Shown piece after piece: positions 1-64,000 of a DNA stretch of 64,000 nucleotides. Each line of letters opens with the position of its first letter. Positions within the stretch are counted from its first letter, which is position 1. Origin of the DNA: Terfezia claveryi (taxonomy: Eukaryota > Ascomycota > Pezizomycetes > Pezizales > Pezizaceae); NCBI GenBank assembly GCA_015179025.1, contig WHUX01000096.1, positions 1 to 64,000 of the forward strand. Reading direction: 5' to 3'. The translations under genes and the position numbers were made by a program. Under the pieces are notes generated by a model. It was not told where the DNA came from and ran no database searches. It worked only from the letters and a program-made list of their open reading frames with translations.

Positions 1-1260
1 ATGGTTACCCTGAAGCCAAAGATGTACATATCCTCAAGCTCGCTGCTCCAGCTGGCACAGTCCTCAGCGCTAGCCGGTTAGAGGAAATTATGCCTCCGTA
101 CTCACGTCACCGGCCGATAAGGCCGTCATGTGACTTCTTCCAGTTAAAATGCAGCCGGCCAATCATGTTAATTGAATTTTAAATACTTCTCAACTCTACA
201 GTATATGAAGGTCTCTGCGAAATCCCAAAGAAACACATTACAAAAAGGGCTACCTTTGTAATTAACTAGATCTTAGGTATTGGATAGATCTAGACAACTG
301 AGGTACAACTTGAATATTGCCACACTCAAAATTTTTACACCAATTCCCAGGAGGTTTGTTACAAAAAATAATATCTTTTGGTTAGAACTTCGCATAACTA
401 TATCGTTTCTAATCCCTGAGAAAACCTTAGCGGTAGGGGTACAGATATTGATACTAGGTGTGGTTGCCAGCCATTATCTGCTTGTTCTTAACTGGAAGCT
501 ACATTACTTACTACGCAGCCGAATTCAGGTCGCCAGGTAGTACATATAAACTAGTGGATGTTGCATATGAATCTCTAGTGCCGTAGATGTCTCCTTCCTC
601 CGAGAGTTTTTAGCTTCAACTTAGAAGACTATAACTTAAGTACCTAAACAGTAAGTAGTTTTGGATGTGAGGCCTGAGATATCAACTGGTAAACATATAT
701 AACAGATAATGATGTCTATGAGTGTAAACGAACACAGCCCGCTTATATTTCAATTCTTAGGCTGTCCTGTAGTATCATCGCACCTCACAAAAAATAAAAA
801 ATCAGTTTGAGCAGATCGTGCTAACCAAACATGGAAACAAACACCATACTTATCTAAGACTAGGTCAATTCTCTCAAACTAGTAAGTGCCAGGATAGACT
901 AATTAATTACCAGATACAGTAGTCAGTTATTACTGATTATTCAGTCTGCTTACCTGTTTTGACGTGGGGTGTTTATGTTGCATAAAAACGAATGCCAGAA
1001 AGAGCTGGGCTCTTTTTGGAGCCATATATATGTAGCACAACCTCGCAGTTGTCTCCAATTTAACGAGATATACTTAGAGCCATGGAATAACAAATAATTA
1101 TAATACGCTTAAAATAAAAAAAATACGTTAGCTTTGAATCTCTAAAAAATATCGCTGTAATTCTAATGCCTACATTCGTGTTCCTACAAGTATTTAGGAT
1201 TTTATTCAGAGAGAGCTGGGGATTTCTCACTTCAATTTAAGCCGTTCCTTTAATCAGTCA
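1..1260. other. Gene-free AT-rich stretch
   Basis: No open frame longer than about 86 codons and no recognisable domain, RNA or repeat structure. The base composition and scattered stops look like old eroded non-coding or repeat DNA. Confidence 0.5.
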
Positions 1261-1293
1261 AGGTAAGTAGTCTGGTTGGCACAAGAGGTAAGT
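1261..1293 (-). mobile_element. Micro-insertion (subfamily A), 17 bp, between 8-bp direct repeats
   Basis: The 8-mer AGGTAAGT at 1261-1268 is repeated at 1286-1293. Between them lies a 17-bp insert carrying the conserved block AGTCTGGTTGGCACA. Strand is given so that the constant end AGACTA is the 3' end. Confidence 0.75.
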
Positions 1294-2972
1294 GAGCATG
1301 TTGCTACCGCAATGGAACTAGAACACATGTACATAGTGCCAAACCCCTAGCCCAATCTCCAGCCGGCTTCCAATCTATTGGCCAGCCGAATTGAATTCCC
1401 TCTCCAGTCCCAAAAGGAGTTTGGATCACTGGATCCGAATTAAGGCTCCCGTATTACCTTGAAGGGAATCCCGTTCCATGATCCTCTCGCTATCTACGGC
1501 CCCGTCCCACTAACCAGTGGAAACCCGAGGCACCTAACGGTATCCAATTTTTCTACCGCCTCAAAGTCCGGTCATTGTTCAATATCTGAGGTTAGTCATA
1601 CTGGTCTACATTACTCTGATCATCTCGTCATGCAGTAGTATGGAACGATTCATCATCTACCAAATCTAATAATTAGATAATGTGGTCTGATTGCCAATCA
1701 GACCAGGTTGTAAATATAACGTTTTCACCGGTAAGGCTGACCCGAGCCGCATCGGACCAAGCTACTAGCATAAATACCGCGAACATTAGCGAACAAGAGT
1801 CCTTGTCGAAAGTGAAACCTCGTTCTAAATAATCCAAAATCCAAAGCGCAGGCCGCAATCCCGTCTATAAGTAGTAACGCGGCTACCTCAAACGAGCAGG
1901 ATCATATGTTTCGACTAGGACTCTTGTTCGCTAGTTGATAGGATACTGATACATTAAGTACTTCTTATCTAGATGTCTACAAAGGATAGGTAGCAGCCTC
2001 GAATATCCCTGTTAGTCAGGCTGATCGAGACTACCGATGCAGGCTAATATGACTTCGTTTATAATAAATGAGTCCTCGATACGAATAACAATTACCCGTT
2101 AGTAGATAAAATTAGGTAGCCATTTTGCTATTATCTTAAGTTCTGCGCTCTATTCTGAAGATTCATACTCAATTATGAAGGGGGTTTATGATCACGTGTA
2201 CCACAGCGGAGACTGCACATGAGCTGAACAGTTTGGGGCGGAGCACACACTTCAATCTCTTCTATGTCTCTGTTCTTACAAAATCTTCCAAATTTGAGGC
2301 TCTGGCCAGCCCAGGAGGCTCACTGCGCGGAAAGTCTGGCCAACTCCTGCCGTTGATCCCCAATGACAATCCCCGATTCCCCGCATCTTGTAGGCATCCT
2401 ATGGTGCTAGTATACGATGCCTTGAAAATTCTCAAGGCGCGGGCAGTATATGTCAGCGGATTCCAATGATTAGGTAGTATCTATATCCTAACACCATAAG
2501 CTAGCGCGTAGGCTCAATTGAGTTGAATTAGGGTTCGCATGTCTCGGACAAGTCCTATATGTGCGCTGCATGTGATCACGTAATTGAGGTGACGAAGCTT
2601 GGCGAAGCTTGGCGAAGCTTCGCGTTACTTCTAGCGCCTATGGCTAGTTCCTAGGTAACTATAACAACTCCAGCAGGACGCAGGGTCCTGGGGTTTCCAT
2701 TATTTATTACTTAGGCAACAGGAGTTACTATCATATAGGTCTGCCACAGGGATAATACGATAGCCAACCAGATTACCGGTATTGCCAATATCAGATGGGA
2801 TATGCCTGTGCTTGAATAAGCAAGTAATAAGCAGACAGCTGCTTTCTGGTGACTCATTCTGAGGGTGCAAGATGTTGACGTAATATGTGACGACGATTCA
2901 TAGCTATAAAGGTAGCTACCTAATGATTGATTGCGTGATGCCGACTTCTAATGCTAGTATAAAATTGCAACA
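1294..2972. other. Gene-poor stretch with short palindromes
   Basis: No supported gene. A 93-codon open frame at 2188-2469 has no recognisable similarity. There is a 23-bp near-perfect palindrome at 1683-1705 (arms TGGTCTGATTG / CAATCAGACCA) and a short tandem run of the unit GAAGCTTGGC at about 2596-2625. Confidence 0.4.
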
Positions 2973-3021
2973 GGGTAAAACCTAGTCCGGTTGGCACAAC
3001 ACCCCTCGTAGAGGGGTAAAA
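2973..3021 (-). mobile_element. Micro-insertion (subfamily A), 33 bp, between 8-bp direct repeats
   Basis: GGGTAAAA at 2973-2980 is repeated at 3014-3021. The 33-bp insert contains TAGTCCGGTTGGCACAAC followed by CCCCTCGTAGAG. It is one of the two longest copies and shares the CTCGTAGAG end with the copy at 54745. Placing the duplication at GTAAAACC/GTAAAATC (7/8) would make the insert start exactly at TAGTC. Confidence 0.75.
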
Positions 3022-3434
3022 TCATAGCTGTATAGCCTAGGTATGAACCTAGATTCATAAGTGGAGCAACGTTTGGGTCCACCAAAATGCGGATTAGCAT
3101 TAGTTTAAACGAACATTAACCAAATGCCCTAAACACAAGATGCAATAACCAATTCGCCCCAGACAATTCCGAACGCTCCCATTCCTCCGAAAAAATAACA
3201 ATAGCCGCCCATTAGTAAAAGAGATTGCTCCTCCAACACCAATTAAAAACATCGCCCTATATAAAGTGTAGGAAAATCGTGACCTGGGAGTGCACAAGAA
3301 AATCATGCCTTCCCATTCTGAGTGAAACATTTTGCTCTGATATTGTCTGTACCCATTGATAGATATGCACCCTCGCAATCAAATATATCTTGCCAGAATT
3401 CTAGCAAAATCTCCTTTTGTCCTTCTTGATCCAG
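3022..3434. other. Short intergenic stretch downstream of the C2H2 gene
   Basis: No RNA gene or repeat recognised. Open frames here on both strands have no family resemblance and overlap the 3' side of the zinc-finger gene. Confidence 0.4.
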
Positions 3435-4631
3435 TTATCCTCTTGCAATTGATGTCCACTGATAGAACTCTGCATGCTCTGGATCATTTCGACGGTAGTA
3501 CTCGACGCATTTGTCGTACCAAAGGGTATGAGGGTTTCTTTCCTGTACTGCGTCCCAAACCTCACGATGCCTTCTTTCTACATGCTTGGGTAAATTGTCA
3601 AGTCTGGATATTGTCGGACACCGAGGGCATGGACATCTGCGGACCAAGTTGCGGACCGGTTTCTTTCCGGTATCCATATTTGTGTGCCTGGTGTTTTGAA
3701 CATGGTGTTTCGTATACTCATGCCTGCGAAGGTCACCATTACGGGTAAAAACCTTACTGCAATCTTCACAGACAAAGGATTTTGCGGGGGGGTTTCTGTA
3801 TTTGGATTCTGCGGTTATGGCCTATTTCAGAAAGAGCACAGGCGGTACTATCTTCTTACCGAGATTTTCTATCATAGTTTCGATATAGCTGCTTCGCGGC
3901 GTGCGACCAGGTGCTTATTGTCGGTTTCACCGGCGGCGGAGACACTGGGGACGGTGGTGCTGCATACTGAGAACTAGACATACAAATGATCGTCAATAAA
4001 ATGTCAGAAGGATGTAGAAAGATTTTATTAATACCTAATTGTGGAACTCGATCTACAATCATCAAGATGGTGAAGGTTCGAACTCCTGGAACACACCCCC
4101 CATTATCAATCTGATATCCTACCCCTACTGGAGGTGCCACAAGTTCATTTAAAATACTTACCCAACATTATACGTTGAAGCTTCCAGTCCGCCTTCTGCA
4201 AGCCTCGCATCGTAAGCCTGTCGAAAAAAGGTGCATCGATCAGGATGTACGCTGATAGGGGGGGTAATCGGATGTAAATTTGGGGCTACATTCAATCCCC
4301 AGCCGGCCCAGGTCGATGGCGGGTTAAATGGTGCCGTGCCAAAACTAAAGTTATTGGAGGATTGAATACCCTTGAAAGCTGTGAGCTCAATACTAGAACA
4401 ATCGGTGCCAACAGAGCTATACGCTGTTATTGATGAATTTCGCATTATGTTCTGTACGCCGTTTAAGAGATCTAGATTTGAGAGACAGTTGCTACCCGAG
4501 TTATATTTTTCGTCAACCGGTGATATAGGAAAAGCATCCAAGGAGCTATCGAGTATCAAGATGTTCCGGTGGGTATGTGAGCCTGAAGGAATTCCCAGCG
4601 GGGATAAATGGGGACTCATATACGTCGACAT
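3435..4631 (-). CDS. C2H2 zinc-finger protein, three exons, 314 residues
   Basis: Exons read 4631-4162, 3973-3860 and 3795-3435 on the minus strand. Introns are 3974-4161 (donor GTAAGTAT, acceptor GTCTAG) and 3796-3859 (donor GTAAGA, acceptor ATACAG). Exon lengths 470+114+361 give exactly 315 codons including TAA, which supports the model. The N-terminal ~157 residues are Ser/Pro/Asn-rich and low complexity. The C-terminal part has one classical C2H2 finger (FVCEDCSKVFTRNGDLRRHEYTKH) and a second CPCPRCP...HVERRH finger. Such proteins normally bind DNA in the nucleus as transcription factors, but the target is unknown. The start ATG at 4631 is the first in frame, and an ATG five codons on is possible. 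It is the only apparently intact gene in the first 16 kb. Its C7 run at 3786-3792 is in frame, unlike C runs in other genes here. Confidence 0.8.
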
Positions 4632-6929
4632 TTAATTGAAAACTCGCAAGGCTAAGTTGGAGGGGGGAGCAAGGCTGTGAACTTGAGCCTCGAGTTCACA
4701 GACGCTGCCTAGAGCGGAGTGGTCCGGTACTGGAAATGTGATCAGACCAGGTAGAAGTTCAGGTACGATAGTGAGGGCTCAGATTTAGTCGTCGGTGGCC
4801 GAGTCTTGTTTCAGTATCGGCTCGTAGGTAGGAATCAAGACTCTTCTGACTGGTCTTCACGTCGTGGGTGGAGGAGCCAGGATCAGTATCAGTTAATGTG
4901 GTTTCCCGTCCGGCAGACGCACTCTACGCTACCCTATATACCCCATGATATCGAACAACCATCACCAAGCAGAAGGTCAAAACACGAGATTATCTAGTGA
5001 GATTCATTACGTTTATTCCCCACATAATTGCAATTATTGCCAATTAACAATACCTAGCTTTGAAGGTCCCATTTCTACACTGCATGGGATGCTGGGCGAT
5101 TCACTTTGAGATGCTCCTGATGGGTTAAATTTCAACATCCATGAAATCCAATCTGTATATAATCATGATAACAATACCCATAGTTATACCAATCTCCACA
5201 GCAATATCTACTGCTTCTTTGTAAATTGTGTGAGGGCAGCATGCAACCAAACAAACTCCTGACAAGTGAATGGGCCGGAAATCATGCTGAGAGAGCTCGG
5301 GCGAGGATCGGATTTCCAGGGACCTGATCAATGGTGTGACTCGATCTGGAAAGAACGTGAGATATCTCAAGCTCTCCGGTCCAGTTACTGAGCTTTCATT
5401 TTGCGGCCAACGAACTTATGACTGCTCTTTCGCACGTGATGGTGTGGGAAATGTTAGTGAGTTGGCTTCTGATCATGAGTCTGGACTCTGTAGGGTGCTG
5501 CAAATCTCATCGTCTCTTAATGCTCCTATCCACCTCGCTGCGGCGTCAAACAGTGCTAGTTGATGCCTCGCTATCCCTTAGGCTGTGTATATCTGTTTTC
5601 GAATTTTCGGTTCTACTGCTGGCTCTTATTGGTAGGTTTGCACAACGGCCATAGAGGCCGAGAAGATTATGAACTCGCTTATCCGGGCCACGCAGCTCCA
5701 GCTCCTTAGCCCCGTCATCTTTTTGACTCCCATTCTAAAAACTGCTCACCGATGATCTACTTTTGTTGACACAGTTCAAAACTCTCTACAGGCTTTAACA
5801 AGGTAAGAGATGCCACCTCCAATAACCCTCCCTGTCGGCCCGCCGATTGACTATGATACAGGCCATAGCAAGATATGACGAAGGCCCACTATTTTCCGAT
5901 CTTAGCCTCTTGTTCCCACATTAGTTTGGTTATCTTACAGCCAGCTACTGCTCCCCGATCTGGGGAATTAATGCTTGCCCCCATGTTTGGCTAATATTCT
6001 CCGGATCTCTATGCACGTGATTATCGTGGTGATACAACCAGATACATATTCGGCCACCCATTCCCCGAGAAATCAGGGCATAATACCATGAGGCATGTGT
6101 TGGCGATTGTTCATTGATTGAATATAACTAGTTCACTTAGATACTGTCTCGCTGCGAATGCGATTTTTGCTTGCGTAACGTTGGCATGTGCAAATGTGTG
6201 ACAAACCTTATAAGCAAGCCATCCCGGGCAACCCACGTTACTCAATGGGGAGACACTGGCCCGCTCAGCCCGTGCGCATCCATGCTCACCTTCTAGTTAC
6301 TGGTACGACCATCCTAGGGTCCAGCTGATGGTACATTACATATATGTGTGTACCGGCGCAGCAGGTCGCAGCTTTGACTTGCGGGCTCAAAGCTAGATCT
6401 TCCATCATCGGGCACTGTTGTACCTGGCATATTGAAAGTAGAGAGCCTACTGGTTCCTTATAGCTATAGTTCGTATACCTGCAGCAGGATGCATAGCAAC
6501 TGTAGAATATCGTAGTATGTGTATACATACGTATATCAAGAATTACGGTTCGCCGGTTACAGCTTCCAGGCCTAATGGCTGGTGATACTTGTATATAAAG
6601 CTAGTCTGTAAGCTAGCACCCCGCTACATCAAGCTGGACATAGTATCAATGAGCACACTAGGTAGTCCAACTGACGAGGGTACATACGTACCTACCCGCC
6701 ACTTTACACCCTGTTGTTCTTGCTCTGCCTTATCAAGTCGCAGTTATGGTTTCCGGCATGAATTAGAATTGAGCGGAAGCCGGGCCGTTTAAAGAGGTGC
6801 TGCAGCTGTGCCACAAATGAGCGTAAGTATTTACAAAGTAGAGTTCATAGACATAATATAAATCGGACTTGTATTTGACCACCCCTGTCGAACCTGATGA
6901 CAGCTCCGTCACCTACCAGTTTGTAGAGA
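4632..6929. other. Gene-poor stretch
   Basis: Only short open frames (up to 81 codons) without recognisable domains. A 9-bp-arm inverted repeat (CTGTGAACT / AGTTCACAG) lies at about 4674-4701. No RNA gene seen. Confidence 0.4.
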
Positions 6930-7081
6930 TACCGTAGAAATTGGCAATTAATGCCCCCCTTCTCACATAACGCCCCCCTATATTTAGAGGCTATATGCCC
7001 TAACTATTCTACATATATCTCAACTCTAAATATAGGGGTCGTTATGTGAGAAGGGGGGGTTAATTGCCAATTTCTACGGTA
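6930..7081. mobile_element. MITE with ~57-bp terminal inverted repeats, TA-flanked, 152 bp
   Basis: The left arm begins TACCGTAGAAATTGGCAATT at 6930 and the right arm ends with its reverse complement at 7081. The arms match over about 57 bp with a few differences (for example a C-run length change), leaving a ~35-bp loop. TA at both ends suggests TA target duplication as in Tc1/mariner-type MITEs. No coding capacity. Confidence 0.8.
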
Positions 7082-8402
7082 GATGTGCATCTCACACCAC
7101 GTGTATATTTAGCGGACACTAGCCCAGTGGTGGATCATGTTAGTGGGGGAAAGGGGTTCCGGCGGCTCGTCATACACTCCGAAGGAAGGGGTGCGATTTT
7201 TTTTAAAAAAAATTAAATAAATTAGAGGTTCTAACGGGTACGAGACTAGCTCTAGTCGGCGACCTACAAATGACATATATTTCGTAGTTTTCTAAACTAG
7301 CTGTTTTGACTGCGCCTCTGGTACTTCGTCATGCGCTCGCCACGTCGCAGCAGACGTAAGATTATAGTTAATCCATCATTGGATATAACAATTAGGCATT
7401 CTAGCCTAGAACTTATTAGGAGCAGAACCCTTTTACTACCTACAAATACTCATGATTCATGATATGCGACAAATTGCTTCTAGAACTTCAATATCCATCG
7501 CCTATTACCGCTGCACATGTAGGATGAAATGCATCTGCATGTACAGTATGTACTGTATTAATCTACCCCAGAATCTCTAGAGCCTCCCAAAAAAAAAAAA
7601 AAAAAAAAATCCTACATAGATGAAGACGAAATCTATAAATTTTAATTACTGTGTCGATCAACTAGCTACCGACCCTAATATTATCGATGTTGTAACTGCC
7701 CCTGAGAGAGGATAGTGAGCCAACCATGATCCAAACGCATTCCACGTCACAATTAAGCCTCAGCTGAAGAGCTGACCTATACATACTGTACAACTTAAGC
7801 GTCAATGGGACAGCATCTCATCTCCCATGGGTACAAAAACCGGTGAACGCAAGCTCGTATATAGCCTTGAACGTAACAACACATCGATGACAACCAGACT
7901 AGTTCAATGATTCATAGTATCGCCAGCGAACGGTAAAAACAAAAACTCAAAACTCAACAACAGAAACAATAACAGCGAATATTATCAACTATTTTCAGTT
8001 TACCACCTTGAATCATCCTAGCTCTCCATAAACACGTTTGAATCCGCTTCTTGGTTGTCTGAACATAAATTTTGGCACTGAAATCAACCGCGCCGGTTCT
8101 CTCCTCCTCCTAGCGGCAATTCTTCTCTGAATGGGGTATCATTTCTTTCGCACTACTAATTAGTTACAAAAGGTTCTTCCAATAGAGTTGGGATGCAATG
8201 AACGTTAACCGCACAAGGAGAGAAAGCGAGAGCAACATCCCCCGAGCGCACCCATGTCGATTGGGCCTGAATTGAAATGTGGAAATGAGGTTCTCCAGTA
8301 CAACAGCTGTAGTTGGGAAAGCCTATTGTAACGTTTGATGTGCACTAGATATGTCTCTGATGAAATTTCCGTGCATAAACGAAACCGGGAGATCCAGATC
8401 GT
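7082..8402. other. Gene-free stretch with an A21 tract
   Basis: No gene recognised. An uninterrupted A21 run at 7589-7609 may mark the 3' end of an old retroposed sequence, but I found no convincing flanking duplication. Confidence 0.4.
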
Positions 8403-8447
8403 CACGCAGGCAAAGGAGGGTGTTGTGCCAACCAGACTACACGCAGG
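8403..8447 (+). mobile_element. Micro-insertion (subfamily A), 29 bp, between 8-9-bp direct repeats
   Basis: CACGCAGG at 8403-8410 is repeated at 8440-8447 (the match extends to 9 bases). The insert 8411-8439 ends GTGCCAACCAGACTA. Its other end (CAAAGGAGGGTG) differs from the other copies. Confidence 0.8.
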
Positions 8448-9056
8448 CGTCTTGGAGCTGAGAAAATCAGATCTCGAACTAACTTAGTTAGCCTGGCTGC
8501 AAGATAGAGCTATGTGGGTTCATCTGACAGCTAATGAAATTGCAATTGACGATAATATATAAGATAAACAGCATTATACCTGCGAATCCCCCGTTCTTGT
8601 CATATCTAGGAGCCCGTTACAATATGGTTGAAATTGGGGCGGGGCTCATACTATCCTACTTTAACGGCTACTCTGTTTTCTTCCGGGGGTGGGTGAATAC
8701 TTGTGCCCAGTCGGAATCTCGAGAGGTTGTACTCTACATTTACATGACCCTGCAACTTAAGTTAACAATCAGCAACTAGGTATATGACAATTAAGCATTT
8801 TAGACCAACTTCTGTGCCTTTCTGTCCCAATACACTCGTGACGATATATCGGGAGGTTGCAGCTGTAGTTAAAAAGATGCCTGGGTTTGCAGAAAACCTG
8901 GCGCCAGGGTCGGAAATACATCCACTCCAACTAATTTCAAGCTAGGACTCCCGCTTCTTAATATTCCTAAGCAAACACAGCCCTACTCAGGACTAATTTT
9001 CAGGATAAGGTTTTGAAATTCTGAGGGGGGTGTATTACATGTGAGATTACACCAGA

Positions 9057-9085
9057 TACTGAAGTTAGTCTGGTTGGTACTGAAG
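9057..9085 (-). mobile_element. Micro-insertion (subfamily A), 13 bp, between 8-bp direct repeats
   Basis: TACTGAAG at 9057-9064 is repeated at 9078-9085. The insert is only TTAGTCTGGTTGG, one of the shortest copies. Confidence 0.75.
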
Positions 9086-9801
9086 CAGGTATCACGTAAG
9101 TGGGATCTGGGTTGGCATGCTTCTCCCATAGAAACCATTCCGAATTCCGTCAACAATGCCCCCCCGATCATGCTGTAAAACATGTCTGATGTTGCTGTAT
9201 CAAGGGTTGATTATGCCTTTCCATGACGCAAGCCCCAAACAAATATTCACCCAATATATAAATGTAAAAAAAAAAAAACACACTCTCTGACATTGCTTAT
9301 TTGTTGTTTGAAAGTGAGTTTCTCATATGGTTTTCTGAACGTATATATATACATAAAGTCAATAGCTGTAAAAACTCACGACCTGCAGAGTATTTTTCAT
9401 GAGATAAAAATTTGGAGGATATGGCATACTGATTTCTACTGGTCCTGTAAAACAATTCCACTCCTTACTAGTGCTTATGAAAGCTTGAATCCGAGTGTGG
9501 TTTCATATTACTTCAGTATATCTTGAATTTTCCATAATAAAGTACTGTTGGTGCGCAATTGTCTGGGGATTTCGAATATTGATCTGCGTATGACCATAAT
9601 CTCGTACTCCCGGCGGGGAGGGGGAGGTTGTGATCAGATAGGTCACTCGGCTTGCCTCGGGTGAAGATAAGAAATGGATAGGCAACGGTGAAATCCCTAT
9701 CGACCCTCAACAAGGCAGTCTCCGAGAAACAATAATGCTCCATTAGCAAACACGCTGAATTATAATCCTGTATAAACTGATTGTGGAAGCTCGGAAGTGG
9801 C

Positions 9802-9848
9802 CTTCCAATTAGTCTGGTTGGCACGACCCCTCCTACCTACCTCCCAAT
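9802..9848 (-). mobile_element. Micro-insertion (subfamily A), 31 bp, between 8-bp direct repeats (7/8)
   Basis: CTTCCAAT at 9802-9809 and CTCCCAAT at 9841-9848 flank an insert starting TAGTCTGGTTGGCACGACC and ending CTACCTAC. The single mismatch is a transition. Confidence 0.65.
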
Positions 9849-11893
9849 ATTATTTTGGTGGTGTGGCATGGCCATGGCTGCAAGATCATCGTAGTCTGCA
9901 CCGCACCTGACCCCCAAGCACACTAGTACTTACGACCGTGTGGGTTTCTCCCAGAAAAGGTAAATTTCAGGCTTAAAAGCACAAAGCTAGATATTAGTAT
10001 CATTAACTGTGACCACGCCACGTAGAACCCGAGCTGTAATGTGTTTCTAACAGCACGGATGCAGAACACACGATGATGCGGGCACCAGAGTCAACCTATT
10101 GAATAGAACCCCTAGGTTTGATCTTGCACCGATCATTATGACAACTCACAGGCAGGAATGAAGAACTGCAGATGATAATTCTTTGGGAAACATAAAGATA
10201 GCACACGGAAATGCAGCCACGTGAAACGCTCATGAAATAGACTTCGCAGCATCACCCACGGGTCACCTGTACGTACAGGTCGGGGCTTATGGATAAGCAG
10301 CCTTGTTTAAAGGCATTTGTCAGTTCAAGTGGTGGTGACAAGTGTAAATTCTAGTAACGATTATCAGGTAGTCATGGATCGTGTACTGGCCATTGTGGCC
10401 TGCTGCAACACTGGATCATATCAATCATCAGCCTTGTAGGGGAAAACTACAGATTTGATGATTTGTTTCACTGATGTACCAATACAGGCCTTACACTTAA
10501 ACATCAACTACTCCTCTCGGGAGGTATTCTATATAGTCAAGTCTGGTTGGTAGAATATGAACTATATGCCGACTGTGTTACATCCATTAACCCTGTGCTA
10601 TGGACTGTGCTATTTCAATAAATTCATGTCCTGTCTGAAGCTCGTTAGTGAATACTTGGCCATTGACTTTCCATGATACTCTTTTGGTGGGGTGGGTCGA
10701 GGTTGGAGCCGTCTGGAATATACTGATCAACCCGCTTGCTGCCGCAATCGTCGATATTGGGACTAAATACGGCAATACGTACATGCAGATAGCCGTCCGA
10801 TTTCGAAACACTATTCGTCGCCCAAAATATACACTTCGTTGATTGTAGAAGCCGAAGAGGTCATTGCCCGAGGCTAGCGGCTGCGTCGGCTCATGGGTTA
10901 CACACAGGGTTGCTCGTGTCTCTATGGCTAGCCCTGCCTTTTAAATATAGTAAAAAATGTTCTCCGAGCAAGAGTGTACATTTATATCGCTTGGGACGCA
11001 GTTGTATCTTATACCTGTAGGATTGGGTTTAGCGGTACATCCAACTGTGAACTAGAGACCATGTTGTGTGATTTCACGGACCTGAAAACCGCTAAAGGCA
11101 GGGGGTGTATTCTTATATTTTCACGCTGGAGAGGCATTAAGGGATTCCAAGCTTACCTTGTTGTTATATCGAAGTACTCAATGGGAGAATTAAATACTGT
11201 AATATACTCCACCTATCACTGTATTCATTGTTTCTCAATGGTTTCAAAATCTTGATTGGCAAAAGTACGCCATGCTACTACATTAGCTAGAGCTATCAGA
11301 TTGGCGGTGGTATCTAGACCAGTCGTAGCCCTATCTTATTAACATTACTAGATTCTGAAGGAAGTCGCAACGTCCTTCTCCACGTCTTACCCGCCAGTTG
11401 AGAGTTTATACCTGAACTCAAAATACGTTAGTATTAGTATTGTATACTTGCTTTGATATGTAGCTTAAGAACAACGTGAAGGTATTCCAACATCACGGCA
11501 GGGATAGCCTCTGTGAGTGGGATAAAGCACCTAGCCATGGTATCCTACTAAGTAGGCCTCTGATGCTGACTCGGCAATACTGTTTTTGAGGACATGTGAC
11601 TGTCTGTGCAAGCGAGACCGAGTCTCAAAAAGCACACCCAGAGCCGAGAACCCAGACCTTCGTGCATTAGCTGTTATCATTTCTAGGCAAATTTTGGAAG
11701 AAAGTGTAAACCGGCGAGAACTAGATATCCCCCTTTAAACCTGATGCGTCAAACAGCTTAATTTATCCCTCAAAGACTGAAGTGAACACTTGTCCTATCT
11801 CCGGCTTAAGCAGAAACTGTTGGTTTGGAGTCAGAGGAACATGAACCCAGGCATTACTTCAAAGCAAATAATAATACTCGATGAGTGAATTGG
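9849..11893. other. Gene-poor stretch
   Basis: No supported gene. It contains a perfect 16-bp palindrome ACCTGTACGTACAGGT (10265-10280) and a further AGTCTGGTTGG copy at 10540 with only a weak flanking repeat (CTATAT). Open frames at 10587-10842 on both strands are unrecognised. Confidence 0.35.
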
Positions 11894-13318
11894 TCAGTGG
11901 ATGTGATATATGACCCCCAGAGAAGCCATAGAGCCATCTAAACCTTCATTCCAGAATATTCCCGGTTCTGATACGATGGTAATGTCGCCTGTGAGCCATC
12001 CAGGAGTGATAGCGTGGTCCCTGACGTTGAGGCCATCCTCATTTTCTGCAACTGCAGTCATAGTTGAATTCAAGATGAATATATCTCCCTCCCGGAGAAT
12101 ACTAGCCTTGCGGCGGTTAGCTACGTTTGCCAAATATAGGTAAAACAAGCAGAGAAAAAAATGAAACCATGTTCCCAAACCTTGTTCTGCCTCTTTGCAC
12201 CTCGTCGAATATGTTTGTGGTTTTGAGTGTATAAACACATCGGCTACACTCAGTACAAAGTACAGTGCCAAATATCCCTATGCTTTCATTTGCTGCCTTA
12301 TCGAAATATATACGACACTACCCTGTGTCCCTTGCCTTGTGGGGTTAACATTCTATTGGAGCGAAAAGCTCGCAAAGATTGCATGAGCACCATCATGCTC
12401 ATTATTAGATCCAATAACACAGACCCTGGTACTATAACCGGCTCGGCAACCCCGATTTCAGCCAGCGACAACGATGATAATTCCCTCTCAGAAGAGATTC
12501 TCTTTTGGTAACTGAAATTAAGGCCAATCAGAAACATGCGGAGTGCAATTCTTATACATGCAACTGTATAGAAGCATCGAATATTGAATGACTCAGTTAC
12601 GGGCAGCTCCGTGAGATGAGCCTCAACACAACTTTATCTTCCGAAGAAATACATAGTACGTACCTACAAATCGAAGACACTTCCTTCTGGAATCCACGCG
12701 GCGCTTCATCTGTCTGGGCCCCAGTGCAAAATGATATGACTTTGTTGCTGCCATACATTGGTGGGTTCTCCGGAATGCAGCATGAACCTATCCATATGCG
12801 GATATGTTGATACAATTCTTTTTTTTTTGAAAATCAAGAAAGTGGAGCGTTCTGGATACCAGCAGCTCTATTACCCTTGCCCGCATTTCCCACTTCTATC
12901 GATCCTGGCTTCAATGACAAAAGCAACGTTCGTAAGGGCTGGGAATGTGGCTCATGGTCAGTTTGCACGTCGTAAAACACGTGGGGATCTGGCTCCCGCA
13001 CAATCCCATTTCTCAACCTAAATTCATGTTGTTTGCTCCTGTCGTTACTGAAGATATCCTCTTCCAGGCTTTTGTTAGATTGGGACTATCTACTGCGATC
13101 AGCAGAGGGTGAAATCGAAAGAAGTAGGTTTTGCGAAGGCCGTGGCTCCAGAGTGCAGTTGGCCAGTCTTCCGTTAGTGAAGAGGGAGAGTCACCTATGT
13201 CGATATAGGGAGACGTCGAAGTCATGTGGCACGAGGCAGCCAACCAGCGGAGGGGGGATGAAGCGACGGGTATCAACTGCATCGCAAGAAAAGCCTTAAC
13301 CTTCGAGACAATATCCAA
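11894..13318 (-). pseudogene. Cluster of coding-like minus-strand blocks, unidentified, probably eroded gene
   Basis: Four minus-strand open blocks (13318-13013, 13016-12834, 12815-12597, 12271-11894) have balanced amino-acid composition. They follow one another with frame changes and occasional splice-like borders, for example GTACGTAC after the block ending SSICR near 12660. No domain is recognised. A multi-exon gene that has lost its frame is the simplest reading; chance open frames are the alternative. Function unknown. Confidence 0.25.
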
Positions 13319-13760
13319 AAAGCAACCACTCTACGTTCTCCGATCATAACTTGCACCATACCATGTTCCAAGTTTGTACACAGCCGAGAATTTTCGAATT
13401 GGGAGAAGTTGCCTATGCGTTTAGCTGGGAGTAGGATCACGTCGACGTTGTTAATGATGTCGAGGACACAGTTTGCCGGAAGTCCTTCGGTTGCGCTTCT
13501 AGCCTAGGCTCCAGCGGGTTCCAGGGACCAGGCTAACCCCAACAGTCTACACCAGAGTATACTCTTGGCGCAATAGTTGCTGCATTGCGGGGGGGATCTT
13601 GCCAATTGGACCATAACAGGCTGCATTGTACTAAATCAGGAAATTGTCATCCGCTTTGCTTCATTGCGGTGGGGCTCCGGTGATTGAGACTAGTGTCCGG
13701 AGGCATCCATAAACGCTACTGATACCAAACCAGAGGCGTACCTATTATTAGCTGAGGAAG

Positions 13761-13936
13761 TACCCGGGAAAACTGGTGAATAAGACTCCTTGTCTGTATC
13801 TGAATCATAACTCTAGAATAAGTCAAAATTCGAGTCAAGGACGCTAATCTGCCAACAACTAGTAACGCACCTGTACCACAAAAAGGAAAGAGCAAAGATA
13901 CAGACAAGGAGTCTTATTCACCAGTTTTCCCGGGTA
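13761..13936. mobile_element. MITE with perfect 41-bp terminal inverted repeats, 176 bp
   Basis: 13761-13801 (begins TACCCGGGAAAACTGGTGAA) is the exact reverse complement of 13896-13936, with a 94-bp unique centre. TA lies at both outer ends. The perfect arms contrast with the eroded surroundings and indicate a young or gene-converted element. No coding capacity. Confidence 0.8.
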
Positions 13937-14824
13937 TCTGAGCTGTCGAGCATTAGCTGCCTATCCCTGTCATTTGAAAGCTAAAATTCCCAGGACTGAA
14001 CTAGTGTACCCTTATTAGTCATTGAATTCGAGAATATAGCACTAGTTATTGATTATGCAAGTTGTTAACCTCAACTTTCTTGAATGTATCTAGCAATATT
14101 GATCTGTCCGCAACCCGAATCTACCCATGTGAACTTCAAAGCAGCTGAACCATGGCTGGGACTGCGGCCTACACCCGTTGGTCTCTGTTGATCGATTTAG
14201 TTGCTTGTTTGCATGTCTCATGTGGGTCTGTATTTAGATTCATTGAAGATGTAATGAGAATTAGTATCTCAATGGCTTTTTACACAGGTGGAAGGGCCCC
14301 ATGCCATTGATTTCGTGCTGGCAAGTCGTAGCATGCATTTAAGTGGGAGCCTTTGGGTCGTTCTCATGATTATGAAGCCATCCGTGGAGAGATGGGATGA
14401 TAGAGAATGTGGGTGCGCCGAGAACAGGATAGGTGGTACGTATCTGCGATGGTAATCAATCTGGGAAGTTTGCAAACGAGTAGATTAGAGGCTTTGAAGC
14501 AGTCTATTTGTTAGAGAGAGGGCTTATAGACACAAGGTCTATATTTCTATCATTCTCAATTCAGCACCAAGCACGTAAGCTATAAGACATAGAGTACCAA
14601 GGATATAACCCAAGTTTGGTTTATATCGACTTTGGGAAGTATTAAATTGATATTGGCACCGGTTTTTGGACATTAACGCCCAAATATTTCAAATCTTTTC
14701 GTATTAATTGTTTTCCCCCAAGCTGGATCGAGACCCGCCGCCGGTTTCAAATTAAATTTTCCTATGTGAACAAAAAAAACTATCATAAGGTAAGGAGAAC
14801 GGTCTTCCTATGAATATCAGCTAG

Positions 14825-15910
14825 TAGGGGTATTCAAACCTGATTTTTTAATTCAAAAACCTAAACGACTTTCTGATCGGTCAGAATAATTTCAGGTTTG
14901 AATACCCCATTTTCGACCGTTTAAACTGGGGCGTTTTAGTGTCGTTTAAACGGGCGTTTTTCGGCAATTTTAAATGCTGTCTCGCGTCATCTTGGCGGTC
15001 AGCTGACGCGCACGTGGGTTGATGTGAGGTAAGCAGAGCTGCACCACTCTCTGCGTTCGAAGAACACCCTTGGCGGGAGGGTCTTGGCATAAGACTAGTG
15101 CAAACCTTCGAACCCTGTGCTTTACCGGCTTATTGTAACGGCAAGAGTGCGGACGTAGGACTATGACTATGTGACTCTAGGGAGCGCACGTTGACTATGA
15201 CTATGGCTTGTGGCAGAACGATACTAGCTTGCAAAAGTTATATAGGTTATATAGAGAATACAGTTTACAGTGCGTCTAGTTCTATATACAGTGAGCAGCT
15301 TGAGTCTATACTAATATGGCTTACAGAGTGGACCTCTGGGGAACCTATGGCTGCTAGAGTGATTGTTGTGGGCGGCATGGGGGGTGTGGAGTAGGTGGTT
15401 ATGCTAGAGGGGTGGTCATACGGAGGGTTTAGGTGCTATAGAAGGTTCAGGGTAGATCGGAGTGGGTTGGAGATGTTAAATTTGGGTTTTTCGAGTGTTT
15501 TTATCCTATATTCATTGTTCTTACTACATTGATATTGGATATATTGATGGAGATATTAGAATGTTACTGCATGTGGCAGGGGAGCCCGTGTCGATCGTCA
15601 CGTGGTTGTCGATCGTTACGCAGTAAGTGATACTACCCGACATCACATGACAACACATGATTGTCACATCACCTGAGCGTCACCCACCCCACCCCCACTT
15701 GGCGTCACCCGGGGCAACTTGCGTCATAACGAGCATCGTTTAAAAGCACCCCTAAACGGTCGTTTAAACGCCATTTCTAACGACTTTAACGAGGAATTCT
15801 CGTTAACTTTTTAAGGCGCCCAGACCGTTCAAACCGATCTGAACGGTTTTTAAATAAACGACATTCTGACCGATTTCTTTGAATTAAAAAATCAGGTTTG
15901 AATACCCCTA
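14825..15910. mobile_element. Non-autonomous TIR element with a third internal copy of its end, 1,086 bp
   Basis: The left end (TAGGGGTATTCAAACCTGAT from 14826) is repeated in inverse orientation at the right end, finishing ATACCCCTA at 15910. The match runs into a subterminal block around TCTGA(T)CGGTCAGAAT. A third inverted copy (TCAGGTTTGAATACCCC, about 14893-14909) sits close to the left end, making an 85-bp hairpin there. The interior has several GTTTAAAC-type palindromes on both sides. TA borders the GGGG/CCCC ends. No transposase frame is seen. Confidence 0.75.
15078..15097 (+). mobile_element. Micro-insertion-like copy (subfamily B) inside the TIR element
   Basis: GGGTCTTGGCATAAGACTA matches the subfamily-B consensus ending AGACTA. 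I could not find an 8-bp flanking duplication, so it is assigned by sequence match only. Confidence 0.4.
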
Positions 15911-15965
15911 GTGTATATATGAGTACATAGGTATTAAATAGCAAAGGAAACCACCAAGACTACTC

Positions 15966-17521
15966 ACAAAACAGTACCGACAACAGTGCAGGACGAGCCC
16001 ACTTGGTCGAACTCGACGACCAGAGGGTTTCCGACTTCGGCAATTACAGGATTTTATAGCCCTTGAAGACGGAATAGTAGCGATCCAAATTTTTACGAGG
16101 CAAGAACGGAATTACAGACGGCGCATAGCAACCAATTCAGCTGCGAATCAAATAACGGTTGCCATAATGCCACGGTCGAGTAAGAACAAAGGCAGATTGA
16201 AAAGTAGTCTGGCTTGGAGGCAAAGGCAGACGCCAGATCCAAATCACACCGAACCTAGACATTGCTTCACCGACACAGAGGATACCAGAGCCGACACAAT
16301 TACTGACACCAGCTGGCACCCCAGCAGTGTCAAAAAAAAAAGGCCCCAATGTCTTTAGAGGGGCTAAGTTCCCTCATGGATGGTATGCAAAAAGTTAGAG
16401 ATGATAAAGGAGGGCTCGCGGGATGAGGATGATGAGGATGATGAGTATGGTGGTTGGGGGACAGATGTTGAACTAGATATAGGCCCATGGGTTGCGAAGG
16501 GAAAACCCATCGGGGTTTTCAATTTCGGATGAGGAGGAGTTTTAGGATAAAGAGGAAATCAAAGAGGCAAGAGAGACTATTACAGCACGCTGCACCGATG
16601 CTAGATTGCACCAACAAGGTAGAGGCACAGATGGTAATTGAAGGGATTTTGGGAACAGAAGATTGTGAGGAGCATTCAAACTTAGCTTTAATTTCCGATA
16701 GGCTTCAGTTCTGCAATGAAGAGCAGGAAGACCTAAAGGAGAAGGTTGATAACTTGGAGGAGAGGATTGAGAAGTTGGGGAAAAGCAAAATCCTACCAAC
16801 AGAAAGTCTACGCATAGTAAAAGGTAATGTATGGATGTTTCTGAAGCTGGAGGAATGGAGAAAGCATGAGAAAACAGGGAAAATGCCAACAATGAGACGA
16901 AGCTAAAAAAAAAAAATCGATTTATTTTTAGCCAATTTCACTGGATGTTCGACATGGAGGCCAGTGGATTAAGGTTGAGGGAAGAAGAAATAAAAGACAG
17001 CGTTGAGGGAGTCATGAAATGCAAAGGAGATAGGGGCCGGTAAGGGAGTTGATAGCGTCATGCTGAGCAGTCATCTAGTACAAAGATCGAGTTGGTAAAT
17101 ACAGGAGTGCAGGTCTCCAAGGAAGTGAAAGATTCTGCAACAGAGCCAATTCTGGAAATGGCAAATATAGCAAGAATGGAGGGTTTGAAAGAGAAAGAAG
17201 AATTGAAGGAGAGGAGTGAAAGGAAGGGGAAATGAACAGAGAGGGTCCAGAATATCATGTCGGCAGGTGACACACCGCTACCCAAAACAAGATTCAGGAG
17301 GATATGGAAATGCTTGTTGAGGGAATGTTCTCTCTTTATGAGGGCCTATCTGATTACGATTCGGAATTGGAATTGGAGGTTGTGTTAAAGGACGAGACCC
17401 CAGTGATACCTCCAGTCACCAAAAAACAGTCCACCAAACTGCCAAATACAAAAAGCCAAGGAAATCTTGTGTCGAATACGAGTATAGACCTAATTAAAAA
17501 AAAAAAAAGTTACAAAACAGT
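15966..17521 (+). mobile_element. LINE-derived non-autonomous element with degenerate ORF1-like region
   Basis: ACAAAACAGT at 15966-15975 is repeated at 17512-17521, just after an A13 tract at 17496-17508. The 5' leader (GGACGAGC...CTTGGTCG...ACCAGAG from about 15991) recurs at the start of the LINE at 52991-54727 and, inverted, at about 50930-51060. A small basic protein start (MPRSSKNKGR at 16167) resembles the MPQRKRK start of the 53-kb copy. Downstream blocks at 16487-16906 and 17040-17240 are charged and coiled-coil-like but interrupted. No reverse transcriptase is present, so this is a half-LINE at best. Confidence 0.6.
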
Positions 17522-17613
17522 GTCTACTGTATGCAACAAATGGTACCTATCTAGTGAGGAACACAATTTCAATATTATAGCCAATCCGCAGTTGGAAGTC
17601 AAAAAAATGTTAA

Positions 17614-17706
17614 GCCCGATGCGAGGCTCGAACTCGCGACCTTGAGATTCCTTAAGGTGCCAAGGCATATAAGAGTCACACGCTCTACCGACTGAGCCAA
17701 CCGGGC
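17614..17706 (-). tRNA. tRNA-Lys (anticodon CUU) with 21-nt intron
   Basis: On the minus strand it begins GCCCGGTTGGCTCAGTCGGT and ends GCATCGGGC. The acceptor pairs 7/7 with one G-U, the D arm is GCTC/GAGC, and the T arm is a perfect GCGAG/CTCGC around TTCGAGC. The loop CUCUUAA gives anticodon CUU, and a 21-nt intron follows position 37. The anticodon stem has one U-U mismatch (29-41), also present in the copy at 20426. It would decode AAG. Confidence 0.93.
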
Positions 17707-18975
17707 TGCATTTTGATATCGCAATAATCTTAACTACTACATATTTTAGATCTAACTAGCTCTATACAGCTTAGTGGCAAAATATTTCGTATCCGCCCCT
17801 TGCATAGAGATGCCCAAACACCGCATATTGGAGAATTTTATATGGATGCACGAGCAAGATATAGATTCCAGCTTTACACAGGGTATAAGTTTTTTTGCCA
17901 CCTGACTGTATGACCACCCCCCTCAAACTTTCAATTCAACTATAACTCATCTTAGTGGCCTTTTCCCCATTCCCATCCTCAAGTACTTTTGCCATATTCA
18001 TTCTCTTTGTGTGTGTCTCATGCCTTCCAAGAAGTGATATAGGATAGCCCAAATAGACCACCTGTCTGGAGAAGCTCTGCACAGCCTAGGTAAGCTGGGG
18101 AGCATCATAATTAAACCTAAGATATCGTTTCTATAATCACCAACTGATTCAGGCTGCAAGTGATATACCGTCGTAGTTGTCGATGCGGTAACTAACCATG
18201 CTCCGATTACAACATCGAACCCTTTCTCAGAATATCATATATAGAAAAACGTGGCCGCTACTCACAACCTATCACCCAAGAAGAACAAAATATTCCTGCT
18301 GGATTTGCATATTCATTCCTTGTTCGTTCATGACTCGAGATGCCAGCAAAGTGGGCAGACAACGGCAGATCAGACCCGAAGCCAAGTATGGGAGGTTGGC
18401 GGAACGGATTCTGAAGTGCATGTGGTTGGAATTAAGGGATGTGGAGTGGCTGAGTCATTTGGGGTAATGATAATGAGCGTTGTTTGCGCATCGTGTTGTC
18501 GATAGATGCTTGATAATATTGAAGGAAGTTTGCCGCCATCTGATATTCGATGTGTTCATCGGAGCTTTATTGCCTCATTTCCTTATCTCCTTAGAACCCC
18601 CAGCACCACTGAACTGCCGGAACGCCATGTCCTCATTCAAAGTTGAGTTCCAAGGTAAGACATATCTGTACTTCATAATTATTGATTAAATAGCCACCTT
18701 ATAAACAGAAAATATTCACTATTCTATGGTTAGATAGTTATAGCTGTTCTTAATGATCAATATTTGGGTATAGAGATTACTCACATCAAGGATGTTTCAT
18801 TGACATATTGAAATATGCTCTTCAGTTTTTGATGCTATGAGTATTTCTAGCTAGCTAGCTAGCATGCGGTTTCACCTGCTTTTCCCCCATACTAGAGCGC
18901 TCATTGCCTGTTACTCCCATGTCCTTTATAATGAGATACTATCCAATAATGAGATACTATCCATCCCTCCATCCT
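17707..18975. other. Intergenic stretch, no gene recognised
   Basis: Open frames at 18198-18689 are unsupported. (AGCT)4 at about 18850-18865 and a 17-bp tandem duplication (GAGATACTATCCA) at about 18930-18965 are the only structures seen. Confidence 0.35.
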
Positions 18976-19359
18976 TCAATCCCCCTCATGAGAAGAGTTG
19001 CTTCTTTCTGAATTTGCCCCAGTACCAGTACGATTGTTTGCGACCTGAGCCGTTATACAGTCGAGATTTATTCCCGCAATTTTGAGTCCATCTACCTCAA
19101 ATATCGAGGTCAAGCACCAGATAGACCCCTTGAACATTGTCCATTTGTAGGTTTCTGCAAGGCTGAATAGTGGCATGGTTCTAAAACTCGAAGTACCATG
19201 AGATCTAGTGAGTACGTGAAACTGTTGGTGAACCTTGTTGTTCCTGTCAACCCACTCGTCAGTATGCTTCACTAAAAGTGACCAAAAAGGCGAGCTAGAA
19301 TAGTATCTATCAATCATCTCGATGACCGATATTGTCAGTACACCAAACACCTCATTCAT
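18976..19359 (-). CDS. Hypothetical protein or exon, 127 codons
   Basis: A minus-strand frame with an ATG at 19359 and natural-looking composition (Trp, Tyr, His and Cys spread throughout). No domain recognised, no introns obvious, and no neighbouring gene in clear association. It could be a single-exon small gene, one exon of a longer gene, or a chance frame. Confidence 0.3.
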   Translation of the reverse strand: MNEVFGVLTISVIEMIDRYYSSSPFWSLLVKHTDEWVDRNNKVHQQFHVLTRSHGTSSFRTMPLFSLAETYKWTMFKGSIWCLTSIFEVDGLKIAGINLDCITAQVANNRTGTGANSERSNSSHEGD

Positions 19360-19771
19360 AAATCAAACCAAAAGCAAAAAGCACCGAAAGAACATGTATC
19401 GCGCAGCTTCCCCATGCACACTCACTCAATTAACGCTCAACTCCCAAGCTATCTATAGGCCCTTCTCTTCTCTCCGTCTGTTCGCAATCATCTTAGTCTT
19501 CATGGTCTTCTTCTTACTGCACAGCCTAATCGCCACCCCAGTTATTTGTGCCACACTGTAAGGGTGATCGTAGGTGCCGTGGGATAAATGCATTTTCTAT
19601 GTACAGTACATAGCCATTTCCCCTATTCCGCAACCCTTACTCGCCATAGTCAACCTTCAGTAGGAAAGTACTTCATCAAGTCAGCCTCGATAACGCGTGT
19701 GGTGTGTGTGTACGTGAAATCCGAGTTCTCGTAGTCGAAAAATATCCACCCTTCTACTACCAACAGCCCCC

Positions 19772-20224
19772 TTACACCGCCAGTCCCGCCTCCGCCTCCT
19801 TCTCCTCTTGCCTCCTCTTCTCCCTATACTCCTCCGTCCCCCTCACCGCCCTAATCATCTTCCTCCTTCTCTCCCCTCCATCCTTCTTCACCCCCCTCTT
19901 CACCTCCTTAACCTCTATCTTCCCCCCCGCAACCCTATACCTCTCCCTCTGCGAAATAATATACTTCCTCAACCTCGCTGGCTCCACCCCCGCCTCTTTC
20001 AACTGTGCACTCGTGCTCTTGAATAGCGACTCCCAGGATGCTAGCTTGGTGGCGTGTACGAAGGCTCCTCGGCCGATGAGTTTGAGGAAGGTGGCAGAGT
20101 TGGGGATGGCGTTAGTGACGGGAGGGACAGGGGGGAGGGGGAGAGAGTGGTGGACTGTGCGGTGGAGGGGTGGGGCGGAGGAGAAGATGAGCCGGGGGAG
20201 GGTAGGAAGGCGGAAGGCGCTCAT
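19772..20224 (-). CDS. FYV4: Mitochondrial small ribosomal subunit protein mS41 (FYV4-type, IGR motif)
   Basis: Single-exon frame of 150 residues with ATG at 20224. The start MSAFRLPTLPRLIFSSAPPLH is basic and hydroxylated without acids, typical of a mitochondrial targeting sequence. The centre carries the IGR family signature: LIGRGAFVHATKLASWESLF, then LKEAGVEPARLRKYIISQRERY. This motif defines the FYV4/mS41 protein of the mitochondrial small ribosomal subunit. The C-terminus is highly basic and helical (KEVKRGVKKDGGERRRKM), fitting rRNA contact. Length matches the family. It lies between two tRNA-Lys genes. A GTGTAAG at the stop could in principle be a splice donor adding a few residues, but the family length argues against it. 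Confidence 0.88.
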   Translation of the reverse strand: MSAFRLPTLPRLIFSSAPPLHRTVHHSLPLPPVPPVTNAIPNSATFLKLIGRGAFVHATKLASWESLFKSTSAQLKEAGVEPARLRKYIISQRERYRVAGGKIEVKEVKRGVKKDGGERRRKMIRAVRGTEEYREKRRQEEKEAEAGLAV

Positions 20225-20425
20225 GATGGTGTGATGAGCGTAAGGGGGGTGAACTTGGTAGGAACTGGTGATTTAACTGTGTCAGTGTAGTACCAATAAC
20301 TTTAGCGGTTCAGGTATACCCAAGAATAAAGTGCGCGATCTATGTTGGAACTGTCGTCAAAAAAAAAGCATCCGCGCCAAGATTACGTGCAAAAACGGTT
20401 GACGTGCAAGCAGAATAAAAATAAA

Positions 20426-20518
20426 GCCCAATGCGAGGCTCGAACTCGCGACCTTGAGATATCTTATGTGCCGAGGCACTTTAAGAGTCACACGCTCTAC
20501 CGACTGAGCCAACCGGGC
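20426..20518 (-). tRNA. tRNA-Lys (anticodon CUU) with 21-nt intron, second copy
   Basis: Same mature sequence as the tRNA at 17614-17706 except for one acceptor-stem change (GCATTGGGC at the 3' end, giving a second G-U pair). The intron is also 21 nt but its sequence differs substantially, as expected if only the mature part is under selection. Anticodon CUU in loop CUCUUAA. Confidence 0.93.
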
Positions 20519-22176
20519 ATTTCGACTGAAACTATTGCTATCAATTTTATATATGACCTTCACCTTTTCACTAATCCCAGAACAACACAATCCATAATCC
20601 TTAGCTTCGGCAACCCAGAAAAAGCATCATTCACCTTTTCCGGCCCATCAATTCTCCCGCAGTTCCAACCCAGTCCATAGCACATAGGCATGATGCAATG
20701 GATCATGGCACACGGCAAGCTGCTTAATCTTGTTCGTGCCTCATTGTTACTTTTTCCTAGAATCTATATCAATCGTGCCGGACACGTGACAACGAGCAGT
20801 GGGGGGCGGAGTGTCATTTGAGCGGGAATATAAATGATCAGCTATGCTTCTTTTCTAGTCGGCTTGTTCCTTTCATCATAATTTATAGTGCAGATCTTTC
20901 TCAGCTAACAAATAGACGCCCTCTACGGTAGAGCTCCGACGAATGACTGGTTCCCACGCTGGGTTGGGTTATCTCAGAGTACTGCTACTCTTTCGGGAAA
21001 GCCTTGTACCCTCAAGGCTCGCAGATCAAAATCAATTTGATACGGATGAGCTTCAGGAAACTGCAGAGGCTACCAAAATAGCTTTCACCTGTTAACTTAT
21101 TTCTTTTCTTTCTTCAGCAATCGGTCAGAATGCGAATCTACTTTGAATCATCATCGTGATACTCCCCAGCATTTGTTGGACGGTTCGGATAATCGGGTGC
21201 CTTTGTGATCGCTTGTGCGTCATAAACAAGCCGAATGAGCTTTTCCCCACTTCTAAACCGGACTGACTTTGTGAAGGAGAAAAAAAGAAAACTGCCTGCT
21301 CAAGGTACCTGAGAGGATCCCGTTATTTGGTGTACCGGTACGTGAGACCCTGCATGAAGTGGTACTATAATTGCCCACATTGGACACCCCTATCCGTAGG
21401 TTCCCCATACCGGTACCTCATCAGGTTGACTAGCAAGGCAGTGTGGGGTAGCTGTTTACTTCCACGATTGGCCTATGGGGTACCTGGTAATGTGATCGAG
21501 TCGCCCTATGAAGAAACGTTCAGGCGAGACATTGGTGCTCATCTGTTCTATGTACCGATGCTGTGTGTCGTACTCTAAAGCTTCATGTTGTAAATTGTCG
21601 TTCTGGAATGGCTAGATCTCCCTTGCAGTGCGTTCCAATAAGGAGGTGTCACTTACAGTACGGTAGATGAAAGGATCAGGTGACTGCTACAAGTGGGCCA
21701 AAAACTTGATGGGCGATCCATTGGGACAGAGATGCTCTTTTTTCAAGCAGGTTTTGGCACAAGTGGAATTAATACTGGCCAGTCTCCCGAGCCATATCTG
21801 CATTCCCATCGGCAACACCTGTTCTCGATCCCAGACTCTTTTATCTACATTCCAATGCTCCCTTTGCTCATGCAACCAGACTGCCCTTGGCTCCACTCAG
21901 GGTCCCGAAATTTGATTTTTTGCTAAGGTAATTCAAGCGAAAAAATTGTAGGCGTGTGCACACTGGAAATCAATTTTCCTCTATTTTAACTCCAGGTCCA
22001 GCGCGAAGGACTTTCTTTCTTCCAATTCTTGCGACTTCTCACTCAGGCACAGGAACAACCAATCGCAGGCATCACCAACAAGAACTTGCCTTGCCTTTAC
22101 CCAGAAATTATTGTTTTTTTAGTTATTTCTGTTTTCTTTTTCCACCCGAAGGATTCACATTGGACGGATCAAAACA
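20519..22176. other. Intergenic, no gene recognised
   Basis: Several short overlapping frames with no family resemblance. The last ~130 bases before 22177 are pyrimidine-rich, as in fungal promoters and 5' leaders. Confidence 0.35.
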
Positions 22177-22515
22177 ATGTCCTCTGCCTCTGCCACGGCA
22201 ACAACAGCGCCAGCAACACAACCACGCTGCACAGGGATTATCCCTTTCTTCCCAATCCCGCATGCATTCACTTCCATCAAGTTCCAACTCCGAATCACCC
22301 TCGCCCCATCACCTTTATTATTATTCAACAATATCCCACTTCCACTTCCACTCTCGCTAGTCGTAATGGCAATTGCACTTGACGTTGCCGGTGAGGTTGA
22401 TCATGAACATCACCAGGCAAGGCGGCGGAGGCGGGGCTCACATGTTCCTGCGGGGGGCGGTGGGCCGGGAGCGAATAGGAATGGGGGTTCCATCTTGCAA
22501 TTGCTGAATAGATAA
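22177..22515 (+). CDS. Hypothetical small protein, 112 residues
   Basis: ATG at 22177 lies in a good fungal context (AAACAATGTCC) after a pyrimidine-rich leader. The N-terminus is Ala/Thr/Ser-rich. The middle is hydrophobic (LLLFNNIPLPLPLSLVVMAI) and could be one membrane segment. The C-terminus has an Arg cluster followed by a Gly/Pro stretch. No family recognised. Overlapping frames of similar length exist, so coding status rests on start context and composition only. Confidence 0.4.
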   Translation: MSSASATATTAPATQPRCTGIIPFFPIPHAFTSIKFQLRITLAPSPLLLFNNIPLPLPLSLVVMAIALDVAGEVDHEHHQARRRRRGSHVPAGGGGPGANRNGGSILQLLNR

Positions 22516-24062
22516 CAGGCAGTGGGTGATGTGATGTGGTGGCTCCGGGGAAGGAAAATGCAATCGCATGAGGTTGCTTTACTCTAATTGCCTGCTGCCA
22601 CTGGTGCTAGCGTCGACTGCCTTTATTGATTGCAATAACCATTTATAAACACTTTTTTTTTTTTTTTCCTTTCACTTCGTTTGGTTGAGGTCTACCGTAG
22701 TGGGGGTGTGGGATTGGGAAGCAGATTAGGATGGTCCAACCAGGTCAGCGTAAAGCAGGTATTAGGCTTCAGGAAACCTCTGCAAACTAATATTTTTACA
22801 GAGTACATTGCACACATTAATTTTTATTTTTTCTTTGGTTGCTCTAGATGTTTGTAATTCTCGCAATATTTTAATATCTATGCATGAAATGTACAGATAG
22901 CTACGGTCCGGTTAGATACTTACCTAGCGAAGCTGCGCAACTCGTCTTTTGTCGTCTCGTACGGATTAATTAGAACGAACCTGAAATATCCCTTCCGCCG
23001 TTGTTGACATGTGAAAGAAGTATGGACGGCTTTGCTTCCCTTGACACATCGCCTGCCAATCAACTCAAATGGTGCGACCCTGACTCAAAACCCCTGCGTG
23101 CATGGCGTGCCTTCATTTTCCGTCCTAACCAGGAATCTTGCCACCGAATGCCATCAATATGTCGACGTTCTGAGGAGAAACTTGCTAGTTATACCGTTAC
23201 CTACTTTACTTACTTCTCTACTACTGTATGTATAGGTGGGATAAGCCTTACTTGGTCTCTCTGACTTACTCTACTGGCAGCTCAAACTGAATTACCCAAC
23301 TTCCCTCCTATCTCATTATGAGGGTGGGTTGGGAAAAAAACACGTACCTATGAAATCGCCAGCTGCTGCAGATGTCTGCAGTAGTTACCTGTTTGAGCTG
23401 GGTACGGGTGTTTATCAGCTGCGGGAGGTGATTAGCTGAGAGATGCCAATTGGTCTGCGGCATGTAGCGAGGTGGGTGGGACGTACTTGTGCAGTGCAGT
23501 TCACGAGCATCGATGGGGTGATGAGTGTGGAGAGAAGTAGACGGAGCGAGGTTCTCTTGCTTCATGCGTTGCTACTGTGGTAGTACTCTAGCTGGGAAGA
23601 GAAAATGCAAGAGAGAGAGAGAGAGAGAGAGATGGAATTGACGAACTCTTGCTCTTCCTGGGTGGGGGTGGATTGGGAGCGGGGGATATCGTCCCGCCTC
23701 TGCTGATGGGAGTGGGGTATAATTACCTCCCTGTTCTCCTCGACGAACGAGGTTGCCTGAAGCTGGCAGCGATAGGAGTCCCAGTTGTCCGTGGTGGTTC
23801 TTCTCCTACTTTGCTGATCCTTCTTCGCAATTGATTATATTAATTCGTCTGTCTTCCGGAGTGCACTGGGCATTAACTGTGACTGAATCGATCGAGAATA
23901 GCTCGGGGCTTTCTACTTCTTATATCTTAACGGCATTGTTACGACCGCAGACGCATTACGTATAGGCAACACGCACGCACGGCTATATCCTTCTTAATTT
24001 ATACGAGCATTGGCCTACTATCCTTCCTTCTTCCCAATTGTGATATCGGGGACAGATTTGAG
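22516..24062. other. Intergenic, with T and GA microsatellites
   Basis: A T-rich run at about 22650-22668 and (GA)11 at 23611-23632. Open frames (23001-23264, 23649-23965) are unsupported. The segment immediately before 24063 would hold the promoter of the lectin-domain gene. Confidence 0.4.
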
Positions 24063-26567
24063 ATGGGTCAAACACTCTCTAACCCCCCAGGCACATTGAA
24101 CCCTCCTCCTCTATCCTCACAACCACTGCCTCCAGATCTCCACCCTCTGCCCCAGCCGAGGAACACCCACCCTCCGCACGGATCCTCTCCGGCGCCTACC
24201 TTATCCGCAACAAAGCAAGCGGCACCGTCCTCCATCTCCTTCCCCCCCCGAATACGAAATCGGCGAGCACAGCGACATTGTTGGGTGGCAGCAGGAAAGT
24301 ATCGACCTCGAGGCATTAGGCCACCAGATCTGGTGGGTCGAGTGGGACGATATTCATGGAGGGTATATATTCTCAAATGTGAATAACCGCGGGGTGGTGT
24401 TGGACGTGGTTGGGTCGAGGGGAACGATGTTGGGGAGTTTATATGGTGCTGGCGGCATGAGTGGAGCAGCAGAGGAGAAGGGAGTGTGTGCGAGACCGAG
24501 AGTGAGGAGCATGGCTAGTGCGAGGAGTAGTAGGAGAAGTAGTGTCAGGAGTAGTATGAGGGGTAGTATGGAGGTTGTGAGGAGAGAGGAAGTACTGGGG
24601 AGTGTGGTTAATGGAGGGGATGGGATGCAGTTGACGGAGGGTAGTATTAGTGATAGGATTAGAAGTCAGAGATGGATCTTGAAACGGTCACAATCGACTT
24701 CGTGAGTACACATAACTATCACTAATTTCACTTCGTTTCAGCCAGCAATGGGCTAATTTGATGATCTACCTACAGGGAATGCTTTTCCATCCACAATCTC
24801 CTCAACCCCTCCATCGTCCTCGACCTCGACTGGGGCAAGCCTACAAATGGCACCAAAGTAAAACTTTGTGCAAAAACCGGTGTCAACCACCAACAATGGA
24901 ACTTCATCATCCCCCCTATACCCAGCATGTCCCCTCCCATCGGCTCCTGGGTATTTCTCGTCAACCACAAATCTGGCGCCTTCCTCCACCACACAGACAT
25001 AAACTACCCACCGGCCTGCATAAAACTCCAGAAATGGGAAGGCATTGGGGAGAAGAAGGAATTCTGGGGCCTGCATTGGTGTTTCATACTTGCGGACGAT
25101 AGAGTGGGGCAGCCAAAATTTTATATAAAAAATAGGCTCACGGGGACTATGCTGGAGCATTGGGGAGGGAGGAGGAAGGGGGATAGTATCAAGGCAGATA
25201 GTTACCTATATACAGAGAGCAAGGAGTGGAAGTTGGATTTATTGCCTGCGGGGAGTCCCGCCGACGGCAAGTTTAAGACGGGGTTGTGGGGGTTGACGAA
25301 TGCGGAGAGTGACTGTACGTTGGATCATTTCGGGATGAAGAGTGTGCAAGCATATTCGCCGGGACCGATGAAGGATGAGAGCCGGCAATGGAGGATTATG
25401 GAGGTGAGTCTTGTTAATTATTCCTGCGTTTCTTTGGATTTGGTGCTAATTCGAAAATAGGCCGCCGGACCCTTCGTCGGCTATGGTGCAGCGACTCTCC
25501 TCTCCCCACCTACCCTTGGGCCTCCCCTCCCCACCCTCTCCTCAAGCTGCACCACCCTCTCCCTAACCACCACCTCCAGTGCCTCCCTTCAACCCCTCGT
25601 AATGCCATCCCCAACCTCATTCACCAATATCGAACCCTCTACCTGGCCCTTCCCCGCCTGTGCCCCCTCCAGCCGCGACCCCCTCGGCCATGAAGAACGC
25701 TCCTTCTTCGAGCTTCTTAGTCGAATCGAAACACAGCTCATTACCCCGGGTCCCTACTCCGCCCCACAAAAGCGAACAACAACTACCTCCGCCCCGAGCA
25801 CCCCTGGGTCGATATTATCCATAAATTCACCGTCTCCAACCACCTTGCCACCTTCCCGCCCTAAATCGGGAGTGCTAACCCTCCCAATGGGATTCTTTGA
25901 TCTCGCCAAACATGGGAAAGGCGGCGGTAATGAGAAAAAACAACCCACTAAACTCATCCTCGATGGTGCATCAAAAACAACACTCACACTCATCACCCCT
26001 ACTGGGGCAACTATTCTCTCCCTCCCCGCTCCCTCACCTGGGCAACTCACTAAGAAACGGATCCTCGCCGACTCAAGCGGCTGGACTGCCTGGGCGCTCG
26101 GCTTCTCCTCCCAAAGTGGGACCATGACCAACTGGAACTCGCTTGTTGAGAGCTCTGTTGTGCGTAACGCTGATCGCCATGATCGGTACATCGTCTCTTT
26201 CTACGAAGCTGTAGCTATAATCAGGGAGCTGTTAATACACTACTACGATACCCAGAGCGCGATGTTGGCTGAGACAATGGGTGTAGGAGATGCGGGGGTG
26301 GTGATGTTGCCGAGTAGAGTGACATGGTTAGTGATGATGGCCACGGCGAGTTTGGAGCGGGTGATTAGGATTAGAAAGTCGGGGCTGGTAGTCGATGGGG
26401 AGGTTTGTGGAAAGATGGGGTGGCAGGGGGGGATGGGTGAGGGGTGGAGAGAGGGGAGGAGGGTTGACGAGTGGGTTGTTGGGGAGCTGGAGAGAGTTAG
26501 GACGGGTTGGGGGAGGGTGGAGGGTGTGTGTAGGGGGGGGATGAAGAGGGGGGCGTTTGTTTATTGA
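24063..26567 (+). CDS. Ricin-B-like (beta-trefoil) lectin-domain protein, three exons, apparent frameshifts in exon 1
   Basis: Exons 24063-24701, 24776-25403 and 25461-26567. Introns 24702-24775 (GTGAGT...CTACAG) and 25404-25460 (GTGAGT...AAATAG) join in frame. The product would be about 790 residues. It starts MGQTLS, a possible N-myristoylation signal. It then carries several trefoil repeats: GAYLIRNKASGTVLHL, CFSIHNLLNPSIVLDLDW, GSWVFLVNHKSGAFLH and FYIKNRLTGTMLEHWG. Q-W-type closers such as HQQWNFI and SRQWRIME fit the RICIN/beta-trefoil fold, which usually binds carbohydrate. The C-terminal ~370 residues are unrecognised. Frame is lost twice in exon 1, at C runs 24083-24088 (6 C) and 24242-24249 (8 C), and one extra C in each would restore it. 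The rest is open, so assembly error or very recent decay are both possible. Confidence 0.75.
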
Positions 26568-26628
26568 TTCCGAAGGGTGTGTATATGATTTTTATGCGAG
26601 ATGAGTGCTTTCATGTGTCTTGGGTGTG

Positions 26629-26660
26629 CAGGTTCTCGTGCCAACCAGACTACAGGTTCT
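26629..26660 (+). mobile_element. Micro-insertion (subfamily A), 16 bp, between 8-bp direct repeats
   Basis: CAGGTTCT at 26629-26636 is repeated at 26653-26660 (extends to 10 identical bases). The insert is CGTGCCAACCAGACTA. It lies 62 bp past the stop codon of the lectin-domain gene, probably in its 3' UTR. Confidence 0.85.
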
Positions 26661-28678
26661 CGCCCTTTCGATCTTCGTTGTTGATCTCTGGTCCATGGTT
26701 TCTTTTGAGGATACGAGTGGATCTGTGGAAATACCTTGTTTAGCTGGAAGGCAGAAAGAAAAGTTTGGGAGTTGGGATTTTTGGTACTTTGCGGTTTCTG
26801 TGACTTCCTCTTTTGTCCCTACTCTTTGCTTGCTTTTATTTTGGGCAAGATCAAGAGACCCAAGATTTCATAGGCGCAAATATGGTTATGGTAACTGGCA
26901 AATTCGTTAGATAAATGGGAAGTCGAGTAGCAGGCGGGGGCGAAAGAAAACAAGCGGAAAGGTGGGGGAGGAGGGCCAGAGGAAAGGTGGGTTTGATGGA
27001 CTGCAGCCGGGTTTTCTTTGAATCTTGTTGGTGTTTATGTTACTTCACTCAGTCACTCACATAATATGATGTTTTGTCTGTTTGATCACCTTTTTGGTTT
27101 ATTCATGGTTTCTCATTTCGTTTCTTCTATCTTCCATATATGCCTTGTCTCTGAGTTCAGAGTTCTGGGTTCAGGGTGTCTTGAATATAGTGGATAGATG
27201 GGTCCATGACATGACATGGACGGGTCCTACAACCTCGCCAGATACGGCCTGCAGGAGAAACAGGCATTGGTCTAACCAGAATATCTGCTTGCTAGCTTGT
27301 TTGCTTAGTGTTGATGCTCCACTTCCATTCCCTCCCCCTATTGCCTTCCTTCGTTCGGTACATGGTAATTGGATTTGTTTATACATGATCCCGATGATTC
27401 CTTACCCCAAGGTTTGGGCGGGGTGGCGGGGGGGTGTAGGATAGGGACTGTGTCGGGACGTGTCGAGTTTATTTGGATTCTGTCGGTGAATCCTGGGCCG
27501 GGAAATGGGATACTGCCTCCTTCTCTTCCTTTTTGCATGGAATGAGAGGGGGGGAGGGGCGGTATAGTGCATTCTGGGGGAATATGGGGTGGATACGGAT
27601 ATATTTCTTGGATACGAATAGGGCGGATGGGAAGGAGGGAAGGGCAGGAGGAAAGGCTTTCTTTTGTTAGTGGATGTTCTTTGTAATTTAGACTGGGATG
27701 GGGATGAGAGTGGGATTTGGGCATGGGTACTGTAGGTAGTTTAGGGAATGTGGAATACATATATGGTTATTATATGAGGTTTCGACAAGATCAAGGACGA
27801 GATCAACGGTCCTGGCTGGTAGTGGCAGCTCGTTTGTTACCTGGTGATAGCTGGCAACCAATAAGGAAACCCACAGAAGTCACGTGATTTGCGACCTGCA
27901 GACTTGGAAGTGATTTGGGATACATAGAGACGAGATGCCGTGGGCGGGTATAAGTACTTATATTCACAGTCGGCATAGTAATTGTCAGAGAATTATCGCA
28001 TCATCACATCCTCCAAAGTATTACTGTGCGTGGGCATCGCTATTTTTATAGTGATTTACTTGCACATGTGCAACCATGCCGCGTATGTGTGGAGAATGGA
28101 GATGGGGATGAGAGCTGGAGATGGAGATGGATATGTATGGATATATATGGATCTGATATATATAGGGATATGTATTGATATATATCCGTATACAATACGT
28201 ATACATCCATCGATCGCATTATTCTTGCTCATTGGAATTATACTTTGTATATTTCATATGAATATGTTGCATTCTTGCCCAGCCCCGCCCGGCAGCTGAT
28301 CAGACGACATCGCACCTCATTCCATCGCTCACCGACATCACACAGCTTGTCAACAACCGCCAGCTTTGCACCGGGAGCGATCGTTGGCTTTACCGATTAA
28401 TTATTCTGTTATTCTGCTCTTGCCTTGTGGCCCTGTTATTGCTTTTACGATACCCATATTACCCATCGCCATTTTTATAACAAACACGTTAACAAAGCGC
28501 TGAAGCTCATTACCCCTGCCGCCCATCACATCGCCCCCCACGCAACCACCAGCCCAGCGCCATACCCTTTCTCCACCGCCATACGTTCAGCCCTGGGACA
28601 AGTATTTTCTCCACCGTATTCACTTCACCTCACCCACCTCCTCACCATTCCAATCCACACACGTAGCCCCCTCCACCG
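26661..28678. other. Intergenic between lectin-domain gene and Q-rich gene
   Basis: No gene supported. Contains GATATA/TATGGATA-rich low-complexity sequence at about 28100-28200 and a pyrimidine-rich stretch from about 28440 that probably includes the promoter and 5' leader of the next gene. Confidence 0.4.
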
Positions 28679-29324
28679 ATGCAAAACCATCTCTACAAAC
28701 TCCCTCCCCCCCTTTTCCCCCTCGTCCAGGGACAAATCCACCCCAAAACCAGTACGGGACATATATCCCTCATCTCGCTCAATACAACCCAAACGCCCCC
28801 GCAATTCCCCCTGGGACGGCAACGGGGGTGAATAGTAATGGGGTATACCACGGTAAGTTCTCGGGGAAGTTATGCACGTATCTACGGGGACTAATGCTAT
28901 ATGATCATGATACCTAGGCCAAGCCCCACCACTCATCTACCCCCCTCAACAGCCCCTCTACAACCAGCCCCTAGGCTACGGCACCGCGGCGCAGCAATAC
29001 TCTAATTACGGCTCCACGGGTGTTGGCTCACCACAGTTAGGAAGCACTACATCTGCAGGAGGATGGGGGGCAGCGTTACCGGGACAGACGATCTCGCAGT
29101 GGCAGGCCACGCCGTATCAACCCCCGCAGCAGGGGCAGCAGGGGCAGTATAGTTCCCCGCCACCAGTTAGTTATACACCGGGAGGGGGAGCAGGAGCATA
29201 TCAACCGCCCCCCCCACCACCTCCTCCACGTCCCCAAGAAGAGCAGCAGGGGGCTTTTCAGAGTGCGTATTCCCCGCATTTGACGGGACCGCATGCCACA
29301 GGGAAGCCAGCACCACCACCACCT

Positions 29325-29401
<77 letters not shown>

Positions 29402-32400
29402 GCAGGGTCAGTATGGGGGGTATGATAATACTGGGAATACTATGGCGGGAGCAAGTACAGGGTGGCAGCCGCAGAAACCGCAACAGCAGTATTCATGGGA
29501 CGGGACGGGGAATAGTAATTGTAATAATAATAATACCACGGGAGGATGGCAGCAACAGCAGCAGCCGCAAAACCAACAACAACCGCAACAAGGGGTGTTT
29601 TCGCCGGGTACTACGGCTACGCCTGGGTTTAGCCAATATGGCGAGGATAGTTCGGGGTATGTATTCAACTATCCATCCATTTTCTCTATGCACGCCCATC
29701 CAGCTTTTATCATTAAAGCAAATCTCTTGAAATTATCTACTCACTTTTTGCTCCTTTTCTCCTTCCAGATCCGGAACCACCGCCCCCCCAATTATTCCCC
29801 CCTCCGTCACCACCACCACCGGCCACTTCCACCAACCCCAGCCCCAACTGATCTCCCACCCCCCAACCTTCACCGCCGTAGACTACAACAACCTTCAGCA
29901 CCAATCCCACTCCCAAGTCTACTCCCCCACCACAGACACAAGTCCCTCTCCGTGGCAGAGTGGGACATTATCCCAACCTACGTCCTTCGGCCCTGCTTCG
30001 GGGCAAGGGCTGAAGAAGAAGTGGACATATACGCCTGCGGGGCAGCAGCCGCAGCAGCCGCAGCAGCAACACTCTCAATGTGGAGGTGGGTTGGGACAAC
30101 AGGATAATAGTAGCAATGTCAATGCTGGATTAGGAAGTAGTGGTGTAGGTAGTTGGGATCTTCAACAACAGCAGCAGTATGCAGCACAACAACAGACTCT
30201 CCAACAGCAATATGCCCACCCCCTTCCCCATCAACAAGACTCCTCTTCGTTCTGGGTAAGTGGTCAGCAATACCAACAACCACCCCAACAACTCCAACAG
30301 CAACCACAAGGCCAAAACCCCACAATCTCCTCCAGCATCCTCGCCGGTGGAGGAGGCATTTCTTCATGGGAGCACTTTGGCATGGGTGTGGAAGAAGTCG
30401 ATGATGAAGCTATCCTAGCTGAACGCACGAGGAGGCGGGATGAGGAGAAAGCGAGAGAGAGAGAAGAGATGGAGAGGCTCCGTAGGGAGGAGGAGAGGAG
30501 GGTGGAAGAAGAAAAAAGGAGATTAGAAGATGCAGAGAGGAAGAGGGTTGAACAAGAAGAAGCGAGGAGAGCGGAAGAGGAAAGAAGGAGGGTTGAGGAG
30601 GAACGGAGGAAGGCGGAGGAGGCGGAGCGGATTAAGATTGAGGCAGAGCAAAAGAGAGCAGCGGAGGCGGAGCAGAGGAGATTTGAGGAAGAGCAGAGGA
30701 GGGCAGCGGAACAGAGAAGGCTTGAGGAGGAGAGGAAGAGGATTGCGGAAGAGGAGTTGAGAAGGGCGAAGGAAGAGGAGGAGAGAGTGAGGAGGGCGAA
30801 GGAAGAGGAGGAGAGACTGAGGAGGGTAGAGGAGGAGAGGAGGAAGATTGAGGAGGAGAGGAAGAGGATTGCGGAAGAGGGGTTGAGAAGGGCGAAGGAA
30901 GATGAGGAGGAAGTGAGGAGGGCGAAGGAAGATGAGGAGAGACTGGGGAGGGCAGAGGAGGAGAGGAGGAAGATTGAGCAGTTTGCGGCTGCGGCTGCGG
31001 TAGCTTCGGCAGCAGCTAAACAGCAACAGGAATCACAACAGCAGCAACAACAATCACTGCAGAAATTACAACACCAACAATCCTGGGGATCAATCATGCA
31101 ATCCTCCCCCCCACAAAGCCCCGCATTTCCGCCGTATAGTGTCCTGCAGCAATTTCATCACCAATCGAGTAGGCCTGCGATGACATATCCTAATGCGGTA
31201 ATGCCGGGGGATATTCATGGTGTTGGTGGAGGTGTTGATGGTGCGGAGTATCGAGCTCGGACTATGACTCAGCCGTGGCAGCAGGATGGGCAGAAGGATA
31301 TGATTAATGAACCCGTACCGCTCCCGGGGATGGCTACAGGTGCACTTCCTCCTGCGGTCCCCCCAAAGATTGAGCAGGTTCTGCCGGCGTTGGCGCAGTT
31401 TGTGCCGAAGGGAGATGGGGTGCAGCAAGAACCCCTACTCGTATCGTACCCCGAGATCCACCCCAACGGCGGGGCCCCCCTCCCCCCACCTAAATCCACA
31501 CCCCTCCTCGTCACCACTTCCATGCAAACCGACCCTATCCCCCCACCTCCCACCCCACCACCTCCCCCCCCTCTGAATTCTCCGTCCCGGACTCCCTCGA
31601 CCACTGGTATCGCCAGTCTATCCACCGGTACATCTCCATGGTCCTCTCGGAATCCGCAGCCGCAACCGAAAAGGAGAAGTTGGGGGTTTTTACGAATTTT
31701 ATGATGGACGAGACGACCCTTAGAGGGGCGAGATATTCTACTGCTGTGGGAGAGGAGGGCGAGGCGGGGTTGGTGGGGTTGGGGGGGATGCAGAGGAAGG
31801 GTACGTTTTGGGGAAGTGGGGATTATGGAAGTTTGTATGGTAGTGGTACTGGTAAGGGTGGTAAGGTTGTGGGAGAGAAGGAGAAGGGAGGAGTAGGTTT
31901 GGGGGGTTATGAGAGTGTTAGTGAGGATGATGGTCATTACGATGATGAGAGTGATGATGGAGGGGTGGGTGGTGAGTTGGGGGGAATCGGGGTGGAATTG
32001 GAGAGGGAGTTGGGAATTTTGCCCAAAGAGAAGGAAGGGGTGGAGGTGAAGCCTTTATTTGCAGGAAAGAAAGTGGACAAGCCGGTGCCGCATTTAGGAG
32101 AGGGGATATTGAAGAGGGTTAATACTACTACTTCTACCTCTACGCCTACTCGCACGCTTACTCCTAGCCCTATACCTCAGCATGAGCAGGAGGCAAAATC
32201 TCTACTGCCAGCACTACCTCACGCTATAGCCCCTCTCAGTCCAAGAAGAGATTCCTTCCCTCCCCCAGCAGCACCAACACCGGCTACTCCAAATCGGAAC
32301 TCACTAACAACCGCAAAAACAACTCCCGCACCACTATCCGCATCCCCGAAACTCACCGCCCAAAGTAGGCAAAGCTCTCTCAATATCACAGATAATACCC

Positions 32401-35207
32401 CGCCTACACCGGGAGTAAGCCAGTACAAACCCTTTAGACCAAGTACACCCACCGCGACAACTGCACCGGTGAAGCCGTTCGGAAGGGATGTATCTTCGCC
32501 CAGCCCGGGGGTGAGTGGGTACCAGGCGTATCATCCCCCGTCTACTAGTACGGCGGCAGCTACAAGTCCGAAACTGCCTTTTGTCGCTCCTGCGACAGAG
32601 GGTGGATACAGAGCGTATAGACCTCCCAGCGAGGTAAACGCCGCAAAGAGGAATTCTTGGGTAGCTGGCGGATCTACCGGGGGGGCTCTAGGTGCGGGAG
32701 GGATAGCTAGGCCGTTCAGTGCGATTGGAGCCCAGGGTATGGTGCCGTCCCAGATGGCCCCAGATAGGAGGATGACGATGACGACGATGCCTGTTGGGGG
32801 TGCAAGTTCTGGGTTATCTAAGAGTGCTCAAGGACAGGGCCTGGTGGATGAATTGGGATTACTTGGATTCGGTGAGAGTGGGAATGGAGCGGCATCGAGA
32901 AGGGCGCATACGATGGCATGGGATGCGGCACATCCTCAGCATCTACAACAGCACCAGGGGAAGCCGATTGGCGGGTTTTTTGCACTACCGCCGGTTGATG
33001 GTCAAGGTCCAGGGAGGGCGAGGGCGGAGAGCGTAGGCGTTGGTATGGGGGCGCCAAAGACCCCGCCATATCCGTTAGAGGATTTTCCTCGGCCGTTTAA
33101 GCCACAAGCACCACAAGGACAAATTCCACATAGCAGGACGCCGAGCCCAGGTGCAGCAGCAGATGCGAGGGGGAGAACGAGAGCAGCGTCGACACCATAT
33201 CCTCAGCAGCAACAAGGGAATAGGAGTAGAGCCAGCTCTGCGACTCCCATACCAGCAGCACTACAAACTGGAGCTGGGCCGAAAAGTAGAGATGGTTCAC
33301 AGGGACCGGGGGGGTATGGAGGGAAGAGCTTAAGCCCGCAACCACAGCAGGGTCAGTTTGGGAATAGGGCGAGGAGGGAGAGTGGGAGTCGAAGCCCGGG
33401 ATTAGCGGGGCCGGTATATTCACAGTTTGCACCGCCACCGCCGTTGCAGGCAGGGAGAAAGACAGGAACGCCGAAGCAAGGGCAGGGGTATGCTCCGCCG
33501 CCACCACAGCAGCAGAAGAGTCCGCAGGGGCCGGCGAAAGCGGGATTGACGTTGTCGCCTGCGCTGGGGAAATCGCAGGGACCGGATTCGCCGGGGCTGA
33601 CGGGGAGACAACAACAACAACAACAACAACAGCAACAACAACAACAGCAACAACAACAGCAACAACAACAGCAACAACAACAACAGCAAGAGGTTCCGAG
33701 AGCGGTGAGTCCAGGGCCGCAATTGGGGGCGGGGATGCAGCAGCGGGGGGTAAAGGTGGCTACGCCGGTGCAGACACAGCCGATCATGGCTCCCCCTGCG
33801 GCGGTGATGATGGAAGCGGAGCCGATTATGGCAGCGCCTGTACCGCCAAAAGCAGTTACACCTGCTCTCCAACAACCTCTTTCTGCCCCACCAGCTCCAA
33901 CAGCATCCACTAGTAATACCTCCCCTGCCCTAACCACCCTCCTCACCCTCCTCCCTCCCACAACCCCTCTCACCAGCTCCGTCTCCCGCACCACAACCCT
34001 CCTTTCCTCCCTTCCTTCCGACTTTTCCTTCATCACGACACTCACTGCCGAATACACCACACATCTGAACCAGATGCGGAAAAAATCTGAAGAAGTACGC
34101 CGCCAGCGCCAAGAAGCCCACGATAAAATCGGCGATCAAGCATATACTGCGAGCGAGGTTGGATATGGGGATTTAGTAACTTTGGACGAGGAGTTCAAGG
34201 AGAGTGAGGCGCGGGTGAAGGAGGAGGAGGAAGCAGTCGAATGGAGGATGTTTGGGGAGCGGGTTGTGGAGCCGGTGATTAAGAGGCTTGGAGACGAAGT
34301 GAGGAAATTGAGCGGCGAAAAGCGATGGTTGGTTGATGAGGCTCTGATATCGGCGACTGCGGGGAAAGAGTGGTGGTTTGGTGGGAGTACTGGGGCTGAA
34401 AGTAAACCTGGTGTTGGGGACATATTACGCGCACTCCTGGATATTTACACTGCCCTTGAAGCTCGCTACAAAAAAATTACTGATATCCAGCTTGAGAAAA
34501 TTCGCAGAGAGAAGAAGATGGTGTGTGCTCGGCTGTACGAGAGGGGGGAAGTAAAGCGCATGAAGGAAACCGAGAAGTCGTTTGAAAAGGCTGAGAAAGA
34601 GTTGCTGCATAAATCAGCCATTGAACGCAGGGCTCGCGCGGGGGAGCTGCAGAGGGTGGTGGAGGAGGGTGTGATGAGAGGGCTGGAAGAGGAGCTTGCT
34701 TATTCGGAGCTAGTGACGAATGCGGTCAAGGCACTGCTGGAAGAGGTTCCAGCGAGTGAGGAGGGGGTGAGGGAGAGATACGCGAGGGAGAAGGAGTGGG
34801 TTGTGGAGACTGAGGAGGCGTTGGCGAAGGGGGAGGTGGTGCTGGCGGAAATTAACACACGTACAGTGGGGCTATTTGAAATATTTTATGATGCAGGAAT
34901 GGAAATTGCGAGGTCGGAATTTGAGGAGAGGTTGGCGGGGGGAAAGGCGAGTGGGGCGGTAACGAAGGAGGAGGTGGATGGGTGGGAGGGAACGAGGAAG
35001 GATGAGGAAGAGAGCTTGGCAAAAGAGTTGGGTGAGAGGAAGGAGTTGGTGGTGGGGGAGTGGGAGGAGGTGAAAGGGCTGATTGGGATGGGGATTGGGA
35101 GGCTGAGGGCGGGAAAGGGGAAGGAGGAGATGCAGGAGAAGGTGGAGGTGCAGCCGGCGCCACAGACCCAGGGCGGGGGAAAGGGCGTGTGGGGATGGTT
35201 TAAGTAG
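28679..35207 (+). CDS. Long Q/P-rich coiled-coil protein (~2,100 residues), three exons, one or two C-run frameshifts
   Basis: Introns 28853-28917 (GTAAGT...CCTAG) and 29657-29768 (GTATGT...TCCAG) join in frame; exon 3 ends at TAG 35207. Order: Q/G/Y/P-rich N-terminal half with a 27-Gln tract (29325-29405); a Glu/Arg/Lys coiled coil (30405-30990); a proline-rich stretch; a block that reads as conserved sequence (DSLDHWYRQSIHRYISM at about 31590, followed by MMDETTLRGARY); a long disordered Ser/Pro region with a second 27-Gln tract (33609-33689); and a C-terminal helical domain ending GVWGWFK. I do not recognise the family. Its architecture suggests a cytoplasmic scaffold. The frame shifts at C run 31564-31571, where 8 C are present and 9 would be in frame. 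The start is uncertain: ATG 28679 needs one extra C in the run at 28706-28712, and the upstream in-frame sequence to 28504 has no ATG. Confidence 0.75.
29325..29405 (+). repeat. CAA/CAG polyglutamine tract, 27 codons
   Basis: Mostly alternating CAA and CAG codons, ending in four CAG codons, in exon 2 of the Q-rich gene. The mixed codons should make it less prone to slippage than pure CAG. Confidence 0.95.
30732..30983 (+). repeat. 126-bp (42-residue) tandem duplication in the coiled coil
   Basis: The block starting GAGGAAGAGGATTGCGGAAG at 30732 recurs at 30858 with about a dozen changes. It encodes RIAEE(E/G)LRRAKE... twice. 126 bp equals 42 residues, which is six heptads, so the coiled-coil register is preserved. 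Confidence 0.8.
33609..33689 (+). repeat. CAA-rich polyglutamine tract, 27 codons
   Basis: 27 consecutive Gln codons, mainly CAA with regularly spaced CAG, flanked by LTGR and EVPRA. Same codon count as the first tract but a different CAA/CAG pattern. Confidence 0.95.
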
Positions 35208-37272
35208 GGTAGTTGTAACTGATCGGTCGAATGGAATGTCTTTGGAAGGGAGAGACGAGAGAGGAGAGATTTTCACTGTCCCAGATATACTGGGGATCTA
35301 TACATTTGTATATTTTTTTTGGTCTGATTTTGTTTGTTGTTCTTGTTGGTTGAATAGCGTAGGGGTGCTTAACGAAGATAGGATAGAAGAGGATACGATT
35401 AATCCCTACATATGATGTGATACGATATGACTGTTCTCTTTTTCGTTATTTTCTTTGCTACCGGGGGGGTTGTGATTCCTTCTTTCGTCCGGTGCTTGTG
35501 CTACTTGTTGATTAGGGAATCTTGATGGGTGTTACTCGTGGAACGCTGCCAAGTGAGTGGGTTCATTATCCTCTCTCCGCTTGACCTGCGTTGCTGCTTT
35601 GCTACTTTTGTTTCGTTAGCAGAAACCCATGTGATCCTGGTGAAATTTGTGATGCGCTGCTTTTTTTTTTTTTTTTTTGTTGTGATGGCTTTTGCCTGAC
35701 GGATTTTGTTTGGTAGTACTAATTTTTTTTTTAAGGCATGCAAATGCGGATGAGAGATGCCTGTGATCAGAACGTCGGAGATGGAATGTAAACGCTATCA
35801 AGGAAGCCTCTACAAGCGAATATAGATATCTAGCTGCAGAAGTCCAGCCTCCCCCACCGGTCCAAAAAATACAACTCGATAATGGGCCAAAAACCAAAGC
35901 CATTGTCTTCCACCACCGTCGCAGTCCAGCAAAGAAAAAAAAAAAAGCGCATTGAAGTGTTGATGTTTATGATCCACTGTCGAATCATATGTAATATCAC
36001 TAAAGAATACTGCCTCCAAATCGATATAAGAGAAATGGAAACTTAACCAATCCACATCACCATACAGATATTTGATATCATAGTAATCTTTATTTTATTT
36101 TATTTTTTTGATGCAAAAGAAGTCACCTACATATATACTGTACATATACTCCGTATAGTATTTTTGTAATAATGAGGGAAACGAAATATTTCTTGTATTA
36201 TTTTTTGCCTAAATAAACAATTGCATAAATATATTATCATTTCTTTGGCCCTTCCCCCCTCTTTCTGGAATTAGTTAGCAGAAGAATATATTTGATATAA
36301 GAATGCATAGCAATTTGAACTTGCCTAAAATGGAATATGGAATATACACTATACTTACTTTATCGAGGGTTTAACCGAACTGGGTAGTTACTTTTTTTTT
36401 TTTTTTTTTTTTTTTTTGGATACAGTTTATCCCTGTTCAGCAACGTCATTCCGAGTACCTATGGTACTGAGCCTCGTTCATGGCTCACTACTTTCGTGAT
36501 TGGCTGGTTGCGGTCGGTCGTAGTAGGTACATATGTACAGTACATAAGTAAACAGTATTCTCTTGTTCTTAAGATTAGCAGATTCGCCTGGTTGCTTGCG
36601 ATGTTCGATTGAGCGATGTCAAAAATGCGTTCAATACGTCATCAGCCAGCACTGCGATATAATTCGTATTCGTTACCTTGCCGGGTGGGTAATCCCGTGA
36701 CGGTGAAATTCAAACGTTCCCTTGTGCGGCTCTTTCCCATGATCCTTTCCTTTTTTATATTTTTTTATTTATTTATTTTTTTTAACTTTTTTAAATTTTT
36801 TTGGCTCTCATTTAAAAGCCTATTACTGGCTGTCCCACCATTCTCAGCCCTCGGCCCAGGTCATCTCTTTTCTTGCAACGACAAACCTTCATCAAGTGGA
36901 ATCATAAAATTCCATAATTTATTCCTCTATAGAAGGACCAAGTAAAAGGAGTGATACCTAAAACGAACTCAACTATCATCTTTAGTTGTAGTGGCAAAGC
37001 CAATAGAGAGGGAAGAGGAACAGCCAATATTAGCTCCAAACTCCCAATTTTTATAACCTTGTATCATATTTTTAAAAAGTACAGAAGATGCCAGTCCCTC
37101 GTCATAGGTTAGAACAACGTGAATACGAGTACTGAATAGATAATTAAAAGATTTCCATTAATGACATACAACTAGCCCCTGTCCCAAACAAATTGTACTA
37201 GCATACCACCTTCTCTCCAGAACGTCCCTCTTTAGACCAGGTCTTCATTGCCCAACATTTTAAAGTCCTCGC
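35208..37272. other. AT-rich intergenic stretch with long T runs
   Basis: T runs at about 35662-35679 and 36392-36417 (T26), and A/T-rich sequence at 36750-36800. No gene recognised. Frames at 35501-36055 and 36616-36945 are low-complexity. The T26 run could be the poly(A) tail of a minus-strand retroposed sequence, but no flanking duplication was found. Confidence 0.4.
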
Positions 37273-37999
37273 TCATGATGTACTCCCATTCAGGAATGTA
37301 TTATTCGGTTCCTCATGAAGCAACCACCATGGTAAAGTATTACCCGATTCCTCTTCAGATAACCCTGGAAAAGTATTGCGGCAACTATTGATGTCTTCCA
37401 TAAATGTCGGTTCCGATGCTGGGGGATCACCAGGTCGATGTTCAACATAGTGTTTTGTTAACGGAAGTAGGTCGGACTCTGCCGCTTGAGTATCTCCAAC
37501 AAAGTTAAAAGGTTGAGCAAAAAGGTCAATCGTAGCACCCTCGGGGTTGTGTTCTGCAGTAGTGACTGTGGAAGGTGTAATATCGGAGATGGAAGACGTC
37601 GTTGGTTGGGGAAATGTTATTCGGGTGTTTACATTCTCCAATGAAAATGTTATGCCAGGGAGGATATTATTATTCCAAGGAAGGGGAGGGGAGTTATAGT
37701 GAGCCTGAGTTGTACCACCAGCTAAAAGTCCGCTGATAGGGACTATGTCTGAGATACTACTGACGTCTATAGTGACAGTTAGTCTCCGCTAATAAGAGTT
37801 TGGGAATGACTAGCTGTAGAAAGCCAGCGGGAACTCACCCCAATACGGACCGCTATGGCTCGCATGAGGGTTGTCGCTAACCAGCAACAGTCCAACACCA
37901 CTATTACCATTGCCAGGAATTGCGACTGGGGGTGTAGAGTCAATTGGCGAGGGGGATACCGCATCATAATTAATATCGAGCAAAGTCGGATCCACTATG

Positions 38000-38274
38000 T
38001 GTAGGAAATACTCTCGCCGGCAGAATCCAGAAAGGGAAAGTGACGGTATACTAGGATAAACAGGGATTATGCAAGGACTCTCGGAAGGGAAAGTGACGGT
38101 GCGAAAGGGCACATATAAGCGACCGGATCGCACCTACTAGATAGTTAGAGAAGCAGAGCACTAGGACCGTAGCAATAAGTCTATAGCGATACCTAAGATA
38201 ACTCTACTATCTATTTGAATATACACACTCGATTTCTTCACAATTCCTCGCTCATATAACCTCGTAATCTTACA
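38000..38274 (+). repeat. 5' LTR of the copia element
   Basis: Begins TGTAGGAAATACTC and ends ATCTTACA. It differs from the 3' LTR at five of 275 positions, all C/T or G/A transitions. Confidence 0.95.
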
Positions 38275-38290
38275 GGTTATGAGCCCGGCG
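38275..38290 (+). promoter_or_regulatory. Primer-binding site (half tRNA-iMet)
   Basis: GGTTATGAGCCCGGCG directly follows the LTR. Its complement contains GGGCTCATAACC, the anticodon region of initiator tRNA-Met, the priming mode known for Drosophila copia and related fungal elements. Confidence 0.85.
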
Positions 38291-39003
38291 CTCAAGGCAA
38301 AGAAGCAATAAGAACAAAAGACAGTTGAGATATCTGTGGTACCAACCCAGTAACACTGCCGTTCAGAAAGCAGAAGCCCAAAAGCCGTGGCCGCCCTATC
38401 GTTGCAACATAAAGAAACCCTGCGAAACTCCGCATATGCCTACACACCGATCCTGGTCAAAGAAAATAAACCGTCAGAACAAGCAACTTTTCAAAAATCT
38501 CTCCGGAAATAAATCTTCAGAAATCACCACAATCCCAAGAGAATCGCTGTCAGACACCAAATACCTAGAACAGGAATTACGGAAAAGTGGGCTATACAAC
38601 GAGGCACTAGCGACGAAAGGAACCCAAGAAGAAGAAGGAAACCATCAAGAGTTCGGAAACCTCTTAACCAACCTTGATACCCAAGAAGCAGAAGCATCTC
38701 TACTGGACAAAGAAATCCAGTACGAGGACAAGTTAATAAGCTTCAATCAAATATACCCAGCGCTCATCTAAATGAGCAGCACAGCAGGACCAGCCCCAGA
38801 AACCGAATCAGAGCACGAAGTCAAATATCCAGATCTCCCAGTCAACATTCAGATCCAATAAAGAAGAAGGCAAAGGGCAATGAAGAAGAAGGCAAAGGGC
38901 AAGAACTCCACCTCCTCCAGTAACTATGTCAAAAGAATGATTGATCCTGAAGATCGAACCTAAGCTCAGCGGGCAACAGGACTATGCTCAGTAGATATTA
39001 TCC

Positions 39004-39738
39004 ATTGAACAAACGCTTAGTAGCTATGAACATAAGGATGAGACAATATGGGAAATCGTCACTAGAGATGTCCAAAACCCAGATCCCACAGCTACCGAAA
39101 AAGCAAGAGATGCAGACGCCAAAGCCTGGAAGAAAGATAACAACTTTGCGATTCTTACAATGAAACGAAATTGTGAAAAAGAAGTCGTAGATATCATCGG
39201 GCTAGCCAGGACAGCTAATGAAGTCTACCAAGAGCTGAAAGCAAAGTTCGAAGGCAAGACTGTTACCACACTTGAAGCTCTACTCATAGAAGTCATTAAA
39301 CTTAGTTATGATGATAGAACCAACTCGATTGAAGAACATATTAGCGAGTTCAATAAAAAATGGGGTTTTATGAGATCTATGCTAGGAGGAACAATCCCCG
39401 ATAATCTCAAAGAATTTGGAACAATACTAACAGGCCTGAGCAAAAATGATCAGGCCAAAGGGATATTCCTTCTAGCCACCCTTCCACCCTATTACAACAC
39501 TCTTATTGAGAATATCCAAATGAAGAGTAGACTTACTTATGGCAATATCACTACTCACCTCAAAACATATGTCCCAGGTAGGCAAAAGGGGAAAAGGAGA
39601 GGAGACAATGCTAGAGATTCAGTACAAAACCCAGTAGTACTCAAGACAGGAGCTAGCAGGGGATGGGATCAAGGAGATAATGGCAAAAGATGTGACTACT
39701 GCATCAGTAAAGGATGGAAAGGACAAACCGACTTCTAG
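39004..39738 (+). pseudogene. gag (UBN2-type) of the copia element
   Basis: The longest open part is 39160-39738, with the features of copia gag (KAKFEGKTVTTLEALL, then LLATLPPYYNTLIENIQ). It ends in the start of a CCHC zinc knuckle (CDYCISKG), after which the knuckle is cut off and a TAG follows. Upstream frame is interrupted. Confidence 0.8.
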
Positions 39739-42200
39739 AATGGGTCTATGCAGACCTTGTCGGGCCAATTGAACCTCCCACACCTAGCAAACAATACTGA
39801 TATCTACTAGTGATTGTGGATGACTTTAGTCAGTATATAGCTGTACAGCCCCTTCGGAAGAAGAGTGAGACTAGAAAAGCATTAATCGAAATAATCAATA
39901 AACTGGAAGCAGCCACAAACCTATGGGTCAGCCAGATCCAAGCAGACTGGAGAGGAGAATTCCGCAACAATGAGCTTCAAGAGGAACTAAAGCAATGAGG
40001 TATAACCTCTAAAGAGACTATCCCGAAATATAGTGAAACGAATGCTATAATTGAATGAGCGAACCGAACAATCCTTACTATGAGTAGGACAGCTCTAATA
40101 GAATCAGCTCTACCTAAAGGCCTATGGGATAAAGCCTCAAGTTGGGCAGCTTATACCAAAAATCGGATTCCCTATAAGATTCTCCAAGGAAAAACCCCCA
40201 TCGAAATCTTGCTCAAAAAGGACCCGGAAGCTAAGCGGACAAAGCTAAGACCATTTGGACAGTGAGTTCTCTGCTTTAATTACGACATCTCTGATAAGCT
40301 CTCTCCAAGAAGCTATGAAGCCAATATAATTGGTTATATAGAAAGCTTTGAGAGCTACCAGGTACAAACAGACACTAGCCAGATTAAGCTCATCTTCCAG
40401 CTAGTCCCTATAGAAATTTTGGAGACTAGCAGCTCAGAATCTCTAGATGAAGCCCCTAGTGAAGGGCCTAGGGAAAACGACACTCCCTAGAAATGGAAAC
40501 CCGAAGATCTCCTAAAAAACCCAAAATTACCAATACTAGCTCTCCAGCCCATGGCACCACTTCTAATAAAGAAGCCTAGAAAGACTACTCGAGATTGGGA
40601 AAGTATGGTTGGTACTAAGAAATCAGAGCGACAGCCAGTCCGGAGGAAGATATTCGCAGTAGGAGCCGACACAGATCACCTAACCGATGAGCAAGCTCAC
40701 AGCTTCCCATAAGCCTCCGAATTGGCTAAAGCTCGAGCTAAAGAACAAGAACAGCTAAACCGATATAGGGTATATACCAAGATCGACAAATCTGAAATCC
40801 CTGAAGGAACATGGATTGTTGACACTAAGTGGGTATACTTAGTCAAAAGAAAGGCAGACGGAAGTATCGATAAATACAAAGCTAGCAAAGTTGGAAAGGA
40901 ATTTACTTAGGAAGTTGATGTCAACTATGACGAAACCTATATATAAATGATGCATCCTGAAACCTTCAAAATCCTGTTAGTTATTGCACTCTACCGAGAT
41001 TGGGCAATCCGACAATGGGATATTGTAGCAGCCTACCTATAAGCACTTCTTAAGCATGATGTGTATATTATCGATATAAATGAGGCCAGAGAAGTCGAAT
41101 ACTGGAAGCTCAATAAAGCCCTATATGGGTTGAAGCAAGCAGGCCATGAATGGTTCGAAACCCTTTGGAGATATTAGCTACATTAGGACTGAACCAATAT
41201 ATTGGCGATGAAGGAGTATATACCAATAATGAAGGGACCGCTATTATCGAAACACATGTAGATAATCTTCTTAGGATTACACTCAAGGAAGCAGACCTCG
41301 ACAGATTGGAACAAGGAATTGAAGCAAAAGTTGAGTTAGATAAAAAAGGAAGGCCTGAAAAAATGCTAGGAATGGAGCTACATTGGAAACCTGACCAAGT
41401 GATACTAACACAAGAAGGTTTAATAGGAAACCTAGAGAAGCAGTATCTGAGCTCGGACGATGGCAAAGTTGGTCCAAAGAGCTCAATACCAGCCGACGAG
41501 CAGTCCTATGCAGCACACAATGGAAGCAAACCCTATGACCAGAAGAAATACCAATTGCTTGTGGGGGACTTCTATATTTAAGCCGAATGACTCGGCCAGA
41601 CATTTCGATCCAAGTAAACCTCCTAGGAAGGAGAGCCACGAATTTATCTACCTACAACTGACAGCAGCCAAGCAAGTATTATGGTATTTATGCTGTACAT
41701 GCCAGGAAGGGATCAAGATCTCAAGACTAGAAAATCTCAAAGTAGAGATATACGCAGACACCTCTTACAGAGAGAAGGATTGCAAATCTCAGAGTGGAGT
41801 ATTAATAACTCTGGGACAGCAGCCAGTAGGATGGTATTCCTGAAGGCAGGATATAATCGCCCTATTAGTAACTGAAGCGGAATATATCGCAGCATACAAA
41901 GAAGCCAAAGATGGAGCTTGGGCAATACAACTTCTGAATGAACTGAAGATTCAGTCAGTACCAATACTTATAACAGACAGCAAGGGAGCTCTCCACCTCA
42001 CCAAAACCAACAAGTTCTACAGACGGAGCCGGCATATCGAATATCGATTCCACTATATACGACAACAAGTCCGGAGGAAATATCTCATGCTTAAGGTAAT
42101 TCCTGGCAAGGACAACCCAGCGGACCTCCTAACGAAGTTGCATTCGATGCCGGTTATCAAGGATTGGAAGAAGCGATGGATGAGTATGCATGGATTGTAG
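39739..42200 (+). pseudogene. pol remnant: integrase, reverse transcriptase, RNase H
   Basis: Integrase core from about 39745 (VYADLVGPI, LVIVDDFSQYIAVQPL, IQADWRGEF). RT from about 40720 (GTWIVDTKWVYLVKRKADG, WDIVAAYL, KALYGLKQAG). RNase H from about 41745 (SGVLITLGQQPVGWYS, then TEAEYIAAYKEAKDGAW and SRHIEYRFHYIR). Many TAA/TAG/TGA stops lie where Gln or Trp is expected. Protease and the GAG-pre-integrase zinc region are missing between gag and integrase. Confidence 0.85.
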
Positions 42201-42254
42201 ATTGGGAAATACCAGATGTGCTTGGATCTGAATGGCAGCTCGAGTAAGGGAGGG

Positions 42255-42529
42255 TGTAGGAAATACTCTCGCCGGCAGAATCCAGAAAGGGAAAGTGACG
42301 GTATACTAGGATAAACAGGAATTATGCAAGGACTCTCGAAAGGGAAAGTGACGGTGCAAAAGGGCACATATAAGCGACCGGATCGCACCTACTAGATAGT
42401 TAGAGAAGCAGAGCACTAGGACCATAGCAATAAGTCTATAGCGATACCTAAGATAACTCTACTATCTATTTGAATATATACACTCGATTTCTTCACAATT
42501 CCTCGCTCATATAACCTCGTAATCTTACA
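42255..42529 (+). repeat. 3' LTR of the copia element, with preceding polypurine tract
   Basis: Preceded by purine-rich GAGTAAGGGAGGG (42242-42254), the likely plus-strand primer. It carries the T/A state at all five LTR differences (contexts CpG, CpA and CpC on one strand or the other). Confidence 0.95.
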
Positions 42530-43152
42530 CTATGGTCTGCTCCTGTAAATAATTATAATCACTTCTGCCATTCCTTCTCCCTTGTTGCTGCCTCTTTCGC
42601 GCTCTCTTTATATCTAGATCTAGAAAAATTATATGAGCATAGTCAGAACAGCTAGATAGATGACCAAAGCACTAACCGGAGATTTTAATCTAACTTACTA
42701 CGATATGGTGTGCACCGATTTGCTACGGCCTGGATCTCCTTATACCTCTTGGCACCTTCTAGGTCCTGAAGCAGCAGCTCGGAGAAACCCGGACTAAAGA
42801 TACGTTTTGTACACAGGTATTTGCTCTTATTGACGTGCCTTGCTAAGCCATATTTTTTGCCAAAGCATCTGCCGCAATTGGTACACTGATAGGCTTTGAG
42901 ATGTCTTAGAGCATCCTCCCTACATTATGTTAAAAAAAGTAATTTGGAAGAAAAGGATACATCAGTCCGTGATGGACTTATAATAGGCACGTGCTCGACA
43001 GGCAACATCCGCACTGGGGGAATTGTAATATTGTATACATACTTTAGCTCAGCATAGTTCTTGAACCCAGCTTTGTCTCCTATGAAATCGCAGTTTTGAT
43101 CTTCAAAAACACATGGGTAGTGGCGTTTTACCCTTTGGCAGGAACTAGCCAT

Positions 43153-45623
43153 AGCTATGACAGGCACCCTGAGAGTTCAAGTGAATACGTATATCTATAG
43201 TTGAGAGCTCGAGCTTCGTAAAATTTGTTCTTTTGTATCAGGAGTAAAGGCTGGCAGTTAGCCTTTTGAAAAAGTATATTTAGGGAATGTTTTTTTTTTT
43301 TTTTTTGAAAGACCTCTAGATCTGGATGACAGGATGCTAAATTGCAATTGACGAAATATCTGTGCTAGGGAGCATCTTGATTTTAAAGTGCAAATTTGCC
43401 TAAGTGGGTGTATGAAAGCACATTTATACCACATATGCACCCATTCACAATTCCTACTAACTATCACTAACTAAGTAAGGATCGGCTAGATCTGAAGATC
43501 TATGGTTATGGTTCCATCCATTACAGAGAGCGAAGTCTTCATGATATGGTCCTGTATTATAAAATGGTAATGCTTAGGTATAGGGTAATTGCAGTCACTG
43601 AATTCGATTATCAGATCGACAGCTCTCTCAGTATAGCCCTAAACTCACTATAGCACTCACAACCTCAGTAGCACCTGTAATGCCTCTTCTACTATAGGTC
43701 TCCCAGCCCATGACCACTCTCTACCATATATGGCTATTCACATTATAGATAGACTCCCTATAGGGCTCTTATATAACTGTCATAAGCATAGAGCCTAAGC
43801 TACTTTCATGGATTTGCTAGATGTATTTCAAAGGGTCAAAAATAATAGTACATACTTAAGCAGCTTCCTTGGAATGGTAATTGCTGTATTGTACTATAAA
43901 AGACGAGGTAGCAGATTATGACAGGGATCTGGATTAGGTTTCTTAGCATGGTATATCTAAGAGTTCTCATCGATATCTCGGCCAATTCCATTCCAATAGC
44001 CACCAAACTTTGCATAGTCCATCTTGAGTCCCCTAAAGTGCTTTTGTGAGTGTACTAGGCCTCCTGTATACTCACTACAGCCCTAGAGCTCTTTCGTGTG
44101 ATGCATACTATTTGAGCATGGGTGGGGGTCTCATTATACCAATTATGAGCCGTGTAGACTTTATGTTCAAGAATATCATGGTATATATATATGGAAGCTG
44201 TGTGTAAAGTCCTAGTATAATTAGGCAAATAGTTATTGAGCTATTGATATTTAAAATATAATATGAGACATAAGATCTAAATTCGCATTAGTGTTGTCTC
44301 AGTTCTACCTAGTTCGTGCCCCATAGGTATTAGGCTTATTCAGCTCTCAAATATAACAACTTGAGGTGGAACTGAGACAATACTAATATGAATTTGGATC
44401 TTATTTACAAATTGTACTCTAGACTTTACCTAAGGCCTAGGAAGGAATTCTAGAGTATGTATTTGAGTTGCTATAGAGAAGTATGCCTAATCGAGTGACA
44501 GCTATAAGTACAACGGAGAGGCAGTAGGTACAAAAGCTGCTAGATATACTTCATTTCCAATTCTATAAAATGTTAAATTCTATTCTTTTGGTACTTGTAT
44601 TTAGCTAATTCTCAATTTTTAATATATAGTTATTGAGTTATATTTAGCTAGATCCAAACGCTAGGAGACCCTTCTGTCAAGAGTACTCCAACCCCCTACT
44701 TGTACAATATTCTACTATTTTTCCCCATTCTCATTACAAATCTAGATGTCAACCTAGGCTATTTTCTTTTGCTGTATAAGCTTTGCAAGGAAATCAGCTT
44801 GCAGCTAAATATCATTGGTTGCTGCTACTCTTACTTTTTCCTGATAGAGAATATAAATGTTTTTGAAACCTGGGCTGCGGGGGTTGGCCTTGCTGGGGTA
44901 TTTGCCTCTCATTAACAGTCTTCTGTACACTCTATTGTAAAAGTTCAGGGCCTAGCAGAAGATTCACATCTTGATACTGTACTAGCATTTTCTGCAATTA
45001 CCCTCTTCTCTAGCCTTCGACGCGGTGGCTGGACTGTACTCCATATAGCTCTGCAATACGTCCGATAGGTACAATTTGACTCTCGTTGAGCATGTGTAAC
45101 GGCGCTTAGGCGATGAACACCTCTAGGGAGTGGGTCTATGAACTATGACCGATGGAGGTTCCAGTCTAGCACGTGAGGCATGTATTGCATTAGACTAGGC
45201 TAGGATAGGATCCTTTTATCGGAATAAAGCAAACCGCACATGTAATGTAAATCCGAAACAAGCTATTAAAGAAGGATCTCGAAATATGTATCCACACTAT
45301 TCATTCACCAGTCCATTGCGCTCACGAACTTATTCATCTATTCATTCCCACCCAACTAACCTCATCGCCAGCCGCCAATAAGCCATCGCCACAAAATACC
45401 ACCTCACAACCCAGCAGAAGCAAGCAAATCCCGGAAACTGAGCCTCACCCAACGACGACAACAACTTCCGTAACTGTCCGCCCAAGTCAGCAAACTATTT
45501 CAACCCCCGCACACTTGATAATATATCTACCGTACCATATCAACCTCTTCTACTATTCAGATCCTTTTTCTTGCGTTTAATTACTAAACTACCTGCCCCT
45601 CCCACCCCATCCCATCCCTCCAC
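43153..45623. other. AT-rich repeat-relic stretch upstream of the split C2H2 gene
   Basis: T17 at 43290-43306, a MITE at 44271-44403, otherwise eroded sequence. Short residues of coding-like sequence appear on the minus strand around 43630-44160 but with frequent stops and no domain. Confidence 0.35.
44271..44403. mobile_element. MITE with 40-bp terminal inverted repeats, 133 bp
   Basis: The left arm starts TAAGATCTAAATTCGCATTA; the right arm is its reverse complement except for five differences, all transitions. Centre about 53 bp. TA at both ends. The transition-only divergence resembles that of the copia LTRs. Confidence 0.75.
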
Positions 45624-48362
45624 CTACTCCTTCTCCAACTTTCTCAATGCCCCCAGAATCTCCCTCAACGCCCCCTCCCTTGCTGCCCTTCTTAGGAGCC
45701 CTAAATGGGGGCTCATCAGGTCCTGCCTTATATCCTTCCGCTTTGATGAGCTCTTTTGTCCACGTTGATTTCCAGTTCGCTTTTTGACAACTTTCTTTGC
45801 TTTGCCTTCATCCTCCCATTCTTCAGCGTTATCTAGATTAGTAGAGGCGAAGGTTTCGGAGACTTTAGTCTTGATGGTGGTATCGGGAGTGTTTGTGGTC
45901 TCAGGTTCGTAGATTGGGATTGTGGACATGTCGGTAATTTCGGTTTCCGGTTCCTGCTTGATGGCAATTTCGTTTTCCGAGAGAATATCAATCGTTTTGC
46001 TGTGGTTATCGTTGACTTCTTTTTTCACTTCGGTATCAGTAGTAGTTGGAGTGGTTCGGTCTGCAATCTCCTTTGAAAATTCTTCCGTAATTGCCGTATT
46101 GCCCTGTTCTCCAACTATTACTTTCGTCTTACTATCCACTTTAACTTTTCCTCCTGCTTCACACTCTATAACCCTTATTACTGCTTCAATTCCGCTATGC
46201 TGACTCTTATTTTTCTCCTCATCCATTACTCCTTTGTCCGCTACTTCCTCCGCAACCCACTCCAAACCTGCCAAATCCGTTCTCCAATCCCCAATTGTAG
46301 AGACGCTTCTACTAGGACCATCGACCGGTGATGGCATCACAAATGCGCTTTCCCAATGGAATGGGATTGGGAGAGAATCCTCATCCAAATCTAACAAATT
46401 TGGTAAAGCAGTGGCGGTGCAAACGATAAGGGGAACTTCGGGGATGGTCGACACAGTGCTTGGAATTTGTGCTTCAATCGTAGTTTTGGTGATGGTGGTA
46501 AGTTGAGGAGTCGTAGTACTATCTGTTATCGGGTTGACTAGCTCGGGGGTTGTTGGCTTAGGGATGATTGGCTCGGGAATGACTGGCTGGGGAGTAACCG
46601 ACTCAGGGTTGACTGCCTCCGCAACAATAGATTTGATAACTGGAGTGACTACTCGAGTGGCTGCAGAAACGGCAACAGGGATATCTGACCTTCCCATCAT
46701 AGAGACGGTGATAGGAGTACCTGGTTGGGTACGTTCACGAGACTCGCTTGGCTCCTTTGCGATATTAGCATTCGGTTGAGGCCATGCTCTAGCCATGACT
46801 TGACCCAAACGTGACGAAGACCCAAGAGGAGCGTTTATAAAAACTGAATTGGGTCTAAGAGTAGCTTGAAATTGGGCCTTTTTCGTAGGCGTACTTGCCG
46901 CAGTCGGGATTATTGTATGTAATTCTCCTCGTCCAGGACGATCCTGAGCCCTAGAGCCCCATTTAATGGTTGGAGGTGCTTCGTTGACGAAGGGGTTGTC
47001 GGAGAAGATGGAAGTGGCTTCTGCGTCTGAAGCGTTTATGCTAAGATGTGGAGCAGAGGAAGCGTTCGGGGTGGAGGAAATTCTCAGAGTAGGGGGAAGA
47101 CGAGCTGGGGACTGCGGGCCCGTCACTGGCTGATCTTCGGCCGTGCGCGAAACTGATGGCATAGGCTTGCTTGTCCGGAGGCTGTGATTGGAGACGAAAG
47201 GGGAATATTTCTCTAGTGGTTTTGCTCTACATTGGGCAGTTGAGGGAGGAATCTTAGCAGACACCAGGGCATCCTGGGCGTTGTTGAAACCAGGGTTGAG
47301 ATTGTGAAAGAGAGCTTGTTGAGTCTCATGGTACTGAGAATATAGGTGCTCTTCCTCAACCGCAGAGCTCAATCGTGAAAGACCTAATGCCGTTTCCACA
47401 GGGGTTTGTCCAACCGCAGAGACTAGTTGATTGAGACTTGTGACGTTGGCAGAGGAAACGATTGACTGAGCCTCAGTGGTGCGATCGGATTCAACCTGTA
47501 GTGAAATGGAACGCTGGTTCAGTAACTGATTGGCTCCTGGTAATGTCCGTGCCCTCCTCCTGGCGAGGCCCAAGTCTTCAGAACTGGAGTCGGAATCGGA
47601 TCCTGAAGGAGAATGGCGATCCTTCATGATGGTGATCTTTGGATCATTATCCTTTCTTCCTTCTCTGGCTATCCAACTCCGTGGAGCATTCCCCAACATA
47701 TTCTGCATTGCAGCTTCACTTTTGAAGTAAATATACCAATACTTCCTGTTGACATACCTCAGGCTCGTGTGCCCTTCCACTATCTCCTCCATCGATTCTT
47801 GTATCCTTGGAGGAAACATTTTTTGCACCTCTTGTAGAGTCCGTCCAACATTATAGCCAATGACACCGCGGTACTTCCTATCGCGTATGTTACCGGCTTC
47901 GTCGGCTGGCTGCACAGGTGGAATGATGTTTGTGGGGTCTATAGAAGGAACCAGATCAATTACAGACGCTGTGATGGCGGTAAGTGGTGGGCGAGTAACA
48001 TCTGAAGCCTCACCCCTTAAGTCTTGCCAGCCGTCATAATTGACAAGATCTACTGTCCAGATTCCTTGCTCTTTGAGCTTTCTCAAAGCCTTGCTCCTCC
48101 TGCAATTTTGTCTTTTGACTAGCTTTTCATAACCTTCCAACCGTCTGCGAGGTGGATGCTTTTCTCGAACATAACCAGTAACCAGCGGGTTGTTGAAGTA
48201 ATGACCGACGACAATATTGCTGGTAAGAGTTTGGCTGCCACTTTCATCATTGATGCCACTGCCTTCTGGAAGCCCAAGTACAGTAGGTGCTGATTGATAT
48301 CTGAGTGGTGAACGGAGCTGGTCGGGGGTAACCGCGGAGGGGGCGGGCTTGATGACCGTCAT
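45624..48362 (-). CDS. Uncharacterised protein, 912 residues
   Basis: One uninterrupted minus-strand frame from ATG 48362 (MTVIKPAPSAVTP) to 45624. The N-terminal third is the most structured part: a basic region (HPPRRRLEGYEKLVKRQNCR) and a segment RDRKYRGVIGYNVGRTLQEV ending in KYWYIYFKSEAAMQNML, which could be a small folded domain. The middle is Ser/Thr/Pro-rich and apparently disordered, with degenerate PEPIIPKP-like repeats. The C-terminus is basic and helical (KKRTGNQRGQKSSSKRKD). I recognise no family. A likely 5' UTR intron (donor GTAAGTACC at 48509, acceptor GACAG at 48389) lies just upstream. The frame also extends 11 codons upstream without an ATG. Nuclear or nucleic-acid-binding function is only a guess from the basic segments. 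Confidence 0.75.
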   Translation of the reverse strand: MTVIKPAPSAVTPDQLRSPLRYQSAPTVLGLPEGSGINDESGSQTLTSNIVVGHYFNNPLVTGYVREKHPPRRRLEGYEKLVKRQNCRRSKALRKLKEQGIWTVDLVNYDGWQDLRGEASDVTRPPLTAITASVIDLVPSIDPTNIIPPVQPADEAGNIRDRKYRGVIGYNVGRTLQEVQKMFPPRIQESMEEIVEGHTSLRYVNRKYWYIYFKSEAAMQNMLGNAPRSWIAREGRKDNDPKITIMKDRHSPSGSDSDSSSEDLGLARRRARTLPGANQLLNQRSISLQVESDRTTEAQSIVSSANVTSLNQLVSAVGQTPVETALGLSRLSSAVEEEHLYSQYHETQQALFHNLNPGFNNAQDALVSAKIPPSTAQCRAKPLEKYSPFVSNHSLRTSKPMPSVSRTAEDQPVTGPQSPARLPPTLRISSTPNASSAPHLSINASDAEATSIFSDNPFVNEAPPTIKWGSRAQDRPGRGELHTIIPTAASTPTKKAQFQATLRPNSVFINAPLGSSSRLGQVMARAWPQPNANIAKEPSESRERTQPGTPITVSMMGRSDIPVAVSAATRVVTPVIKSIVAEAVNPESVTPQPVIPEPIIPKPTTPELVNPITDSTTTPQLTTITKTTIEAQIPSTVSTIPEVPLIVCTATALPNLLDLDEDSLPIPFHWESAFVMPSPVDGPSRSVSTIGDWRTDLAGLEWVAEEVADKGVMDEEKNKSQHSGIEAVIRVIECEAGGKVKVDSKTKVIVGEQGNTAITEEFSKEIADRTTPTTTDTEVKKEVNDNHSKTIDILSENEIAIKQEPETEITDMSTIPIYEPETTNTPDTTIKTKVSETFASTNLDNAEEWEDEGKAKKVVKKRTGNQRGQKSSSKRKDIRQDLMSPHLGLLRRAAREGALREILGALRKLEKE

Positions 48363-48728
48363 TGCTGAAGCTTCTGTAGCACTGGCTTCTGTCAATACAT
48401 GTACTCACACTTTATGCCTGTTCCTTCTCGGTTGCTTTCTCACTCCACTTTGTTTGAGTTCATGTTTGTGTCCATTCACTGTGTCCTGCTGAAGGGGGTT
48501 GGTACTTACGGGATTGCTTTAGATTGTCGGAGCGGAATCGGAAGAATAGTAGCTGCGAGAAGCCTCAAGTCAGTTTCTAGAATGTAGTAGAGTCTCCAAG
48601 TGAATGATGGCTACTCTGTGGTGGTGTTGATTGGTGGGTTTGGCTTGTATTCTAAACTTCGTTTGCAACCGAGGTGAGCTCGTCTGATCCCGACACTAGT
48701 ACCTGCAGGATAAGGAAATATAATATCC

Positions 48729-48747
48729 TAGTCTGGTTGGCACAACC
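48729..48747 (-). mobile_element. Micro-insertion-like copy (subfamily A)
   Basis: TAGTCTGGTTGGCACAACC; no flanking 8-bp repeat found. A subfamily-B insertion lies just downstream, so the pair may be nested. Confidence 0.5.
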
Positions 48748-48751
48748 TGAC

Positions 48752-48794
48752 GTAGACTAGTCTCATGCCAAGACCCTACTGCTAGTGTAGACTA
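48752..48794 (-). mobile_element. Micro-insertion (subfamily B), 27 bp, between 8-bp direct repeats
   Basis: GTAGACTA at 48752-48759 is repeated at 48787-48794, flanking GTCTCATGCCAAGACCC... . The boundary TA may belong to the element; if it starts at TAGTC the flanks match 6/8. Confidence 0.6.
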
Positions 48795-48859
48795 CTTATA
48801 TACTGTACATATGTTCAAATAAATGGCTATGATTAGTATAATTAATCACCTATGATCAG

Positions 48860-48883
48860 TAGTCTGGCTTGCACTAGCCCCTC
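48860..48883 (-). mobile_element. Micro-insertion-like copy (diverged subfamily A)
   Basis: Reverse strand reads GAGGGGCTAGTGCAAGCC then AGACTA, matching the 54745 copy at 20 of 24 positions. It supplies the TAG stop of the adjacent hypothetical exon. No 8-bp flanking repeat found. Confidence 0.45.
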
Positions 48884-49207
48884 CCCAGACGGTGCCCCAG
48901 ACCCAGGTTAATAAAACCTCGAACGAATAAGATCGGTCCATGTCCCTCATTAGGTCCCTCGTCATGTACGGCTAAAGTACCTTCTAGAGATACTAAAGCA
49001 TTTTCATCGGGAATTTCAGTACTCTCTGGTAAGTATATATGGATGTCGATTGGTAAACTTTGTGCAGAAACATAGGCTATGTCGCACTCTTCATTTACCC
49101 ACAATTTACTAACAATATGACGAAACAATTGTGAAGCTCGAGTTGATTCAACTTCACAAAGAAAGATTGGTACATTTGCATGAAGTATCGCAAATCGGAT
49201 ACATCCC
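48874..49207 (-). CDS. Hypothetical exon, about 110 codons
   Basis: Open minus-strand block from a possible acceptor (CACAG at about 49208) to TAG at 48874. Composition is protein-like (for example DIAYVSAQSLPIDIHIYLPE, then GPILFVRGFINLGLG). No family recognised and no partner exon identified upstream. The stop codon lies inside a micro-insertion copy, so the original reading frame may have been truncated by it. Confidence 0.35.
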
Positions 49208-49262
49208 CTGTGACGTAAGAAGTTTGTAGTTATTTTATAAGTATTAGATGTACCGGTAGCAC

Positions 49263-49284
49263 TAGTCTCATACCAAGCCTCTAG
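49263..49284 (-). mobile_element. Micro-insertion-like copy (subfamily B)
   Basis: TAGTCTCATACCAAGCCTCT matches subfamily B. No 8-bp flanking repeat found. Confidence 0.4.
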
Positions 49285-49363
49285 TCGTTCGCATAGCTTC
49301 GCTTACTCATGGTATAAGTCTCACAATTTCCAGTGGCAATTCAAATGTTTACTCTTGAATAAA

Positions 49364-49389
49364 GTACAATCGATGAGACTAGTACAATC
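49364..49389 (+). mobile_element. Shortest micro-insertion (subfamily B), 10 bp, between 8-bp direct repeats
   Basis: GTACAATC at 49364-49371 is repeated at 49382-49389 (the next base also agrees with the insert start). The insert is just GATGAGACTA, the terminal 10 bases of subfamily B. Confidence 0.7.
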
Positions 49390-50929
49390 GTAGCTATCTG
49401 TTCTCATCTAGTTCAGATGACAACATAAACCTAGGTATTGGCGTAGCCACTGCCTCTTGTAGTCTAGGTATGTTCTCATGTGGACATATGATGTGCGCTT
49501 TCCTCCTATGGCATAGTGGGACATGAATAATCTCGCTCATCACGAGGTGGGTTACACTTACGCAGATGTAGGAGTCTGAGTTGGAAGATATGAGGGCTAT
49601 GGGGAGACGCGAGAATGTCGACCGCTTCCTTCCAGGGGTCGTCCTCCTTTTCCATACCTTCTCGCGCAGGCCGCCATCTCCTCCGTAGCAGAATAATCTG
49701 TCTCCCTTGCCTAGCTTCTCCCATTTCCCAATGGGATCCAAATCCATCTACCCTCGATGGGTCCTTGTTGTGACGATTCTGCCATCTCCGACACCGCCTC
49801 CGACACCCCCTCCAACACCACACCACCTCTGTCAAGGTATGTGCCGCTCGATTGGATGCCTATGGACATCGCTAACATACCGGGGCCCCTCCGTCCCCGA
49901 CAGACACCTTGAAGACACCACCACCTCCGACACCGGTGACCCTGGCACATACGTTACTTAGGTCAGTGTAGTATTTCATCTATTTTTCTACGTTATATTG
50001 CGTTTTCTTGGTTCTTTCGGCTCTGTGGGTATTTCGGCTCTGTGGGTTTTTCGGCTTTATCGCCCGCATGTGACTGCTTCCTGGCTGGACAGTCACCTCC
50101 ATGTGGGAATTGGTTCTCTGTTGAGGGCAACAATCGTCAGCTTTGGAGCGCGGGGGAAATGGAAGCCCCAGTAGCAACTTCCATACTGTCATTGCGACAC
50201 GGCGGGTCAGTTGCCTCAAGGTTGGACAGGCGTATCCTATGCCTTAAAGGGATATTGTGTGTTTGTGTGTTTGTTTCTCTGTTCAAACATTTTGGCGTTT
50301 AAAAATGGACTTCATCGCTAACACTGGCGTTTTCCTAGTATTCTACCTTACTCCACCGCCGCCGGACATGTCCGCAGCGTCAAGCATGTGGAATTTGGAA
50401 GGTAAAAGAAATTGGCACGGTGGTGATCTCCTTTCTGGGAGATTAACAAAAGAATTGAAGTTGAGGAAGGCTATGCAGTATTCTTTCGCAGAAATTATTT
50501 AACCCACAATGTATTCAATATTTCAGCAAGTGAAGGGGGTGGCGGTGGAAGGAATGTTGTGGATTTGTTCTCACATATTAATCTGAAACGGGTTGATCAA
50601 GCACGGGGTTGACATGGAAGAAAGATACCTAAGGGGCAAGAAGCGATAAGGACATTGGGGGACGAAGAGGAAGAGGCAAGGCGGTGTGAGAGGCTGGGAA
50701 GGAATACAACACTCTCTGCTGGTCTCTGTCTTTTCCTCTACCTTTGCTCTTTCCCGATGGCATTATAGCAACCCGTTATGAATCTGTTGCTATGCGCCGT
50801 TTTTACCGTTGGCTTTAGAATCCCCGTCGCCAAGAGCCGATGATCTTGTCCGTGGCTGGTTGCCACGTTTGCGCCCTTTTCTGGGAGAAATTGCCCCGGT
50901 GAAGTTATCAACTTCACCCTCGGGGGAAA
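49390..50929. other. Unassigned stretch with coding-like minus-strand block
   Basis: A minus-strand open frame at 49394-49747 (RKRSTFSRLPIALISSNSDS...) has natural composition but no recognised family. It may belong to the LINE copy whose leader lies at 50930-51060, or to an old gene. Nothing else supported. Confidence 0.3.
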
Positions 50930-51060
50930 TCTGTGATTCCGTTCTCACCTCGTAGAAATTAGATTGCTGTCCTCCCGTCCTCGAGGGCTATATAATCCTG
51001 TAATCGCCGACGTCGGAAACCCTCTGGTTGTCGAGTTCGACGAAGTGGGTTGTCGGTGTG
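50930..51060 (-). repeat. Inverted copy of the LINE 5' leader
   Basis: The reverse complement matches 15991-16110 over more than 100 bases (shared GTCGAACTCGAC, ACCAGAGGGTTTCCGAC, ATTACAGGATT). This marks the 5' end of a third, minus-strand member of the LINE family. No 3' end or poly(A) is evident. Confidence 0.6.
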
Positions 51061-51097
51061 GAGGTCGCGTCCCGACCCATCTATCTGGGCTCCCATC

Positions 51098-51220
51098 TAC
51101 ATGGTTTTCATACATATTGAGAGCTCGCGGAAGCAAGTATATTGAGAGCTTGCAGAAGCATGGTTTTCATACATATTGAGAGCCCGTGGAAGCATGGTTT
51201 TCAGCACATATTGAGAGCTT
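51098..51220. repeat. Short degenerate tandem repeat
   Basis: Several copies of a unit containing CATGGTTTTCATACATATTG followed by AGAGC and GGAAG, with one shortened copy. Confidence 0.7.
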
Positions 51221-51462
51221 AGCTCTGGGCAAGATGACAGCGTGAAAAAAGGACTTTGGCAGCGCTGGCGCTACCTGTACATACGATAAACTAGCTTTGC
51301 ATTACTTCCCAATTTGGACTCTTGGCATCGAAAAGTTGTTGACTTTGCTGGTATGCAAATAAACTTAACTTCCTATTTCGGCATCACACTACCCAATCTC
51401 TTCACTCAACAATTTTATTCACTGGCTACTAAAATCACTTCTTCACCCATCCTCATCAATCT

Positions 51463-51582
51463 GTTCTCATCTATCTGTTGTTCTCATCTACTTGTTCTCA
51501 TCTACCTGTTCTCATCTACCCGTTCTCATCTACCTGTTCTCATCTACCTGCTCATTCTCATCTACAGGTTCTCCTCATCTAT
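51463..51582. repeat. 14-bp minisatellite
   Basis: About seven to eight copies of TTCTCATCTACCTG with small variations; open frames across it (SHLPVLIYLF...) are artefacts of the repeat. Confidence 0.85.
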
Positions 51583-52990
51583 AGCTACCCACTAATGGCT
51601 AGCTATGATTGTGCCACACTTCGAAGTAATATTTTCCAGACAGCAAAGATCATTCAAGCTGTCAAAAAATGGTACAAAGTATGGCATAATAAAATAAGAT
51701 ATCCTATACCAAATTCGAGAGGGGGGACTCTGGAGGGAAAAGACATACAAGAGAATGTTTTTTCTAGCATAGCATGACAGTAGTGGATTCGTGGTTGTGC
51801 GGTGTATATTGCGGGGGTTGTGTAGGTCTGCCTCATCCAATGGTCGTGGGGGAGTGGTAAAATCAAGGCAGTCGAGGTGAATATCGAAGCTTAGTCTAAC
51901 TAAGCGCTTTAAGAATTCTGTAACATATATATCATGAAAAAGTAAACCACCACCATCAAGACTCGAACCCCCCTGTTGCAAAAAAATAAAACTTAGCCAA
52001 ATCTAGGTATGTAAAGCAGCTGGGCATTGAGCCTATATATGTTGAAGAACATTATCCTGTTTGTTGGGCATATGATGTATGATTAAGTCTGTTTGCTTCG
52101 TCTGATATCCTTCCGAGTTAATATACACCTGTACTATTCATGTAGCCCGTATATGAGTTTACTGCTCCATTCTCAGTAGTGCTGTCAATTCATGCTCGCT
52201 CAAGAAACCAGGTGCCAAAACTAAAATCAATTATTTAATTCCCTTCCGAAACCGCACAAGAGTTCCAACGACTTGAGTTCAAACTGACTTCTACTTTCAG
52301 CAAGACAAAAACTTACCAGACTACAAATGGAACTCAGACAAGGTGACAAGATGGGTCAACTACCTGGACCTGTCCATCCTAACCAGGTAGTTCTCGAGAT
52401 TGCCCAATCAGGCAATGAAGCAATGAAATCACAGCCACCGGCATGCCCAGCGTACTCAGGAACCCACCACCATATAATCTATTCCTTTCCTTCTTTTCTC
52501 CTTCTTCTTCTCCTTCTCTTTCTCTTGACGATTCTTGGATTTGTCTATTTCATCACTGAATTCCAACCAATCATCAATTTCCAGCCTCAGCCAATCATCA
52601 ATTTTTAGCCTCAACCAATTGATAGCATAAATTCCCAGCAAATCATGGATTCCCAGGTCATGTGAGTAACCCCCTGCGTATTGATAGTCGATCATCATAT
52701 CCCTTAACACCTGAACTCAGAGATGTAGAGGATTGCAGTCCTAAGCAGTCCCACGCAGGTTCTAAGTTACTAACATTACTGTATAGCATATGCGTCTCCA
52801 TCTGCATCGCCAGCTGCGTACTGGTTACTACTGCCTTTCTTTTCTACTCTTGTTGTAGGGGAGGATTCCGATTTAAGTTTGAAGGGCCGGAAATAGTCAA
52901 GATGAAGTTTGATATCTATCTGGGGCTGGCAGAGTCCTGATACAATAAAAGAAGACGTAACACTCAGAACGAAGCTCAACCCACTCTCTC
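51583..52990. other. Gene-free stretch
   Basis: No supported gene. Two near copies of CCAATCATCAATTT at about 52565-52605. The right edge carries the 13-bp target site of the LINE insertion. Confidence 0.35.
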
Positions 52991-54682
52991 ATGAGGAAGT
53001 CTGTCACTGCAAGACAACCACCTTGACAGGACGAGCGCTTGGTCGGATCTCAACAACCAGAGCACCTACAGACAAGAGCACAGCACCACGAGATAGCCCT
53101 CGCTGTCCACATCAAGAATATGTACTCGAACCTCGGGGGAACAACTATCACGACCCTTTCCCCCTCGATTGAAGCTTTTTCCCCTCTTCCTTGGTCTTCT
53201 TCTTCCTCGCTCTCACAGAAATCTCCCCTCACGGGCATTGGTCCACGATTCCATGAGAGCACCCACATCAAGTCGGCACCAGCCAATTAGGGAATTTATA
53301 ACTCCCAAACAGCACCAAACATGCCTCAGAGGAAGAGGAAAGTCAACCCGGGCAAGTTCGACAAGCGTAACCTGACTCCCAGTCACCGGACACCCAGCCA
53401 CAGTCAGCTACGAAAGCAACACTGAGTCGGACCACTACCCCGTCCAGCCACCACCTCCGAAAGCCACCTTGGGTTCCGAGGAGTTGTTTAATTCTGTGAC
53501 ACAATTCCGTGAGGTTGCATTTTCCTTGAGATGTACTCTAGTTGATTGGGTGGTGGAGGATACTGATTTGGATTAGTGGGACTTTTGTTCCCTCGCATAG
53601 ATTAAGCTGATCGAGAAAAAGCTCAATGTTGAGTCGAACGAGAAGGAAACACTTCAAGAGGCAGTAAACAGATACAGCACTAGGCTCGTCCAAACCGTCT
53701 ACTCTCTGCAAGCCCCACCACCGTTATCACTGCTAACCTCAACAACGGATACAAGCACACAGACTACACCTCCGACCCCGGCACAGAAGCCGATGACCAA
53801 CAGCGTCTCCACCAATACCGACCACCCAGTACCCGCTGATGCGGCGTCCCAGCCTATCCCCATACCAGCACGTACGTACGCAGACGCCGCCACACAAGCT
53901 ACAGTAACAATATCGCTGCCGCCTGTCAACACATCCCCACCGAATGGAAAGGGCAAGGGGAAAGCTAAGATGACAACACAAACACCACCCCCGAACCCTC
54001 CGAGTAATCCACCACCATCATAGGAAGAGATGGAGAGGGTCCACCCTGACCGCATACCACTGAAAAAGAAAAAGACGACACTAACGCAAGCAACCCCCCC
54101 AAAAAAACGAACACAAGCTGTTGTATTTCACGCAGCCCTATGAAGTACAAACCCGGTCTCATGCGCCGATGGATCGAAGAGGATAACCAGGGGGCCCAAA
54201 TTCTGGGCATCCGCTGGCTGTTGCAAGAAGGCAGAAGAGTCGGTAAGCTAGCATCATCTCTCGTCATCTACATGGCGGAGGGGTTCGACACTACACATGG
54301 GCTTCGCATGGGCAAGCGAGTCTTCCGCACCACAGCGTATAATTGGAATATATGATATTCATTCCGGGGGTTTCCTACACACGACACATTTTATTTCCAG
54401 CTGGTTACGTTGGCAGGGGGTTAGGACTGGGGTTTTCCACTCGAGCAGGCTGTTGATTTTTCTTGTTCCCACTTGCGAGACATTTTGTGGTCTTCTACTG
54501 GCAAGCGGTTTCCAATTAGGGTTCATGGTTCATTATTATTTACGAATTCCCTTGTCAGTCCATTAGTCCATGTACTTAGTTTGCGTGGGTCTGGCAGATT
54601 AACTTGCCTTTCCCTTGAATCCACTGGGTTTCGATGTGGCTTCTCATAGCCCCCCTAACGGGGCTGCATAGGAGTACTAAGT

Positions 54683-54717
<35 letters not shown>

Positions 54718-54727
54718 AGGAAGTCTG
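52991..54727 (+). mobile_element. Young non-autonomous LINE (ORF1-only), 13-bp target duplication, A29 tail
   Basis: ATGAGGAAGTCTG at 52991-53003 is perfectly repeated at 54715-54727, directly after an A29 run (54687-54715). The body begins with the shared leader (about 53004-53080), then an ORF1-like region. It starts MPQRKRKVNPGK (53321), has a helical and STQT-type linker (53595-54022, including TYADAATQATVTI) and a domain RWIEEDNQGAQILGIRWLLQ (54168-54350) resembling the gag-like part of Tad-clade LINEs. ORF1 is broken by stops and frame changes, and no endonuclease or reverse transcriptase is present. A ~330-bp 3' UTR precedes the tail. Confidence 0.85.
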
Positions 54728-54736
54728 AAAGTGTAT

Positions 54737-54784
54737 GTGCTATCTTCTCTACGAGAGGCTTGTGCCAACCAGACTAGTGCTATC
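54737..54784 (+). mobile_element. Micro-insertion (subfamily A), 32 bp, between 8-9-bp direct repeats
   Basis: GTGCTATC at 54737-54744 is repeated at 54777-54784 (ninth base also matches). The insert includes the hairpin CTCTACGAGAG and ends TTGTGCCAACCAGACTA. It lies only 9 bp beyond the LINE's right target duplication. Confidence 0.85.
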
Positions 54785-54927
54785 TATTGTCTTTGTTCGA
54801 TGTACAAGAGTATGTTGTTCGTTCTCTAAAACCTGCCTACTGGAACACCCAACCTTATGCCTCGATGACCTAACTGACCTAACGAACTATCCATTACTTT
54901 TCAAAACTAGTCTATATATTAGCGCGT

Positions 54928-54981
54928 CAGTCCCCTGAGGCAGAGTCCCCTGAGGCAGAGTCCCCTGAATCAGAGTCCCCT
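54928..54981. repeat. 15-bp tandem repeat
   Basis: Four copies of AGTCCCCTGAGGCAG with minor changes. Confidence 0.8.
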
Positions 54982-55040
54982 CCATGATCGTGAGAGAGGG
55001 GAGGAGGGGTGGGTAGGTGGGGACAGCCTAGGAGGGTGGG

Positions 55041-55520
55041 AAAAAAGTAAGGGTTCCTTCCACCTTTGAAGCTTGGAAACGTATTAACAAATAGATCATC
55101 TAGTCGGTTTGTTTGCTGGTTCGGAACTGAGTGTGATTACAATGCAATAGTCCTCGAAGTAAGGGTTCCTTCCATTTTTGAAGTTTGGAAACGTATTAAC
55201 AAATGGATTATCTAGTCTATTTGCTGGAGGTGTCGGTATTTCATTTGTTCCATTTGTTTGCTAGTTTAGAACTGAGTGTTATTATAATACAATGTTCTTG
55301 AAGTTTACAATGCAATGGTTCTTGAAGTTACAATGCAATGGTCCTTGACCTCTTCGAACCCTCGTTAAAAGATCTATTTAATTTTTGCAACCACAAGTTC
55401 TCTTGAAGACTATGCTACTACTTGTGGATCAGTTAATCTCAGGAATCGAGTACATCTATGCCAAGTCATTTATCTACCGTGATATCAATCCAGACAACTT
55501 GTCTGGAAAGATTTATGTGG
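55041..55520 (+). pseudogene. Casein kinase 1 (CK1) fragments, partly tandemly duplicated
   Basis: 55120-55158 reads FGTECDYNAIVLE followed by a GTAAGG donor-like sequence. 55329-55505 reads YNAMVLDLFEPSLKDLF, then after a one-base deletion near 55400 continues [19 protein letters not shown] and YRDINPDNL. These are CK1 subdomains around the catalytic loop; the family has HRDIKPDN, so the His is replaced by Tyr (C to T) and the Lys by Asn. A 69-bp block (AAGTAAGGGTTCCTTCC...) occurs at 55045 and 55157, and the CK1 segment recurs in damaged form at about 55268-55330. It is a dead gene piece, perhaps captured by a mobile element. Kinase function is lost. Confidence 0.75.
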
Positions 55521-55619
55521 TGTCCGGACACCACTATGGGTGTGTCCAGATGACAATGTCTCCCGTGGCATCCACTGTCATCTGAGGTCGCCCAGATCTT
55601 ACCTTCCATGCTCTGGCAT

Positions 55620-55845
55620 CCATGTCATCCTGGTGGCGTCCCTTCAGCTTCTGGCGTCCCGACGACCTTCCTTTGGCTCTTGGCGTCTGGATGACTGTCC
55701 GTTTGCCTCATGGCGCCCGGATGACCTCTGTTCAGCATAGGGCGTCTGGATGACTGCGCTCCAGCATAGGGCGTCTGGATGAGTGGGCTCCAGCATAGGG
55801 CATCCAGATGACCTCCCTTCAGCTTGTGGCGTCCAGCATCTCGGG
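55620..55845. repeat. ~29-bp degenerate minisatellite
   Basis: About seven copies of a unit like GGCGTCTGGATGACTGCGCT + CCAGCATAG, best preserved at 55735-55800. Confidence 0.75.
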
Positions 55846-56400
55846 TGTCTCCCAGCCGCCTAGGCAGAGCGTTCAACCCCAGCCCTTCCGGGTGCCATGG
55901 TTCTCTAACCTTGCCTCAGTTGTGCAGTCCGGAACGGATGGATCTTGAGTTTCACTGGAAGCCTGTTCGGCCATTGAAGCGTACTGAAAAGTAGCATTGT
56001 AAACGTACATGGTATTGGCAAATATTTATCTACATAAAAGCTGATCGCATCGGTTAGGGGTGCGCTAGAACGTGCGCTAGAGTGCCCGACTGGGTGTGAT
56101 CGACCCCGCTTGGCAGCGCCTGCAGCTGCCGGCTCGGCTGTGCCAGCTGAGAGCTTCCATTATTCGGTGGTTTATTTTATGGTTATGTTTATTTATTGAG
56201 GGCCCGAGTTCCAATCCCAGTGGAGGCAAGAAGTTAATTGCCTTAATATCATTGGAAGGACGAGGGAGCAGGGTTGTCGGGTATCCATTCCTTAATGCTC
56301 CAGTTCACTATATCTCTACCAAACCACAAGTCTACAACGAGGGCGACCTAAGAAGTAGTGTGATGGCGCTCGGAGTACAGTGAACTGGGGTAACTCGTTT
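55846..56400. other. Gene-free stretch
   Basis: No gene recognised. GAGTTCCAATCCCAGTGG at about 56207 is weakly like a pol III B box, but there is no convincing A box. Confidence 0.35.
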
Positions 56401-56424
56401 TGCCCCCCTCTACATATTGGTGAT

Positions 56425-56575
56425 TTTCATGCTTTTGCCGGCTCTACATATTGGTGGTTTTCATGGTTTTGCCGACTCTAGGTATTGTTGGTTTTCATGC
56501 TTTCACCGGCTCTATATATTGCTCTACATATTGGTGGTTTTCATGCTTTTGCCAACTCTAGGTATTGGTGATTTG
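56425..56575. repeat. 34-bp minisatellite
   Basis: Four to five copies of CTCTACATATTGGTGGTTTT + CATGCTTTTGCCGG with variants. Confidence 0.8.
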
Positions 56576-56709
56576 ACTGTTGGTCTAGTAGAAGGAAGAC
56601 TGCTCCGGTTGATAAAAATTGGTTCACAGTAGGACTATCGGTGCGCAGTAGAAGACTAGATGACTATCGCAGTAGAAGAGTAGAGGACAGTAGAAAACTA
56701 TAGGTAAAT

Positions 56710-57296
56710 ATCTATGACAAACATAGACTGGCGTCTTTCGAGCCAACTCAGAAAGACCCAGTCCAGAGGTATAGCAAGTAGATAAATAAGGCTAGAGAAG
56801 ACGTTGGATAGAGAGCAAAATGCGAGAAAGCAAGAACGAAGGCTGTATATATACGGAAGGACCCACACGGCCAAGGAAAAGGTTAAGAGTAGAGCAGTAG
56901 AAAGGTATGGCTTCGGCAATAAAGAGATCTATGACAAACATAGACTGGCGTCTTTCGAGCCAACTCAGAATGACCCAGTCCAGAGGTATAGCAAGTAGAT
57001 ACTAGATATCGAAATACTGGCAGTAGAGCGACAGTGCTGTTGTGTTGTAGTGTGGAAGGTTCGAGGCCGCTTCCGCACTTGCCGGTGTTACCCCCTTACT
57101 TCTCTTTACTAGTAGAGCCTGTTCGGACCCACCATCGAGGAACTTATTATACTAGCATTGAGTGCAGCAAGGAGGTTGAGCACCAACAGAAGGATGGAGT
57201 TGAGAATGGGCATCGTAGGGGAAGTTGAAAAAAAAAATGACGTTGGATAGAGAGCAAAAGGAAAGAAAGCAAGAAAGCAAGAACAAAGGCTGTATA
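56710..57296 (+). repeat. Direct duplication interrupted by a SINE-like insert
   Basis: 56710-56784 is repeated at 56927-57001 with one change. The following block (GACGTTGGATAGAGAGCAAA) occurs at 56800-56850 and again at 57239-57296. In the second copy the two blocks are separated by the extra ~236 bp described as a SINE-like element. Confidence 0.75.
57002..57237 (+). mobile_element. Probable tRNA-derived SINE with A10 tail
   Basis: A perfect pol III B box GGTTCGAGGCC (57058-57068) lies 29 nt after an A-box-like TGGCAGTAGAG (57018-57028). The unit ends in A10 (57228-57237). It is absent from the first copy of the surrounding direct repeat. I could not find a clear target duplication. Confidence 0.5.
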
Positions 57297-57343
57297 TTCG
57301 GGCTTGGTAATATTTAGTTATGCAACACCTTTCCTTACCATAG

Positions 57344-57375
57344 TCCCCATATAGTCTGGTTGGCACATCCCCATA
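57344..57375 (-). mobile_element. Micro-insertion (subfamily A), 16 bp, between perfect 8-bp direct repeats
   Basis: TCCCCATA at 57344-57351 and 57368-57375 flank exactly TAGTCTGGTTGGCACA. This is the cleanest example. Confidence 0.9.
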
Positions 57376-58076
57376 ATTAATTCCTATAGCTATCGTAGTG
57401 TTAAAAATTGAACTTATCATAACTAAAGTGAAGAAACTAGGTAGTAGTGCACTACCTACATCTAACTACAAATAAGAAAGTGAGGAGGGTAGTTGCAGCC
57501 AATAATTGTCGAGCGTAATGTTGTTTCTGGTGTGCCTCTACATAATTGACATAGGGGACCGCTTTGCATAGGCAAGAGATTCTGCAAAGACCCGGAGATG
57601 TGGACAGTAGCATGGTAGTGAGTGACATGCCTCCAAATTGCAGTTAGTGTCTGGAGGGTGGTGATAGAACCCTATTCAAGGTATCGTTGTTTAAACCAGT
57701 GACAGAAGTACTGTAAGCCCGGCACTCCATACATTCTTCACAAGGAGTAACCGATCGGACTGCTTTAGAATTGTGGACATGAGAATGTGAAAGATTACTA
57801 TCGTATAATAGAAAACCTGCCGTAACCCAGAAACACCCCCATCTAGTATGAAAAGAAAAGGCACCATAGCCTCAAGCAAAAACGTTTCCACAATATCATG
57901 AGCTCAAGTTTTGTATGATAGCCGAAGAGAAGAAAAAACTGTCCTATCCAAATAAGCGAAAGGAAAATTACGCCCCTCAAACCCGCACCAACCCAGAGTA
58001 AAAAACATCTCTATGCTGTAGAAAATTAAGACAAAAAAAAGCAACAAGCCCAAAACAGCCATAGCTTCAAACTTAC
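57376..58076. other. Stretch downstream of the Crinkler-like relic
   Basis: May contain a terminal exon of the minus-strand relic gene, because a GTAAGT donor ends its last recognised exon at 58077. No exon could be assigned with confidence. Confidence 0.35.
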
Positions 58077-59436
58077 ATTGACTTCCAACCAGGAGCTTCA
58101 CTGATATAATTCATCACATGCTGAAACTTCCACTTCTTCACTTCAACTTCTGACATCTCGTCAAAAAACTCCTCCATATTTCCAACCTCTGGTCTGGGGA
58201 CAAGATCAAAAGGATCAGCCTTCTTGAGAAACTCTTGTTGCTCTAGCATTGAACCCTGACCTGGCCTTCGCTCAGCGGGAATCCCTTGTGAGCCTCCCCC
58301 CCCCGAGGCAGTCTTTGAGCCTACATCTATTGACATATGGGCCCTCTCCACGTCCGTGCAGGATATACTCCATCAAGGCGACCCCACAATGAAGTCCGAA
58401 GGTAACGCTCTCGATGCCTTTGGAGGCTGAGTTTAACCATGAAAACTGCCACAGGTCTTTCAAGTCCGTAAGAAGTACCACCACGGGATAATTGGAGCAG
58501 GCATTAGTTGCTATCAATTCCATGATTGCCTCTCTCCAATCAGCTTCTTTGATCTCCTTCTTCAACTCGATTGCAAGTTGCATTCCACCGTGGGAGTTGA
58601 AATCTCTGATGTATCTAGTCGGGAGAACTATGATATCTGTTGTTCCCTTGAGGAAATACCTTGAGGTGCCTTCTCCAACCGTGTAATTAAGGAAGGAGGT
58701 ATTGTTGGCAACAGGATGAAATTGCATATTTTCAGGTAAAGTGATATGAGTCCTGAGCCAGGCCAAGCATTTATCCATCTGTGCGTCCTCTTTTTCTGGA
58801 CCCCAGTTGAACTCCTCAAATGTTCTATTCATGGGTGGAACCTCAAATTCCACGGATACCCTCTGTAGGCCAAGATAATTCATGATACTCTTGTATTGCG
58901 AAGTGGAGACTCTCGATATGGAGATTTCGACCGACATTTGGCGGAGTGCTAAATTATATGAGCTGATATAGACAAGGAATATACAAGGTAGAACCCTACC
59001 TTTAACATCCTCCCGGATCTCTTCGAGAATATGTAGCTTACGCTTGAGGCTCTCATCTTGCCTGATATCGGGAGTGACGACGGGAAGATATCAGTATAAA
59101 ATATTATATTATAGTAAGTGGAAGCTTACACTGTGGTGGATTGACCATGAAGGTGATGAGTTCCTGAACACTGAGTGCCACGCCAGGAGGCAGCTAGTAA
59201 TCCTTTACAAGCATCTCCACAGTCATCTTGCGGAAATGACGTCCACAGATTTTACTCTCGTAGATAAGGTCGATATCTTCTTGGTCAAGACTGTATTCAT
59301 CCTTGTTGTCCTCAAGATACATTTTCACATGACCTCTGTTCCAGTGCCGGAAATTTGGCGGGAGGTCAGGAGGGATGTTGGGGTGCTCAGGATTGCCGAT
59401 GGTATTAGAGCTATCTGGGTCTACTGCAGGAGGCAT
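58077..59436 (-). pseudogene. SAM-like / PD-(D/E)XK nuclease-type (Crinkler-like) gene, broken
   Basis: Minus-strand exons 59436-59132, 59061-59000 and 58948-58077 join in frame (donors GTGTAA, GTAGGG; acceptors ATCAG, TTTAG). Exon 1 starts at ATG 59436 and encodes a SAM-like helical domain (DNKDEYSLDQEDIDLIYESK). Exon 2 is a short coiled coil. Exon 3 has a block with the D...ExK arrangement of PD-(D/E)XK nucleases (TTDIIVLP ... QLAIELKKE) and the segment YPVVVLLTDLKDLWQF. This architecture is known from Crinkler-type and related fungal proteins. Two breaks: TAG at 59194-59196 inside exon 1, and a frame change at a 9-base C run (58296-58304 on the plus strand). A GTAAGT at 58076 suggests a further exon. 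Function is inferred from fold resemblance only. Confidence 0.6.
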
Positions 59437-59613
59437 ACTGACGCAACTGGGGTATGGAAATGATCACACACAGAATGAAGCTCGACCCACTGATCTTCTA
59501 ATCTTGTGGGGAATCTGTATGATGTGAGGGAGGAATATGTTCGTTGTATTGGTTGAGGAACACAAGAGGAGGAGAATGAGAACCCTACATAGAGATGAAC
59601 CATGACCCAAGCT

Positions 59614-59631
59614 AGTCTGGTTGGCACGATT
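59614..59631 (-). mobile_element. Micro-insertion-like copy (subfamily A)
   Basis: TAGTCTGGTTGGCACGAT; no 8-bp flanking repeat found, so it may be older or longer. Confidence 0.5.
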
Positions 59632-59639
59632 TTACGTAT

Positions 59640-60934
59640 GAAGTCGGTAACAAACACACATGCAAATACGTCAAGCTTATGCTAATTCAGGCATGGCGAG
59701 TGTGTAACCCAGACAAGTCAAGTGTATGCTAATTTAGACACATCGAACATATGCCAATTCAGACATGTCGAGCTCAGACCTGCATATGAATATGCAGTGA
59801 TTGTGAAAGAAGGCTTAATGCATGCAGATAAAGACCGTGACTGAAATGCAGTATTGGGGTAGTCTAGTATATTCGTCTCAATATCATGCTGTATTGCAGG
59901 ATAGTAGGTGCCGATCAGAGGCAATAACCTCTTGCATAGTTAGTAAGTCCTTAAGAAATTCCTCATAACAATTCTCCTCTTCTCATGAAGATGCCAATAC
60001 ATATAGGCATATATAGTATTTCAGGTTCAAATTTCGCAATGAAAGGCTTCTCAGGTTGCTTCGTGCCCCATCAGCAAAAATAAAATCTGCACAGGGCGGC
60101 AAATTGCAAAACTCCTCTTCCCGACGCACGCAGGTTTTGCCTGCGTCCTCGACGCAGGATATTTTCGCTTGTGTACCAGACGCTGTCACATTAGGGGTAT
60201 TCAAAGTTAGCTTTATTCGCCGTATAATACGGATATCTTGGCAAGCCACTTTTTCGTATAATACGTGTTCTCGTGCCAAGACTCTAGGTATCTGTCGTGA
60301 AATAATTATTTCTGCTGCGCCAGCTAAGAGTCTGGTAGTAAACACCTCCGAAATTGACTCTAAGTCAGCTCCGAGTTCGGAGCACAATGCCAACACGCTA
60401 TGCAATAGGCTAGTGGCTTCGGAGCAGAATATGTAATACAAACCTATACTGAATACAAGCCTATACTGCTGCGAGCGAGCTTATAGTGCTCCGAGCAAGC
60501 CCATACTGCCCCGAGCGAGCCCATACTGCCCTATTCCTCTAGAAATAGATCCACTTGTGCCCAATTGCTGATCAAATTGCTGCTTCAAGACTGTAACACT
60601 GTATAGTTGATATCCTATGTATGGGCGCTTATGACCTCCCCTCTTGCCCCCCCCCCCCCAACTATCATAAATGTACACCTGAACTCCAGAATAGCTTGCT
60701 AGCTCCCTAGTTCATAGGTTAATCAGAATAGCCAAAGAAAATCTTGGTCCGGGAGCAAATCGCTGCTCCGAGACTATAATACAGTGGATAGTTGCATGCT
60801 CGGGGCAATATAAGCTCGAGGCAATATAAGCTCGCTCGCAGCAATATAGGCTCATTTGTTTGGTAGTTATAGAGCTCGTTCAGCTCGCTCTGAGAATCTA
60901 GAAGCAAGCATCCGGGCTATATTGTACAGATTCT
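59640..60934. other. Gene-free stretch with small tandem repeats
   Basis: Overlapping open frames on both strands at 59983-60441 have no recognised family. A ~22-bp degenerate tandem (GAGCGAGCCCATACTGCC) occurs at about 60470-60535, and an AATATAAGCTCG-type repeat at about 60808-60855. Confidence 0.35.
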
Positions 60935-62288
60935 GACCCGAGCATGAATACTCATGCCGGAGATGTGAGAATACTTATGCCGCTCCGGCATGCGAATTCA
61001 GAAATCTCGAACATGCGAATTCAGACATCTCCAGCATGAGTATTCAGACATCTCCAGCATGAGTATTCAAACATCTCGAACATGCGAATTCAGACATCTC
61101 CGGCATGTATATTCATACATCTCCAGCATGAGTATTCACACATCTCCGGCATGAGTATTCAGACATCTCGAACATGCGAATTCAGACATCTCCAGCATGA
61201 GTATTCAGACATCTCCGGCATGTATATTCATACATCTCCGGCATGCGAATTCAGACATCTCGAACATGCGAATTCAGACATCTCCGGCATGAGTATTCAG
61301 ACATCTCCAGGATGAGTATTCAAACATCTCGAACATGCGAATTCACACATCTCCAGCATGCGTATTCACACATCTCCGGCATGAGTATTCAGATATCTTG
61401 AACATGCAAATTCAGACATCTCCGGCATGAATATTCACACATCTCCGGCATGAATATTCAAACATCTCGAACATGCGAATTCAGATATCTATTCAGATAT
61501 CTCCGGCATGCGTATTTATATCTCTCCGGCATGAGCATTCAGATATCTCCAGCATAAGTATTCAGACATCTCCAGCATGAGTATTCAGACATCTCGAACA
61601 TGCGAATTCAGACATCTCCAGCATGAGTATTCAGACATCTCCAGCATGAGCATTCAGACATCTCCGGCATGTATATTCACACATCTCCGGCATGAGTATT
61701 CAGACATCTCTAGCATGAGTATTCAGACATCTCCAGCATGAGTATTCAGACATCTCGAACATGCAAATTCAGACATCTCCAGCATGAGTATTCAGACATC
61801 TCCAGCATGAGCATTCAGACATCTCCGGCATGAGCATTCAGACATCTCCAGCATGAGTATTCAAACATCTCGAACATGCGAATTCAGTCATACCGGAGAT
61901 GTCTGAATACTCATGCCAAAGATGTCTGAATTCGCATGTTCAAGATGTCTGAATACTTATGCCGGAGATGTCTGAATGCTCATGCCAGACATGTCTGAAT
62001 TCGCATGTTCGAGATATCTGAATACTCATGTTCGAGATGTCTGAATACTCATGCTGGAGATGTCTGAATACTCATGCTAGAGATGTCTGAATACTCATGC
62101 CGGAGATGTGTGAATATACATGCCGGAGATGTCTGAATTCGCATGTTCGAGATATCTGAATACTCATGTTCGAGATGTCTGAATACTCATGCTGGAAATG
62201 TCTGAATGCTCATGCCGGAGATGTGTGAATATACATGCCGGAGATGTCTGAATTCGCATGTTCGAGATATCTGAATACTCATGCTTGA
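60935..62288. repeat. 23-bp satellite arranged as large inverted arrays
   Basis: The unit reads ACATCTCCRGCATGAG + TATTCAG or ACATCTCGAACATGCG + AATTCAG. Two reverse units (about 60940-60984) are followed by ~39 forward units (to about 61890) and then ~17 reverse units to 62288. The two unit types are interspersed. Open frames across it are artefacts of the repeat. It lacks conserved repeats with unique spacers, so it is not a CRISPR array. Confidence 0.9.
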
Positions 62289-63280
62289 GACATGCAGAGA
62301 AAGGTTCTATAGCTCTGAAAGGTCTGCTCTGGGCATTGTGGAGCTGGGCGGAGCAAAGCAAAGGTATGGGCTAAACAAAGTGCTGTTGTTCTGTGTCAGT
62401 ATCTGCTCCATTATCATTAAAAAAAAAAAAAAAAAAAAATATGAAATGCAGCTCATAACAACGCTAGTACCTCCGAAACAGGCTATGCACACGCTAACAT
62501 CTCCGGGAATCTTGGCACCGGAGATGATTTCGGAGATGATTTCGGAGGTGTATTGTCCCAGACTCTCTTCCGATTAAATCGCAGAAGCGAACGCCAAGAT
62601 CAGGCTATTGTCTGGGTACGAGAACACCCGAGTGTCGTATTGTATTATTGTTCTTATTGTTATTGTTCATCGTTATCTCTCTTCGTTCCCATTTTGAGAG
62701 TCGGATAGATTCTCGTCCGACTCTCGTTATGGACACCATTGTCTTCGTCATCACCTGTGATCGCAGGTGATAGGGGGTTGCCTTCGTGTTGCCTATCTCG
62801 GGAAGCTTATTCCCATTGTCAGTCTTGGCTCGGTAAGCCAATATGTATATACTTACCTATAGCCCCTTGCCCTCGTACTGTCGTTGGATCCCTATCCAAC
62901 GTCTTGTATGCTAGATATAGACCTTGCTTCTTACTCTCAAGATCGGTGCACCTCCCTCGTGCACCCCCCTTGCCTAGTCTCGTCTCCGTAGCCCTGCCGC
63001 CAACCTTGCGAACCCTCCTTCGTTAACTCTAATACACGCGGCAAAGCTTCTGTGTGTCTTGCCCTCCGTGACATCGTCCGTGACATCCGTGACAGGTGTC
63101 CGTGACAGCTTCCCATTGCCCCTGAATCACACACGTAGTCATTCCTACATGTGCGACCCCCCCTTGCCCATTGCCCAGGTGTACCCCTTGGTCGCCTTGA
63201 ACCCCAGAGCCTTCGTTACAGTCTCACTGTGGGCCCTGGCCTCTCACGAATTTAATTTTCTCACTGTGGGCCCGGAACAA
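62289..63280. other. Gene-free stretch with A21 tract and small repeats
   Basis: A21 at about 62419-62439, GGAGATGATTTC duplicated at about 62520-62545, TCCGTGACA repeats at about 63064-63110, and CTCACTGTGGGCCC at about 63223 and 63259. No gene recognised. Confidence 0.35.
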
Positions 63281-63780
63281 GTATATGAGGTGAATTACAA
63301 TAGTAAATACAGGAGTAAGTGAGATAAATATAATAGTAAATAATATAGTGAGTATGTAGTGAATATATGAGTAAATAATACAGTAAGTATGAAAGTAAGT
63401 ATATAGTGAATACAAGAGTGAGTAATATAGTGAATATTAGAATAAGCATGTGAGGTGAATACAATAGTAAATATGTAAAGTGAATAACATAGTAAGATGC
63501 AGTAGATATAAGAGTGAATACAAGAGTGAACATATAAGGTAAATATAAGAGTAAATAACATAGTGAGTATGAGAGTGAGCATGCAATGAATATAAGAGTG
63601 AATATAGGAGTAAGTAAGTTGAATACAAGAGTAAATAACACAGTAAGTATGAGAGGAAGCATGTGGTGAATATAAAAGTAAATACAGGAGTAAGCATGTA
63701 AGGTAAATACAATAGTGAATAATATAGTGAGCATGCAGTGAATACAATAGTGAGTACAGTCTAGTAAGTTTATTTATGTG
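63281..63780. repeat. Degenerate purine-rich minisatellite
   Basis: About 500 bp of variants of GTGAATA(C/T)AAGAGTGAGTA with AGCATGTRRTGAATA phrases. The minus-strand frames (SYSLCYLLLYLPYMF...) are repeat artefacts. Confidence 0.8.
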
Positions 63781-63859
63781 AGTGATAGTGTGAACAAAAG
63801 AGCACGTAATAATGTGAACTAACTATTGTGTATATATTTGGTTCACATAATACCTCATA

Positions 63860-64000
63860 CAAACATAGGTGAATAAAAATCATTCACATAAAGATTTACA
63901 TTACTCACTATATCACTCACAACTCTCATTACTGTGTGAAGGTCAATTCACATTACTCACTCCATATTCACTTTTTTAATTCACTCCCATACTAAGTTTG
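63860..64000. repeat. Inverted continuation of the 63-kb minisatellite
   Basis: ATTCACATTACTCACT-type phrases are reverse complements of the GTGAATA/GTGAGTA units to the left. The array runs past the window edge. Confidence 0.6.

Follow-up and report, generated by a model that had tools for sequence, protein, structure and literature searches.

Very short AGACTA-ended insertions between 9-bp direct repeats form a genome-wide family in Terfezia claveryi

The window examined here is a stretch of 64,000 nucleotides from Terfezia claveryi (contig WHUX01000096.1, positions 1 to 64,000). It contains short sequences that share the terminus AGACTA, or TAGTCT when read on the other strand, and several of these lie between direct repeats (Table 1). 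An earlier note on this DNA had claimed ten such repeat-flanked sites. When the repeats are read as 9 bp long, eight of the ten are good and one (1261) is weak. The remaining site (48752), for which the boundary had been adjusted, fails with a repeat of about 6/9 by eye and is not supported.

Table 1. AGACTA-ended inserts and arms in the window
Span	Strand	Insert or arm	Flanking direct repeats
1259..1292	-	16-bp insert, 1268-1283	9 bp, only 7/9
2974..3023	-	32-bp insert, 2983-3014, end mutated to GGACTA	9 bp, 8/9, frame by eye
8403..8448	+	28-bp one-ended insert (AAAGGAGGGTG + TTGTGCCAACCAGACTA), 8412-8439	9 bp, perfect, CACGCAGGC
9057..9086	-	12-bp insert CCAACCAGACTA, 9066-9077	9 bp, 8/9
9801..9848	-	30-bp insert, 9810-9839	9 bp, 8/9
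26629..26661	+	15-bp insert GTGCCAACCAGACTA, 26638-26652	9 bp, perfect, CAGGTTCTC
48729..48743	-	arm GTGCCAACCAGACTA	none detectable (lost or never made)
49364..49390	+	9-bp insert ATGAGACTA, 49373-49381, GAGACTA subfamily	9 bp, perfect, GTACAATCG
54737..54785	+	31-bp insert TCTCTACGAGAGGCTTGTGCCAACCAGACTA, 54746-54776	9 bp, perfect, GTGCTATCT
57343..57375	-	15-bp insert, 57352-57366	9 bp, 8/9
59613..59627	-	arm GTGCCAACCAGACTA	none detectable

Within the window alone the excess of repeat-flanked sites is modest: 7 of 50 AGACTA sites have a 9-bp repeat, compared with 3 and 1 in two shifted controls. Of 3,000 random window positions, 159 (5.3%) pass the same test, probably on account of tandem arrays. 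A sample of approximately 310 kb of the genome was decisive. Here, 104 of 380 AGACTA sites had a 9-bp direct repeat with at most one mismatch, 70 of them perfect, compared with 12 when the next 9 bp were used, 7 for the reverse complement and 5 for the reversed string. When AGACTA was ranked against 60 permuted hexamers in the window plus loci L021-L040, it came out on top (55/217; median 2/89). The runners-up were AGACAT (21/155) and GAATAC (21/165), whose excess probably comes from a satellite at 60983-62290. The small motif has thousands of copies in the genome, many of which are insertions of 7-34 bp. Across the 72.6 Mb of the genome, the sequence CCAACCAGACTA alone has 4,088 occurrences, compared with 34 for the pattern read backwards. 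Copies are found on many contigs, for example C1 (1.13 Mb), and this distribution is not that of an organelle-bound family. Thus, the family of AGACTA-ended inserts is real and genome-wide. The earlier claim of such inserts between direct repeats is confirmed, and the comparison of flank identity that had been named beforehand as a check places AGACTA far above the shifted, reversed and permuted-hexamer controls.

The repeats had been described as 8 bp long. Repeats are indeed present, but their length is mostly 9 bp. Exact repeat runs adjoining the AGACTA end were most often 9 bp long (30 rows), followed by 10 bp (11 rows) and 8 bp (9 rows), with other lengths in 13 (63 rows with a run of at least 6 bp among 138 sites, two palindromes entering once for each strand). 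Each insert accordingly loses about 1 bp from the length given earlier. The duplication is thus of nearly fixed length, mostly 9 bp and sometimes 8 bp, with 8 bp seen in a few two-ended copies (L054, L081 and L083). Target preference is weak and symmetric, with G/C at position 1 in 41 of 59 duplications and at position 9 in 38 of 59.

Most repeat-flanked copies are half-elements that keep the AGACTA arm and are missing the other. TAGTCT or AGTCT stands at the opposite end in only 12 of the 104 repeat-flanked rows, which represent 6 elements. The lengths of the 92 one-ended inserts fall into two classes: 42 are 7-15 bp long, none is 16-23 bp, four are 24-25 bp, 38 are 26-34 bp and eight are at least 35 bp. 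Insert length had been noted to vary; it does, but not freely. Inserts of 15 bp form a sharp class (11/92), and a few of the eight longest inserts contain left-arm sequence internally. A stem of 4-6 bp stands at the inner start of 12 of the 19 one-ended inserts that measure 30-36 bp, where shuffled sequences gave a mean of 0.65 and a maximum of 3. These 12 inserts carry six different stem sequences, with seven of the twelve alike; the other seven inserts have no 4-bp stem. The inner stem looks like a relic of a lost palindrome arm. Seven half-units folded separately did no better than shuffled sequences (z -1.67 to +0.53).

The subfamilies carry different arms. Some inner ends are common to one-ended and two-ended copies, as with AAAGGAGGGTG in the window copy at 8403 and in L082, and CTACGAGGGTG in L035 and L096. 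When nested inserts were excised in silico, older inserts were recovered in four cases, two of them with perfect repeats (L061 and L066). The nested cases show insertion with duplication, and the earlier suggestion of a variably truncated mobile unit anchored at one terminus fits these data well. At 33 of 64 one-ended arms no direct repeat is seen.

Two-ended copies (TAGTCT...AGACTA) are rare. Those seen are 19-56 bp long and most often form a palindrome of 41-56 bp. Of 26 fetched two-ended loci, 19 have exact arms of 15-25 bp, and the remaining seven have exact arms shorter than 15 bp or ends that are not clean. Perfect 9-bp repeats flank the copies at L077-L079, and 18 of 25 fetched loci have a repeat of 8 or 9 bp directly beside the copy, with no more than one mismatch. 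This retention does not differ significantly from that at one-ended arms (31/64, p = 0.059). One 50-bp two-ended copy has a folding energy of -28.7 kcal/mol (z -11.8).

We looked for empty sites and interrupted genes. There is no second long copy of the window stretch 8000-10200 in this genome, and none of 108 repeat-flanked rows lay within a non-self alignment longer than 150 bp that could have offered a paralogous site for comparison. In the paralogue comparison, two alignment gaps beside AGACTA/TAGTCT fall in hAT end repeats. Six repeat-flanked rows (five distinct inserts) lie in reading frames of at least 120 aa; for one of these, in L031, a homologue lacking the insert was sought and no homologue was found. 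Loci L098 and L101 share a flank.

The genome contains 21 matches to the MULE domain. The transposase behind the family is perhaps Mutator-like, a superfamily suggested by the fit of the 9-bp duplication. A survey of the fetched loci for a long element bounded by TAGTCT...AGACTA and flanked by a 9-bp repeat found none, and a rare one would escape it. The earlier note had pointed to hAT elements and 8-bp duplications, and this was not supported: the duplication is mostly 9 bp, and at 10 of 12 hAT loci with visible ends (the 12 taken from 150 scored matches) the apparent ends are TACGYCTGGGCACG.. or CAGTGTTCTC.., not TAGTCT. KDZ transposons gave nine matches, and no TAGTCT...AGACTA pair was present in the six loci cut out, five of which are near-identical copies (L041 is not). 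There was no match in the genome to an IS1595/Merlin-type transposase, for which a control search was positive in one genome. The P-type transposase domain PF21787 also had no match, though the control genomes gave none either, and the mostly 9-bp duplications differ from the 8 bp of the P superfamily.

The reading we favour, with a little less than even confidence, is that the inserts represent a tiny non-autonomous DNA transposon whose half-elements arise through hairpin-processed insertion with loss of one arm. We infer a transposase acting in trans that would join AGACTA-3' ends to the target strands at points separated by 9 bp. Either strand of the palindrome could then fold back on itself while its 5' arm was still unligated, and this arm would be removed by cleavage of the hairpin loop before or during repair, that is, at insertion instead of later. 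Cleavage at the centre of the palindrome would give the 26-34-bp products, and cleavage at a small hairpin within the arm would give those of approximately 10-15 bp. Gap filling would remake the 9-bp duplication, with the target end then ligated directly to the loop remnant. The simple form of this model does not predict the 33 arms without a repeat. An exact 30-bp palindrome able to halve into the 15-bp class has one copy in the genome, which leaves that class without a simple parent.

An unlikely alternative is that excision left the inserts behind as scars. In that case a longer transposon bearing the same terminal repeats would have inserted, making 9-bp duplications, and then left; a staggered cut inside the repeat would leave up to approximately 30 nt of one end, while the other overhang was clipped to the duplication. 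The P-element offers a precedent, as it is cut 17 bp into its terminal repeat, which leaves long single-strand extensions (excerpts of PMC7776569). The two-ended copies could be read as both end remnants joined, and the sharp 15-bp class would suit a fixed cut. Scars trimmed at both ends should then be common. Tandem 9-bp duplications lacking an insert are in slight excess (counts of 10 and 7 at spacings 0 and 1, respectively, compared with 2-4 at spacings 2-7), but under a stricter filter there are 5 at spacing 0 compared with 1-6 at spacings 1-6. The earlier note had offered scars of a departed transposon as an option; the few insert-free duplications and the palindrome-like inner ends, with their differing stems, weaken it, and no long parent was seen, a result of low power if the parent is rare. 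We consider it similarly improbable that two-ended palindromes inserted normally and later lost one arm when the extruded hairpin was cut or disturbed replication, its base being the fixed point of the break. That base coincides with the duplication boundary, two-ended palindromes with perfect repeats exist, stem relics occur at the truncated end, and the repeat-less arms would suit deletions that ran into the flank. However, in 31 of 64 arms the deletion would need to have ended precisely on that boundary, and two-ended copies whose left arm is shortened are scarce, given 12 rows starting with TAGTCT or AGTCT against 92 without. Classical slippage acts between flanking direct repeats and would be predicted to use them here, restoring the empty site.

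Two further explanations carry much less weight. If a small structured RNA were reverse-transcribed from a fixed 3' end and its copies were 5'-truncated at hairpins, in the manner of LINE and SINE insertion, the result would be a constant end, a variable other end and duplications. This is very improbable, given a duplication mostly fixed at 9 bp, the absence of an A-rich tail, the inverted two-ended copies and the lack of any ends at lengths 16-23, where a polymerase should stop too. An origin in chance, in low-complexity repeats or in artefacts of assembly or adapters could draw on the pass rate of random window positions. We regard this as close to negligible, since it is contradicted by the controls, the genome-wide copy number, subfamilies with different arms and nested copies.

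We compared the family with systems already described. The GC clusters of yeast mitochondria (GC42/GC18) include 403 sequences with their first 13 nt in common, and GC18 is one terminus of the longer GC42, according to excerpts of PMC4478555. On the same excerpts, they resemble the AGACTA inserts in being tens of bases long, with a common terminus, a different remainder and short flanking repeats. By contrast, they are mitochondrial and flanked by AG or ACT, whereas the AGACTA inserts occupy a large genome with a 9-bp duplication. Maize Mu makes a 9-bp duplication and has terminal repeats of about 215 bp (excerpts of PMC2774946). MULEs share the duplication length with this family, but the exact arms here are at most 25 bp. 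The two-ended copies resemble MITEs in their inverted repeats, nearly fixed duplication, lack of gene space and high copy number. MITEs are usually far larger than approximately 50 bp, and most repeat-flanked copies here (92/104) lack inverted repeats at both ends. The P-element, with an 8-bp duplication and cleavage 17 nt inside the terminal repeat that leaves long end remnants in the excerpted account (PMC7776569), is near in duplication size; this family has mostly 9 bp and few insert-free duplications, and no long parent was seen.

One-ended transposition is also known in the Tn3 family. The AGACTA inserts show its pattern of a constant end, a variable end and a full duplication, though 33 of 64 arms show no duplication. 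In IS801/IS91, too, one end is constant and the other variable, and the excerpted account of IS801 (PMC3189936) describes bacterial one-ended products of 229-679 nt that terminate at a tetranucleotide resembling that of the normal left end; the main products here are 7-34 bp. Among the titles and abstracts that our searches of open-licence literature returned, we found no description of such inserts in a nuclear genome.

A more tentative proposal is that single arms, some as short as 7-15 bp, are inserted by a eukaryotic transposase with complete 9-bp duplications, and that a family of thousands of copies spreads mainly through one-ended transposition of hairpin-processed half-elements; we hold this possible but doubtful. 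If the inserts are scars or later deletions, they would amount to a dense archive, within a fungal genome, of visits by transposons and of hairpin repair. If half-elements were inserted directly, one specified end would be enough for a transposition event, an insert of 7-34 bp with its duplication would be a normal product of transposition, and annotation that looks for two ends may miss such inserts. The family hints at a little-known route, the pasting in of half a transposon.

The tiny inserts that share the AGACTA end (TAGTCT in reverse complement) are abundant in the T. claveryi genome (72.56 Mb in 794 contigs, the window being contig C791). CCAACCAGACTA occurs in 4,088 copies compared with 34 of the string read backwards, and the 17-mer TTGTGCCAACCAGACTA in 1,616 copies compared with none of its reversed string. 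Using 62 sequences (310 kb in all) that comprise the window and loci cut from the same genome (L numbers), we found that the 9-mer following AGACTA recurs upstream of the insert at 104 of 380 sites, with at most one mismatch and an insert of 6-62 bp allowed between the two copies. Seventy of these repeats had no mismatch. Controls using the next 9 bp, the reverse complement, or the reversed string gave 12, 7, and 5 sites. These counts, the insert lengths, and the first count of insert-free duplications omit L001-L008 (which lie within later loci), the KDZ loci L041-L046, L047 (the window itself), sites close to the end of a locus, and identical contexts; L077-L102 did not enter them either. 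Loci were picked around listed genome copies of the family (L021-L040, L057-L076), for a hAT domain (L009-L020), or by similarity to positions 8000-10200 of the window (L048-L056), so densities are not genome averages. Having a repeat was no criterion in choosing them.

The earlier note had proposed flanking direct repeats of 8 bp. The repeats are borne out by these counts; their length is mostly 9 bp. Exact runs directly after AGACTA were 8 bp long in 9 rows, 9 bp in 30, and 10 bp in 11, and 11 of 41 is the expectation for chance extension of a 9-bp repeat. Eight of the ten sites named in that note have a 9-bp repeat (9/9 or 8/9), the one at 1261 is weak (7/9), and that at 48752 is unsupported. 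The satellite in the window (see table) probably makes for a higher background in the repeat test. Genomes of desert truffles are covered in excerpts of PMC10455484.

Coordinates of features in the window and in two loci
Sequence	Position	Strand	Feature
Window	31638-35204		One long reading frame (1189 aa); full-length match, 69% identical, in the desert truffle Tirmania nivea
Window	39160-39735		Copia-type gag fragment (PF14223, E 7.6e-08)
Window	60983-62290		23-bp satellite CTCCAGCATGAGTATTCAGACAT, large inverted array (~0.9 kb in one orientation, then ~0.4 kb in the opposite)
L011 (hAT locus)	~1208-1230	reverse	Apparent hAT end, TACGTCTGGGCACGAGAC
L035	~8315-8430		9-mer AACAAAAAT apparently bearing three different inserts (by eye)

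Most repeat-flanked copies are one-ended. Of the 104 such rows, 12 (six elements, each seen on both strands) start with TAGTCT or AGTCT; the other 92 inserts measure 7-15 bp (42), 24-25 bp (4), 26-34 bp (38), and 35 bp or more (8, a few nested or with left-arm sequence inside), with none at 16-23 bp. Arms vary by subfamily (GTGCCAACC, GTGCTAGCC, GTGCCCGCC, GTCTGATCG, GTCTGGGCACG) and have AGACTA in common. In 12 of 19 inserts of 30-36 bp, a stem of 4-6 bp (loop 3-5 nt) starts within the first three bases, compared with an average of 0.65 and a maximum of 3 of 19 when the left 20 nt were letter-shuffled 1,000 times. The 12 stems comprise six different sequences, seven being identical, so related copies are counted repeatedly; among distinct left ends, 9 of 16 have the stem. 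These opening stems make the inner end resemble a remnant of a palindrome's missing arm. Inner ends of one-ended copies also reappear in two-ended ones (AAAGGAGGGTG in L081 and L082, CTACGAGGGTG in L096). In L060 the arm is part of a tandem repeat (period 58 bp), a minisatellite that may have grown from it.

Two-ended copies (TAGTCT...AGACTA) with a 9-bp repeat were found as six elements of 19, 20, 25, 31 (one end imperfect), 38, and 39 bp in the examined loci. L054 holds a 47-bp copy with an 8-bp repeat, and L081 and L083 also have 8-bp repeats (by eye). Opposed ends led to L077 and L078 (50 bp each) and L079 (54 bp), each flanked by a perfect 9-bp repeat. A similarity search that scored 40 of 91 first-look candidates gave at least 80 matches, with about thirty distinct two-ended places among those listed (by eye). 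Twenty-three were retrieved; one of them, L102, repeats L078 together with its flanking sequence. In 19 of 26 loci (L077-L102) the arms match exactly over 15-25 bp, and in 18 of 25 (L102 left out) a repeat of 8 or 9 bp, with one mismatch or none, lies next to the element. The fold of the 50-bp copy has a stem of 23 bp and a loop of 4 nt. For single units, folding is no stronger than in shuffled sequences (z -1.67 to +0.53); the case for loops therefore comes from palindromic copies and from positions rather than from half-unit stability. L098 and L101 have a common right flank (GGTTATTTCTTAT) and differ in left flank and interior.

In four cases, taking out an insert together with one repeat uncovered an older insert that could not otherwise be seen. 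A perfect 9-bp repeat of its own flanks the restored insert in both L061 (a 15-bp insert within one of 34 bp; CTGCGAGGG) and L066 (28 bp within 38 bp; GGTTTGTAT); in L025 and L060 the restored repeat has one mismatch and may be due to chance. Nested copies thus show insertion by evidence internal to the family. The 9-mer in L035 appears to be a reused target. Paralogous alignment covered none of 108 repeat-flanked rows among the examined loci.

No longer element with these ends was found at spans up to 12 kb in the examined loci, which apart from the window are at most 10 kb long, so a low-copy parent would be missed. The genome has 150 scored matches to hAT domains, 21 to MULE domains, 9 to KDZ domains, and none to an IS1595-type transposase. 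For the P type, PF21787 had no match here, nor did it in the control genomes. A hAT source is disfavored by the apparent hAT ends observed, which differ from those of the family. The 15-mer GTCTGGGCACGAGAC of the L011 hAT end also occurs in the tiny subfamily GGGTCTGGGCACGAGACTA, in opposite orientation relative to the end, possibly by chance via a GTCT/AGAC stem. MULEs would fit a 9-bp duplication and are candidates only.

A duplication of mostly 9 bp together with the constant AGACTA-3' end indicates strand transfer by a transposase. In about half of the copies the duplication boundary is exact despite a lost arm, which points to loss at insertion, prior halving, excision scars, or later deletion. 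Scars would be inserts left over from a departed element, a reading modeled on P-element stagger (as excerpted from PMC7776569); Ds excision footprints with hairpin-type intermediates are described in part of PMC1978519. Many insert-free duplications would then be expected. A first count showed a slight excess at spacings 0 and 1 (10 and 7, compared with 2-4 at spacings 2-7). With stricter counting, spacing 0 held 5 and spacings 1-6 held 1-6 each. Both fall far under the 104 rows with an insert (filters differ), and we therefore rank scars about equal to later deletion of one arm after insertion, and both below loss at insertion.

Some results do not fit a simple picture. Among one-ended arms, taken as exact 15-mers from the window, L021-L040, and L057-L076, 33 of 64 lacked a repeat. 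The distribution for exact 15-mers was two-peaked, with no slow decay. The repeat was kept more often in two-ended than in one-ended copies, a difference that was not significant (p = 0.059).

Nearest in behavior to this family are yeast mitochondrial GC clusters and bacterial one-ended transposition, as far as excerpts of PMC4478555 and PMC3189936 describe them. Arm loss at insertion is the best reading: a transposase would carry out strand transfer of the AGACTA-3' end, and the unligated 5' arm would be lost. Insertion of an already halved element is an alternative within the same class of model. We hold the mechanism as a whole tentatively, at a little under an even chance.
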